A DNA stretch of 64,000 nt from Cavenderia fasciculata. Its lineage: Eukaryota > Evosea > Eumycetozoa > Acytosteliales > Cavenderiaceae. Shown here in pieces: positions 1 to 64,000 of this stretch (position 1 is the stretch's first letter; each line of letters opens with the position of its first letter). The notes below the pieces were generated by a model that had not been told where the DNA came from, searched no databases, and was given only the letters and a program-made list of their open reading frames with translations. The stretch lies in assembly GCF_000203815.1 (NCBI RefSeq), contig NW_004457642.1, positions 434,001 through 498,000 on the forward strand, read 5' to 3'. The position numbers were made by a program, and so were the translations under genes.

Positions 1-3000
1 GTCACATCCACCATCATTACTCTTGTCGATTAATAATGGTGAGAAATCAGGATCGAGAATACATGATTGACATTGTGGTAGATTGATACCAATCAATGCA
101 ATCGATTGTTCATTACTGCTACTTGATTGTGTCAATGATATGAGTTGTGTTTGTGAATAGGTTGGTCGACCATCAGACAATGCAACATCAATAAATCTAC
201 CATTGAATTGAATATCATCTTTGATCACTCTGAGGTATTGCAGTGATGACAATGAATCATATGATATTGCATCAATCTCTTTTTCATTGCAATCATATTG
301 GATTGTTTGGTTGTTGATAATGACAGTTCTAAATACAACTCTGAGTGTTGCTAAATTCGATGAGTATTGCCAATTTGTTACGTTGACAGCCAACTTTATG
401 GAATTTGGATTGATGTGAAGTTGTTGATCTCCAAATTGAATATCTCTTGATTGTGTTGAGAATGATATTGTTGACAGTACACTGACTGATTGGAAAAGTA
501 TTGAGTTGATGTCTGATGATGGTGAAGAGGATGATGAAAGGGTTGTATTTAATTGATAATCAACAATAGTTGTAATATTATTGGTTGATGCATTCACAAT
601 CCAAGTATAGTTTGAAATAAATAATTCTTTAACAATATTACTATCAAAATCCAATTCTTGAATTGATGCAACTTCAAATTGGAAATCAATTCCATCAATA
701 TCAAATGATACTGTTGGTGAGGTTGTATTTTGTGTAATCGTTGTATTTATAACTAAATAATATAAATAAATTAATTAATAAAAATAAATTAAATAATTAA
801 TTAATATAAATAATTGATAATTAATTATTATTTAATTACATACACTTTGTAAAACATTCATCATCAGGATTATAGTCTTGGTCACATTGACATATTCCGT
901 TTACATCACAAACACCATGACCATAACAATTTGATGTTTGTTTTTCACATTGTTGTTGTGGTGTGTCTGTTGACCCTCCAGAGGTGGTGGTAGTAGTTGT
1001 TGATCCTCCATTTCCAGGTCTACGTAGATTTAAAATATTCTTTGCACTGGTATTCAAAGAATCAAGTTGTAATTGAACCGATGATAATCCATAATTTGGT
1101 GTTTGTTCCAACAAACAAGTAATTAACCATTGTGATGTTGCATTAACTACAGCACAATCCAAAGTATTATTAATTTTAATTGATAAGTTTGATTGTCCAA
1201 AAGGTCCAAAATCACCATACAAACTGACCAATTTAGTATTATTTACATTATAACTACCAGATGAAATGATTGGATATGGTTTTGAACAGTCATTGTAAAA
1301 TGCATTACTGTTACAAACGCATTGACCTGTAGTATTACACAGACCATTACCATGGCAATTACTGGTTGATTGTTGACAGATATATTCAGGTGTTATCATA
1401 AACGATCCAGAATAAATAGTATCTGTCACAACAACTTCTATTGTTTCATTTCCCAATGCTGTCATAAGTTGACAATAAATGATATTGGTTGCAACTGAAA
1501 ATAACGAACAACTTGGTACACTGGCATGGTCCTGTTGGTATAAAAATACGTTCCATAACAATGACGACACTATTGGCCAATACCCTTTTATTTCGATAGT
1601 CTCTCCAACTTGAGCAGGGAGGGGACTGATCGAATAAATCTTTGGATAGGGTGCATCGAATTGGAAAAACTTTGCAGTAAAGTAATAGTCATTTGACATT
1701 GATACATTATGATTTCCAGAGGTGAGTGTGGCGATTTTGCACTCAAACCTCTTTTCTATACTATCATAAGACAGTGCGGCGCACTCTTGATTGTCAACCA
1801 TGACAGTGTGTTCAAAATATGTATTAAATGTAGCATTAAAGGTTAACATTGCTGCATAACTAGTGTTTGAGGGTAGCAGATTGAGTTGACCAATTGTGAT
1901 ACCACCCTCGACCAATGTAATTTGTGTTATTGGGGCACCTGAATATGTGCTCATATCCAAGGTGACGTTGGTTGGGACCAATGGTGGATTAATAAAATTG
2001 GCATTAAGTATTTTGTTTGGAACCCCTTTTGTCAAAGTGTAATTTGACTTGCTTGATCCCCACCCAATGTTTTGGCCAGTCAATACATATTGTCCATTGT
2101 TAGTTACAATATTACTAGAATTATTAATTAAAACTAAAAAGGAAAGAAATAAAAGGTTAATAAATATAAATGAATTAATTAAATTGTTTGTTTTCATACA
2201 TACCATTACAAACTTTGCCTGGAGGATAGGGTAAACTTGTCGTGATATAATTAAAAGGAAAGTTGGTAACATTTTTGTAACACCAATAGCAATCTGGTAA
2301 CGAGCTGACACTTGTACCAGCTACATTGAGGACATGTGCACAATAGATATCGGTGATGGGTCCTGTGAAATCTAGGTTGTTGGCTACATTTAATGAATCT
2401 AGTCCTGGGTGTCCGGATATCATGTTTGCATCAAAAGTGGTAAATTGATTTCCATCCAAAATCAATTGTTTCAGTGACAAAGAGATCGATGGTATAGATA
2501 CAAGATTATTGTATCCCAAATTTCTAAAATAATAATAATAATAAATTGAAAATACAATGAGTGATTAGAGAATGGATGTGGACTTGTGTTTTTGATCTTT
2601 GGAGACTCTCTTACAAAAGAAACAATTTAGGAGGAAAAGCTCCAACTATTGGAAATGATGACAATCCCATGCTCCTCAATACAATCGTTTCAAGGACTGG
2701 ATACTGTGAACTGGTAATTGGAAAAGGTGTTACAGTTGATAAAGGTCCTGCCACTGATCTAAAAAAATAGGTAAAACAATTTAATAACAGTTGATTATTA
2801 TGAATTAATTAATTTGTTGTATACCTACAATGATGATAATAAATATGGATATCCAATATTCAAATTACATTGTCCTGGGGCCGAGTCAATTTTACCTGTA
2901 CAATGTCTATTTTTTTTTTAAAAAAAAAAAAAAAAGATATTAATAATAATTTAAATTGCAATTGGAGGAACAAACATCATACAAAGTAGTTTGATTAAAA

Positions 3001-3628
3001 AGATATATATACGGCATATTGTGATGAATGGTGTTTTTGGAATTTTGGATCGTCAGGAATTTACTATTAAAAGAATAATTATTAGTTTAACAAATTAATT
3101 TAATTATTAAAAACCAACTCGATGACAACTCTGGCCTTAACTTACGCAGTGGTTAATTTTGGAAATGAGTTTGATGTAATGTTGATAAAGTGGGATCCAT
3201 CATCAGTACCATTCAATTCAAAGACAAAAGAAGCAAGTTTTGGAAGGTAATAGGTATGGTCAATGGTCATTGATTGAATCGGTGTGTTTATAAACAGCAA
3301 AAACAACGATTGGGAATTGTTGAGAAACGTCGGTGGAAGAGTCGTTAGATTTGGACATCTAGACAATGCAAAATCTACCACTAACGGAAAGGAAAAGTTT
3401 GGTGGCACCGATACAACCGATGGATCATTTGAAATAGTAATCGTAGTCGGGGTATTCAAATCTTGAATCAAATCTAATATATTCAATGAATAGTTGGTAA
3501 CGACAAATGTATTCGGCTCAATTCGAAGTGATATCAAACGAGGAAGGTAGAGTGATTTCATGTTGGGATCTGGGTCTCCTACATAATTATAATTATATAA
3601 ATTTATAATATTAAACATACTAAAAAAG

Positions 3629-3660
<32 letters not shown>

Positions 3661-4112
3661 GAAAGAAGAGGAATTAATTATGTCATAAATAATTATTTAG
3701 GTCATTCTTGTTGTCTTACACATGTGTTATATGGGATAATCCATCTCCATACTCATCATTACATGCAAAGAATGATGTTTGACAAAGCGATTGATTTTGA
3801 GGTGCTGATGCTCCATATTGTCTTATTTTTTTTTTTGAATCAAAATGTTAGTAAATCTCAAAGTACCGGAATATCTCAAACTAATCTTTTAATACATACC
3901 TGATTAGGAATATTGCTGAATCAACTTTTAAGTTTAAATTAGATAAGTGGGTATTAATAACAATTTTAAAAATGTATTTAATAAAGTATAAACATACGTT
4001 CTTGTTGAGGTAATAATGATTGTGATGAAACTATTTTACAAGAATGAAAAGACAGAATAATACATAATAATAAATATACAACTCCTCTTGTAGTGAGGAA
4101 AAGATTATTCAT
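1..4112 (-). CDS. ComC-like LRR-TIG-EGF surface receptor, copy 1 (C-terminus beyond window)
   Basis: Predicted single-pass surface protein; ligand unknown. Exon 1 (4112-3998) encodes a signal peptide (MNNLFLTTRG, then a hydrophobic run) and ends in the family's QQER motif before a GTATGT donor. Small exons down to about 2215 carry a leucine-rich region. Then come a TIG/IPT-like beta region (about 2110-1400), EGF module 1 (about 1375-1265, core CHGNGLC), a second TIG-like stretch, a Ser/Thr/Gly spacer (about 1005-960), EGF module 2 (about 955-845, core CYGHGVC), an intron near 840-755, and the ComC supersandwich domain. The window edge cuts the gene at the DKSND motif, just before the membrane helix. 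There is no intron between EGF 1 and the next domain, a trait shared with copy 2. Family assignment rests on domain order and on near identity to complete copies 2 and 3. Exon borders in the leucine-rich part are approximate. Confidence 0.85.
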
Positions 4113-4542
4113 TCTCTACTTTGAGAGAGACTGTGTATCTTATAATGAATAAAAAACGAAGCCATATGAGAGCTGTTCAAAAAATAATCTGGGGTATTAT
4201 AAAAAAATAAATGTTTTCGAAGATCTTTTAAAAATTATCCACGATACCACTGGGATCGTATCTTGTTGTCCGTTACGGTATCTAAATATCTCAGCAACAA
4301 TATCTTGTTGTTGGGCGATATCTTCTTTTTACAAACTTAAAACAAAATACAAGTTGTTGCCTCCCCATCCCTCTATTTTGGTACGCTTCACCTTTTGGTA
4401 GAAATATAAGTATCCTTATCTTGACGCGAGATAAATATCTTCTTCTTTCACAAAAAATAAAAAACAAAATAAATGTAGAAATAAATAAGTAAGTAGATTC
4501 GTTTAAAAGGGTATATCTGTGATGTCAATACCTGAATTAGAT
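4113..4542. other. Intergenic gap between copies 1 and 2
   Basis: This 430 bp gap lies upstream of copy 1 and downstream of copy 2, which are head to tail. It is AT-rich and contains several ATATCT/TATCTTG words (about 4290-4330), also seen near other copies of the family. I see no open frame, RNA gene or repeat that I can name. Confidence 0.5.
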
Positions 4543-7500
4543 CTAATTCATTTCTTGAAGTTTCATTTGCATTTTTTGGTTGATTCTGATCTTGGCTTGT
4601 GTCTTTTTGATGGCGATGATTGCTGCTGCTGTAATGGCTATGGCGCCAAATCCACCAACTACCACACCAACTATGATTCTCCAGTTATTTGATTTACTGT
4701 CACATCCACTGTCATTACTCTTGTCGATTAATAATGGTGAGAAATCAGGATCGAGAACACATGATTGACATTGTGGCAAGTTGATACCAATCAATGCAAT
4801 CGATTCATCCTCATTGCTACTTGGTTGTGTCAATGATATGAGTTGTGTTTGTGAATAGGTTGGTCGACCATTTGACAATGCAACATCAATAAATCTACCA
4901 TTGAATTGAATATCATCTTTGATCACTCTGAGGTATTGCAATGATGACAATGAATCATATGATAATGCATCAACCTCTTTTTCATTACAATCATATTCAA
5001 CTGTTTGATTGTTGATGATGATTGTTCTAAATACAACTCTGAGTGTTGCCAAGTTGGATGAATATTGCCAATTTGTAATATTAATTGCCAACTTTATGGA
5101 ATTTGGGTTGATGTGAAGTTTTTGATCTCCAAATTGAATGTCTCTAGGTTTTGAAGAGAATGATATCGTTGATAGTACACTAACTGATTGGAAGAGGATA
5201 CTATTAATGTCTGTTGAAGAGGAGGATGATGGAAGGGTTGTATTTAATTGATAATCAACAATAGTTGTAATATTATTGGTTGATGCATTCACAATCCAAG
5301 TATAATTTGAAATAAATAATTCTTTAATAATATTACTATCACAATCCAATTCTTGAACTGATACCACTTCAAATTGGAAATCAATTCCATCAATATCAAA
5401 TGATACTGTTGGTGATGTTGTATTTGGTGTAATCGTTGTATTTATAACTAAATAAATAATAAAAAATAATTGATTAATTATTATTACTTTAAATTAATAA
5501 TTAATTAAATTAATTTGTTTTTTTTAAATAAAACATACACTTTGTAAAACATTCATCATCTGGATTATAGTTATCTTCACATTGACATTTTCCGTTTACA
5601 TCACAAACACCATGACCATAACAATTTGATGTTTGTTTTTCACATAATTGTTGTGGTGTGTCTGGTGTTGATCCTCCAGAAGTGGTTGTAGCAGTTGTTG
5701 TTAAACCATTATTACCTCCATTATCGGGTTGTCTAAGATATAAAACATTCTTTGCACTTGTATTCAAAGAATCAAGTTGTACTTGTACCGATGATAATCC
5801 ATAGTTTGGTGTTTTCTCCAAATCACAAGTGATTAATGTTTGTGATTTTATATATACAGTACAATCCAAAGTATTATTAATTTTAATTGATATGATTTCA
5901 ATCGAGTCGATATTAGGTCCAAAATCACCATTAATAGTAACCATTTTGTTGTTGGTTGCATTATAACTACCAGATGAAATGATTGGATATGGTTTTGAAC
6001 AATTATTATAATAGCCATTACTATTACAATCACATTGACCGACAGTATTACACAGACCATTACCATGACAATAATCAGTTGATTGTTGACAAATGTATTG
6101 GTTGGTGACTAGTAATGACCCAGTATTAATACCATCTGAAACAGCCACTTCTATTTGATCTATCAACGGTGATGCAACTTGACAGACAATAGTCGACGGT
6201 GTAAACGATGCAATTGTGCATATTGAAACGACTGAATTGTCACTTTTGAATTTAACGGTAATGTTTGTTTGAGAGGGTCCAAAATTACCAGACAATGTAA
6301 TCATTGATCCAATCGTTGTAGGCAACGGTCTGATCGAATTGAGTACTGGATAAGGTGACACGTCAAACTTTCTTGATGTGCTGTAATGATCGTTGAAAAA
6401 GGTGATGCTGTGAGACCCGATTGTCAAATCATTCATGACGCACATCTGTTGGTCTGGTGGGAAATAAATGAAAAAGCTGCAGTTGCGAGAGTCAACCTGT
6501 CCATAATGAAGGAAATACCCATTAAAGGTGACCTTTAAGAAAATAAACGTTACAGCGTTAGAGGTTCCATTAATGAATGTTTGGAGGGATAAAGAAACTA
6601 TCTCAACACCACCCTCGACAACTGTAATCTGTTTTTGTGGTTCAGTGTCATATGGAACCAAATTCAATGTAAAATTGGTTGGAATCATTGATAAAACTTT
6701 AAAAGCAACCTCTAGTTTACTATTTGCAACTACTTTTGAAAGTGTATAGTTTACATTTCCTTCTTCATTACCGAATCCTAAATTTTGACCTGTCAACATA
6801 TACTTTCCATTATTTGTTATAATATTATCAGCATTATCAATTGTAACTAAAAAATTTAAAATAAAATAATTAATTAATTAATAAATAAATAAAAAGGTTA
6901 TATATAATAATTTTACATACCATTACAATAAAATTTAGATGGGAATGTTAAAGAGGTTTGGACATAAGGTCCGACAAAAGATGCATTGATGTAGCACCAA
7001 AAACAATCTGGTAATGAATCGACAAGAGTATAAAGAACATTAAGTTCATGTGCACAATAGGCATCTGTGATTGGTCCAACGAAAAGTGTGTTGTTTGAGA
7101 CCCTCAAAACTTCCAATCCAGTATGAGACCCAATCATTGCCAAATCCAATGTAGTTAAATCGTTACCATCCAAATCTAATTGCCTCAAACTTTGTGGTAT
7201 AAATGGAATAGATAAAAGTCGATTATATCTTAGATTTCTATTAAATAAAATATATTAGTCAGCCATTTAATAATATTCTTTTTTGTTTACAAAATGCTTG
7301 CTTACAAAATTGACAACAAAGGTGGATAGGATCCGACAATTGGGAAATTGGTTAACCCCATATTCTCTAATACTAGGTGGAATAGAATTGGATAGGTAGT
7401 ACTTGTAATAGGAGCAGGCCAAAATGTTGAATTAGGTCCTGCTAATGCTCTATCATTAAAAACAAATAAATAAATATAAATTAGTATCAATCAAAAGTAG

Positions 7501-8867
7501 TATATGTACATCATATTTATACATACAAAGTTGTAATAACGGATGGATTGCCAATACGTAAATTACATTGACCAGGATTCCACAAACTCATACCCAAACA
7601 AATTCTAAAAATATATTTATATATATATTAGTAAGAAAAATGAATTGAATCGTCTCGTACTGTTAATTTAAACATACATGGAGAATTGACGATTTAAATT
7701 ATGATGGATTGTAATGTTTGCATTTTCAGCTGTATATAAATCACTATACAACAAAATAAATAAATAAATAAATAAATAAATAAATTAATTAATTAATAAA
7801 TAAATATTATTTTGCTTTTTTAAAAAGAACTACTCCTACTACTATTCTTACAGTGACATTAACATAGGAAATGATTTAGATGTGATATTGATGGAATGTG
7901 ATGGGCCAGTGCAATTTACAGTGATTCTCAAAGAAGATAGTTGAGGAAGGTAGAGTGTGGGACCAATGATCATCGATTGGACTGGCGAATAGATGTGAAG
8001 AATGGACACTGCCGAATTGTTTAAAAGTGTCGAAGGAAGAGAAGTCAAGCCCGGACTATTCAAAGAGAACAAACTCAACCTGGGGAAATCGGTAAAGTCT
8101 GGAGGCACATAGGTGATGGTTGGGTCATTCTCAATGTATATATTTTGCAATGATTTGAGGGGTTTGAGGTATTCCAGAATATTGATAGATGGATTGGTTA
8201 CTTGTCGACCAACACTTTGAACGAGTTTAAATGTATTCAATTCGGGAAGATCTAATGATTGTAAAGTTGGTGTTCCCCAATTAACATAAGCACCTAAACC
8301 CGCAAATATACTAAAAGAAAGAAAGAACCATTAATATTACATTAATTTGATGTTATTGTTGCATACCATATCAATCATATCATATTATATCATAATGTAC
8401 ATACATTTGAGTGAGATGGTATTGTTCATCTGAAGTGTTGTATAAACACGTAAAGTACTGAGGTGTTTGGCATATCAATGATGGTATGATTGCTATGCCA
8501 TATTGTCTTTTTTAAAGAAATAAATAGTTATAGTAATAATAGTTAGAACAAATCTTTATATCTATCTTCTCCTCTATTTAATGCACTACATACTGTAATA
8601 TGAATGTGACAGAATCAGCTGTATATTTACAAAATAAATAAAAAAAGAATGATTAAAATACACTGCTGTGAAGTTTACAACACTTTTTATTTCTCTCTGA
8701 ATATTTATTTATTTATTTTATTTGTTAACAATGTACATACATTCTGCTTGGTTTAATGATTGTGATATTGATGTACCACATAATAATGAAACTGTTAGTA
8801 GTATTAAAATAATCCAATGGCTGCCACCTCTTGATTGGTGGCGTGTTGTTGTAGTTAATTTATACAT
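4543..8867 (-). CDS. ComC-like LRR-TIG-EGF surface receptor, copy 2
   Basis: Complete ComC-like receptor; partner unknown. I chose the ATG at 8867 because it gives a basic start (MYKLTTTTRHQSRGG) followed by a hydrophobic signal core. An upstream in-frame ATG at 8942 gives a poorer leader. Leucine-rich exons run from about 8640 to 6913, with repeats such as LDLDGNDLTTLD near 7150. TIG/IPT-like beta domains cover about 6800-6110, EGF 1 about 6090-5990, a second TIG-like part about 5980-5700, a Thr/Ser/Gly spacer about 5700-5660, and EGF 2 about 5645-5545. The last exon (about 5449-4543) encodes the supersandwich domain, the conserved PQCQSCVLDPDFSPL motif, one membrane helix (about 4690-4610, WRIIVGVVVGG start) and a short basic tail. 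EGF 1 and the following domain share one exon. I see no frame break. Confidence 0.88.
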
Positions 8868-9067
8868 GTAATAATGGTTTGTTCTGTATCTTTGTATATC
8901 TATTTTAATCAAAATACCCTTTGAAAGAGTTGTCAACATCACATTATTAATATTAACAAGGATATTAATAAATGATATATTTGCGATCTAGATACTTATC
9001 GGCAAAAAAATGGGTATTCACGCATGATCGTATAATAATATATTATTAATTTATTTGGAACTCTTGT

Positions 9068-12000
9068 TTAGTTGATATTGTGAAGTTTAGATTCGATACA
9101 TGCACTATCAGATTTAAATTTTTTGATCTTTTTGTATGTAATGATTGATCCAACTGCAATGGCAACAGCACCAATTCCACCAACAACACATCCAACAATG
9201 ATTCTCCAGTTATTTGATTTCTCACATCCACTATCATTACTCTTGTCGATTAACAATGGTGAGAAATCAGGATCGAGAACACATGATTGACATTGTGGCA
9301 AGTTGATACCAATCAATGCAATCGATTGTTCATCGTTACTGGTTGATTGTGTCAATGATATGACTTCTGTTTGTGAATAGGTTGGTCGACCATCAGACAA
9401 TGCAACATCAATAAATCTACCATTGAATTGAATATCATCTTTGATCACTCTGAGGTATTGCAGTGATGACAATGAATCATATGTTAATGCATCAATTTGC
9501 TTGTCGTTACAATCGTATTCGACTGTTTGATCGTTGATGGTGATTGTTCTAAATACAACTCTGAGTGTTGCCAAGTTGGATGAGTATTGCCAATTTGTAA
9601 CATTGACTGATAGTTTAATCGAGTTGGCATTGATGTGAAGTTGTTGATCTCCAAATTGAATATCTCTTGGTTTTGAAGAGAATGATATCGTTGATAGTAC
9701 ACTGACTGATTGGAATAATATAGAGTTGATATCGGTGGTAGAGCTGTTTTTTAAAGTTGTATTTAATTGATAATCAACAATAGTTGTAATATTATTGGTT
9801 GATGCATTCACAATCCAAGTATAATTTGAAATAAATAATTCTTTAACAATATTACTATCAAAATCCAATTCTTGAATGGATACAACTTCAAATTGGAAAT
9901 CAATTCCATCAATATCAAATGATACCGTTGGTGATGTTGTATTTGGTGTAATCGTTGTATTTATAACTAAATAAAAATAAAAGTAAATAAATAATAATTA
10001 ATATTACTTTTTAATTTAAATAATTATTTGTTTTTAAATATAACATACACTTTGTAAAACAATTATCATTTTGATTATAAGTATCTTGACATTGACATAT
10101 TCCGTTTACATCACAAACACCATGACCATAACAATTTGATGTTTGTTTTTCACATTGTTGTTGTGGTGTGTCTGGTGTTGGTCCACCTGTTGTAGTAGCG
10201 GAGGTAGTTGGTGAAGATGTAGAACCTGTTGTTGTATTTCCACCTGGATTACCTCCGTTGGATGGAGGTGGACGAAGTTTTAGAATATTTCTAACCATTA
10301 CGTCAAGTCCGTCAACTTGGAGCTGAACCGATGCCAAACCGGGAGTAGGTGGATTAGCAAGAGTGCAGTTTATGACAAATTGTGATTTATCAACAACCGT
10401 ACACTCCAAAGTATTATTAATTTGAATTGATGGGTTTAATTGTCCATAAGGTCCAAAATCACCATACAAACTAACTGTTTGATTATTAACTACACCAAAT
10501 TCACCTGATGATAATTTAGGATATGCTAAAATAAAAATAATTAAATAAATAAATAAATGTAAATAAATATTAATTATTTCATTTTGTTTGTTTGTTTTTG
10601 ATTTTATTATTATATTACATACGTTTTGAACAATCATCATAATAAGCATTACTATTACAGACGCATTGACCATCTTGATTACATTGACCATTACCATGGC
10701 AATAATCAGTTGATTGTTGACAATAATCTTTGCCAGTGATGGTGACTGGGACGGTCTGGTTGTAGTATGGATTGGCAACATCGACTAAATAGACTCCACT
10801 TGCTAGCGGTGGAGATACAAAACAATTGATTTGAGTGGTGGTAGAGTTGATAATGACGCAAGGAGTGGATTGGTTAATGGTGACGGTATGGTTGAAATAG
10901 ACTGGATTGTATTTTAAAACCTCGATTGTAAAGTTGGTCAAATTGGGTGTGTCGTGCGACGTGGTGACTTGCAACAACGAGACACCACCCTCGACAAACG
11001 TAGCGGTGGCAGTTGGTGGCTCGGCATCCTCGGTAAACTTGATCGCATAGGTGGTTGGCAATGTGAGATTGGTTGAACTAAATGCAATATTCACATTTCT
11101 GTTTGGTATACCTCTTGACATTATATATGGTTCATATAATTTATAAGTTCCCCATCCCAATTTTGTTCCTATAAGAAATCAAGTAGACATAATTAGAATA
11201 TAATAATAAACTAATATAATAATTTTAAATGTATGTATGTACATACCAGTTATTCGAGTATGACCCGATTGAACAACAATTAAATCTGAATTATCAATAG
11301 TGACATTGCAAACAAAATTTGGAGGTACAGTCAAATCAGTTCTGACATATTGAGATCCAAGATAACAATAGTAGCAATCTGGGACGGTGGTAATACCAGT
11401 TGATTGGATATTAATAGACTGCAGACATGAATCGATGTTGATGGCGAGTAGATTTGGATTCCCTGAAAGATCGATACCAGCCACAGTGTTTGCACACATT
11501 GCGTCAACATCAATTGTACCAGTCAAGTAATTTTTGCTGAAATCGGCAGCGGCCAAGGAAGCTGGTAACACAAAGGGAAGTGTAACGAAATTGTTTCCTG
11601 TAAGTGTTCTGATCAAAATAAATTAAAATAAAAGAAAGAAAAAGAAATAAATATATATTAATAAAACTATCATTTTCAAAGTGTCGACACATGTACATGT
11701 ACTTACAACGAACCCAATCTTGAAGGGAATGATCCTGGAAAGGTAGTTAAATTAGCATGAATCCAAGCTAAATAAGAAAGATGGGAATAATCTGGTCCAA
11801 TTGGAGGCGTAATACTAGAGTTTTGGCCTCCAATTTCCCTTTTAAACCAAAAAAAAAAAAAGAAAAAAAAGAATTAATATTTGATTGACTTTAAATCATT
11901 TCACTTTTAAATATATATATATATATATACTATACTATACATACAAGTTTGTAATTATGCTTGGGTTGGTGAATGTAACCTTGCAAGTTGAAAAGTCTGA

Positions 12001-13059
12001 TTTACGTAATCCTTCTCCTCCAGTACATTTTCTATTATTATTATTATTATTTTAATATAATTATTATTAGTAATTTTGTTTTGGGTTTAGATTTGAAAAG
12101 GTTGAGTTGAGATCTCCTCTCTCTCATGCTATACTTACATTAGGGTGAGAATTTGATCATTATAGTCATGGTTAATGGTAACTGTTGATCCTTGGTTTTG
12201 TTTGATGGTGAGTGTTCTGAGAGTTGGAAATGATGATTGGGTAAAGGTAAAACCGAGGACACCTGCTCCAGTTCCCATCTCTATGCTGTTGAGTTTTGGT
12301 AGATTGAGTGTACTGTCAATGGTAACCGATTCAATTGGCTCAACGATGGCCACTCGTAATAGATTGGAATTATTGAAAAAGTTGCCGATTGATCGAATAC
12401 TATTATCCTTGGCATCAAAAAGTTGAAGAGATGGTAGACCCTCTGGAAATGTGGCTGGGAGGTATGTTATCGATTTGTCAGTCTCGAAACTCAATTGGGA
12501 CAACAGTGGTAGATTCTTGATATAAGTGGCCACATTGATCGATGAGTTGGCTACTTGTGATGCTCCATGTATCATCAATGTCTTGACTTTAGGTAATACT
12601 AGTACAGTCGATGGATCGGGATTACCAACATTTGTAAATGAATCTTGAAAGAACCGTCTATTTAAAAAATAAATACAAATGTGTTAATTCAAAAAATATT
12701 ATTATACTACTACAAACAAACAAATAAGATAAGATCGATCATTACAGAAAGGTGATATGTCCATCAGCGTCACAAGTGACTCTAGACACACCATTTACAT
12801 ATGAACATATAGTCGAGTCTGTAGGCGCCCCCAATACTCCATATTGTTTTATAAAAAATATAACTGAATTTACTGTAGAGTATAATAATCAATTGATAGT
12901 GTATTGATATTAATATTAATCATATGATAGTATCTGATTTAAATTATACAAACATTCTTCAAGTGGGACTACAATTTGAGCATTTGCAAAATGAAGGTTT
13001 GTTGTTGTACAAAAAAGAAATAGACATAATAATATTACAAAGTTGTGGTATTGATACAT
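9068..13059 (-). CDS. ComC-like LRR-TIG-EGF surface receptor, copy 3
   Basis: Complete ComC-like receptor, outermost gene of the minus-strand array. The ATG at 13059 opens a clear signal peptide (MYQYHNFVILLCLFLFC); the longer frame from 13125 only adds a less typical leader. Leucine-rich exons lie at about 12840-11180, a TIG-like domain at 11160-10740, and EGF 1 at about 10730-10620 (core CHGNGQC). An intron of about 100 bp follows EGF 1, unlike copies 1 and 2 but as in the plus-strand copies. The second TIG-like part, a long Gly/Thr/Ser spacer (about 10265-10160) and EGF 2 (to about 10050) come next. The last exon ends in the supersandwich domain, one helix and a tail richer in Lys (YKKIKKFKSDS) than its neighbours. 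It starts head to head with copy 4, 1.45 kb away. Confidence 0.87.
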
Positions 13060-14512
13060 GATGAGATAAGATAGATAATTAAATTGTTGGGGGAGGAAAA
13101 AGAATAAACATAACCTACAGTCCATCGTCTAAAGTCTGACCTAGGAATCAACAAAAAAATAAGATAAAAAAGGTCACTATTCGATTATTATTCAATTTAA
13201 ATATGTCCCCTTCCTACCTTCTTGAGTCAAAAGGAAAGGAACCGACAACAAAACATAGACGAATAATGAAGAATCGATCATCTGGATGATTTCAAAAAAT
13301 ATCTAGCTTGTCATTGCAGATGATTTGGGTGTCGATTTTTTATAAAGATCTTTGAAACCGGTTTGAGTCCGTGGTGTGGCATCCTACTATGAAAAACGAG
13401 GTCAGTGATGTTGGTGATGAAGTATCTCTTGATGGTCTCGATTGTGTGATGGTTCAAGTAGGTTGTTTAAGCACCTCCACAAGATTGATGAACACACATT
13501 GATGACTCTAGAATTGGAATCATCATTTGAGAGTTGTCGACAACGTGTTGATGACTTTGATGATCTAATAGACAAGACAGAACAGAGTATAGTATTAATA
13601 ATAATGGTTTGTGAAACAAACAAGCAATGATCTTGATCATCTAACAGAAGGTATTGTGAAAATGAATGAATGTAATAACTGATCTGATGATGTGATAATA
13701 TAACAATAATAATATATTGTTATAACAATAATAATCGATTGAGAGTGAGAAAGATCAAACCACCACACTTTTTTTTTTTATTATTTGTTTTCCAAGTACT
13801 CATTCCTCTGCTGTCTTTTGTATATGCAAATATTTGTAGATAATTATATTAATTTCAATTAACTAAAAGAATAAGTTTCTGTTGCTTCATCAATTTGATT
13901 AATTTCCAAGACTCAGACTGTGTACCATTCTCCCCCAGGTCAGACTGACCAACAATGATGAGGATGATATTTTCTCCTTCATGTTAACCTTCAGGGAGAA
14001 TGGTAATGTACATAGAGTCGTTAATTTACAGATTTACACAGTATGAGTATGAGGGATGAAGCGAACGAAGTGAGCAGAAACAATTTTTAGGAGGATGGGT
14101 GAGTGCACACACTTTTTTTTTTAGTGTTGGGGAAAGTAGAAGTTCATTATATATCTCTTTACAGTAAATATTTGTACTAGAATCGAAAAGGTATAAAACA
14201 TGTCAAGCAGTATGTATGCATCAATGACAAGACACCCCCTACAATGTTTCACTGTAACCCAATCCCAGATATTTCTCGTTGGAAATCAGGATAAAATGCG
14301 ATTCTATAAAAAAAAAAGAAAACGAATCAGATATTTATGTTGGTATCGTGGCTTTTGTTTGGTTTTGTGTAAGTCATGAGGTCTTAAAACATAACCTCTA
14401 CATTTTAAAATTTTAATCTTTTTATTCTTTTGTTTATAAAATTTTATCCTTTTATTCTTTCTTCTCTCATCATATAATTTCTCTAGAGATAGATAGATAG
14501 ATAGACCAGACA
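13060..14512. other. Divergent intergenic region between the two receptor arrays
   Basis: This 1,453 bp gap separates the start of copy 3 (minus) from the start of copy 4 (plus), so both promoters must lie here. It contains a 12-bp perfect inverted repeat (13923-13934 with 13994-14005), a short (GATA)n run at about 14488-14503, and a region near 13440-13680 with a 62-codon plus-strand frame rich in Glu/Asp. I could not connect that frame to any gene. No tRNA or snRNA is evident. Confidence 0.6.
13923..14005. repeat. 12-bp perfect inverted repeat with inner palindrome
   Basis: TACCATTCTCCC at 13923-13934 is matched by its exact reverse complement at 13994-14005, leaving a 59-nt interior. Inside it, GGTCAGACTGACC (13938-13950) is itself a palindrome around one base. 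The unit could be a structured transcript, a protein-binding palindrome or a remnant with terminal repeats. I see no matching target-site duplication next to it. Confidence 0.55.
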
Positions 14513-17500
14513 ATGAAAAATAATTATTATTATTTTTCAATATTATTATTTTTGGTGATGTTCATCATCAGTCATGATAGTGGTGTTGTTTATTCTCAAA
14601 CTCTATCACAAGCCGAACGTATGTATAATTAATAAATAAGTAAAAGAAAAATACAAATTAGCTAAGCCCTATCTAACATCAAATTATTATTCACAAGTTG
14701 ACTCTGCTATATGGATCACTCAGCAATATAGATTTGCTACCATCGCTCCTACACAAGCTGGTATATGTGGTAGTAGTATATTCACTTGTGTTCAACTGCC
14801 ATCAGGATTCCACATTACAACAATGTAAGTAACAATCAGATAAGAATACATCACGATAATATAATAATCTATCATCATATGTATACTGATCAAAATTATA
14901 TTTATATTGATCAATATATAGAGCATTTAGTGGTGGTGGAAGTGGAGCGATAGTACAACCAAATCCAACACTAGTATTTAGTTTTCCAGAGTTGACAATG
15001 TTTGCCAATAATGTAGTCGGTGTAGCAAATGTCAACTTGAATATCTTGGATAGACTAAGAGATTTACCAAAACTACAAAAGTTATAGTATGTATATACAT
15101 ATTATGATTCTAATCTATCTTTGTAATGATTCTAATCTATCTTTTAGTCTAAACTATGACCAAACAGCAAAAAGTATGCCAGCTGATTTCGCTGAACATC
15201 TTCCTTCGTTGATTGATTTCAGAGAGCTTTTATGTCCATTGACAACGATTGATCCGTTGTTTAACAACTCTATCCTTCAAACTCTGCAGGCTGGCCCATT
15301 AACACATCTTACGATTGATCCATCACTCAATCTTTCAAAACTTGCAACGCTCACGCTGACAGTCAATCCATCAGTACCACAGACATACATTATTACCCAA
15401 AATTCATTCCCAATGTTGAGAGAAGTGTAAGTGTCATAATATTATATTATATACTATCATATGAATCGTATTAGTATACTAATAATAATAATAATAATGT
15501 TATAATATTGTTTTGATCCACTGTTATAGAACTATCACACAAGGAGAAGGTGCACCTTTAGCAGTCAGAATCAACTCTACTTTGATTACAAATATAGCAA
15601 TTGATGGTCAACTAGGAGCGGTCGACCTTGCCATTGACTCGCCACCTTCTCTTGTCACTACTTTGTAAGTGTGATTTATTATTATTATTGGATTAATCAA
15701 AATTAATTTCTTTTTCTTTTCTTTTTTTTTTTTTGAATATAGGGTATTAAATGGATTCGCATCTACAATCACTCCAAGTCTTGATCAGTTGATTGGTTTG
15801 GAGTCATTGTAAGTACTTTATCCAACCCATTTGACCATTCCCAATCCTAATTAATTTAATTTTTAAATTCTACATTTATATATTTATATTTATTTTAGAA
15901 CTATCAAGAATTCTTCAATGACGGTATTTCCATTTGATACATATCCACCACAATTGAGATATCTTGATATTTCATATTCTCTTTTGACTTCATTCCCAAC
16001 TATTCCACTTGCTCCTAAAATGACTCATTTGTAAGTAATCAACTACTACACCGAAAGATGATAGTAATCAATCGGTCGGTCAGTGGGTCAGTCAGTGTAT
16101 ATATTAACCTTTTGACAAAATAATCTTTAGAGTTTTACAAAATACTAAGATACAAGGTGAGGTACCATGGACCCTTTTTCAGAATAAAATATTATTCGAT
16201 CTTGATATTCAAGATAATATTGGTATTATTGGAACCGTTCCTCAATCATATTGTCCAAACAAAATAAATATGATGAGAACTTCAATATCAAACGTGCCAG
16301 GTAATTATATAACTCACTTCAATCTCTAAAGCAAAAAGAGTACATTTGTAACTAACTAATTTAATTACCATTTTATTAATTAATTAATTGTAGATTGTTT
16401 TTGGTGCTATGTAAATAACCCTACTGTATTTCAGACAACTCTTCCAACCCCTTCAACATTATCATGTAGTATGTAGAATATATATATAATTTCTTTTTAA
16501 TTAATTTTATTAATTATTCTTTTTATAAAGTTATTGCATATGAATCTACAAATTTGATATTAAGAGATAAATCCGGTGTTGTTCGTGGTTATCCAATGGG
16601 ATGGGGTGGCTTGTTTTCAGGATCCGTTTCTTATTGGTTAGATATGATTGGAATGAATGAATTCATGTAAGAATAATAATAATAATAATAATATTATTAG
16701 AGATAATAATTAATTAATTTAACCAACATTATTTTTATTTTTATTATTATTATTATTATTATAGTTTTTCTATCAGTTCACCTAATCCTATTTATGGTAT
16801 AGTGACTCCATTCACTTTTCAAGTTGACTTTTATTATCCAGCGTATCAATTTCCTTTTACTTATTTGGAAACAAAGTTTTCACTTGTTGATGCTACTGTT
16901 GTTCAAGTACCAAATGGAGTGTACCAATTAAAACTTGCACATGTTGAAAATATAGAAGCGTCTCTTCCATATTTAAATTATACCATATTGTTGAATGGAA
17001 CCATTCCATGTCAAGTAACATCGGTCGTTGGTAAAAATATTACATGTAACTCGGCATCTATTATTTCAGAGGGTCAATTAAAGGTTTTTAATTCAAATAA
17101 CTATTCAAACTCTACTGTGACCATTTCAGTCGGAGACTTGTACCCAGTCATCACCACACAACCATCTACCACAGTCTATGCTGAAATTGGTACCCAACTA
17201 GATTTTGAAGGTGTATTTGGTCCCAATCCAAACTTGGCGATTATTTACATCAATGGAAACAATTCTATTTGTATTAATACTGGTACTTCTACATCCACAA
17301 AGATTTCATGTAATGTAGAGTTAAACTTTATTGGTGGATTGACAAATGTAACCATCTTGGCTGATGGGTTCCCAAGTACTCCATACTTTGTAAACTACGA
17401 TACCCCACAAACCAAGTGTCCACAATTAACAAATAATTGTTCGAATCATGGAACATGTAATATTGATGGTCAATGTCAATGCAATATTGGTTATTATTCA

Positions 17501-18900
17501 AATGATTGTTCAATTGGTAAATATATAATATATTAAACAAATAATTTATTTTTTAAAATATTTAATATTAATTATTTTTTCTTTCTTTTTTTTTTTTTAA
17601 AGGATACCCTGTATTATCATCAGGAACATATGATAAACAAAATAACAAATTGATTTGTTTGTTTGGTAATTTTGGACCATATAATCAAGCGAATGTATCT
17701 GTATTGGTAAATAGTACTTTGGATTGTGTAGTCACCTACAAATCACAATACAATATTAATTGTACATTGGGATCAAATCCAACAGCTGGTTTGGTATCAT
17801 TCCAAATTCAAGTTGATAATTTGACTGGTAGTGCAAAGGATTTGTTTTATATTCCGTTACCTAATAATGGAACTAATGGAGGTACAACTACTTCATCAAC
17901 AACAGGAGGAGGAGAAACAGCACAAGAAAAATGTCAAAGAGAAACATCAAATTGCTATGGTCATGGTAAATGTGATGTGAATGGTGTATGCCAATGTGAA
18001 TTAAATTATCAACCATTAGATAATTGTTTGACAAAGATTATCAACAACACAATCCAACCAAACAACACATCACCAACTCCTGCTTTTAATATTGATGGTG
18101 TAACATTTCTTTTTGAAGTGGTTGCCATTCAAGAGATTGGTATTGACAATGAACTGATATTTGAATTATTGACAAACAAATGGAATTCAAATATTACAAA
18201 TAGTAGTGATACAACTATTGCAGTGTACAGTCTCAACCATACACTTGGAAACACAACAATCATTACATCAACCATTTCATTCTCTTCAAAACCAAGAGAT
18301 ATTCAATTTGGTTCAAAGGTGCTACACATCAATCCAAATTCAATTAAATTGTCGGTTAATGTAACTGGTTGGAAATACGCTTCAATCCTATCAACACTAC
18401 GAGTCATCTTTAAAACAACCATCAACAATAATCAAACAATAGAGTTTGATTGTAAAGATATACCAATTGACACTTTAACATTTGATCAAATGTCATCATC
18501 ACTTCAATACCTCAGAGTCATCAAAGATAATATACAATTTACAGGTAGATTTATCGATTATGTATTGTCAGATGGAAGAGAAGCATTCTCTCGAACCTAT
18601 CTTATCAACCAAACAAGTGTCCAAGGTGATAAACAATCAAACATTCTCCTCGGAATAAGTATGCCACAATGTCAATCATGTGTTCTCGATCCTGATTTCT
18701 CACCATTAATAGTTGACAAGAGTAATGATAGTGGATGTGACAGTAAATCAAATACTTGGAGAATCGTTGTTGGTGTTGTTGTTGGTGGTGTTGCATTACT
18801 GGCCATATCAGCTGCATCTGTTTTCTTTTATAGAAAAAAATGGATACACCATCGACAAGAAATATCAATGAGCAATAGACTAGGTTCAATGAGAGATTAG
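14513..18900 (+). CDS. ComC-like LRR-TIG-EGF surface receptor, copy 4 (reference copy)
   Basis: Complete 1,146-residue receptor. Twelve exons close in frame: 14513-14618, 14698-14824, 14922-15086, 15148-15426, 15530-15664, 15743-15808, 15899-16030, 16131-16300, 16394-16468, 16531-16666, 16765-17516 and 17603-18900. Exon 1 is the signal peptide (MKNNYYYFSILLFLVMF) ending SQAE. Exons 2-8 encode the leucine-rich region, and exon 9 the small DCFWCY cap. Exons 10-11 hold TIG/IPT-like domains and EGF 1 (CSNHGTCNIDGQCQC). Exon 12 holds a second TIG-like domain, a Thr/Ser/Gly spacer, EGF 2 (CYGHGKC), the supersandwich domain, the CQSCVLDPDFSPL motif, a helix (WRIVVGVVVGG start) and a basic tail with RQEISM. 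Unlike copies 1-3 there is no intron between EGF 2 and the supersandwich domain. ComC-family membership is recognised from established domain patterns; a role in adhesion or recognition is inferred. Confidence 0.92.
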
Positions 18901-18989
18901 AAAATAAAATAAAACCCAACTATTAAATTAATAAATAATTCTATAAATCAATTAATTGATTAAAATATTTATATTTATCTGTTTTTTCG

Positions 18990-19040
18990 TTTCCAAGATA
19001 TTTTATTTATAAATATCAAATTTTATAAATATCTTGGAAA
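18990..19040. repeat. 14-bp perfect inverted repeat between copies 4 and 5
   Basis: TTTCCAAGATATTT (18990-19003) pairs exactly with 19027-19040, leaving a 23-nt AT-rich loop. It begins 90 bp after the copy 4 stop codon and ends 87 bp before the copy 5 start. It could form a hairpin in the copy 4 3' transcript, or be a binding site upstream of copy 5. A related ATATCTTG word occurs twice near 23525-23555, before copy 6. Confidence 0.6.
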
Positions 19041-19126
19041 GCCGAAAATGCTCCCAACCATCCTTCGTTTTAAAATTTATCTTTAATTTTATTCATCATC
19101 ATTTAAAAAGAGATAGATAAAGACAA

Positions 19127-22100
19127 ATGTATAACAATCATTACAATGTTTTGGTTTTTTTCTTTTTGATATTTAGTTTCCTCTTTGTTGGTGTTTATTC
19201 TCAAACTCTATCACAAGCTGAACGTATGTAAACAAAGAGAGCAGTTTGTAAACTATCTATTTATTTATATTTTCGATTGATTAAAAAACACAGTTGACTC
19301 TGCCATATGGATCATACAACAATATCGTGCTGTCATCGACCCGACGCAAACTGGCATATGTGGTAGTCCAATGTTCACTTGTTATCAACTGCCAACAGGG
19401 TACCACATTACATACATGTAAGTTATATTAATGGTAAATCACAATAATTGTGAAATTTATAATAACAAATATTCAGTATTCTGACCAAAATATAAATAAT
19501 TCTCTATCTATCTATCTAGATCATTTACTGGTGGTAATGGAGACATAATACAACCAAGTCCAACACTAGTATTTAGTTTTCCAGAGGTGACAACGATTAA
19601 CATCATTTCAGGAACTGCATCAAATGTCAACTTGAATATCTTGTATCGAATAAGATATTTACCAAAACTACAAGGGGTATAGTAAGTACAGTTAGATTTG
19701 ACAAAGATTTAAATATATATATATATATATTTTAAAATGATTCTAAAAATTGCTTACTGCCCAACTTTATATATATATAGCTTTTTAAATGACCCAACTA
19801 TAACAAATATACCAGCTGATTTCTCAGATCATCTTCCATCACTTTTAAATTTCAAGGCTATTGGATGTCCAATAACAACGGTCAGCCCGTTTTTTAACAA
19901 TTCAATGTTACGAAATGTGGAAGTAGGACCATTGACACATCTAACCATTGATCCAACCCTCAATCTGCCCAATCTTGATGAAGTCATTCTTACAATCAAT
20001 CTAGCAGCACCAGAGGCATTCATCTTTACCCAAAAGTCTTTCCCAAAGTTGAGAAATGTGTAATTGTCATATTCAGAACCCATCATTTATAGTTTACTAA
20101 TAAGACTGTTTTTTTTTTATCATCTTTTTATTTAGATATATTGACGCAACTGGATCACCTTTGACAGTTAACATTAACTCTACTATGATTCAAAATTTAG
20201 GTTTTAATAACAGATTTGGAACTATCAACCTTGTTATTGAATCATCTCCCTCATTGATCAATAGTTTGTAAGTCCAAAGATAGTAGTCTATCTAGATAGT
20301 ATAGATAGTAGTATGATTATAATTTAATTAACATTTTTTTTTTTGAATCTAGGATATTAAATGGATTTGACTCTACAGTGACCCCAAGTCTTGATCAATT
20401 TATTGGTTTAGATTCATTGTAAGTATTCATTCCTGATCCATCCTTTAATTAAAGGATTGTCATCCAGATCTAACCAATTTATTTAAATTTTAGGAGGGTC
20501 AGTTATTCTTCAATGTCGACGTTCCCATTTGTGACATATCCTCCTGGTTTGAGATATATTGATTTTTCTAATTCTCTTTTGACATCATTCCCAACTGCTC
20601 CAATTCCCAATGATATGGTTTTTTTGTAAGTACTATTAAAGTAATGGTGACTTTAAAGTATATTCATATTAATATATTATTACTTTTTTTTTTTGACCAT
20701 TCAGAATTTTGAAAATATACCCAAATTCAAGGAGAGATTCCATGGACCCTTTTTGATAATAAAATACAACTTATGCTTGATATTACCGGTAATATTGGTA
20801 TTACTGGAGCCGTTCCCCAATCATTTTGTCCAAACAAAATATATATGGATGGTACTTCAATAACAAGTGTTCCAGGTCATTATATTTATAAAATAATATT
20901 AATAATAATAATAATAATAATAATAATTTAATTAACTAATATATTTCCTTTTCTTTAGATTGTTTTTGGTGCTATTCAAGAAATACTGGTGTATTCAAGA
21001 CAAATCTGACACCTCCTCTCATGCAATGCAGTATGTTTTTAAATAATATATATATTTATAAAAGCACAAGTTAACCTATTCTATTATTAATCATTTATTA
21101 TCATTTTATTTAAGATATTGTTTTTGAATCTACAGATTTGATAACTATTGATAGAGTTTCTGTTGCTCGTGGTCACCCAATGGGATGGGGAGGTATCTTT
21201 TTGGGCGGATCAAATATTTATTATTCATTGGAGATGATTGCATATGACGCATACCGGTATGTACATTCTTTCCCAACCAACCAACACTTTCGAAACAAGC
21301 TTTTTATTCTTTTTCTAATTCTTTTTTTTTTTTTAATTTAAAAATTTTAACAGTTTTACCTTGGGTACAGCTATATATGGAATTAAAACTCCATTTACTA
21401 TGATGACCGATTCTAATTATCCAGAGTATAGTTATAGTTTTACTTATTTGGAAGTAAAGTTTTCACTTGCTACAGTGAATGTTGTTCAAGTACCAAATGG
21501 ATTATACCAATTACAACTTATACATGTTGAAAACATAGAAGATTCGCTTTTATCTTTAGACTATTCTATATCGATAAATGATACGATCCCATGTTCAATA
21601 TCATCTATCGTTGGAACTACTATTACGTGTACTCCTACATCAACCCTTTCAGTAGGTCAACAAGTAAATGTTTTCAATTCAAACAACTATTGGAATGCTA
21701 GCATGACCGTTATAGTCACAAACTTGTACCCAAACATCACCCTCCCCACCACAACCAATGCTCAAATTGGTGGTCAACTCACTTTCCAAGGTACATTTGG
21801 TCCAAATGTAAACTCGGCCATTATTTACATCAATGGAGACGATTCTATTTGTATCATTGGTGGTTCAATGTCTTCAGTTCTTATATGTAATGTAGTTTCA
21901 AATTTTGTAGGTGGACTAACAAATGTAACCATCTCGGTTGATGGGTTCACGAGTACTCCATTTTTCGTAAACTACACTACCCCACAAACTGAATGTTTAC
22001 AATTAACAAATAATTGTACCAATCATGGAAATTGTGATATTAATGGTCAATGTCAATGCAATAATGGTTATTATTCAAATGATTGTTCAATTGGTAAATA

Positions 22101-23471
22101 TTAAAATAATACAAATAATAATATTAAATATTAATTAATATTCTTTTTTTTTTTTTTATAGGATATCCTGTATTATCATCAGGAACATATGATAAACAAG
22201 ATAACAAATTGATTAGTTTGTTTGGTAATTTTGGACCATATAATCAAGCAAATGTATCTGTATTGGTAAATAGTACTTTGGATTGTGTAGTTACCTACAA
22301 ATCACAATACAATATTAATTGTACTTTGGGGTCAAATCCAACAGCTGGTTTGGTATCATTCCAAATTCAAGTTGATAATTTGAATGGTAGTGCAAAGGAC
22401 TTGTTTTATATTCATTTAAATAATGGAACTAATGGAGGTACAACAACTACTTCATCAACAACAGGAGGAGGAGGAGGAGAAACAGCACAAGAAAAATGTC
22501 AAAGAAAAACATCAAATTGCTATGGTCATGGTAAATGTGATGTGAATGGTGTATGCCAATGTGAATTAAATTATCAACCATTAGATAATTGTTTAACAAA
22601 GATTATCAACAACACAATCCAACCAAACAACACATCACCAACTCCAGCATTTAATATTGATGGTGTAACATTCCTTTTTGAAGTGGTTGCCATTCAAGAG
22701 ATTGGTATTGACAATGAACTGATATTTGAATTATTGACAAACAAGTGGAATTCAAATATTACAAATAGCAGTGATACAACTATTGCTGTCTATAATCTCA
22801 ACCATACACTTGGTAACACAACAATCATCACATCAACCATTTCATTCTCTTCAAAACCAAGAGATATTCCATTTGGTTCACAGGTGCTCCACATTAACCC
22901 AATTCAATTAAATTGTCGGATAATGTCACTGGTTGGAGATACGCTTCAATCCTATCAACACTACGAGTTATCTTTAAAACAACGATCAACAATAATCAAA
23001 CAATCGAGTTTGATTGTAAAAGATATACCAATTGACAGTTTAACATTTGATCAAATGTCATCATCACTCCAATACCTCAGAGTCATCAAAGATAATATAC
23101 AATTTACAGGTAGATTTATCGATTATGTATTGTCAGATGGAAGGGAAGCATTCTCTCGAACCTATGTTATAAACCAAACAAGTGTCCAAGGTTCTGATGA
23201 CAAACAATCAAACATTCTCCTTGGAATTGGAATGCCTCAATGTCAATCATGTGTTCTCGATCCTGATTTCTCACCATTAATAGTTGACAAGAGTAATGAT
23301 AGTGGATGTGACAGCCAATCAAATACATGGAGAATCATTGTTGGTGTTGTCGTTGGTGGTGTTGCATTACTGGCCATATCAGCCGCATCAGTCTTCTTTT
23401 ATCGAAAGAAATGGAGTCACCAGAGACAAGAAATATCAATGAACAGTAGACTACGTTCAATGAGAGAGTAG
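19127..23471 (+). pseudogene. ComC-like receptor, copy 5, with damaged reading frame
   Basis: Same twelve-exon plan as copy 4: signal peptide from 19127 (MYNNHYNVLVFFF), leucine-rich exons, TIG-like domains, EGF 1 (near 21985-22090), EGF 2 (near 22495-22595), supersandwich domain, helix and RQEISM tail. Compared with copies 4 and 6, the exon beginning near 20706 has two extra bases (an AT in the run at about 20712-20719), which puts it out of frame and soon gives a stop. The donor at about 20876 is GTCATT where its sisters have GTAA. In the last exon one A is missing near 22901 and one A is gained near 23019, so about 40 residues are read in another frame before the frame is restored. Either the gene is decaying or the assembly has indel errors here; I favour decay at about two to one. 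Confidence 0.7.
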
Positions 23472-23661
23472 AAAAAAGAAATTAAATAGCAAACAAAATT
23501 TGGATACGATAAGAATTAAAACAAATATCTTGTGTTTTATCAAAATATCTTGGATATAGCCCGAGCTCACGTTTTTTTTATTGATCATATAATTTTGAAA
23601 GAAGACGATCTTTTTTATTCATCATTGAGAAAGGCGGGTTGATAAATAGAAAGAGATAAAA

Positions 23662-26600
23662 ATGAATAACCATTACAATGTTTTATTTGTTTTAGTATTT
23701 TTATTCAGTTCTGTTGTTGTATATTCTCAAACTCTACCGCAAGTTGAACGTATGTAAAGAGATCTCTGAAATCAGCCCAATTTTTTTTTTTTTTAACAAT
23801 CTATTTATATTTTGATTGGCTGATGTCTTGAACACGAATATAAAATAACTAGTTGACTCTGCCATCTGGTTAACACAACAATATCTTGTCACCATCGCCC
23901 CTACGCAAACTGGCATATGTAGTAGTGGAGGTAGGTTCACTTGTACTCAGTTGCCATCAGGATACCACATTACTAGCATGTAAGTACTATTTTAATTTGT
24001 ACATTAACATACACCTCCACTGTACTGACCAATAAAATCACTCCATATAAATCTTAATATAGATCATTTACTGGTAGTACTGACCCATCAACTCAACCAA
24101 ATCCAATGCTAACATTTAGTTTTCCAGAGTTGGAATCATTTTCAATCACTGCTGCCTCTGTATCAAACGTAAACTTGAATATCTTGAATCGATTGAGAGA
24201 TTTACCAAAATTACGAGTGATATCGTAAGTACAATTTTAATAATATCATTTTTATTCCTCTTCCTTCTCATCCTAACATTTTACCAAAAAAATTTTCTTC
24301 ATCTCTCTAATAGCCTATTCGATGACCCATCGGTAGTAATTGTACCAGCTGATTTCTCTGAACATCTTCCATCACTAGTCAATTTCAAAGCTGTTGAATG
24401 TCCATTGACAACGATCGACCCGTTGTTCAATAACTCTTTGCTCCAATTTTTAGAAGTTGGACCATTGACACATCTGACCATTGATCCAACACTCAATCTA
24501 TCCAAACTTGAACAGATCGTTTTGACACTCAATCTAGCAGCACCAGAGACATACACCATTACTGAAAAGTCGTTCCCAAAGTTGAAAAATGTGTAAGTGT
24601 TATAATCGACTATCCATCATTTATACTCTACTAATACTTTATGTTTAATGTCAATTTATAGATATATCGATCTAACTGGTTCACCTTTGACACTCAATAT
24701 AAATTCTACTATGATTCAAAATATAGGGTTTAGTGATATGTTGGGAACGGTCAACCTTGTTATAGACTCGCCACCATCTTTAATCAATAGTTTGTAAGTC
24801 AATTATTAACATTTTATCCTGATATTAAGATTTTATTATTATGGATATTAACATTCTTTTTTTTACTATAGGGCATTAGTTGGATTGACAACTACAGTCA
24901 CTCCTAGTCTTGATCAGTTTACGGGGTTGGAATCATTGTATGTGTCTATTCATCCAAACATAAAAGACTGTCATCTAACCAATTTATTTATTACCGTATT
25001 TTAGGAGATTCTCGTATTCTTCATTGACCACATACCCCTTTGTAACATATCCACCACGATTGAGATATCTTGATTTTTCATATTCTCTTTTTACATCATT
25101 CCCAGCAGTTCCAATAACTAATACATTGGATTTTTTGTAAGTATATATTAAAATTATAAAGATATATAAATAAGGAGGAGTATTAATATTATTGTTTAGA
25201 ATTTTGAAAAATGGTCAAATGCAAGGTGAGATTCCATGGCACATTTTTGATAATAAATTATTATTCAGCCTCGATATTGCCAATAATATTGGTATCAATG
25301 GAACAGTTCCTCAGTCATATTGTCCAAACAAAATATTAATGGAAAATACTGCAATTACAAGTGCACCAGGTAACCTAATATTTAAATATATCAACAAAAA
25401 TGCAAAAGATATACATTTGTAACTTATCTCACCCCTTTCTTTTATTATTATTATTATTATAGATTGTTTATGGTGTTATAAAAGAAATTCAAATAATTTC
25501 AAGACTACTCTACAAACACCTGTTGGTCTAACATGTAGTATGTAAAAAATATGAAATATTATTATAGTTGTGTCAATTCATTACTAATAATATTTCTTCT
25601 TTATTTTTTATACAGATATTGTTTTTGAAACTACTGATTTGATAACTATTGATAACGTTGCCATTGTCCGAGGCCAGCCCATAGGTTATGGTGGTTCGTT
25701 TGTGGGTGGACCAAATGTTTTTTATAGTTTGGAAATGATCGAATACAATACATTCCTGTATGTATACATACCTTTCTCACCTGTCACCCAAATTAGTATT
25801 ATTTATAAATTAATACTCATTCTTATTATTTTCAATTTCTTTAATATATTTATAATTTGATAGTTTTACCTTGGTTTCAACTATATACGGAGTGAAAACT
25901 ACTTTTGATATGAAAACAGACTCTGATTATCCAGAGTATAGTTATAGTTTTACATACTTGGAAACAATGTTTTCAATGGTTGGTATAAATATTGTTCAAG
26001 TACCAAATGGATTGTACCATTTACAACTGGTACATGTTGAAAATATAGAAGATTCACTTTTATATTTAACTTATTCCGTAATGATAAATGATACAATTCC
26101 ATGTTCAATATTATCTATTGTCGGAACTATTATTACGTGTACTCCTATTACACCTGTTTCATTAGGTCAACAATTAAATATTTACAATTCAAACAGCTAT
26201 TGGAATGCTAGTATGACCATTACAGTCGAAAACGAATACCCAAACATCACCCAATCCACAACAACCAATGCTCAAATTGGTAACCAACTGATTTTCTATG
26301 GTTCATTTGGTCCAAATGTAAATTCAGCCGTTATATACTTTAATGGGAATAATTCTATTTGTATCACTGGTGGTTCAATGGCATCCATGTTGATATGTAA
26401 TATAGCTGCCAATTTTGTTGGTGGATTGACAAATGTAACCATAGTGGTCGATGGTTTCACAAGCCCTCCATTTTTTATAAACTACGACACTCCTCAATCC
26501 ATATGTCCACAATTAACAAATAATTGTTCAAATCATGGAACTTGTAAAATTGATGGTCAATGTCAATGTAATGCTGGTTATTATTCAAATGATTGTTCAA

Positions 26601-27975
26601 TTGGTAATTATACAATCACAAACAAAAATTAATTAATTTTTTTTATTAATATATTTTCTTTTTTTAGGATACCCTGTATTATCATCAGGAACATATGATA
26701 AACAAGATAACAAATTAATTAGTTTGTTTGGTAATTTTGGACCATTTAATCAAGTAAATGCATCAGTATTGGTAAATAGTACTTTGGATTGTGCAATCAC
26801 CTACAAATCACAATACAATATTAATTGTACACTGGGATCAAATCCATCAGCTGGTTTGGTATCATTCCAAATTCAAGTTGATAATTTGAATGGTGGTGCA
26901 AAGGATTTGTTATATATTCATTTAACTAATAATGGTACAAATGGAGGTACAACCACTTCATCATCCACGACCAGTGGAGGGGGAGAAACACCAGAAGAAA
27001 AATGTAAAAGAGAAACATCCAATTGTTACGGTCATGGTAAATGTGATATCAATGGAATATGTCAATGTGAATTAAATTATCAACCATTAGATAATTGTTT
27101 GACAAAGATTATCAACAACACAATCCAACCAAACAACACGTCACCAACTCCAGCATTTAATATTGATGGTGTAACATTTCTTTTTGAAGTGGTAGCCATT
27201 ACAAGAGATTGGTATTGACAATGAACTGATATTTGAATTATTGACAAACAAATGGAATTCAAATATTACAAATAGCAGTGATACAACTATTGCTGTCTAT
27301 AATCTCAACCATACACTTGGTAACACAACAATCATCACATCAACCATTTCATTCTCTTCAAAACCAAGAGATATTCCATTTGGTTCACAGGTGCTCCACA
27401 TTAACCCAAATTCAATTAAATTGTCGGTTAATGTCACTGGTTGGAGATACGCTTCAATCTTATCAACACTACGAGTTATCTTTAAAACAACGATCAACAA
27501 TAATCAAACAATCGAGTTTGATTGTAAAGATATACCAATTGACAGTTTAACATTTGATCAAATGTCATCATCACTCCAATACCTCAGAGTCATCAAAGAT
27601 AATATACAATTTACAGGCAGATTTATTGATTATGTATTGTCAGATGGAAGGGAAGCATTCTCTCGAACCTATGTTATAAACCAAACAAGTGTCCAAGGTG
27701 ACGACGAGCAATCAAACATTCTCCTTGGAATTGGAATGCCTCAATGTCAATCATGTGTTCTCGATCCTGATTTTTCACCATTATTAGTCGACAAGAGTAA
27801 TGATAGTGGATGTGACAGCCAATCAAATACATGGAGAATCATTGTTGGTGTTGTCGTTGGTGGTGTTGCATTACTGGCCATATCAGCTGCATCTGTTTTC
27901 TTTTATAGAAAAAAAAGGATTCTACGTCGACAAGAAATATCAATGCAAAACAAACTAAAGCAAATGAGAGAATAG
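23662..27975 (+). pseudogene. ComC-like receptor, copy 6, with one frame break
   Basis: Starts at 23662 with a signal peptide (MNNHYNVLFVLVFLF) close to that of copy 5. The leucine-rich exons, TIG-like domains, EGF 1 (about 26510-26605), spacer, EGF 2 (about 27000-27105) and supersandwich domain follow copy 4. One extra A near 27201 breaks the frame inside the VVAIQEIG motif that opens the supersandwich domain; a stop follows at 27218, while the correct frame stays open from 27241 to 27975. No GT-AG intron would repair it. If the base is real, the product ends after EGF 2 without a membrane helix and could be secreted. From about 27245 to 27900 the DNA is nearly identical to copy 5, which suggests recent gene conversion or duplication. 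A sequencing error is the main alternative. Confidence 0.7.
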
Positions 27976-28129
27976 AAAATTCAACTCTATTTAATAGTTC
28001 CTATTTTATAAAATATAAATAGTTTTAATACCTCTTTCCAATTTAATTAAAAGACCTATAAATATATATATATAAATAAAATAAAAAATAATAATAATGA
28101 TTTGATAGAAAAATAAATTGGCTGGATTT

Positions 28130-28607
28130 TCAATACTTTGTAACCCAAATCCATCCAACATGATTGGAACGAAATTCAAAAATTCTATCTCCTGATCCCA
28201 ATTGTATAGGTCCTAAATCTAAATAAAATTAATTAATTAATTTGATCAATGAAAAGATATTTTTTAAAAATAATACCTACTGGCTTCGTTTGTTACAGAA
28301 TTGATAACCGCTTGGAATACTTCAGCACTTTTGAAATTAAAGTTCAACAGTGGTCTGAGATTTTGAAGTGTAAATCTTCTAGGGTTGATTTCCCGTAAAG
28401 GAGTCTCGTGGGGAAGGGTAGCCATTGAGGTATCGATATAGTTTGCTAAAACATTTGCGACATGTAAACGAGCATTAACTGGAATTTGATCATGAAATCT
28501 GATTGTTACAAAGATATCTTCGTCTTCCATTGGAAAAAGAAATAATAAATATTAAATTAAAAAAGTTATAGATTTAATGATTACATACCATTCCCAAAGA
28601 TGAACAT
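28130..28607 (-). CDS. Small conserved-looking protein of unknown function
   Basis: I do not recognise this gene. A three-exon model (28607-28589, 28523-28281, 28218-28130) closes in frame and gives 116 residues beginning MFIFGNDEDIFVTIRF and ending NHVGWIWVTKY. A shorter model would start at 28530 (MEDEDIF) without the first exon. The sequence has no signal peptide, no membrane helix and little low complexity. It alternates basic and hydrophobic residues (INPRRFTLQNLRPLL) as a small folded domain would. It lies convergent to copy 6 of the receptor array, 154 bp from its stop. The donor of exon 2 (GTAGGT) is slightly unusual. Confidence 0.6.
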
Positions 28608-28884
28608 TAATACCTGTAAAACTAATCTAAAAAATCTTTTAAAAGGATAAATTAACAAATTTACGACAGAATACTTTTTTCAGTAATAAATGATTATAAT
28701 AATAAAAGAAAGGGTTTTTATACCAGATTCTATTTCCTTTTTAAATAATTTTAATTATTAAATGTTTACATTGTATGTGTGCACCATTCACACCTTCTAC
28801 AAAAAATATTCAGATTGGACAAATGACTTTCCAAAATTTTTTTTTTTTCTTCAAATACATCTTAATTATTTGTAGATAACCGAC
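28608..28884. other. AT-rich spacer upstream of the small gene
   Basis: No frame or RNA gene is visible. It probably carries the promoter of the small minus-strand gene. It ends where the receptor relic begins. Confidence 0.45.
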
Positions 28885-29150
28885 CTCTTGTCAACTATTA
28901 ATGGTGAAAAAATGATTGACATTGAGGCATTCCAATTCCAAGGAGAATGTTTGATTGCTCTATCAGCCGCATCTGTTTTCTTTTATAGAAAAAAATGGAT
29001 TCTACGGCAAGAAATATCAATGCAAAACAAAATAAAACCCATTTAATATTTCCTTTAATATATAATTCTATAAATAGTTTTAATACCTCTTTACAATTTA
29101 ATTAAAACTACCTATAAATATATATATATAAATAAAATAAAAAATAAAAA
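28885..29150. pseudogene. Scrambled relic of a ComC-like receptor 3' end
   Basis: Two receptor fragments are joined in opposite orientations. 28885-28957 matches the reverse complement of the region encoding the PQCQSCVLDPDFSPL motif (compare 23215-23295), with roughly 16 bases missing inside. 28959-29045 matches, in direct orientation, the membrane helix and RQEISM tail, and the similarity continues into the 3' flank to about 29150 (compare 27886-28095). The inverted part looks more like copies 4 and 5, while the direct part and its flank look like copy 6. This is the remains of a further plus-strand array member. Confidence 0.85.
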
Positions 29151-29285
29151 AGGTTGATTTGATTTGTAATAGATAAATAGATATAGATATAAGAATTGGT
29201 TGTTTTGTGTTGAGTATTTGGTTAGTTACCAACCACCAAACTACATGCCAACAATAACAAAAATGATTTGATAGTTGTGAGAAAA

Positions 29286-30469
29286 TTAAACGATAGTAGA
29301 TGAAATACTATAGGGAGTCATAAGTTTGTTGACGACATCAACATTGTCATGCCACTTGACTTGGTTGTTGGATGAGGAGATAAAGTTTAGTTGTTTCTCC
29401 TTGTTTTCAGTAACTTCTAAAACAACTTGTGAAACTGTTAAAAGACTGAATGAAGTGGATGATGAAGAAGAGGAAGGAGGGGATGAAGTAAGTTTCTTGT
29501 GATGAACCTTTCCAACTTCAATAGTAGAAGAAGAAGAAGGAGGAGGAGGAGGAATACTATTGATTTTAGTATCACAACGACCACCTTCTTCATTGATAAG
29601 ACTGATGATTGCTTCTTCAGTGATTGGTTTTACATCCAAATCCAAAGTATAGGTGGCATAGGTAAAAAAAAGTAGATGATTAAAAGCAACAGTTCAAACA
29701 CTGATTGGTTTGACCGTGCGTCGAATAGTTGAGAGATAATGCATTCAACGACATCAGCTTTACGCTTGATTGGTCCTCCTGCTGCGAGTTGTGTAGCATC
29801 CATAACATGAATGATTCCAAAATGATCAAACATTTTGGCAAGTGTTGCATTCTTGGCTGCTTCAGATGTAATATTTGTACCCATTCCTGGTGTAAAATCA
29901 CTATTTGGTATAGTCTATAAAATAAATTAATAAATAAATAAAGTAATATTAATATTTAAAACTCTATATTTAAATAAATGCATTATCTCTATCTCTCTTT
30001 CTCTTACCTTTCTGATAATTTGAGTTAACAAATGCTCTAGATATCTGTCGCCATAGTACTCTCCATTTTCAAAATCTTGTTTACAGCTGATAGGTCTCAA
30101 AGAGTATGTCAGTACACCTTGATCAGCTTGTGATTTGAGTAGTCTAAGGCATTCCTTTCCAATCTTGATAGAGTTACTTTGATTAAAAAATATGGTGTCT
30201 TTGGTGGTTGTTACTGCCGCTGTTGAAAGAGAGTAATATTTATCTCTTTTGTGTTGATACTGATGTTGTTGAGGTTGTTGAGGTTGAGGTTGTGAACGTT
30301 GTTTGATTGCACTAATTATCTGTTTGGCAACTGTTGATGTTGATGTTGATGCTGCCGCTGTTTTACTGTCGCCTCTGCTACTATTACTATCTGATGAGAA
30401 ATAATAGGATGAAGATGATGCTAATGTAAGAGGAGATAAAAGTGGTATATGTATTGATGTAGAGGACAT
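29286..30469 (-). CDS. RNase III-like domain protein
   Basis: Predicted endonuclease-fold protein. Exon 1 (30469-30008) begins with about 75 Ser/Thr/Gln-rich residues, then enters an RNase III-like domain containing the EYYGDRYLEHLL element, equivalent to the family's ExxGD signature. Exon 2 (from 29914) continues TIPNSDFTPGMG and contains ADVVECIISQLF, matching the second acidic motif (DxxE). All four metal-binding positions therefore seem kept, suggesting a catalytically competent domain. I see no double-stranded-RNA-binding or helicase domain, so it is not Dicer-like; an organellar or ribosomal-protein relative is possible. The final part (29645-29286) reads LDLDVKPITEEAI with Pro/Ser-rich segments but is in another frame. 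No AG acceptor lies between about 29720 and 29650, so this junction is unresolved; an indel in the A-run near 29663 or an unusual intron are options. Confidence 0.65.
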
Positions 30470-30770
30470 AAAAAGGGGGGTTGTATAACTAAAGTTATAA
30501 AGCTAGTATAAATAAATAAATAGAAATATTTGTAGTTTTCATTAATTAATGAGCGAGAATGCTTGCAAAGTTTCCTTTTTTATGTTTTCGTGGATAAACT
30601 TTTTTTTTTTATTCTTTATGATTTCCCAACTCTCTCAACCCATTCCAAATCCGAGTGGATATGGATATTTTTTTTCCAAATAAGAAATAATAATAATAAT
30701 AATTCGATAGAATTTACATTCACAAATAAGTGATCCAATATATTTTATTTAATTTTCTTTTAATTTAAAT
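30470..30770. other. Spacer between RNase III-like gene and CstF-77
   Basis: About 300 bp of AT-rich DNA lies 5' of the RNase III-like gene and 3' of the CstF-77 gene. It contains homopolymer T runs and a short (AAT)n tract. No gene is seen. Confidence 0.5.
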
Positions 30771-33700
30771 TTAAATTTTCTTTGATAGTTTAGATGCAAG
30801 ACGTTTCCTATAGATATCATTGTCGGGTAGTTTAGTGCTACTAATGGTGGAACTAATTGGTTGAGCGGAATTTAAAGGTGTGGTAGTTGAGGTGATGTTG
30901 GATGTTGGTTGTACGACAGATGATGATGGTAAAGGTTGGGATGACGAAGGTACTGGAGCCGGTATGACGTTGGGTTTAATTGGTTGATCATTTGGTGGTT
31001 GTTGATCTGACAATTGATTACCGTTGTTGCTATTGTCTGGTTCATCTATTTTTCTTTTACCAAGTAGTTGTTGTTGTGGTGGTTGTTGTTGTTGGCCACC
31101 ACTCATTCCCGATGTTGGTGGTGACTGATTAGATCTATCTGTAGTTGTTGGTGTCGTTGGTTGTGAATTTTGTTGTTGTTGTTGTTGTTGTTGTTTGTTA
31201 AATGATTGGTTTGGTGGCATATTATTATTATTGTTATTATTTATATTTCCCATATTTATATTTTGGTTCATTCCGCCCATATTTCCACCTCCCATATTTC
31301 CTCCCATATTTCCACCACCCATATTTGGATTCATTCCTATATTGATTCCGGCCATTGCCATCATTTGTAATAGTTGTGGAGGGAATTGACTTTCTTTGAT
31401 CAACATCATCAATTGATCAACATCTACCCACGGCCCATTAAATTGTTGAGGAGGTGGATAAAACTGTGCGATTGGCATGAGAAAGTCGGGTATACCATTA
31501 ACCATACCACCCATAACGCCACCTCCCATACCACCACCCATAATACCAGGTGGCATATTATTTGGTGGAACATTGATTGATTGAATTGGTGGTGATATTT
31601 CACCTGATCCACCTATACCACCACCCCCACCACGTGCTGATATCTTGCCCATTTCATTTCTATACAATATCATTGCTGATGTGTCTGGTCTGCTTGCTTT
31701 TAATGTAGACAATGGTATTTTTGTTTGTGATGTTGGTTTGTCTTCTCTTTCATTCTTTTCATCTCCTCCTCCTGCTCCTCCTCCACCACCTCTATGATCC
31801 CATTTTCCACCTCCACCACCTCTTGCATTTCTATATTTGTTTGATGAATAGGACGATGATGATGTGTCTTGATCATCTCCACCATCTTCATCCATATCAT
31901 CCTCATCTTCACCGTCGTCACGTAAAAGATTCTTTGACATGATTTCAATCTCGTTTGGATGACACGGCCATAGATTGAGGAATTTATATCGATTCAAATG
32001 CTGTAGTAGACTATGTTTTTCAAATGCTGGTGATAATCCAGCCACCCTCTTTTCCAATTTAATGACTGTTGCCAAATCTTGATTCTGTCTATACTCAAAA
32101 TCAAGATACTTTCTCCAAAATGCTTCACTCTTTTCTTGTGGTATAACATTTGATAAAATCTTTTCAAACAATACTCTTGTATCTAAACAAATAAAAGAAA
32201 TAAACAAGTAAATAAATATTAGTAAATATATATTTCTTTTTTTTCTTTTTCTTTTTTCTTTTTTTTGTTTTATATTTACTATTTTCTTCATTTAAATTTG
32301 ATAAGAAATCAACATAGAAATTGACAAAGGTTATATCTGTACCAAACTTTTTAAGACCAATTTCAAAGATATCACGGGCAGTTTTGGTGTCTTGGTTGAT
32401 ATAGTATTCGATGAATCCCAAGGCAATGTAGACGTGATAGGTGCAATCTGGGGATGACTTGGCTCGCTTGAATACCTTTCTTGGACCCTCGATACGTTCG
32501 TGACGACGCGAGAATCGCATGTACTGGATCCACACGAGTGGCGGTGTGGATGGCGCAGTGGCAGTGATGAGCTTCTCGTAAATCTCTTTGGCCTTGTCGA
32601 CCTTTTTGCTCGACTCGAGCACGTCGGCATGTGAAAAAGAGAGAAACAGCGAGTTGGGAATCGCTGTGAGTCCACGCTCATAAAACTGGCACGCCGCATC
32701 GACCGACCCGACATCAACCTGATAACAAGCCGCTTCATGCCAGATATCTGGGTAAAAGTAGAGACATAGTAGACACTGGTTGTAAGTGGCCGTGACTCTG
32801 TTACGCAGTTGCACAGCATCGAATCGTTGTGGGTTGGTCTTTTCATAGGCGATGAGACGACGCCATAGACGCACTTGATGAGCTTCTTTATCGGATGCTC
32901 TGGGTGGTTTAGCCAACATGTTACGTAGGATACCTTCTAAAAGTGCCTTTCTCTCTCGATAGACATTACGTGCGTGTTGGAACTTGGACAAGTGTTCGGC
33001 CAACATGGTCTTGGCCAACTGCTTGCTCATCGACATTTCAAACTGCTCATACTCTTTCCAGAGGGCGTCGAGGTCGTGCATTGGGTTCTCGACCGCACGT
33101 TGGTACAGTTTTCTCAACGAGTTCATACGGTGTCCTTCGTCTTGTGGGTTGGTTGCTGCTGCACGATCCTCTCGCGAGAAGCTGATATACTCGATCCAGA
33201 CGGGGGTCGATGCAATGTCCATGCCAATGTACTCGAGTGCCAGTTCAAACGCCTTGATCACCTCTTCTCGGTCGTTTTGCTGGCCCGATCGAATATACTG
33301 GATGTAAGTGCGCCACAACTCTACGTTTCTCACACTTCGCAGTGCACGCACAAAGATCTTTTCCACTTGTTCGTTGTTCTTTGCTGCCATCTCTTGTTCG
33401 ACATACAACTTCCAGTATCTGCCTGCAGTTGGAAAGACGGCCAAGAATCGTTCGTAAATGTCTCTTGCAATGTTGATAGGCTGTGACTGCACCTCGTTCA
33501 ACAATAACGTCCATGCCTCTGTATCATACTTGTCCGATGTAATCCTCGCCTCTAATTGATCAATCGCTACATTTAATCTCTTTCCAATGGCTGGCATCAC
33601 CGATGCTATACTTGATAATGGTACAGGTGGTGATTTTAATATTGTTATTGTTGGTTTTTGTTTTGGTTGATTTGATTGTTCTTCTTTTTGTTCTTGTTGA

Positions 33701-34101
33701 ATTGATTGTTCTTGTTGATTTGATTGTTCATCTTTTTGTTCTTCCTTTTGTTCATCTTTTTGATGCTCTTCTACAACATCTCCATTTGAACCAGCACCAA
33801 CACTACTTCCATTTGTAACAGTAGTAGTAGTATTATCAGTATGCTCTTCTGATGAACTGTTCAGTGGTGGTTCAGCGGTAGTCGTGGTGGTATCCATTGC
33901 CGATGTCTCTTCTACCACCACCGTTGTCGTATCTGTATTTGTATTTGTTAATGGTGGTGTAGGTGTTGTTGTTGTTGTTGTTTCTGTATTATTGTTATTA
34001 TCTTGTTGTTGTTGTTGCTCCTCTGTTGTTGTTGTTGTCTCGGGTGCGACTACTTGTTCAGATGATGATGACACATCATGACCATCTTGATTATCTTCCA
34101 T
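30771..34101 (-). CDS. cstf3: Cleavage stimulation factor subunit 3 (CstF-77/Rna14)
   Basis: Core scaffold of the mRNA 3'-end cleavage and polyadenylation machinery, acting in the nucleus with CstF-64 and CstF-50. Two exons, 34101-32280 and 32182-30771, join in frame to give 1,077 residues, about 350 more than animal CstF-77. The first 170 residues are a Thr/Gln/Glu-rich tail. HAT (half-TPR) repeats follow, for example DIYERFLAVFP and WRTYIQYIR. The splice joins NEEN to NTRVLFEKIL, matching a highly conserved stretch of animal CstF-77. RYKFLNLWPC ends the HAT domain. A long Pro/Gly/Met/Asn/Gln-rich region leads to DNDIYRKRLASKL at the very end, corresponding to the C-terminal 'monkeytail' that binds CstF-64/Rna15. 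The HAT region is visibly less AT-rich than its surroundings. Confidence 0.95.
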
Positions 34102-34468
34102 GACTACTACTACTACCGATCAGATAACAATATGATCATATATATATATATACACACAAACTATAAAAAGAAGAAGGATTATACTAATTTAATATGTGTC
34201 TGTCTGTGTCTGTCTTTGGTCGAATACAAAGTAATATTATTCGATGTGGGCTAAAAAGCTTTTTATTTATTTTTTTTGAAGTTCCTCTTTTTGAATCCTA
34301 AATATTATTTACTTGTGTTGTTAGAAATAGAAATGGCTTATATCTATCTATCTATCTATCTATAAATTGGTTTAAATTAAATCAAAGACATTCATTATCT
34401 ATCTATTATAATTTATATTTATATTATTTATTATTATGTTATTAATCCAAAAATACAATCAATATTGA
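34102..34468. other. Intergenic spacer with TATC microsatellite
   Basis: This stretch lies upstream of CstF-77 and downstream of SEC11. It carries short TA/CA runs near 34140-34158 and a (TATC)n tract at about 34342-34363. It is the likely CstF-77 promoter. No open frame is seen. Confidence 0.5.
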
Positions 34469-35186
34469 TTAGTTGTCTCTGGTAGAAAGTACAAATAAAG
34501 CCAAAACACCAACCAACAAATACTTTAATTGGGGATAGTCGTGCATGACAATGGTGACCATACCAACGTATGGAAGGAATCCCTTGACTCTTCCAATGAT
34601 GTGTTCTCTACCCAACCAGTTTTGTCCCTCTGCATATAATTGTTTATCGTGAATAGTATTATTATCTCCCTTTGTTAATATTTCGTATAATCCATTGGCA
34701 CTAATAGAAATGAATAATAATAACATATATTAGTATAAGTGTAAAACAAGAATGATTGATCGACAGTTTCTCTCTCTCTCTATTTACTCTTCATGAACCT
34801 CTAAAACACGATGAACGATTGGAATATCTTTGCCTTCAATCTTGAATACAACAATCTCACCAACTCTGAATGGACCATCATTCATGTCCAAGTATAAAAG
34901 ATCGCCTCTATCAAATGCAGGTCTCATACTACCACTGAGTACTACGACGACTGGACTTTCACTACCACTTGCAATCATCAAGAACTTCCATATCATCAAT
35001 GCTGATGCAACGATCAATCCAAAGTTTACTATTTGTTGTGCAATCTATTGATTATTATTTGTGATACAATATAAGATAAATGATGATTGATTAGATTGAT
35101 TATCATTATGGTCTGCTGCTGATTGATCGACATACTTGATATTTAGGAATACCATCGAATGGATTAAGTTTCTTTAGATAGTCCAT
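34469..35186 (-). CDS. sec11: Signal peptidase complex catalytic subunit SEC11
   Basis: Endoplasmic-reticulum membrane protease that removes signal peptides; presumably it processes the receptor precursors encoded in this window. Exons 35186-35136, 35044-34788 and 34700-34469 give 179 residues, the normal SEC11 size. The N-terminus ([17 protein letters not shown]) is followed by one membrane helix ([16 protein letters not shown]). The catalytic Ser sits in [12 protein letters not shown], His in PIVHRVLEV and the acidic residue in [24 protein letters not shown] and a hydrophobic C-terminus are also typical. All three catalytic positions of the eukaryotic Ser-His-Asp enzyme are present. Confidence 0.96.
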
Positions 35187-36034
35187 TATCCCTTCTATCT
35201 ATCTTTGTGACTCTCTGAAATATAATAATAATAAAAGTTAGAATACTAAACGATTTGAATTTAATCAAGGTGGTGATGATCATCACTAAAAATTTGATGA
35301 CACAGCACTTTATTCATTATTAATTTCTTTCATCGTCTCTATTTATTTATTTATTTATACTTATAATATGTGTATAAATATATATATCTATATGATGTAA
35401 AACTATGATAAGATAGATAGATACTGATACCTTAAAATCTTATCATTAGTCAAAGCGATAATGTAGACACATAACCGTTATGAGTTTGGGTTGTTTACAA
35501 AACATGTACTTCAAGATAAAGAAGAAAAGAAAAGATAAAGATGCGAAGATAAAGGAATATTCACGAAAAAGGAAAGACAATAATAATATCATTATTGTTA
35601 TTATACTCTATGGTAGTGAGACGACACACTATAAGAGTAGTGGTGTGTGTGTATGGAAAATTGGTGGTGGGGTACTCAAAGATAACATTGTGTTCATTGC
35701 ATTGAATATATCTTCACTCACACACATTATACAATATGCAAAGAACGACGTCGATGTTGTATACATTCGAATGTGTAATAAGACACACACACTATGCAAC
35801 ATGCAATAATGAACATTATTATTATTATTCTAAGGAGATAAAAATTAAAGAATCCTACTACTCTTACGACTACTTCATATGTCTATATGGAATGGTATGG
35901 AATTATCATAGACATTACATATGTTGTTGTTGTTGTTGTTGTTGTTATGACAGATGATTAGATTGATAAGATAGATAGGATAGGAAGTAGACATTTATAT
36001 TTATTTATTTTATCACCATATCAACATTTTAATC
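35187..36034. other. Divergent promoter region of SEC11 and the transporter gene
   Basis: These 848 bp contain short TGTG/CACA tracts and a (GTT)n run at about 35920-35946. A 109-codon plus-strand frame at 35480-35809 starts with a Lys-rich run and then becomes compositionally random. I do not accept it as a gene. Confidence 0.5.
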
Positions 36035-37964
36035 ATGGAACCAATAATTACGAATAATAATAATAATAATAATAGTATAAATAATAATAATCAAAATAAT
36101 AATAATAGAAATAATAATAGTAATAATAATTTATCACATCTTGGACCATCATTAACACTTCGATTAGATCCTACTATACATGCATCTTCACCTCCACTTT
36201 ATATTGATATTAAAGATTCCTTACCAACCAACTATAATTATACACACCATCGATCAAGTATAAGTGGTGCCGATGAAATCAAGGAAAAAGACAAGGATCG
36301 AGAACGAGGAGGAGGAGGAGGAGGAAAAGATAGAGATGGTAGAGAAAAGGAAAGAGAATCCCTCCTCTTACAAACAGAAGAGACAAAAGAAAAAAGGACA
36401 GTTCCATTTAGATTATCATCCTTTCCATCGTTAATTCGATCCATTTCATGGTTATCTATATTCAACAAGATTGCTCATGCATCTTATCATCATAGTATAT
36501 TCATTCTTTGGTTTTTTGCCAATATTTGTTGTATTTTTGTTACAAAGTATGTTAGAGAGATATAATAACCTATTACCCTGTACCTCTCCATCAATGTACT
36601 AATATCTATTTATTTATATTTTTATAGAAAATTAGAAAGTCAATTTCATTTTAATTATCCAATTATTTCAATGGCTATTCAAATGACTGTCAGTTCAATC
36701 CTATCTATAATGTGTGCATTTGTTTTACATGTTGGATTTTATAGTCCGTTGAAATTAAAAGAGGTGATATTCAAGATACTCCCTTTTGCAGCACTGCATA
36801 GTATCCATTTTATATTGTCGGCTCGTATTACATCACAACATTTACTAGAGTTTACACGATCCTTTATTCCAATCATCACGGTGTTTTTCCAATACTTGGT
36901 GTTGCATGTTCGGTTTGATCGTCGTATCTATACATCATTGTTGATCTTTTCAGTTGGTATATCTCTCTTTCATCTGGTTGGACTGGGTAGATTCTGGGGT
37001 GTCCTCACAATGAATGATATCTATCACTCTCTCATCCTTTCATCTTTGTTGGCATTCCAGTCGGTCTATGCCCATCGACTCTTTTCGACCACACTCAAAA
37101 CCATCGACACTGTGACCATCCTCTTGTACTTTTCACCATGCTCACTACTCTTTATCATCCCATCCGCCTTTTTATTCGAATTTGATCAGTTTATGTCCAA
37201 TCCTCCTGGATTGACAGAATCGTTGGTTGTTGACTCGATGAATAATACAACAACAGCTGTATCCTTATTTACAACTATCGCATCAATCACTGGATTATTA
37301 TTATGTTCTGGGTTCTTAACTTTTTGTGCTTGTAAGTCAAACACTAATTAAAATATAATATCCAGTGTATTAACCATCAATCTATCTTTCTTTTACTTTT
37401 CTAGTTTACTCAACATTTATAATTAATAAGAAATATGATATTATTACAATGTCAATGGCAAGAAATACAAAACCAGTTGCACTCAAGATTATACATGCTA
37501 ATGGTATATTGGGGTTCCTTCAACACATTAATAATCTGTGTGGAGTTCTTGTTTGTATCTATGGTATATTTTCATTTAAAAAGGCATGGACTGAAACACA
37601 AACATTACCTCCTAATCCACAGGATGGTAATGGCCATCATCCATCATCTGAAACAACAATGTCTTTATCTACCACTCCAACAAGTACTACACAAAGTAGT
37701 GGTAACAGTATCATTTCAACGCCATTGATGATATCATCAAAGATTCAAACGGCGACTGCTAAAATCCTATCATCTCCCTATCTAACAACTACCCTTTCGA
37801 TCATGGGTAATTGTCAAAACAATATGTTGGATGATAGTACCAATGGCAATGACAGTTATTACTGTGATGATAGTGAAAAGGGTGCAAGTGTCATTAGTCT
37901 ATATAAACATTATAGTCATAATAATAACAATAGTAATAATACAGCTATCAATATACAACTTTGA
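36035..37964 (+). CDS. Multi-pass transporter of the TPT/EamA (nucleotide-sugar/triose-phosphate) type
   Basis: Predicted Golgi or ER solute transporter; substrate unknown. Exons 36035-36546, 36628-37331 and 37405-37964 join in frame to give 591 residues. The first ~130 residues are poly-Asn and charged low complexity and should be cytosolic. From about residue 150 onward roughly ten hydrophobic helices follow, including SIFILWFFANICCIFVTK, MAIQMTVSSILSIMCAF and a conserved-looking AARITSQHLLEFTRS-type segment (actual text SARITSQHLLEFTRS). NGILGFLQHINNLCGVLV forms the late helices typical of the family. The last ~120 residues are Ser/Thr/Asn-rich. Helix pattern and motifs fit SLC35-like proteins, but I cannot pick a subfamily. 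Confidence 0.8.
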
Positions 37965-37999
37965 TATAGCATAGATTTTATATAAATAAATAAACCTAT

Positions 38000-38185
38000 T
38001 TAATTATTATTATTGATATATTGAACAACGTAGTCGTTATGGTTGTTGTTGTTGTTGTTGTGTTGTTGTTGACATCCACAATGAATAGCTTCATCGATCG
38101 AAATGTTACAACCAGTGTAAGTGTACAGAATAGCTAGTATAACTATTATCAGATTTGGGAAAAAGAATAATTTTTTTTTTTGCAT
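38000..38185 (-). CDS. Possible small secreted or membrane-anchored Asn-rich protein
   Basis: A 61-residue frame starts at 38185 with MQKKK, then a hydrophobic segment (LIIVILAILYTY) and a short Cys-containing part (CNISIDEAIHCGC), ending in Gln/Asn repeats. The arrangement resembles a signal anchor followed by a tiny ectodomain. It could equally be a chance frame over a (GTT)n microsatellite at about 38040-38073. It lies between two plus-strand genes. Confidence 0.3.
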   Translation of the reverse strand: MQKKKLFFFPNLIIVILAILYTYTGCNISIDEAIHCGCQQQHNNNNNNHNDYVVQYINNNN

Positions 38186-38297
38186 TGCATGAATCAGTGA
38201 GTGCAAAGTCACTTTGAAGTGAGAGAAGCAGGGAGATACACTTTGAAATTAGTTTCATATATTAAACAATATAATATACACATAAATATAATATAGA

Positions 38298-38454
38298 ATG
38301 GTATGAATCATCATTTACACAGTAGATAAATAGATAGTAGATAGATATAGATCGATAGAGAGTATAGTGTTGATTGATGATCATCATCATATCTGAAGGC
38401 CTGTCTGTTAGACGAAAGAAGGATGAATCGATAGATATGTGCAACACTATAACT

Positions 38455-38497
<43 letters not shown>

Positions 38498-39155
38498 CTA
38501 TAGTATAAAGAATGATTGTGTGCATGCAAAGATTAGAGGAAGAGGAATCAACTTGAACAAAGCAAAGCAAAGCAATTACTAACTCTATTCAATATCTATT
38601 TTTATTTGTTACCACTTTGAATAGTTTCACTTTTTATTCTTATTGTCTAGACAAGGAAAGACTAGATTGACTAAATGGTACTCTTCCTTTACCAACAAGG
38701 AAAAGTCAAGATTCACAAGAGAAGTTTCAAATATGGTGCTCAACAGACCACCCAAACTATGCAACTTTTTGGAATGGAAAGAATATAAGATCATCTTTAA
38801 GAGATATGCTAGTTTATACTTTGTCGTATGCGTAGATAGAACAGATAACGAACTCATCGTATTGGAAACAATCCATCACTTTGTTGAAATTTTAGATAGA
38901 TATTTTGGAAATGTAAGACACCTCATTTCAAATATACAATATTGTATATCTATATATACTAATCATATATGGTTGTAATACATATAGGTTTGCGAATTAG
39001 ATTTAATTTTTAATTTCCACAAAGCATATTATATTCTCGATGAATTAATTATGGCTGGAGAATTACAAGAGACTAGTAAAAAGACGGTACTAAGAATTAT
39101 GGCACAACAAGATGCTCAACAAGAAAATCCTAGCGAACATAAAGTAGATTTGTAA
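38298..39155 (+). CDS. ap1s1: AP-1 clathrin adaptor sigma subunit
   Basis: Small subunit of the AP-1 adaptor, which sorts cargo into clathrin vesicles at the trans-Golgi and endosomes. Exons 38625-38912 and 38988-39155 encode almost the whole longin-type domain: [56 protein letters not shown], then [20 protein letters not shown]. These strongly match AP-1 sigma rather than AP-2 or AP-3. The frame opens at an acceptor (38624) with no ATG. The simplest start is an ATG-only first exon at 38298-38300, directly followed by a GTATGA donor. This gives 152 residues ([13 protein letters not shown]). The first exon is inferred; the rest is secure. Confidence 0.93.
38457..38491. repeat. (GA)n microsatellite
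   Basis: A nearly perfect run of about 17 GA units. If the ATG-only first exon is right, it sits in the first intron of the AP-1 sigma gene. Confidence 0.95.
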
Positions 39156-39353
39156 TATTTTTAAATAATAGGATTGATCCATCAATCATCATCCTTCTTT
39201 CCTCCTCCTCCTCCCTAATAATTAATAATAATAATTAATAATAATTCAATCAAGATATAATATAATATAATATAATAATGAATAATATGTTTTTTAATAA
39301 CTACGACCAATTTAATCCAACACCAACACCATACAACATTAGTGGTTATTTAA

Positions 39354-39641
39354 TTATTTATTAGCATTTGACAAGAATGATTGAATCTTTTTATCGTCAA
39401 CAATGGCCAATGAATATTCAGATTGTCGTAATTCTCCACCCATGAATACTCTGGTATTCCGATACTCCATTCTAGATTCTTGTTTGACTCGACCAGACAA
39501 ATGGATTTCTTTCAACCCCTTTGGTTTCAAAATCTTGACAATCTTGTTTATATTCCTTTCAGTTACACCTCCACCTGGCATTATAATAATTGAATGCGAT
39601 TTTAATGTATTATTATTATTATTATTATTATTTACAACTTG

Positions 39642-39686
<45 letters not shown>

Positions 39687-40287
39687 TGCCAATTCCAACA
39701 ATTCAGAGATTGTATCAATTCCTTCCATAACAGATGACTCTAATCCACTTGTTAACAAACGATCAATACTTCCAATTGATATTAAATCTTTGAATGCTTC
39801 TTTATAATCTCTACACATGTCTATATTTGTGTGTAAGATAGAAATTAATATTAATAATCTTTCCTTCTTCTTTTTCTTTTTTTGTTTCATTCTTACCAAA
39901 AGCTCTATGAAATGTAATTGATAGTGGTAATGAACATTGAACCAATTCCTTTGTAACATTAATATCTATGGTTCCAGAGACTGTGAGAACACCAAAAACA
40001 ACACCATGATAACCCAATTGTTTGACCATTTCAATGTCATGTTTCATTATATCAATCTCTGCTCTAGAGTAGCAAAAGTCACCTTCACGAGGTCTGATCA
40101 TTACATTGACGGGAAACGATGGTGGTAGATGATCTTTAACTGCTTTCATCATTCCATAGGTAGGTGTCAATCCACCAAGAAACAATGCTGAACATAGTTC
40201 CAATCTACTTGCACCTCCTCTAACTGCATTTAAACATGATTCTAAACTATCTACACAAACTTCAATATTAATATCATTATTGTCCAT
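39354..40287 (-). CDS. cutC: CutC family copper homeostasis protein with Asn insert
   Basis: TIM-barrel protein of the CutC family, linked to copper handling although its biochemical role is unsettled. Exons 40287-39897 and 39820-39354 join in frame and give 285 residues. Family hallmarks are IEVCVDSLESCLNAVRGGA at the N-terminus, RLELCSAL, GGLTPTYGMMKAV, VMIRPREGDFCYS, ITFHRAFD across the splice, and LTSGLESS and IMPGGGVTERNI later. An insert of about 30 residues, almost all Asn, separates ISELLELA from the IMPGGG strand. Normal CutC proteins have a short loop there. The inserted DNA is an AAT-type trinucleotide tract (39602-39684). Confidence 0.95.
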
Positions 40288-40698
40288 GTTTAATTAATTC
40301 TTTTGTATCTTTCTATCTGTTTGTTTTTAAAGTTTTAAATTCAATTGAATTTGATTGTGGTTGATCTGATCAAATCTTTAACCTTTTTTTTTGTTCTTTG
40401 TTTAATTTATATACAAATAATTAATTAATAAAATAATTATTTAATTTATTTTTTAAAAGGAAGGTACAACACAAAATAATTATTATATTAGTTTGTGTTG
40501 GTGTTGTTTTGTGTTGTTGTATCTTGCTGTGGTGTGATATTGTGATATATATGAGACAAGGTAAATTTAACAGTGGGATGGGATTAGTGGATGGATGGTG
40601 GAGTGTACGCATAAAAGATAGATTTCCGGATTTCTTGTATAAAGTATTTGATGAATTGAAAGATGGATTGTGTTTTGTGTTTGTGTTTGTGTTTTTGT
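40288..40698. other. Spacer between CutC and PCNA
   Basis: 411 bp upstream of CutC and downstream of PCNA. It contains GTGTT-rich and AT-rich patches. Short frames on both strands look random. It probably carries the CutC promoter and the PCNA 3' UTR. Confidence 0.5.
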
Positions 40699-41607
40699 TT
40701 ACTCGAGCTTTGGAGCCAAGAAGAAAGACAAATAACCCAAATCTTCAATCGAGTATTCGACGACGATTGGGACACCATCAGACATCTTCATGGTGACGGT
40801 TGGCGAGAGTGGGGTGGCCTTTGTGAAGAAACTGAGGAACTTGAGGGCAAAGTTGAGGGTGACTGGTTCCTTGGAATCGATGGTGGTCGAGTCTTCGGCG
40901 GCAATGGACGAGTCGGTGGTTGGACGGACGGTAATGTTACCAGAGCCAGAGTCACCAGAGGTGGAGAACTTGACACCAGCCTTGTCGGCAGAGATAGTGA
41001 CTACATCACCGAGAATAGAGAGATCACGACAGATTCTTTGTAATTCAGCTGATGGCATCTTGATGACGGCAGAGTATTCAGAATCACGAATACCATATTG
41101 TTCATTTCCAATATCAAGTAACTTGATTTCAAAGTCACTAATTCTCTCTTGTTCTAAAACAGGTTGAAATTTAAATATAAATAGATAAATAAATAAATAG
41201 ATAAATATAAGATAGATATAAGATATTAATATTTGATAATCCTAATCCTTTACTTTTACTTTTACTTTTTTTTACTTCTTTTACATACTTGAACTTTCAA
41301 AGACAAAGGTGACAGTATCAGCTTCATCACGAGCCTTGATAGTCATACTATCGTCATTGTTGGCACACTTGAGAACCTTGGAGAGAGATGGGAGTGAGAG
41401 ACCGAGAGAGAGTGAACGATCGCAAGAGTAGGTTTCAAAACCATCTTGACGGAGCAAGAGATTGATGAGGGTGACGTGAGCATTGTCCATAGCTTGGAGT
41501 GAGATACCAGCTGGACTGCAGTCAAAGTTGGCATTCTCTACGAGATCCTTGATAGCTTCAAGAATCTTCTTAAACATACTGGCTTGTGTTAATCTAGCTT
41601 CAAACAT
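40699..41607 (-). CDS. pcna: Proliferating cell nuclear antigen (PCNA sliding clamp)
   Basis: Homotrimeric DNA sliding clamp that tethers replicative polymerases and repair enzymes in the nucleus. Exons 41607-41289 and 41153-40699 join in frame to give 257 residues, close to the usual 261. Recognisable elements are [20 protein letters not shown] at the start, the [17 protein letters not shown] segment, [20 protein letters not shown], and the interdomain loop near [15 protein letters not shown] (partner-binding surface). [17 protein letters not shown] and the C-terminal [11 protein letters not shown], a PIP-box docking region, follow. Both clamp halves are complete. The gene is markedly less AT-rich than its surroundings, so long antisense frames appear opposite it. 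Confidence 0.98.
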
Positions 41608-41769
41608 TCTTCTCTTTTATGTAATATATATATATTATGTAATAATAATAATAGTTATTATACTGTAGATATAAAATATTAAAATGAACCAAGAAAACAT
41701 GAAAGAGCGAGGAAACAGACAGACACACACTTCCCTCCAAAAAAATTTATTCGAAATTTTCATCTTGGT

Positions 41770-42661
41770 TTAAATTTTGGCGCCACCAGAAACGGTATGA
41801 CCGATGAAGAATCTACAAAGAAAGAGGAAGATTTCTTTTGTCTCTATCTCTATTTCTATTTATTACAAATTATTTATTATTTATTATTATTTATATTATA
41901 TTATATTATCATGTGTTTTTTGTTGTTTATGATGATTGTTGGGTAATATAATATTTTGACGTCTTTTAATCATAAACTCATCGATATACCCATTTTCTAT
42001 TAATTGTCTAAACTCTTCTAAACTATTGACACAAAGATCTGCCATTTCCTTTGCTTTATCATTATGTTCATTCACTAATAATACACTACATGATCCAAAT
42101 GCCTAAAAACAAATAAATAAATATTAATTAAGTTAATTAAAATTAATATATTTATATATATATATATTTTGATTTGAGTCTTACTTTGCTAGTTAATAAA
42201 TCATCTTTGGAATCACCAATAAATAAAATATCTTTTGCATCAATTAACCAATGTTTGCTGATATGTTGACAACCAGCAGGATTTGGTTTGGGTGGTTCTA
42301 TTTCACGACCGACAAGTGGATCGAATTTATAACCTAGTTGATCTTGAAAGTAGGTAATATTGGCTAGATTGTTACGAGAGTGAATAGCTTTTTTAATATT
42401 CAACGTCTCTAACAATTGCATCAACTCGCTGGCACCTGGTTGAATGACCAATTTGTTACGAGCATCCATTTCAAAGTCATGTATAATCTTGTGTCCTTGT
42501 ACTTGTTGTTCAGGTGTCCAATCTTTAATTGCCTCTAATACATCCCTCGTAGTAGTATGTAATCCAAGGTTTCTTCTAAGTAATCCAAAATCCATCACTG
42601 GTAATGTCAAAGTACCATCAAGATCGAATATAATCCCTTTAATAGTTTTCATTGTTTTCAT
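41770..42661 (-). CDS. HAD-superfamily phosphatase/hydrolase
   Basis: Haloacid-dehalogenase-type hydrolase, probably a small-molecule phosphatase; substrate unknown. Exon 1 (42661-42185) contains motif I with the nucleophile (IIFDLDGTLTLP), motif II (AIHSRNN), the motif III Lys (EPPKPNP) and motif IV (ILFIGDSKDDLLTSK). Exon 2 begins at 42102 with AFGSCSVLLVNEHND. Two endings are possible. In the first, exon 2 runs to a stop at 41896 with an Asn/His/Gln-rich tail. In the second, a GTATAT donor at 41989 joins in frame to 41812 after a strong pyrimidine-rich acceptor and gives FFIGHTVSGGAKI, ending at 41770 (210 residues). I prefer the second because phase and acceptor agree, but both may be used. 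A second in-frame ATG lies at 42652. Confidence 0.85.
41776..41784. promoter_or_regulatory. E2F-like TTTGGCGCC element near PCNA
   Basis: A perfect TTTSGCGCS match about 170 bp upstream of the PCNA start, in an otherwise AT-rich stretch. PCNA is a classic E2F-regulated gene in animals and plants. In one gene model the site lies inside the last exon of the HAD gene, so coding constraint could also explain it. Confidence 0.4.
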
Positions 42662-42939
42662 TCCTTCCTTCCTTAATCTATCTCTAATCTATCTATCTAT
42701 AGGATTGTAATATTACAACTATACAACTATACACTTATACTCTAGTACTAGCAATCTAATCTTTGCAAGAAGAATGCAATGAATGATGTGTGTTTGGTTT
42801 GGGTAAAGTAAAAAAAAAATAAAATAAAAAAAGAAAATACATTTTTTGTAAAGTGTGATGGATGAAGGTGAAGGGTGATGTTCATTCATTCATTTTAAAG
42901 TGTGTATTATATTTATGTAATATTACAAACGAACGAACG
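42662..42939. other. Divergent promoter region, HAD gene and malonyl-CoA synthetase
   Basis: 278 bp between two divergent starts, with TATC-type short repeats near 42680-42702 and A-rich tracts near 42810-42840. An upstream in-frame ATG for the synthetase lies at 42862. Confidence 0.45.
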
Positions 42940-44577
42940 ATGAATAGAATAGCATCGACAGGATTATTTACAAGAGCAATAAAGTATGGTGAGAGGATGG
43001 CTATTGTTAACACACCCGTTGAAGGGTTGGGTCATCATGGGTCACTCACTTACAATCAATTGTTGAACGAGACGGCAAGACTATCAACCGAGTTGACAAA
43101 GCGTGGTGGTCGAACTGACAGAGATGACATTAACCAAGAACGTGTCGCATTCATGACAACTGCATCAACAGACTATGTTTGTGCGCAATGGGGTATTTGG
43201 AACGCTGGTGGTGTCGCCGTACCTCTATCACCCCTACATCCTGCCTCTGACATTGAATACTTTTTAAATCAATCAAAGGCATCGGTTGTCATGGCCGACC
43301 AAGACAACTATGATAAAGTAAAAGATATAGTTAAATCTCTCAATTGTACACATTGGATTGATTTAATTAAATTGGATAAATCAACTGAAAAATATAATAA
43401 TCAAAATAACAACAAATATAATAATAATAATAATCAAAATAATAATCAAATATTTTCAATTGATAGAGATAGAAATGCAATGATTATTTATACATCTGGT
43501 ACAACTAATAGACCAAAGGGAGTGGTTACGACACATGCAAATATCGAGGCACAGATATCGACGTTGGTGGATGCGTGGGGATGGACCGAGAATGACAAGA
43601 TATTGCAAGTGCTGCCGCTGCATCATGTACATGGTATTATCAACTGTCTTGGGTCTGCATTGTGGAGTGGAGCAGTATGCGAGATGATGCCAAAGTTTAG
43701 TGCAAAGGCAGTGATTGACAGATTCGTGCAAGACAAGAACGGTGCACCTAGTCGATACCAAGTACCACCTTTATCCGTGTTTATGGCTGTTCCAACCATC
43801 TATGCAAAACTAATCAAATACATTGAAACAGAGTGCGACAATGACGAAAATAGACAAGAGATTAAAGAGGCGTTTCAAAAACTAAGACTGATGGTCAGCG
43901 GATCAAGCGCATTACCAGTACCGGTGATGAAAAAGTGGAAAGAGTTGTCTGGACACGACCTACTCGAGAGATATGGTATGACAGAGATTGGCATGGCACT
44001 GTCCAACCCACTGCACGGTCAACGTATACCTGGAACAGTTGGCTTCCCATTACCGGGTGTCGAGACCAAGGTGGCCAAGAAATCGGGCGAGTTGCTGATT
44101 AGAGGACCACAAGTATTCAAAGAGTACTTTGATAATCCAAAAGCAACGGCCGAGGCAAAGGATCCCGAGGGATGGTTTGCAACGGGTGACATTGTCAGTG
44201 TCGATAAGACTGGTCGATACAGTATCCAAGGAAGAGCGAGTGTAGATATTTTAAAGTGTTCTGGGTACAAGGTCAGCGCACTCGAAGTCGAAAGAGAAAT
44301 ACTCGGTAATGAAAAGGTTGAAGATTGTGCAGTTGTCGGTATACCAAGTGTGGAGTATGGTGAAGTCGTTGCTGCTATGGTCGTCGTCAAGCCCGGTCAA
44401 ACTCTTTCCAAAGAAGAATTGGATCAATACTGTCGTACTCATATCGTCGGTTACAAATTACCTCGTATTCTTCGATTCGTTCCAGAAATTCCAAAAAATT
44501 CAATGATGAAAATTGATAAAAAGATTGTAAAGAAAATGATTCAAGATAGTATTCAAATTGATTCTGGTAATTATTAA
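42940..44577 (+). CDS. ACSF3: Malonyl-CoA synthetase (ACSF3-type acyl-CoA ligase)
   Basis: ANL-superfamily ligase predicted to make malonyl-CoA from malonate, CoA and ATP. Starting at 42940 it has 545 residues. The AMP-binding motif MIIYTSGTTNRPKG is near residue 180. ACSF3-specific stretches are abundant: QVLPLHHVHGIINCL, FMAVPTIYAKLIKY, RLMVSGSSALPVPV and LLERYGMTEIGMALSNP (about 340). GWFATGDIV and the hinge region RASVDILKCSGYKVSALEVE follow, then the C-terminal catalytic Lys region (NSMMKIDKK, about 520). An Asn/Gln insert sits just before the AMP-binding motif. An in-frame ATG at 42862 would add 26 residues, possibly a targeting peptide; the shorter form has no obvious mitochondrial leader and no peroxisomal C-terminus. 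It converges on the polyketide synthase that follows, 98 bp away. Confidence 0.93.
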   Translation: MNRIASTGLFTRAIKYGERMAIVNTPVEGLGHHGSLTYNQLLNETARLSTELTKRGGRTDRDDINQERVAFMTTASTDYVCAQWGIWNAGGVAVPLSPLHPASDIEYFLNQSKASVVMADQDNYDKVKDIVKSLNCTHWIDLIKLDKSTEKYNNQNNNKYNNNNNQNNNQIFSIDRDRNAMIIYTSGTTNRPKGVVTTHANIEAQISTLVDAWGWTENDKILQVLPLHHVHGIINCLGSALWSGAVCEMMPKFSAKAVIDRFVQDKNGAPSRYQVPPLSVFMAVPTIYAKLIKYIETECDNDENRQEIKEAFQKLRLMVSGSSALPVPVMKKWKELSGHDLLERYGMTEIGMALSNPLHGQRIPGTVGFPLPGVETKVAKKSGELLIRGPQVFKEYFDNPKATAEAKDPEGWFATGDIVSVDKTGRYSIQGRASVDILKCSGYKVSALEVEREILGNEKVEDCAVVGIPSVEYGEVVAAMVVVKPGQTLSKEELDQYCRTHIVGYKLPRILRFVPEIPKNSMMKIDKKIVKKMIQDSIQIDSGNY

Positions 44578-44675
44578 ATAATTATATAATAATTAATGAT
44601 TAATATTTCATTTAATTTAACTATCTTTTTTATTTTTATTTAGGTGATATAATTTGGTAATAAACCTTTTTGTTT

Positions 44676-47600
44676 TTATTTAATTAATTTTAATAATATT
44701 GCTTCAATGGATGCACCTGGGGAGAATGCCATGACCATTCCATGGTCCATACCGGAACTACCTTCTTGTTTCATGAGGAGGATACGGTTCATGACACGTT
44801 TGAGTACGTAGAGTGCGGAGCAGGATACCATGTTACCGTACCATTTCATCACGTCATAAGAGTCGGCCAACTCTTCTTGTGCGAGGTCGAGACCTTCGTG
44901 GACAGCCTCAAGGATACGTCGGCCACCAGGATGGACGGCCCAAAAGTGAATGTCTTGCACCGTCAAATTACTTTTGGCCAGGAAATCGGTGATGGTGGGC
45001 TTGATATTACGAGCAATGCACATTGATAGCTGAGGACGGAGTGTGAGGTTAATACCCTTGTCTCCAAAATGCATGTGGAGGGCATCGAGAGAATCTTCCA
45101 TCAGGTACGAGATATCATCGACCATTTCAACATAACCCTTGCCGCCAAGTTGTGAGCGTGGTTGTGTACTGATCAGAGTGGCGACAGCACCATCACTAAA
45201 TATACAATTGCTGACGAGATCGCCACGACTCGCTAGATCGACTTCCATATTGATCGAGCTGGCCTCGACACACACCAACAGGACATATTTACCGGGACGG
45301 GCACGAGCATGAACCCATGAGGTACGCAGGCCGATAATGGCAGCACCACACCCCATAAAGTTGATCATGGTACGTCCAGTTGTGTCAGAGAGACCGAGTT
45401 CACGAACAAGAATAGCGTCAATGGACGGAGCGAGCATACCAGTTGAAGTGACACCCACCACATGAGTGATGAGTGAACGGTCAATACCAGCATTTGTAAT
45501 GACTCTTTCAGCAGCTTGCAAGACAGTGTCTTTGACCAACTTGGTAAACATTAGATTTCTCTCACTAGTCTTGGCATCAATCATTGATAAATCTTTCATG
45601 TCAAACCAATAGTGACGTTGACGAATCTTGCAATTACTATAAACATTTCTTAGGAACTCTTTTTCCGGTACACTTGGTTCAAATAATTTCATAATATCTT
45701 TTTGTTGTTTAAGATATGGTGCTCCAATTGGTTCAATTCCAATCACTACAGTTGCCATTTCACTTTCCATTATTATTGTTGAATTATTATTAGAAGATGA
45801 TGAAGAAGAAGGTTGGTGTGATGGAGATTGATCATAATTATTATTTGGTTTGGTAATAATGATATCTTGATCAATTGATTTTTGTTGTTGTTTTTTGTTT
45901 AATATTTTATGAATAGTTGTTTTAATCTCCTCTTCTTCTTCTTCTTCAACTATAATCTCTTCTTCCACTTCTATTTCTTCATATTCTTCTTCTTCTTCTG
46001 GTTGTTGTTGTTTTGATTCCAATGATGTTGGTGATCCAGATTTTGATAAAATATTTTTAACAATATGATTGATATTTGTTTTACGATCCAATAATGTTAA
46101 ACTTGGAATAAATACGTTTAACTTGTTTTGAATAGTATTTGAGAATTCAGTTGCCAATAATGAATCCAAACCATAGTCTTTTAATGGTATAGTATTGTCA
46201 ATCTTTTCCATCTTTACTTCCATGATATCAGACAATACTTGTTTTAATACTTTTTCTCCTTGTTCAACTTGATTAGAGTTGGTTGGTACAGCAACAATTG
46301 TGGGAGTAGTTGTTGACAAATTCTTCTTCTTCTTTTGTTTGACTATCTTTTTAATTATTTTCTTTGTTGTTGGAGTTGGAACTAGTTTTGTTTTTGGTTG
46401 ATCAAATTTATCAATGATGTTTGGTAAAGGTAAATTGGATTTGGGTGTTGATAGGATTATTGGTGATTCAATAGTCAATGGTAGTGGTTTGAAAGGGGCA
46501 GGGGTAGTAGTAGTTGAGATGAATGTTATTTTTTGTTGTGGAATAGATTCATTTAATTGAAGGAATGAATTTAATCCTCTAAAGTTGGGAATAGCATTAT
46601 TCCACTTATTGTAGTTGTAAATGGAAAAGATGATGTTGTTAAAGGATGGATCGTGTTGGAAGCAATTGACAAGACCAGACTCAAGTTGTTGGACACTTGT
46701 AAATGGAGTGAATCCCATATTGTTGAGGTTGGAGAGGACCATGTGGTTGGCGGCCATACCAGCGGACGATGGGATTGGAGAGAGGTGGATGCATGTGGCA
46801 TGTACACCACGTTGTCGGAGTCGATGTGATAGGCCTTCGACAAACCGATTGGCAGTTGCATAGTTTGATTGCCCAAGATTTCCAAGTATCGTTGTACATG
46901 AACTAATTGTGATAAAGTAGTCTAGGGTCATGGAAGAAGTTGCATTGGCCAAGTTAATCGCAACACATGCTTTTGATCGAAGTGGTGGTTTGATAGAGTC
47001 ACTCGACTGATTGTAAATCAATTTATCGTTGAGTACTCCAGTTGCAAGGAACACACCACAAACTGGTGGAAGTGACACCATTCCATATTGAATCAATTCA
47101 TCTACTTTCATTGGATCCTCTAAATTACATTTCTTGACATGTACATCTACCCCTTGTCCAACTAGTTCACTTACGATTGATTGTCTGTCACCTGACGAGT
47201 TGTTATCCATACCTGATCTACTAACAAACACAATGGTTGATGCACCTAGTCGTGCCAATACTCTGGCTGTTGATTGCGCTAAAACACCAAAGCCAGCAAT
47301 GAGATGGGTACCACCCTCTGACCGAACTCTATGGTTCATTTGAACGGTCAGATCATTGTTTTTGGCAGCATCTAGTTGGTCTTGCGACCATTGTACGATG
47401 ATTTTGCCGATATGAGTTCCTGCACTCATGTGTCTGATGGATGGAACGAGACGCGACACACCAAACACTGTCAGAGGGAGTGATTCGAGGATGGATTGGT
47501 TAAATAATGGCAACATTGAGTTTTCCATCAATTGGGATAGAGTAGATCTCTTGTTTAGGGTCATTTGCATGATATCTACAGCCAAATAAGACAGATTGTT

Positions 47601-50600
47601 ACGGAATGGGTATAGACCAAGTTTAGAATCAGAGTAGATATCTTTTTTACCAATTTCCACAAATCTACCATACGGTGCTACACATTGCAGGCTGTGTCCT
47701 ACAAAGTCACCAGATAGAGAGTTTAGAACCACATTAACACCATTTCCACCAGTTGCATTCATAAGTGCTTCTTTAAAAGAGAGTGAACGACTATCAAATA
47801 TTTTATGAGCTGGGATTGAATATGGTGCATTCTGTAAGAACTGACGTTTGTCATTTGTGCCAACTGTTACATAGATATCGGCACCAATATGCTTTGCAAT
47901 TTGAAGAGCTGCCAATCCAACACCACCACACGCACTGTGAATAAGGATACTTTCCCCACGTTCCAATCTAGCTTGACTTAACAAACTGTACCATGCAGTG
48001 AGGAATACCAAAGGAATAGTACATGCCATTTCATCGGTCCACTGATCAGGTGTCTTGAATACAAGATCGGCTGGACAACACACATAGTTGGTCATTGATC
48101 GTGACATGTGAATACCAAACACACGATCACCAACCTTGAATGATTTTTCTTGGTCTATACCAGGTCCAACTTGAACAATGGTTCCTGAAAACTCGTCTCC
48201 CATAGTGGCCAGTTGATCAACATCATAATCTCTTCCAAGATTCTTGAGAATGTCTCTAAAGTTGAGAGATGAGTTGGTTACCTTGACCTTTACATGGTTT
48301 GGTTGTGTTGGCATCTGGTTTGGTTTTTCAACCAATTTTAAAGTCCCAATGATTCCTCCTTGACCAACAATCGCCTCGTATCTTGGGGAACTACTAAAAG
48401 TTTCATTTGATTGATATGATTCTAGTTGAGTTTGAATAGGAACCAAATGATAAGTAAATCTTTTACCATTTCTAAAAGCAACTTCCCAATGACTATTTTC
48501 ACGGTGCAACTCTTTAACGAGTTGTGAAATATTTGATTCATCACTCCAAGGATTAGAGTCCATGTCAATCATTGATACTTGCAGATGTGGATATTCATTT
48601 GACACGGTTCTCATCATACCAACGAGTGAATATTGACATAGATTGACAGTGTCTATAGGATTAACATGTTGACCACCTTTGGTAACCATCCACAACTTTC
48701 CTCGAATCTCTTGTTTCATTATATTTTGTATCAACGATAGCAAGTTGGCATAATTTCTTTCAACATCCAATACACTGTCAATCATAATTGGAGCAACAGA
48801 AGTTGGCATTGGGGTTACATTTGTCTGACTCTGACTTTCAACAAATGAATCGGCGAGTAGGATAAATCTCCATGTTACAGAAGACATTGATCGATGATTC
48901 TCTGATAATATTGAAAATAGTTCTTGAAATTGTTCCATTGAATGATTGGGATCGACAGTATTTTTCAATTGAATCACTGTTATTCCATTATTGACAATCT
49001 CTACTTCAATGGCATTGTCATTTGATTCATTTTGGTCTTGTTCATCGATTGCTTCCAAATCTTGGTGATTGATAGTTGATGTTTCATCAGATACCACAAC
49101 ATAGATGTTTGATGATTGACCACGACGATTATTACCAAACAACTCTATTAAGTGTTGAGTATAGAATGATGACTTGTCATTTGTAAATATGACGGTTGGT
49201 ATGTTATTATTGTTGTTGTTGGTATCTCTAATTTCACCTTCATCGCTTTCATTCCATTCGTATCCCCAAAATGATGTTGATTGTTTTTGGGAGGTGGATG
49301 AGGAGTGTTGTTGTTGTTGAAGTGGAGGATTTGTAAATTGAATACACTTTAATACCAAATCTGATATTTCCAATAAAGTATTTTGATTAGAATCACATAA
49401 TGTAATTGAAGTTGTTATAATTTTTGATTGATCATTTCTTGAAATAATTTTGGAATATGAATATAAAGAGTCATCAAAGGCAAATGAATGATGATCATTT
49501 TGGAAATGTTCCAATTTACCAAGATTCTGGGGGATCCATAGACCACGTGAATGTGATTGATGATCCAATTCAAATGGTGCAAAGGTACCTTGTAAACAAG
49601 CATCCAAAAGTGAAGGATGAGCCAGTCTAAAATGAGATGGACAGTGCATCTTGCAATCTCCGGTTTGTGGTAATTTGATTTCAGAGATTTGAGTGTCTTG
49701 ATCCAACAAGGTTGTTTTCTTTACAGCTTGGAAGTTTTGACCATAATGATAACCATGTTTTGCAATCTTTTCATAAAATTCATTACCATTCAATACTACC
49801 ATGTTTTGAGTAGTAGAGGAGGATAAAGATACTGAATTAAAACCAACTCTTTTGGCAGCACTGGATTGTTGTTGTTGTTGAATATATTGAATTTGACCAA
49901 CTGCATGAACAACCCATTGTTGAGGAACTTGTACATTTGATTGTAAACTACCAATTTCAAAACTTGTACAATCACTATTATACTGAATTTGGATTGTATT
50001 TGATAGTTTTGAATCTAATACTAATGCATTCTTTATCTCCATTTGATTGATTGTGAAGTGACGGTGGTCATCTTTGTTGTTTTCCTTTTCCAATAGTTCA
50101 TACATTGAGGAATAAACAATTTCCAAATAAAAAGAGTATGGGAGGATTGAAAGAGATTGGATAGAATGGTCCAATAGATACTTGAATCTAGGTGAGTTTA
50201 ATCTTGTCTCAAAGCAAGGAAGGAGTGAAACAATTCTTCGTGTGAGACTTGGGTATCGTGGTACATCCAATCTATCATTTTTGAGCTGATAGTTTTCAAC
50301 CCAAAAATGGTCCATGTTCCAACGTCTGTGTGGTAGTTTGATTGCTTTGCACAGACCACCTTGTCTGGCCATCGGATAAATACCACTCCAATCAATATCA
50401 TAGCCTCCAACATATAGTTTGGAGAGTGTGACAAGTAGTGTCTCCATGGATGGTGCGTCACGATTAACAGTTGGTAAAATAAAATGGTCGTCGTGTGAAC
50501 CGTTATCACTGCCACGCAAACATTGAGACACGTTTAGAGCGATGATGGGATGAGCAGAAATCTCCAAGAATCCATCCAACTCTTCATTGGCACGGACCAA

Positions 50601-53172
50601 TTCAAAGGCAGTCCTAAACAACACAGTCTCTCTGATATTATTCCACCAATAGTCGACATTGAGTTGCGATGGGTCAGTGATGAGTGTGGCAGTGGTCGTA
50701 GAGTACATTGGGATCATAGATTGACCATACTGGAAATTCTTGGGGAACAATCTATAAAACTCTTCTTTGATACTATCCATCAAATGACAATGGAATCCTG
50801 CATTGATACGAATCAACTTGTAAGATATATTGGCCGATTCGAGAATAGAGAGGAAACTATTCATTGATTCATGGTCTCCAGCAACGCCAACTGATTTGGG
50901 TGAGTTGTCGCCAGCCACTGAAATGTTCTTTGCGTATCCATGTTTGGTGATAAGGTGTTGAATGGTTTGTGCATTGGCCATAGCTACACACATTTTACCC
51001 GATCCACTTGTCTTGTTTTGCAGAGTGCTACGAAGCCAAATCAACTTTACAGCATCTTCCAATGTCAACATCCCCGATGCATAGGCTGCTGATACCTCAC
51101 CCAAACTATGTCCAATCACCGCAGATGGAATGATTCCACATTCTCTCAAGAGTACAGTGAGAGACGCTTGGAATGCAAAAATGGATGGTTGTGCCAACCA
51201 AGTACCGTGTATCTCTTCTTTGTTTTTCGTGTCGAATAGTTTGTCGACCAACGACCACCCAGAGATTGCCTGGAACATAGACGAACATCTTATAAACTCT
51301 GTTCTAAATGTGTTTGAAACATCAAATAATTCCTTTCCCATTGTTATCCATTGTTGACCTTGACCAGAGAATACAAATCCAAGTTTCTTTTTTGTAAATT
51401 CCATCATCTCACCAGTCCCAGTCATGTTATTTGATCTGATAGTATTGGTATCGAAATTATCTGAAAGGAATCCAGTTAATTGGTCAAGTAAATTGTCTCT
51501 TGAATCAACAACAAACGATACTCTGTTGGAAAGATGGTTTGTTCTTACAGTCGATGTATAACATATATCCTTTATATCAACTTTAGGATTAGATTGAATA
51601 TATTCATATACATCTTTTATACGTTGTTTTAATTGTTCTTCACCTTGACTTCTATTTCGATTGACTGATATTGTAAATACATCAATCATCTTTTGATCAA
51701 CAGTAGACATTGTATTGGTATTGTTAATGTTGATAGTATTTTGATCAAGTTGATCAAAGCTTGATAACAATACATTACAGTTGCTACCACCGACACCAAA
51801 ACTATTGACAATTGCCAACCTTGTCTTTTCAATCCAGGGGATTGTAGTAGACCCAGTTGGAATATACAGGTTTAATTGTTTGAATGGAATGTTGGGGTTG
51901 GGAGTAGCATATGATTGAGGACACATTGGTGGAATGGATCTATTTTTTAGACAACCTATTGTTTTGATTACTGAACAAATACCAGACCCACCTTCCAAAT
52001 GTCCAAGATTAGCCTTTGTACTTCCAATTGGTAATGGATTATCTCTAAGCTTTCCAAGACTATTTCCAATAGCTGTCAGTTCATTTAAATCACCCATTTG
52101 AGTTCCTGTACCGTGACACTCAAAATACCCAATATCATTTGCATTGGTTCCAAGTGGCGACAATAACTGTTCAATTAATTGTTCTTGATGACTTGATCTT
52201 GGTGCTGCTATTCCTCTTGGTGTTTTTCCATTCTACAAAATGGAAATAAATATTAATATTAATTATCAATAAATTGTTTGTTATTTTCATATTTATCACG
52301 TACAGTATTGGTTGAAGTATTTAAAATGATTGAATAAATTTCATCTTTATCTTTTAGAGCATCGGATAGGTTTTTTAAAATTAAAATACCGGCTCCTTCA
52401 GATCGGACATATCCATCGGCTCTGGCGTCAAATGCAAAACAACGTCCTTGAGGTTGTTGGCTTGTTAGACCAGCCTCACCATAATCGATCGATTGTTGAG
52501 GTGATGCAATCAAGTTGACACCTCCAACAATAGCCATACGACACTCATCATTCCAAATACTATTGGCTGCTAGATGCAAGGCAACCAATGAAGATGAGCA
52601 TGCAGTATTGATCGTCATACTCGGACCTGTGATATCCAAAAAGTACGACAATCTATTAGACAGAAATGAGGGGTTACTCCCAACCGTACTAAATTGATTA
52701 ATATCTCCAATCTCCATATTCCTTTGATAGTCTGTTGATGAAGATCCAATAAATACTCCTGTATTGGTTCCTTTTATTTGATTCAATGATATTTTTGCAT
52801 CTTCTAATGCTTCCATTGATATCTAAAAAATAAACAAAAAATAAATACAAATATAAGTAAGATAACAAATATTAAAATGTAGTATGTACATACTTGTAAA
52901 ATTAATCTTTGTTGTGGATCAATTTGAGAAGATTCCTTTGGAGATATTCCAAAGAATTCATTGTCAAATTGATCGATACCAGAGATGAAACCACCGATGG
53001 TATTTTTTAGTTTTTGTTCTTTGCTTGAAAGATGTTGACTCCATCGATCGCCTGGAACTGGTGTCAAAAAGTCATGACCTTGGGATATTAATTGCCAAAA
53101 TTCATCTAAAGTGGACACATCTCCTGGATATTTACATCCAATGCCAATGATTGCTACTGGTTCTATTTTCAT
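44676..53172 (-). CDS. stlA: Steely-type hybrid polyketide synthase (type I module fused to type III PKS)
   Basis: Makes a polyketide by passing an acyl chain from a fatty-acid-synthase-like module to a chalcone-synthase-like domain. Exons 53172-52894, 52822-52304 and 52232-44676 join in frame: 2,784 residues. Visible sites: ketosynthase Cys168, His306 and His344; acyltransferase Ser642 (GHSLG); dehydratase His955 and Asp1143; enoylreductase about 1554-1867 with its nucleotide motif near 1699; ketoreductase with Tyr2057; ACP Ser2290 (GLDSL); an acidic Glu/Gln/Asn linker about 2330-2420; type III PKS 2424-2784 with Cys2561 (MGCGAA), His2700 and Asn2733. No methyltransferase motif appears between DH and ER. 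In D. discoideum, Steely1 makes MPBD and Steely2 the DIF-1 precursor. From memory this resembles Steely1 (FSPGASIEAIL end, GRDYD in ER), so the symbol is tentative. Confidence 0.95.
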
Positions 53173-54297
53173 TTATATTTAGTAGGATGTGATGTAATAA
53201 ATAACAATATTATTATTTTTATAAATTTGGATATTGTTGTTTTAAAATAAATGTGAATTTAATTAATTAAATTGGCAATTAATGGTACAAAAGAGGTAGT
53301 AGCTTGGCTGGATTATATATATATATATATATATATTTAATTTATATATGTTTATAAATAAAACGAATTATTATGAATAAAAAGATGGGAAGAGTTACCA
53401 TGGTGAAGATGTTATTATTATTATTGTTATTATTATTATTATTCTCCTTGCCTTTGGGTTGAGAGGGTATGCACTCGAATGTTTATCTGATATTTCATAT
53501 ACCCATAGTCATATAGATAGGTACCTACCCCCAAGAAATTTAGAATATCTTTTCTCCATCTTTGTCCATCTTTTTATTCTCTGTCTCTGTCTCTCGCACA
53601 AGTAGAGTAGAGCACTAATAGATCTATTATAATCTCCATATTCCAGCACTACAAGGTCTTTCTATTGTTGTGTCAGTTACTATAGTAACAACTAAAATAG
53701 ATAACAACACCATTATTTACAACATGTATTGAATTAATTAATAGGGTTGTCAACATCAACAATATATTCGACAATGCGATGTTGTTTTAAAATATTATTA
53801 TCTGTATATACATACACACATGAAAATAATAATAATTATTATTAATTCGGGGGAGAGAGATCTAAAAATATGTGTGTGGTGGGTATATACAAATATATTT
53901 ATATAAGCGAGATCGTCCAATAATTAGGCACTTCATATGACTCGTGAAATGGTTGACAACAATATTGTTGACAATAAAGATTGTTTACAAGTTTGCATTA
54001 AATTATAATTGCATTCGTTTGTTGTATTCATTGACATGTTTGTGTGATGTACATTTTTGTTGGGTCGATCGATTATTATGTTAGCATATGACCGACTGTA
54101 CCAACAACAATAAGGAATTGACAATTTTTTGTAGTAGTGAATAAACTTGTTGTATGTATCTTTGTTTAAATGTATGTACGTTCAGCTTTCTGTTCTCGTC
54201 TAATGTTACAGCGAGTTTGGAAAAATGTGTTTATTTGGCGCCAAAAAGATCTAAAAATATACAGAATATTTATTAATAATTTATTTATTTATTTGTA
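53173..54297. other. Upstream region of the Steely synthase
   Basis: 1.1 kb between the synthase start and the 3' end of receptor copy 7. It contains an (AT)n run at 53314-53336, an (ATT)n tract near 53410-53442, a 14-bp palindrome (CAACAATATTGTTG) near 53956-53969, and the perfect 12-bp palindrome listed separately. No convincing gene is seen. The synthase promoter must be here. Confidence 0.55.
54234..54245. promoter_or_regulatory. Perfect palindrome TTTGGCGCCAAA (E2F-like)
   Basis: A 12-bp palindrome matching the E2F consensus in both directions, in non-coding DNA. It is about 1.06 kb upstream of the Steely start and 53 bp past the stop of receptor copy 7. Its target, if any, is unclear. 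Confidence 0.35.
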
Positions 54298-57243
54298 TTA
54301 TTTATTCATTTTTTTCATAAAGATACTCTTGGCAGCTTTTATCTTTAGTCTTGTAGAGTTACTATCACGAAGATAGAATACAAGTGCAATGACCAATGCT
54401 ATAAATACAGCTCCACCAACAACACATCCAACTATAATCTTCCACATGTTGGATGATGATGGTGATGAACAATCGACCTTTTCATTGTTGACGACCAATG
54501 CACTGAAATCTGGGTCTAGTAAACAAAAAGTACATTGAGGTACATGAACTCCAATCAATGCCAATGATTCATTGTTGTTGTTTCCAATGATATTGGTCTG
54601 ATTGATTAATTCATTTCTTGAAAATGTCTTTCTACCATCTGAATAGGAATACGAGAGGAATCTACCATAGAATTGTGTATCATTCTTGATAACTCTTAAA
54701 TAACTATCACTTCCTAGTATCTGTTCAAATGTTGGAATATCACTAGAGGAACATGATTGAATGGTTGATTGTTCATTATTGACAATCGTTGAGAATACAA
54801 CTCTGAGATGTGATAGGATCGATTGGTATTGCCATCCAGTGACATTTACACCAACTTTAATACTATTTGCTCCAACTGATACAATACTATCTCCAAATGG
54901 TAATTGTCTGTCTTGTGTTGAATATTCAATCAATGATGTGACATTGACAATTGATGATAGTGTTGGATACAATGTTGAATTGATCAACAATCTGTAATGA
55001 AGTGATGTAGATCATCACCTGATTGATCTGTAACATTCCATTGATCGACAATTAACTCTTGTACAACATTATCGTCAACATCCAACTCTTGAATCGCAAC
55101 CAATGAGAAAAAGAATTTATATCCATCCAATTCAAATGTTGCAACTGGTTTTGTATCGTTTTGAACAAATGTTACATTTGGATTCTCTAAAGTAAATTTT
55201 TAAAAAAGATAGAATTAATATTAATTATTATTATTATTTGTTTTGTTTTTAATACATACTAAAATATCTACAATTATCATAATAATTTTGATCACAAACA
55301 CATATTCCTTGGTCACTACATTGACCATGACCATAACAATTTAATGTATCTTCAATACATTTTTGTTTTAAATCGATTGATGGTGGGAATGGATAAAAGA
55401 TAGTATTGACTGCTGAAAAGAAATCTTCTATTTTGGCTTGTACCGATGCTTGTCCAGGTTGTGGTGCTGATAATAATGTACAAAGAATTGTAGTTTGATT
55501 CTTTGATGTTACTGGGCATTGTAATGTTCCATTTAAAGTAACCCAAGCATAATATACATCTATTGATTCTCCAAAATACCCATACACAGCCAACGATAAA
55601 TTACCAATCATTTGAACAGATGTAACCAATGGGTAAATTAATTGAGTACCTAAAAGAAATAAAAAGTTAAAATACTAAAGATATTTTTTTAAAATAGACT
55701 ATCGTCATTCACATACCTGGAGCAGTAATTGTAACCTTATTGATATTATAATCATTTTTAATTGTAGCTGTAAATGTACCAGGGTTAAGTTGATCGACTT
55801 GACATAACAGAGTATTGGTTGTCGAAGATGAACTTAGCACAGTGCAAGGGAATTCAAACATACTACTTGATTGCAATGTAACATAGTGTGGGAGAAAGGT
55901 GTTATAGGTCAATTTAAAGGTAAATGTCCTGGTAAGAGGTTCAAAACTAGATGCCGTTACAATAATCGTTGCATCCACAACCTGGAATTCTTTGTAATGG
56001 AGATCTCCAAATTCTAATCCAACTGTTTGAGGTGCACCACTTCCTAAAAAATCAATCCTATTTTCATATATTATAATATATTAATATTAACTACTACTAC
56101 TACTAATTGAACGATGAAGTGGTCTATCCTGAGTACTTACGCAACTTTTGTATTTGGAGTGATGATTGAATAATTTGAACCATCTTTCCAACCAAAATTA
56201 GAACCAGTGATTTCAGCTATTCCATTTTTAGATCCAAATACCAATTGATTAAATGTTATTTCTATAATAGATTAAATCAATCCAATAATTAATTATTAAA
56301 TAGTAAAATAATATAATATACTCTTTCTACATACGACATTTGAATCCAACGGCAGGAGGAGAGTTTGCTGAAAATCCTAATTGTTTGTCATAGTAGCAAT
56401 TGAAGCAATCGGGAACAGAGTTAATAGATGTGTTGGCGATAAATGTACGGAGTTGACAGAATCTGGAATCGAGTGATCCCGACAGGTGAGGATTATCTGA
56501 TACATCAAACAATAAGGATGAACGTCCACTTGGAATGATATCATTTGAAAGTGTGCCTGTTAAATTATTGTTTGCGAAATTACTTTTTGATTCAAAAACA
56601 AAATAGTTGTAGAGGTATTAGTGAGTGGACCATGTCGTGTTGGTTGACAATCAATTAATCAATAAGTATTTAATTTAATTTAATTTAATTACTTACATTG
56701 ACGCCATTGGAAGTTCAATGCTAATAGGTGGAATAGTTGTGAGACCACGTTGAATAGTTCTAAATAAAAAAAAAATAGAGAGAGTTAATAATAAAACAGT
56801 ACTCGGGGAAGAATGTAACATTATTACATACAAATAACGTAATTTACGATATGATGATGTAAATGGTAGTGTAGTAAATTGATGATCATAGATTGATCTA
56901 AATAATAAAAGAAAAGAATTTAATTAGGATTTAGGAATTCCTAAAATAACAATCAATCAATCGATACAAACAATGTTTCTAAATTTGGATACGTATCAAA
57001 ATCAAAAGGGGCAACTGTTGCACCTGCACTAAAAAGTTCTCTAAAATATTATTTATCAATTAATTAATTAATTAAATATTTTCAACTAGTTGTATGAATA
57101 AGAAGGTTCAGTTTACTTACAAAAATCCCAACTCTTTTGGATGACTTGGTGTAGCTGATACATTTCCAAACAATTGTCTAAATAAATAAATAAATACATA
57201 AACAATATTAATATATATTTCATATTCATCCACATTCAAGATA

Positions 57244-57279
<36 letters not shown>

Positions 57280-58424
57280 CATACATTGTAGAAAGATACC
57301 TATTATCTAAAGCCAATGATAGAACACTAACTCCATTTTGTTTAAAAACTCTTTTTTTTTAAAAAAAGATAAAGAATTATTATTATTATTATTAATCATT
57401 TGATATGTATGTATGTGTATGTGTGTGTACTTACAATTCAGTTAGATTTCCGAGTGCACCTAAAGAATATGATATACCAGCAGTACTAATATTCACTTCT
57501 AAATTGATTGATAAGATGGCTGGATAAACATTTGCCTTGATGGTAAACACGTCTAGACGTGCCAGTGTACGTGTTCCAGACAACTCGACTGATCTGAGCT
57601 CTGATGCATTTCCAAGACTGCGCACATTGACAATATTTGGACATCCCTTCAATTCAAGGCTGACAAGTAAAGGCATATTGGTTCCAAATGATGATGGAAT
57701 ACTACTAATTGATCCATCATCGATAATACTAGTATTATCCAAACACCAAAACCAAAAAGAATATAAAGTAAAGTATTAATTAATTAATTTAATAAATAAT
57801 TTATATTTAAATGTATATATATATATATATATATATTGCTTCAACATACGATATTGATTTTAAAATCTTCAAAGGGGAGATATCAAGCATATCAAGAGTT
57901 GATGTTGTACCTATAAAAGATACATTGTTTTTAAAGATCAAAGACATTGATCTCAACTCTGGGAATTGAAAGCTTGTGATCCCCAAGTACCCAGGTGACA
58001 GTGATGTAGCATTGAATGCAGTCACTTCAATGTTTCTAGAAGTGTAAAAGAGTATTATTATTATTATTATTATTATTAATCATCAGTAATATTAATCACA
58101 TTTTGATACAAACATTTTAGTGATATGAGTATATAGATTAGATGGTTCGGGTGTACATGTAAACATCGAGGTCATCGAACAGATATCTTCTTGTGTCTCT
58201 CTAACTGTGAGACCTGTGTGTCTGACTAACCATACTACTGATTTAACTGTAGTAAGCAGTAGAATAGATTGTTAATAACTATCATCTCTCTCTCTCTCCT
58301 ATCTCTCTAAACACATACGTTCTGCATCTGGAATAGGTTGAGCATTAATCTTTAGTATTACAGTGTTTGCTAAAGTAAATATGACAACACACAAGACAAT
58401 GAAATCGAAACTGATGTGTTTCAT
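54298..58424 (-). pseudogene. ComC-like receptor, copy 7 (one-EGF subfamily), with one frame break
   Basis: Starts at 58424 with a signal peptide (MKHISFDFIVLCVVIF) ending PDAER before the usual intron. Leucine-rich exons run from about 58320 to 56330 and are more numerous and shorter than in copies 1-6. TIG-like domains lie at about 56250-55380, and a single EGF-like module (CYGHGQC) at about 55355-55260. After an intron, the supersandwich domain opens with a variant of the family motif (FFSLVAIQELDVDDN). One base is missing near 55009 compared with copies 8 and 9, so the frame breaks early in this domain; the correct frame is open again from 54990 to 54298 through the helix and basic tail. 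If real, the product would lack the membrane anchor. Sequence error is the alternative. Confidence 0.72.
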
Positions 58425-58740
58425 ATTATTATTATTATACATGCCGATTTTATCCCTTGAAATAAAGTATAATTATATTTTGAACAAAAATAATATGAGT
58501 ACTCATGATGAGTTGCTTGCAAGTGATCTGTCGGACATGATCCAACATCCATTTTCTTTGATTCAAGGATTGTTTAGTCCGTCAGTGACCAAGGTTCTAT
58601 GTCGAGATTTTATCTGTAGATATTTACTAAAACAACAAGAGAACTTTTCAAGACTACTGATTCGGACTATTTATGTGCGCCTGTTCGAAAGAGAAAAACG
58701 GAGAATGCTTGATCAAAACAACTCCTGCACCTTATCTTTA
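58425..58740. other. Spacer between copies 7 and 8 with an unexpected open frame
   Basis: 316 bp upstream of copy 7 and downstream of copy 8. A plus-strand frame (58363-58770, 135 codons) crosses the whole spacer and overlaps both neighbours antisense. It also contains the palindrome ATGAGTACTCAT near 58495-58506. I do not call the frame a gene. Confidence 0.4.
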
Positions 58741-61700
58741 TTACACATCTTTATTAACCTTTTTCATTAGAATACTCTTGGCTGCTTTGAGCTTAAATCT
58801 TGCTGTATTACTATCACGAATATAGAAAGCCAGTGCAATGACCAATGCTATAAATACAGCACCACCAACAACACATCCAACTATAATCTTCCACGTGTTG
58901 GATGATGACGGTGAACAATCACTTTGTTGTTCCTTGTTGACGACCAATGCACTGAAATCTGGATCGAGAAGACAAAAAGTACATTGAGGTACATGAACTC
59001 CAATCAATGCCAATGATTCATTGTTGTTGTTTCCAATGATATTGGTTTGATTGATTAATTCATTTCTTGAAAATGTCTTTCTACCATCTGAATAGGAGTA
59101 CGAGAGGAATCTACCATAGAATTGTGTATCATTCTTGATAACTCTTAAATAACTATCACTTCCTAGTATCTGTTCAAATGTTGGAATATCACTAGAGGAA
59201 CATGATTCGATGGTTGATTGTTCATTGTTGACAATCGTTGAGAATACAACTCTGAGATGTGATAGAATCGATTGGTATTGCCATCCAGTGACATTTACTC
59301 CAACTTTAATACTATTTGCTCCAACTGATACAATACTATCTCCAAATGGTAATTGTCTGTCTTGTGTTGAATATTCAATCAATGATGTAACATTGACAAT
59401 TGATGATAGTGTTGGATACAATGTTGAGTTGATCAACAATCTGTAATGTAGTGATGTAAGATCATCACCTGATTGATCTGTAACATTCCACTGATCGACA
59501 ATTAACTCCTGTACAACATTATCATCAACATCCAACTCTTGAATTGCAACCAATGAGAAAAAGAATTTATATCCATCCAATTCAAATGTTGCAACTGGTT
59601 TTGTATCGTTTTGAACAAATGTTACATTTGGATTCTCTAAAGTAAAAATAAACAAATATATTAATATTAATTATACTTGATTATCATATTTGATTATAGT
59701 TATTTAAATTACAACATACTAAAATATCTACAATTATCATAATAATTTTGATCACAAACACATATTCCTTGGTCACTACATTGACCATGACCATAACAAT
59801 TTAATGTATCTTCAATACATTTTTGTTTCAAGTCGATTGATGGTGGGAATGCAATACTAATGGCATTATTTAAATTGGTATTGAATCCATCCACTTGAAC
59901 TTGTACTGATGCTTGCCCAGGTGGTAGTTGAGAGGAGGAGGAGGATGAAGATATTGTACAAATAATGGTAGTTTGATTCTTTGATGTTACTTGACATGCT
60001 AGAGTATTATTTAAAGTAACCGATGGTGAATTAAATGTATTATTTCCAAAATTACCATTCAATGTTAATGATTGTAATGTTGCACCTGATAATTGTGCTG
60101 ATGATATCAATGGATATGATATTATTGGACTACCTATAAATAGATTATAAATAAAAATAATCATGGATTAATAATGATGATTAAAGAGAATGCTTTGGAT
60201 TGGATGATAGGGTCAGAGAGTCTGTCATCTGTCATCATACCTTGAATACTTTGAAGGTATATATTTGACTTGAAATAGGGATTTGAAATAACCAAAGTAT
60301 AATTACTTGATGGTATTTGATACAGTTGACATCTAATATTGGCAGAGTCACTGAAATAGATTGAGCAAGGGTAGCGTAACCCCTTGTCTAGTGACACTAT
60401 TTCAATAGAGTGACTAATAAATGGATTGTAATCTAAACCAAGCATACTTATACTCATAAGTGCATTGTCGAATGATAAACCCGACGCCTTTATATCGGCA
60501 ACCACAACCTTTGTCTCTAGATAATATTTGCCACTAAAATTGAATCCAACAGTTTGAGGAACACCCTTTTGAGTAAATGGGAATCTATATTATATATTAC
60601 GACGTATAATAAAAATATTGGTATTATTATTATTATTATTATTATTACAATATAAACTAAATTATAATATAATAACTTGACTTACGAAATTTTAGTATTT
60701 GGGATCACCATTGTGTAGTTTGATCCAGGTTCCCATCCCAAGTTTTTGCCCGTAATCAAAACTTCTCCTTTAATTGACGGGAATATTTCTTTATCAAATT
60801 GGATATCTATTAATACATAAATATATATAACCCATATATTAGTATTAGTGGCCACTCTTTTTATCATTTCATCAATTAATGAATCAACAACAACAACATA
60901 CCACAGTGAAAACCTGCAGGAGGTGGGATCGATGAAGAGAATCCTATATTTGCTCCATAGTAGCAGTAAAAACAATCTGGTACTTGTGTAATTCCAGTGT
61001 TTGCAACAAAAGCATAAAATGAACAAAAATTGGGAGTGAGAGAGCCTGTCATAAAAGGATTATAGACTAAATCCATCCATAGTCCTGGAGTAGCTGTTAA
61101 AAATGGTTCAAGTGGTAATACTCCTGTGAAATTGTTTGAATTAAAGGATCTTTCAAACATAAAAATAGAGTATATATTGTTAATATATTTAAATATGGGT
61201 TTCAAGTAATCGTAGTATTGATTTGATCGATTGATTGATTAATTACATTGCTTTTAAAGAAGATGGGAATGGAGAGCTTGGAAAATTGCCTACTATATTA
61301 CTTTGAACGATCGCGCTATAGTATTGATTGAAATTAGAGAATTAGTTTATAATCCTCTTTCTTTACTTTCTTCGACTTTTTTTACATACATTGATTCTAA
61401 ATTGGGTGTTAATGAATAATCAGTGAATGGGTAGATGACTTGACCTGGCGCTTGTCTCCTTACACTATAATAATAACATATAGAATTAATAATAATAATA
61501 ATAATAAGATGGATTAATATTAATATTTTAAAGAGTGATGTGTACTGACATATAGGTATACATATGTGTATGTAACATACTAGTGTTTTAACAATGGATA
61601 GGCTGATATTTCACTTGGCACAACAGAGGTGTTGAAATATTGGGATAAATAGGTTAATTTTTTTGTATGTGAGATATTGATAATCACATTTCCTTGTATC

Positions 61701-62962
61701 GCTCTAGTAAGTAAGTATTCAAACCAAAAGATTAGAGTTAATTCATTTATATATCTTTTGTTTCAACTTACATTAAATCAATAAATTGCGATTTCAAATT
61801 TATCTTTGTAGTTTTTGAAACTGAATAGTCAACAAAATAACTAAAATACAATAAATAAATAAATAATAAACATATTATTAATTATTATTAATTATTATTA
61901 TTCTAAAGTTTCAACTTACAAATTAGTCAGTGGCATTGTTATATCGAAAGATTGATCAGATTCTGGTGCCATTTCAATTTGCAGGTCCTTGATTGGGTAG
62001 GATTGTTGTTGTATTTGATCCCACATTAATCTCTTGAGAAAGGATGACTGGTGGAGTGAAAAGGTTGTTGCCAGTGGCATTGCTCCAAAGCTAGACACTT
62101 CAATTAGATTTGGACAATTTTGTAGTACAAAGTGTTTCAAAGTAACAAGATTGCTACCAAATGTTGGTGGTATGGTTGTGATGGTAATATCACTCTTTAT
62201 ACTATATATATATAATAAATATATATAATATATGCAATGATTAGTAAGAGTAAAGAATTAGAATTAGAATATTAGGAATAATGTCAACCCAAACATACCT
62301 TAGGTATTGTAATAGTGGAAACGATCCACTCAACATTGATAGTGTCGACGTAGGTATATTGGATTTATATCCTGCGCCAAAATTAATCGACATACTGGTT
62401 GCATATGGAAATGTCAATGATGTGATCCTTAAATCAGGTGTACCAACATCTCCATAGACTTTGGTAACCAAGTTACTTTACGTTGCGTCAAAAACAAAAA
62501 CAAAAAGAAGAAGAAGAAGAAAATGAAGAGTTAGTATAGGAGGGATTAATGGTCATATGATTCTCTATCAATCTATCTATCAATCTATCTTTTCAATTAC
62601 ATACATTGAAACAATTCTGTACCCAATACCTTGTACATTGCTACAACTTATTTGCCCAGAGCTACACATACTGACTTGATCTTGTAGTATCTCTGTTATA
62701 CCCATTTGACGAATCAACCAAATTGCTGAATCAACTTTATAAATATAATATGAAGAATGATTAGTCAACTAGTTGTCATGATAGAAAGGATATTACTATA
62801 GATCGTATTAATAAATAACATACGTTCATTTTGTGGAAGTGCTTGTGATGATACACTGACGACGCATAGTGATAATATAATAATGAAGACGGTAACAAAA
62901 ATCGATGATAAACACACTCCACCTAAAGCTGAAGGGTGTCGATTATTATTATTTATTTTCAT
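58741..62962 (-). CDS. ComC-like receptor, copy 8 (one-EGF subfamily)
   Basis: Complete, apparently intact receptor. The start at 62962 gives a signal peptide (MKINNNNRHPSALGG, then a long hydrophobic core) ending LPQNER at the first donor. Many small leucine-rich exons lie between about 62740 and 60900, with the DCFYCYYG cap near 60960. TIG-like domains span about 60780-59880 and include a Ser-rich insert near 59930-59960. A single EGF-like module (CYGHGQC, CVCDQNYYDNC) lies at about 59825-59715. After an intron near 59710-59640 come the supersandwich domain, the PQCTFCLLDPDFSAL motif, one helix (WKIIVGCVVGG start) and a short Lys/Arg tail ending KKVNKDV. From the EGF module onward the sequence is nearly identical to copies 7 and 9, while upstream parts are much more divergent from copy 7. 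Confidence 0.87.
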
Positions 62963-63252
62963 TTATTATTTGATTATCTCTTTAAACTACTACAGTATCA
63001 TCAATAATATTAATCTTCTTTCGTCTCTTTCATTATCATATATTCGTCTTTTCGTAGAAGGTCAACGAGCATATAGTCTATATAACCCAAAACCCAGCAG
63101 ATATTTTAATCTTCAGTTGAACCAGGTTTTTTGCATATGATTGTCTTTGAAGTCCAGGATGACGTGCATTGAATTTGTTTGGGTATACTATTATAGTGAT
63201 TTCTTGATAATAAGAATATTTGGTTTATTTGTTACTTTATTTCTTTATTTAT

Positions 63253-64000
63253 TTACACATCTTTATTAACCTTTTTCATTAGAATACTCTTGGCTGCTTT
63301 AAGTTTAAATCTAACTGAATTACTATCACGAATATAGAAAGCCAGTGCAATGACCAATGCTATAAATACAGCACCACCAACAACACATCCAACTATAATC
63401 TTCCACGTGTTGGATGATGACGGTGATGAACAATCTGATTGTTCCTTGTTGACGACTAATGCACTGAAATCTGGATCGAGAAGACAAAAAGTACATTGAG
63501 GTACATGAACTCCAATCAATGCCAATGATTCATTGTTGTTGTTTCCAATGATTTTGGTTTGATTGATTAATTCATTTCTTGAAAATGTCTTTCTTCCATC
63601 TGAATAGGAATACGAGAGGAATCTACCATAGAATTGTGTATCATTCTTGATAACTCTTAAATAACTATCACTTCCTAGTATTTGTTCAAATGTTGGAATA
63701 TCACTAGAGGAACATGATTCGATGGTTGATTGTTCATTGTTGACAATCGTTGAGAATACAACTCTGAGATGTGATAGGATCGATTGGTATTGCCATCCAG
63801 TGACATTTACACCAACTTTAATACTATTTGCTCCAACTGATACAATACTATCTCCAAATGGTAGTTGTCTGTCCTTGGTTGAATATTCTATCAATGATGT
63901 GACATTGACAATTGATGATAGTGTTGGATACAATGTTGAATTGATCAACAGTCTGTAATGAAGTGATGTAAGATCATCACCCGATTGATCTGTAACATTC
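63253..64000 (-). CDS. ComC-like receptor, copy 9 (N-terminus beyond window)
   Basis: Only the last exon is visible. The frame is open from the right edge to the stop at 63253. It encodes most of the supersandwich domain, the PQCTFCLLDPDFSAL motif, the membrane helix and a tail ending KKVNKDV. At the position of the copy 7 frame break this copy has the intact sequence. It differs from copy 8 at only a few residues (for example KIIGN for NIIGN, KDRQL for QDRQL). It lies head to tail with copy 8, 290 bp from that gene's start. Confidence 0.9.
   Translation of the reverse strand, partial: NVTDQSGDDLTSLHYRLLINSTLYPTLSSIVNVTSLIEYSTKDRQLPFGDSIVSVGANSIKVGVNVTGWQYQSILSHLRVVFSTIVNNEQSTIESCSSSDIPTFEQILGSDSYLRVIKNDTQFYGRFLSYSYSDGRKTFSRNELINQTKIIGNNNNESLALIGVHVPQCTFCLLDPDFSALVVNKEQSDCSSPSSSNTWKIIVGCVVGGAVFIALVIALAFYIRDSNSVRFKLKAAKSILMKKVNKDV

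Follow-up and report, generated by a model that had tools for sequence, protein, structure and literature searches.

According to our analysis, the window (the whole 64,000-nucleotide stretch studied here) carries nine copies of a gene for a surface protein with leucine-rich repeats (LRR), TIG and EGF domains, a ComC_SSD domain (SSD) and a transmembrane segment (TM). The copies lie in three arrays, two of which are cut by the window ends. Our analysis shows that the TIG3-EGF2-SSD stalk stays young and similar among copies through recurrent gene conversion within arrays, and that the heads have been kept apart long enough to approach synonymous saturation. This pattern of conserved stalk and varied head is real and general. 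It recurs on contigs C1, C14 and C17. Taken as a whole, the genes are probably best explained as dictyostelid single-pass surface receptors with a converted stalk and a faster-changing concave LRR face. Genome-wide, at least 150 ComC_SSD loci were counted; this is a lower bound, with 150 scored out of 282 candidate loci, and all 150 were above the Pfam cut-off. The copies in the window are as follows.

1..4165, minus strand: copy 1 (A1), gene model with its 3' end about 155 bp left of the window and an uncertain first exon; modelled TIG-EGF exon 845-2131 and LRR exon 3148-3618.
4543..8939, minus strand: copy 2 (A2), gene model; ComC_SSD at 101.6 bits (cut-off 24); SSD exon 4543-5447, TIG/EGF exon 5540-6844; domain order LRR head (profile and model), TIGs (Ig/IPT-like by model), EGF1, TIG3, EGF2, SSD, TM.
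7854..8309, minus strand: LRR exon of copy 2, with five LxxLxLxxN units, which served in the concave-face test.
9068..13640, minus strand: copy 3 (A3), 5' end uncertain; hydrophobic leader-like ORF at 12916-13128.
14558..18900, plus strand: copy 4 (B1), stalk exon 17605-18900; ComC_SSD at 89.7 bits.
19127..23471, plus strand: copy 5 (B2), stalk exon 22164-23471, partly frame-shifted (between 22901 and 23018); ComC_SSD at 56.8 bits.
23662..27975, plus strand: copy 6 (B3), stalk from 26670; frame disruption near 27201.
54298..58552, minus strand: copy 7 (C1), homogenised stalk 54298-55389; frame disruption near 55009.
58741..62962, minus strand: copy 8 (C2), homogenised stalk 58741-59849; ComC_SSD at 66.5 bits and TIG at 21.1 bits (cut-off 20.9).
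63253..64000, minus strand: copy 9 (C3), 3' part only; the model runs on beyond the window end to contig C17:502056.

The initial annotation had placed the family at 14513..63948, a span that omits the first array (copies 1-3, about 1-13 kb), where the same pattern was found. Genes were modelled as one gene per copy; self-trained gene finding gave many false exons and fused genes. First exons and signal peptides are uncertain in several copies (A1, A2, A3, B1 and C1). The models of A-9, A-2 and D3 include foreign 5' exons, and comparisons were started at the beginning of the LRR. In total, 34 genes were modelled and six groups (A-F) compared, with 33 of the 34 genes entering the within-group figures. 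The omitted gene, E6, was left out of group E after inspection of its protein, because its SSD is far from those of its neighbours in the contig C14 array (68% at the amino-acid level, pS 0.63). E6 has not been homogenised with those neighbours, which speaks against the array being homogenised throughout.

The predicted architecture would comprise a signal peptide (clear in some models only), an LRR solenoid, Ig-like TIG/IPT domains, EGF repeats, the SSD, a TM and 21-29 cytosolic residues. A clear hydrophobic leader is present in five of the nine window models, and a C-terminal hydrophobic segment followed by a tail of this length in all nine; no cytosolic TIR domain, as in Toll-like receptors, was found in these nine tails. 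Among ten window ORFs, all four that bear an SSD matched ComC_SSD (Pfam PF22933; 56.8-101.6 bits), and six matched EGF_2, one of them above the cut-off (22.7 against 22.1). The head is an LRR solenoid with LxxLxLxxN units and a cysteine cap (presumably the motif DCFWCY), as expected of an LRR receptor. Its profile matches SHOC-2 (best E 2.3e-29), LGR5, TLRs, VLRs and LRR receptor-kinase chains. The LRR exon gave an AF model with five motif strands (pLDDT 84.9, pTM 0.81), for which the matches listed by Foldseek were mostly LRR chains, none of them at E <= 0.001. The TIG match of copy 8 was the only one among the ten ORFs. The TIG profile matched the MET receptor (E 2.4e-8), with MET and plexin IPT matches; the TIG model was weaker (pLDDT 71.7, pTM 0.47, TM-scores about 0.2). 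TIG/IPT domains together with a TM are also found in Tgr-type proteins.

With a ComC_SSD above the Pfam cut-off and EGF and TIG domains, the family resembles Dictyostelium ComC and ortholog group OG5_153020. In D. discoideum, comC is listed with a developmental phenotype (PMC2873529), and in Table 3 of PMC4931340 as group 4 only. The EGF/IPT-TIG group OG5_153020 has 9, 43, 35 and 50 members in Ddis, Asub, Ppal and Dfas, respectively (PMC4334915, Table 2), and is probably the present ComC_SSD family. Its lineage expansion has already been reported (PMC4334915). The present count exceeds those given there, and the LRR head, the array-wise stalk conversion and the concave-face excess do not appear in the description of the group in the available part of that paper. 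Within the literature covered, with most subscription journals outside its scope, nothing specific was found on gene conversion in the ComC/TIG-EGF family.

Diversifying selection in the leucine-rich exons, as the initial annotation proposed, was not supported at the domain level, where dN/dS of the LRR in sister pairs was 0.30-0.76 (n = 9 pairs). With multinucleotide changes allowed, dN/dS was 0.30 in the LRR, 0.21 in TIG-EGF and lowest, 0.087, in the SSD. All three regions are under codon-level constraint, and averaged over its domains the head evolves under purifying selection (dN/dS below 1). A strictly filtered mixture test with multinucleotide substitutions revealed no class with omega > 1 (M2a against M1a; 2dlnL 0.21 for LRR, 0.06 for TIG and 0 for SSD); the SSD was covered by seven of the eight pairs, B2/B3 being left out because of frame-shifted stretches. 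A neutral class fitted about half of the LRR sites. M2a without multinucleotide changes gave apparent positive selection everywhere and was rejected, because the signal was strongest in the SSD control; with strict filters and a model of multinucleotide changes it disappeared.

At the concave LRR face the proposal found partial support, in a test that was devised after this null result and of which all four versions are reported here. In the pairs of arrays A and F, substitutions are most frequent at the exposed x positions of LxxLxLxxN, which form the concave face: pN at positions 2, 3, 5, 7 and 8 is 0.30, 0.56, 0.46, 0.61 and 0.39, against 0.18, 0.25 and 0.16 at core positions 1, 4 and 6. 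Using model-supported units of these arrays (five sister pairs, two with undefined concave dS in the simple count), concave dN/dS was 1.80 under the standard model (p against 1 = 0.0015) and 1.06 with multinucleotide changes. The remainder of the exon had 0.21-0.29 and differed from the concave sites at p <= 2e-20. Relative to the remaining exon, the A/F concave face thus evolves 5-6 times as fast, with a rate equal to or above neutral. A first pass, in which the site class was partly data-dependent and the larger set included A-5/A-3 (not independent of A-4/A-3), gave pN/pS of about 0.46 for the other non-hydrophobic sites of the modelled exon. Under a rule fixed by the sequence motif, some of whose accepted motifs are probably not LRR units, all eight pairs gave a concave dN/dS of 0.84 (0.62-1.11) by counting and 1.05 under a single-change model, and 0.65, significantly below 1 (p 4e-4), with multinucleotide changes. 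The hold-out arrays B, C and E replicated the excess more weakly, with dN/dS staying below 1 (0.76; 0.67 for E2/E3; dS undefined for C2/C3).

These values bear on neutral concerted evolution in an adhesion or matrix family, with conversion acting wherever copies are similar and a concave face that is merely unconstrained (dN/dS about 1). Such an account agrees with the A/F estimate that does not exceed 1 once multinucleotide changes are modelled, with the lower values by the motif rule and in the other arrays, with the neutral class, and with the developmental phenotype listed for comC (PMC2873529). We nevertheless consider it somewhat unlikely: within the modelled exon, only the canonical LRR binding face holds unconstrained sites, and the other non-hydrophobic sites keep the pN/pS of about 0.46.

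Judged by their architecture, these proteins are best read as putative recognition receptors for other cells or microbes. The concave face would bind varied targets, such as the surfaces of other cells or microbes. The common stalk may act as the shared module that engages common partners or relays the signal, given that no known signalling domain would fit into so short a cytosolic part. Being constrained, the stalks would remain convertible, and the heads would have drifted below the similarity that conversion needs. More tentatively, the genome may hold a germline repertoire of at least 150 LRR-headed recognition receptors, in which interlocus conversion keeps the signalling or pairing stalk current throughout each array and the concave faces diversify. 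In lamprey VLRs and plant LRR receptor proteins, too, a concave LRR face varies above a constant stalk; VLRs are assembled somatically, whereas the amoeba copies are complete germline genes. To our knowledge, it is still largely open how phagocytic amoebae distinguish bacteria, kin and strangers. So large a family, whose stalk is homogenised and whose LRR binding face changes fast, offers named genes and named residues for its study; if the proposal is true, it would represent a receptor repertoire resembling innate immunity or kin recognition outside animals and plants.

The targets may instead lie solely on other amoebae, the heads binding heads or partners there as in allorecognition by TgrB1/TgrC1. 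Tgr proteins are TIG-domain surface proteins of the same lineage, and their genes recombine and expand (PMC12324515). Two pairs of neighbours, A3/B1 and C3/C4, are divergent and head to head, as described for tgrB/tgrC pairs (PMC12324515). Several differences make this reading, too, somewhat unlikely, although they are not decisive: most neighbours are in tandem, more than 150 loci per genome resemble a repertoire and not a two-gene tag, and the heads are LRRs, while the term "leucine-rich" is absent from the main text of PMC12324515. In Tgr, recombination has been reported inside the recognition regions too (PMC12324515); here conversion is concentrated in the stalk.

The initial annotation suggested gene conversion, and synonymous sites, mosaic tracts, PHI and AU tests and some shared introns give strong support to homogenisation of the stalk by this process. 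Median SSD dS within groups is 0.11-0.37, and LRR dS of the same genes is 1.3-1.9 (0.5 in array B); the LRR/SSD medians are 1.88/0.30 (A), 0.50/0.27 (B), 1.71/0.12 (C), 1.93/0.37 (D), 1.29/0.11 (E) and 1.61/0.25 (F). SSD pS is 0.10-0.29 within groups and 0.56-0.74 between them (except 0.45 for A-F and 0.33 for C-D). The stalk is therefore not merely conserved, as its synonymous divergence is low within groups, and heads and most between-group SSDs are near saturation. By the same token, the heads are old rather than hypervariable, array B least clearly. Plain constraint, with purifying selection on the stalk, a relaxed head and conversion unneeded, would account for the lowest dN/dS in the SSD and for stalk introns that are mostly hardly better conserved than shuffled sequence. 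It is improbable, because synonymous divergence also falls from head to stalk, about 2-fold (B) to 14-fold (C), and near-saturation between most groups argues against a general synonymous constraint on the SSD; the mosaics and the AU and PHI results also contradict it.

EGF2 and SSD are more conserved, and LRR and outer TIG more diverged, in all six groups, as first noted; that helix and tail are nearly identical is not general. TM and cytosolic part have a mean amino-acid identity of 52-87% within groups, and pS in the last alignment block is 0.86-0.92 in arrays A and F (saturated like the heads), 0.55 in E and 0.45 in C. The cytosolic tail thus diverges again, unlike the stalk. The switch of copies 7 and 8 from dissimilar to near-identical at FPPSIDLKQKC (55357-55389 and 59817-59849) is borne out by flank identities: 60% over the 300 bp on the 5' side (shuffled control 48%), 92% from the motif to the stop, intron included, and 49%, the chance level, over 200 bp past the stop. 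From 55352, seven of eleven 100-bp blocks are 95-100% identical, the others 79 (intron), 83, 90 and 60% (3' end). Copies 5 and 6 are alike over roughly twice the ~650 bp claimed earlier, with 94% identity in the last 650 bp and 92% in the preceding 650 bp, against 69% in the 5' 2 kb and 48% in the 200 bp past the stop.

Across C1-C4, two-against-two sites form a mosaic: the 123 sites up to the stop fall into 26 runs, where 10,000 permutations gave 54.9 on average and never fewer than 39. Two stretches of copy 7 illustrate this.

55369..55521, minus strand: 16 of 16 sites group C1+C3 against C2+C4; here C2 and C4 are identical over a run of 179 bp.
54272..54484, minus strand: 29 of 29 sites group C1+C4 against C2+C3; the stretch ends 26 bp beyond the copy 7 stop codon.

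In PHI tests of TIG3-SSD, each of seven sets, some of which overlap, gave p 0.001. Some heads also carry a recombination signal (A 0.001, D 0.006, C 0.04), which was not significant in those of E (0.17) and F (0.077). Among eight sister pairs (16 genes), 14 genes have a nearest neighbour by SSD other than the one by head. AU tests on the tail rejected the head sisters for four of seven pairs (p 3e-5 to 0.002), but not for C2/C3 (p 0.37), and two of the seven pairs recur in the tail tree. Intron homogenisation, tried as a decisive check, gave a mixed outcome. The stalk intron is identical in C1 and C4, and visual comparison also shows similar stalk introns in A-7/A-3 and in A-2/A-1, which are not sister copies. 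Mean last-intron identity is little above shuffled (0.63/0.56 in A, 0.49/0.42 in C, 0.66/0.58 in D, 0.68/0.56 in F), so that stalk introns are homogenised only in some pairs; the copy 8 intron is unlike those of other copies, though the flanking exons match.

The nearest parallel is mammalian TLR1/TLR6, where C-terminal LRRs, TM and TIR are under gene conversion (PMC2077338). In both cases the membrane-proximal part of tandem LRR receptors is kept alike by conversion and the outer LRRs differ (PMC2077338). TLR1/TLR6 are two genes with TIR, whereas the amoeba family has at least 150 loci without it, and its homogenised part is the extracellular TIG/EGF/SSD, not the cytosolic tail. The family also offers a clean case in nature of gene conversion at one part of a receptor in many loci, and takes the TLR1/TLR6 case beyond two genes to entire arrays.

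A scenario in which the copies arose recently by tandem duplication and the heads then changed fast, through diversifying selection or hypermutation, would fit the head-stalk contrast and the tandem arrays, with their copy spacing of roughly 4.5 kb. It is, if anything, slightly less credible than plain constraint, given heads near synonymous saturation (array B least), domain-average dN/dS well below 1 in LRR and TIG-EGF, and head sisters that are mostly not tail sisters. An assembly artefact or pseudogene field, suggested by small frame disruptions in the stalks of B2, B3, C1, C4, A-2 and A-4 and by relic fragments, is the least probable of all, as the 292 residues checked form an open frame in 28 of 33 stalk ends, all three regions tested show codon-level constraint, and the same pattern occurs on three contigs. 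The relic fragments have the following position.

28885..29022, no strand assigned: relic of two short fragments of array B tail DNA in opposite orientations.

According to our gene models, which were built in-house from genomic sequence without transcripts and have uncertain first exons, the window (C17:434001–498000) holds nine copies in three arrays:

Array A, copies 1–3 (A1–A3), minus strand; copy 1 is truncated by the window end
Array B, copies 4–6 (B1–B3), plus strand
Array C, copies 7–9 (C1–C3), minus strand; copy 9 is truncated by the window end

Together with copies in the adjacent DNA of the same contig (C17), four dispersed copies (group D), six on contig C14 (E) and five on contig C1 (F), 34 copies were modelled. 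They have a common plan: a leucine-rich repeat (LRR) region of ~320–400 codons with a cysteine cap at its end, Ig-like TIG domains, one or two EGF modules with a TIG between or ahead of them, the ComC supersandwich domain (SSD) and a single transmembrane (TM) segment. The SSD exons scored far over the Pfam ComC_SSD cut-off and, combined with the gene content, indicate a dictyostelid; the LRR exon profile matched solved LRR proteins (best E 2.3e-29), with a predicted fold at pLDDT 84.9, and the TIG/EGF exon profile matched MET (E 2.4e-8), its model (pLDDT 71.7, pTM 0.47) resembling Ig/IPT arrays, e.g., NCAM2 and plexin. Among the nine window copies, the cytosolic part comprises 21–29 residues, and a hydrophobic leader was clear in five models. 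Transcription is divergent between the neighbours A3 and B1 (C17:447640/448558) and between C3 and C4 (C17:502056/502165), the modelled starts of the latter, with their uncertain first exons, being only ~110 bp apart.

The analysis covered a single genome (31.0 Mb in 21 contigs), in which the PF22933 profile search indicated at least 150 loci: 150 of 282 candidates were scored and all 150 exceeded the cut-off, while at least five modelled copies (A-2, B2, C1, C4 and D3) were absent from the scored set. Of the scored loci, 83 fall in 25 clusters (gaps ≤10 kb), and contig C17 (942 kb) carries 40, vs. 4.6 expected by its length. On contig C2, one further ComC_SSD locus begins 502 bp from the contig end; a location near chromosome ends is therefore possible for some copies. 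A smaller expansion, that of an EGF/TIG ortholog group with 50 members in D. fasciculatum, has already been published (PMC4334915, Table 2).

The initial annotation had claimed a sharp identity boundary, and sliding identity indeed revealed an abrupt change within the genes. A second abrupt drop lies 3′ of the stop codon, with the flanks at chance level; the homogenised island spans approximately EGF1/TIG3 to SSD. The synonymous divergence profile of arrays A, E and F drops at EGF1, reaches its minimum in the SSD and rises again from the TM segment into the cytosolic tail; the description of helix and tail as nearly identical holds for some pairs (e.g., C1/C4), but not as a general rule.

Median synonymous divergence (dS) within groups
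Group; LRR; SSD; pairs
A; 1.88; 0.30; 66
B; 0.50; 0.27; 3
C; 1.71; 0.12; 6
D; 1.93; 0.37; 6
E; 1.29; 0.11; 10
F; 1.61; 0.25; 10

Between groups, the SSD is near synonymous saturation (pS 0.56–0.74, with the exceptions of A–F, 0.45, and C–D, 0.33), which argues against a general synonymous constraint on this domain. Homogenisation does not reach every neighbour: in the C14 array, the SSD of E6 is exempt, being 68% identical to those of E1–E5.

The likeness of the stalks (TIG3–EGF2–SSD) is due to gene conversion and not to constraint alone; conversion had been proposed from the sequence, and the dS contrast, tree conflict, PHI tests and a mosaic structure all agree with it. The nearest neighbour by SSD differs from that by head (LRR and outer TIG parts) in 28 of 34 copies, and in 14 of the 16 members of eight sister pairs (closest copies by head), bearing in mind that, for the most diverged copies, the nearest neighbour by head carries little meaning and that the B2 stalk includes a frame-shifted stretch. 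AU tests on the tail rejected the head sisters E2/E3 (p 3e-5), E4/E5 (p 0.001), A-1/A1 (p 0.0011) and A-4/A-3 (p 0.002), but not C2/C3 (p 0.37), and the tail tree retains the head-sister pairs A-8/A-6 and A-7/A-2. PHI was significant for TIG3–SSD in seven of seven sets (p 0.001; two sets overlap others) and for the SSD alone in six of seven (p 0.001–0.05; C gave 0.32 with eight informative sites). Among the heads, it was significant in A, C, D and C+D, without significance in E (0.17) and F (0.077). For A-8 vs. A-6 (L045, L046–L047), dS is 0.09 in TIG–EGF vs. 0.24 in LRR and 0.27 in the stalk, so conversion may sometimes extend into the head. The dispersed copies L041–L044 on contigs C17 and C7 have SSDs 91% identical, and stalk types are therefore common to more than tandem arrays; their heads, at 28% identity, differ about as much as those of unrelated groups (22–26% in most between-group comparisons).

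Copies C1–C4 form a mosaic by two-against-two sites (copy 7 coordinates):

56012–55556, C1+C4 vs. C2+C3, 58 of 71 sites
55521–55369, C1+C3 vs. C2+C4, 16 of 16 sites
55300–54590, mixed grouping, 11 sites
54484–54272, C1+C4 vs. C2+C3, 29 of 29 sites; ends 26 bp beyond the stop

Up to the stop, the 123 sites form 26 runs (permuted mean 54.9; minimum of 10,000, 39). Some stalk introns were co-transferred between non-sisters: that of C1/C4 is identical, and visual comparison shows those of A-7/A-3 and A-2/A-1 to be similar along much of the sequence. On average, the last introns are just slightly over shuffled sequence, which suggests that many of the conversions may have happened long ago, covered short tracts, or halted at the intron.

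Small frame breaks occur in the stalks of B2, B3, C1, C4, A-2 and A-4 and may represent errors or decay. Frame disruptions within otherwise highly conserved stalks are located at window positions 22901/23018, 27201 and 55009 and at C17:423415; in copy 5, two offsetting changes produce a frame-shifted stretch of ~40 codons.

The heads are old and constrained on average, not hypervariable. Sister-pair dN/dS (nine pairs) was 0.30–0.76 in LRR, 0.29–0.51 in TIG–EGF and 0.13–0.44 in SSD–tail. In a mixture test on eight sister pairs (seven for SSD) with multinucleotide changes modelled, mean omega was 0.30, 0.21 and 0.087 in LRR, TIG–EGF and SSD, respectively, and a class above 1 was unsupported in all three. 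The class above 1 obtained without multinucleotide changes was discarded, because it arises even in the SSD.

The proposed diversification of the leucine-rich exons thus fails as a domain average, with dN/dS below 1, and persists as a firm excess at the concave face, the exposed positions of LxxLxLxxN. For five model-supported units compared in five sister pairs, pN at concave positions 2, 3, 5, 7 and 8 was 0.30, 0.56, 0.46, 0.61 and 0.39, vs. 0.18, 0.25 and 0.16 at core positions 1, 4 and 6. Concave omega was 1.80 and differed from 1 (p 0.0015); once multinucleotide changes were modelled, it was 1.06 and did not (p 0.77). The exon rest outside the motifs gave 0.29 and 0.21, respectively, and its difference from the concave face was significant either way (p ≤ 2e-20). 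Under a motif-only rule in eight pairs, the concave face gave 0.84 by counting, 1.05 in the single-change model and 0.65, significantly below 1, with multinucleotide changes; these values are about twice those of the rest. In arrays B, C and E, used as hold-out, pN of the concave face was 0.37 vs. 0.22 (odds ratio 2.1, p 5e-5) and pooled dN/dS 0.76 vs. 0.49; E4/E5 (20 codons) and B2/B3 (14 codons) exceeded 1, E2/E3 did not, and dS was undefined for C2/C3. These values do not firmly establish strict positive selection.

We suggest that the concave face contacts varied targets, possibly microbes or other amoebae, and that the common stalk would perform a function common to all copies: pairing, presentation, or signalling via a partner, the last proposed because 21–29 cytosolic residues are too short for a known signalling domain. 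In D. discoideum, comC mutants are tabulated with aberrant aggregation (PMC2873529). Conversion would persist where constraint holds the DNA similar; a review of duplicated genes includes the statements that conversion goes on until divergence breaks pairing and that selection can limit it locally (PMC3924837). TLR1/TLR6 are described as having the same arrangement in two genes, the converted block being the C-terminal LRR–TM–TIR part (PMC2077338). Recombination is reported inside the recognition regions of the D. discoideum Tgr genes (PMC12324515). In the portions of open-licence literature searched, stalk conversion and LRR concave diversification are undescribed for the ComC-type family.

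Shortly beyond the 3′ end of copy 6, the stretch 28885–29022 contains the relic of a rearranged copy: two short pieces of array-B tail DNA that point in opposite directions. Arrays B and C are separated by an apparently ordinary gene block (32–44 kb), which we take to encode a HAT-repeat factor and SEC11-like, sugar-transporter-like, adaptor sigma-like, CutC-like, PCNA-like and HAD-like proteins. A large putative type I polyketide synthase gene (44676–53172, minus strand) adjoins a presumed acyl-CoA synthetase-like gene (42859–44577, plus strand).
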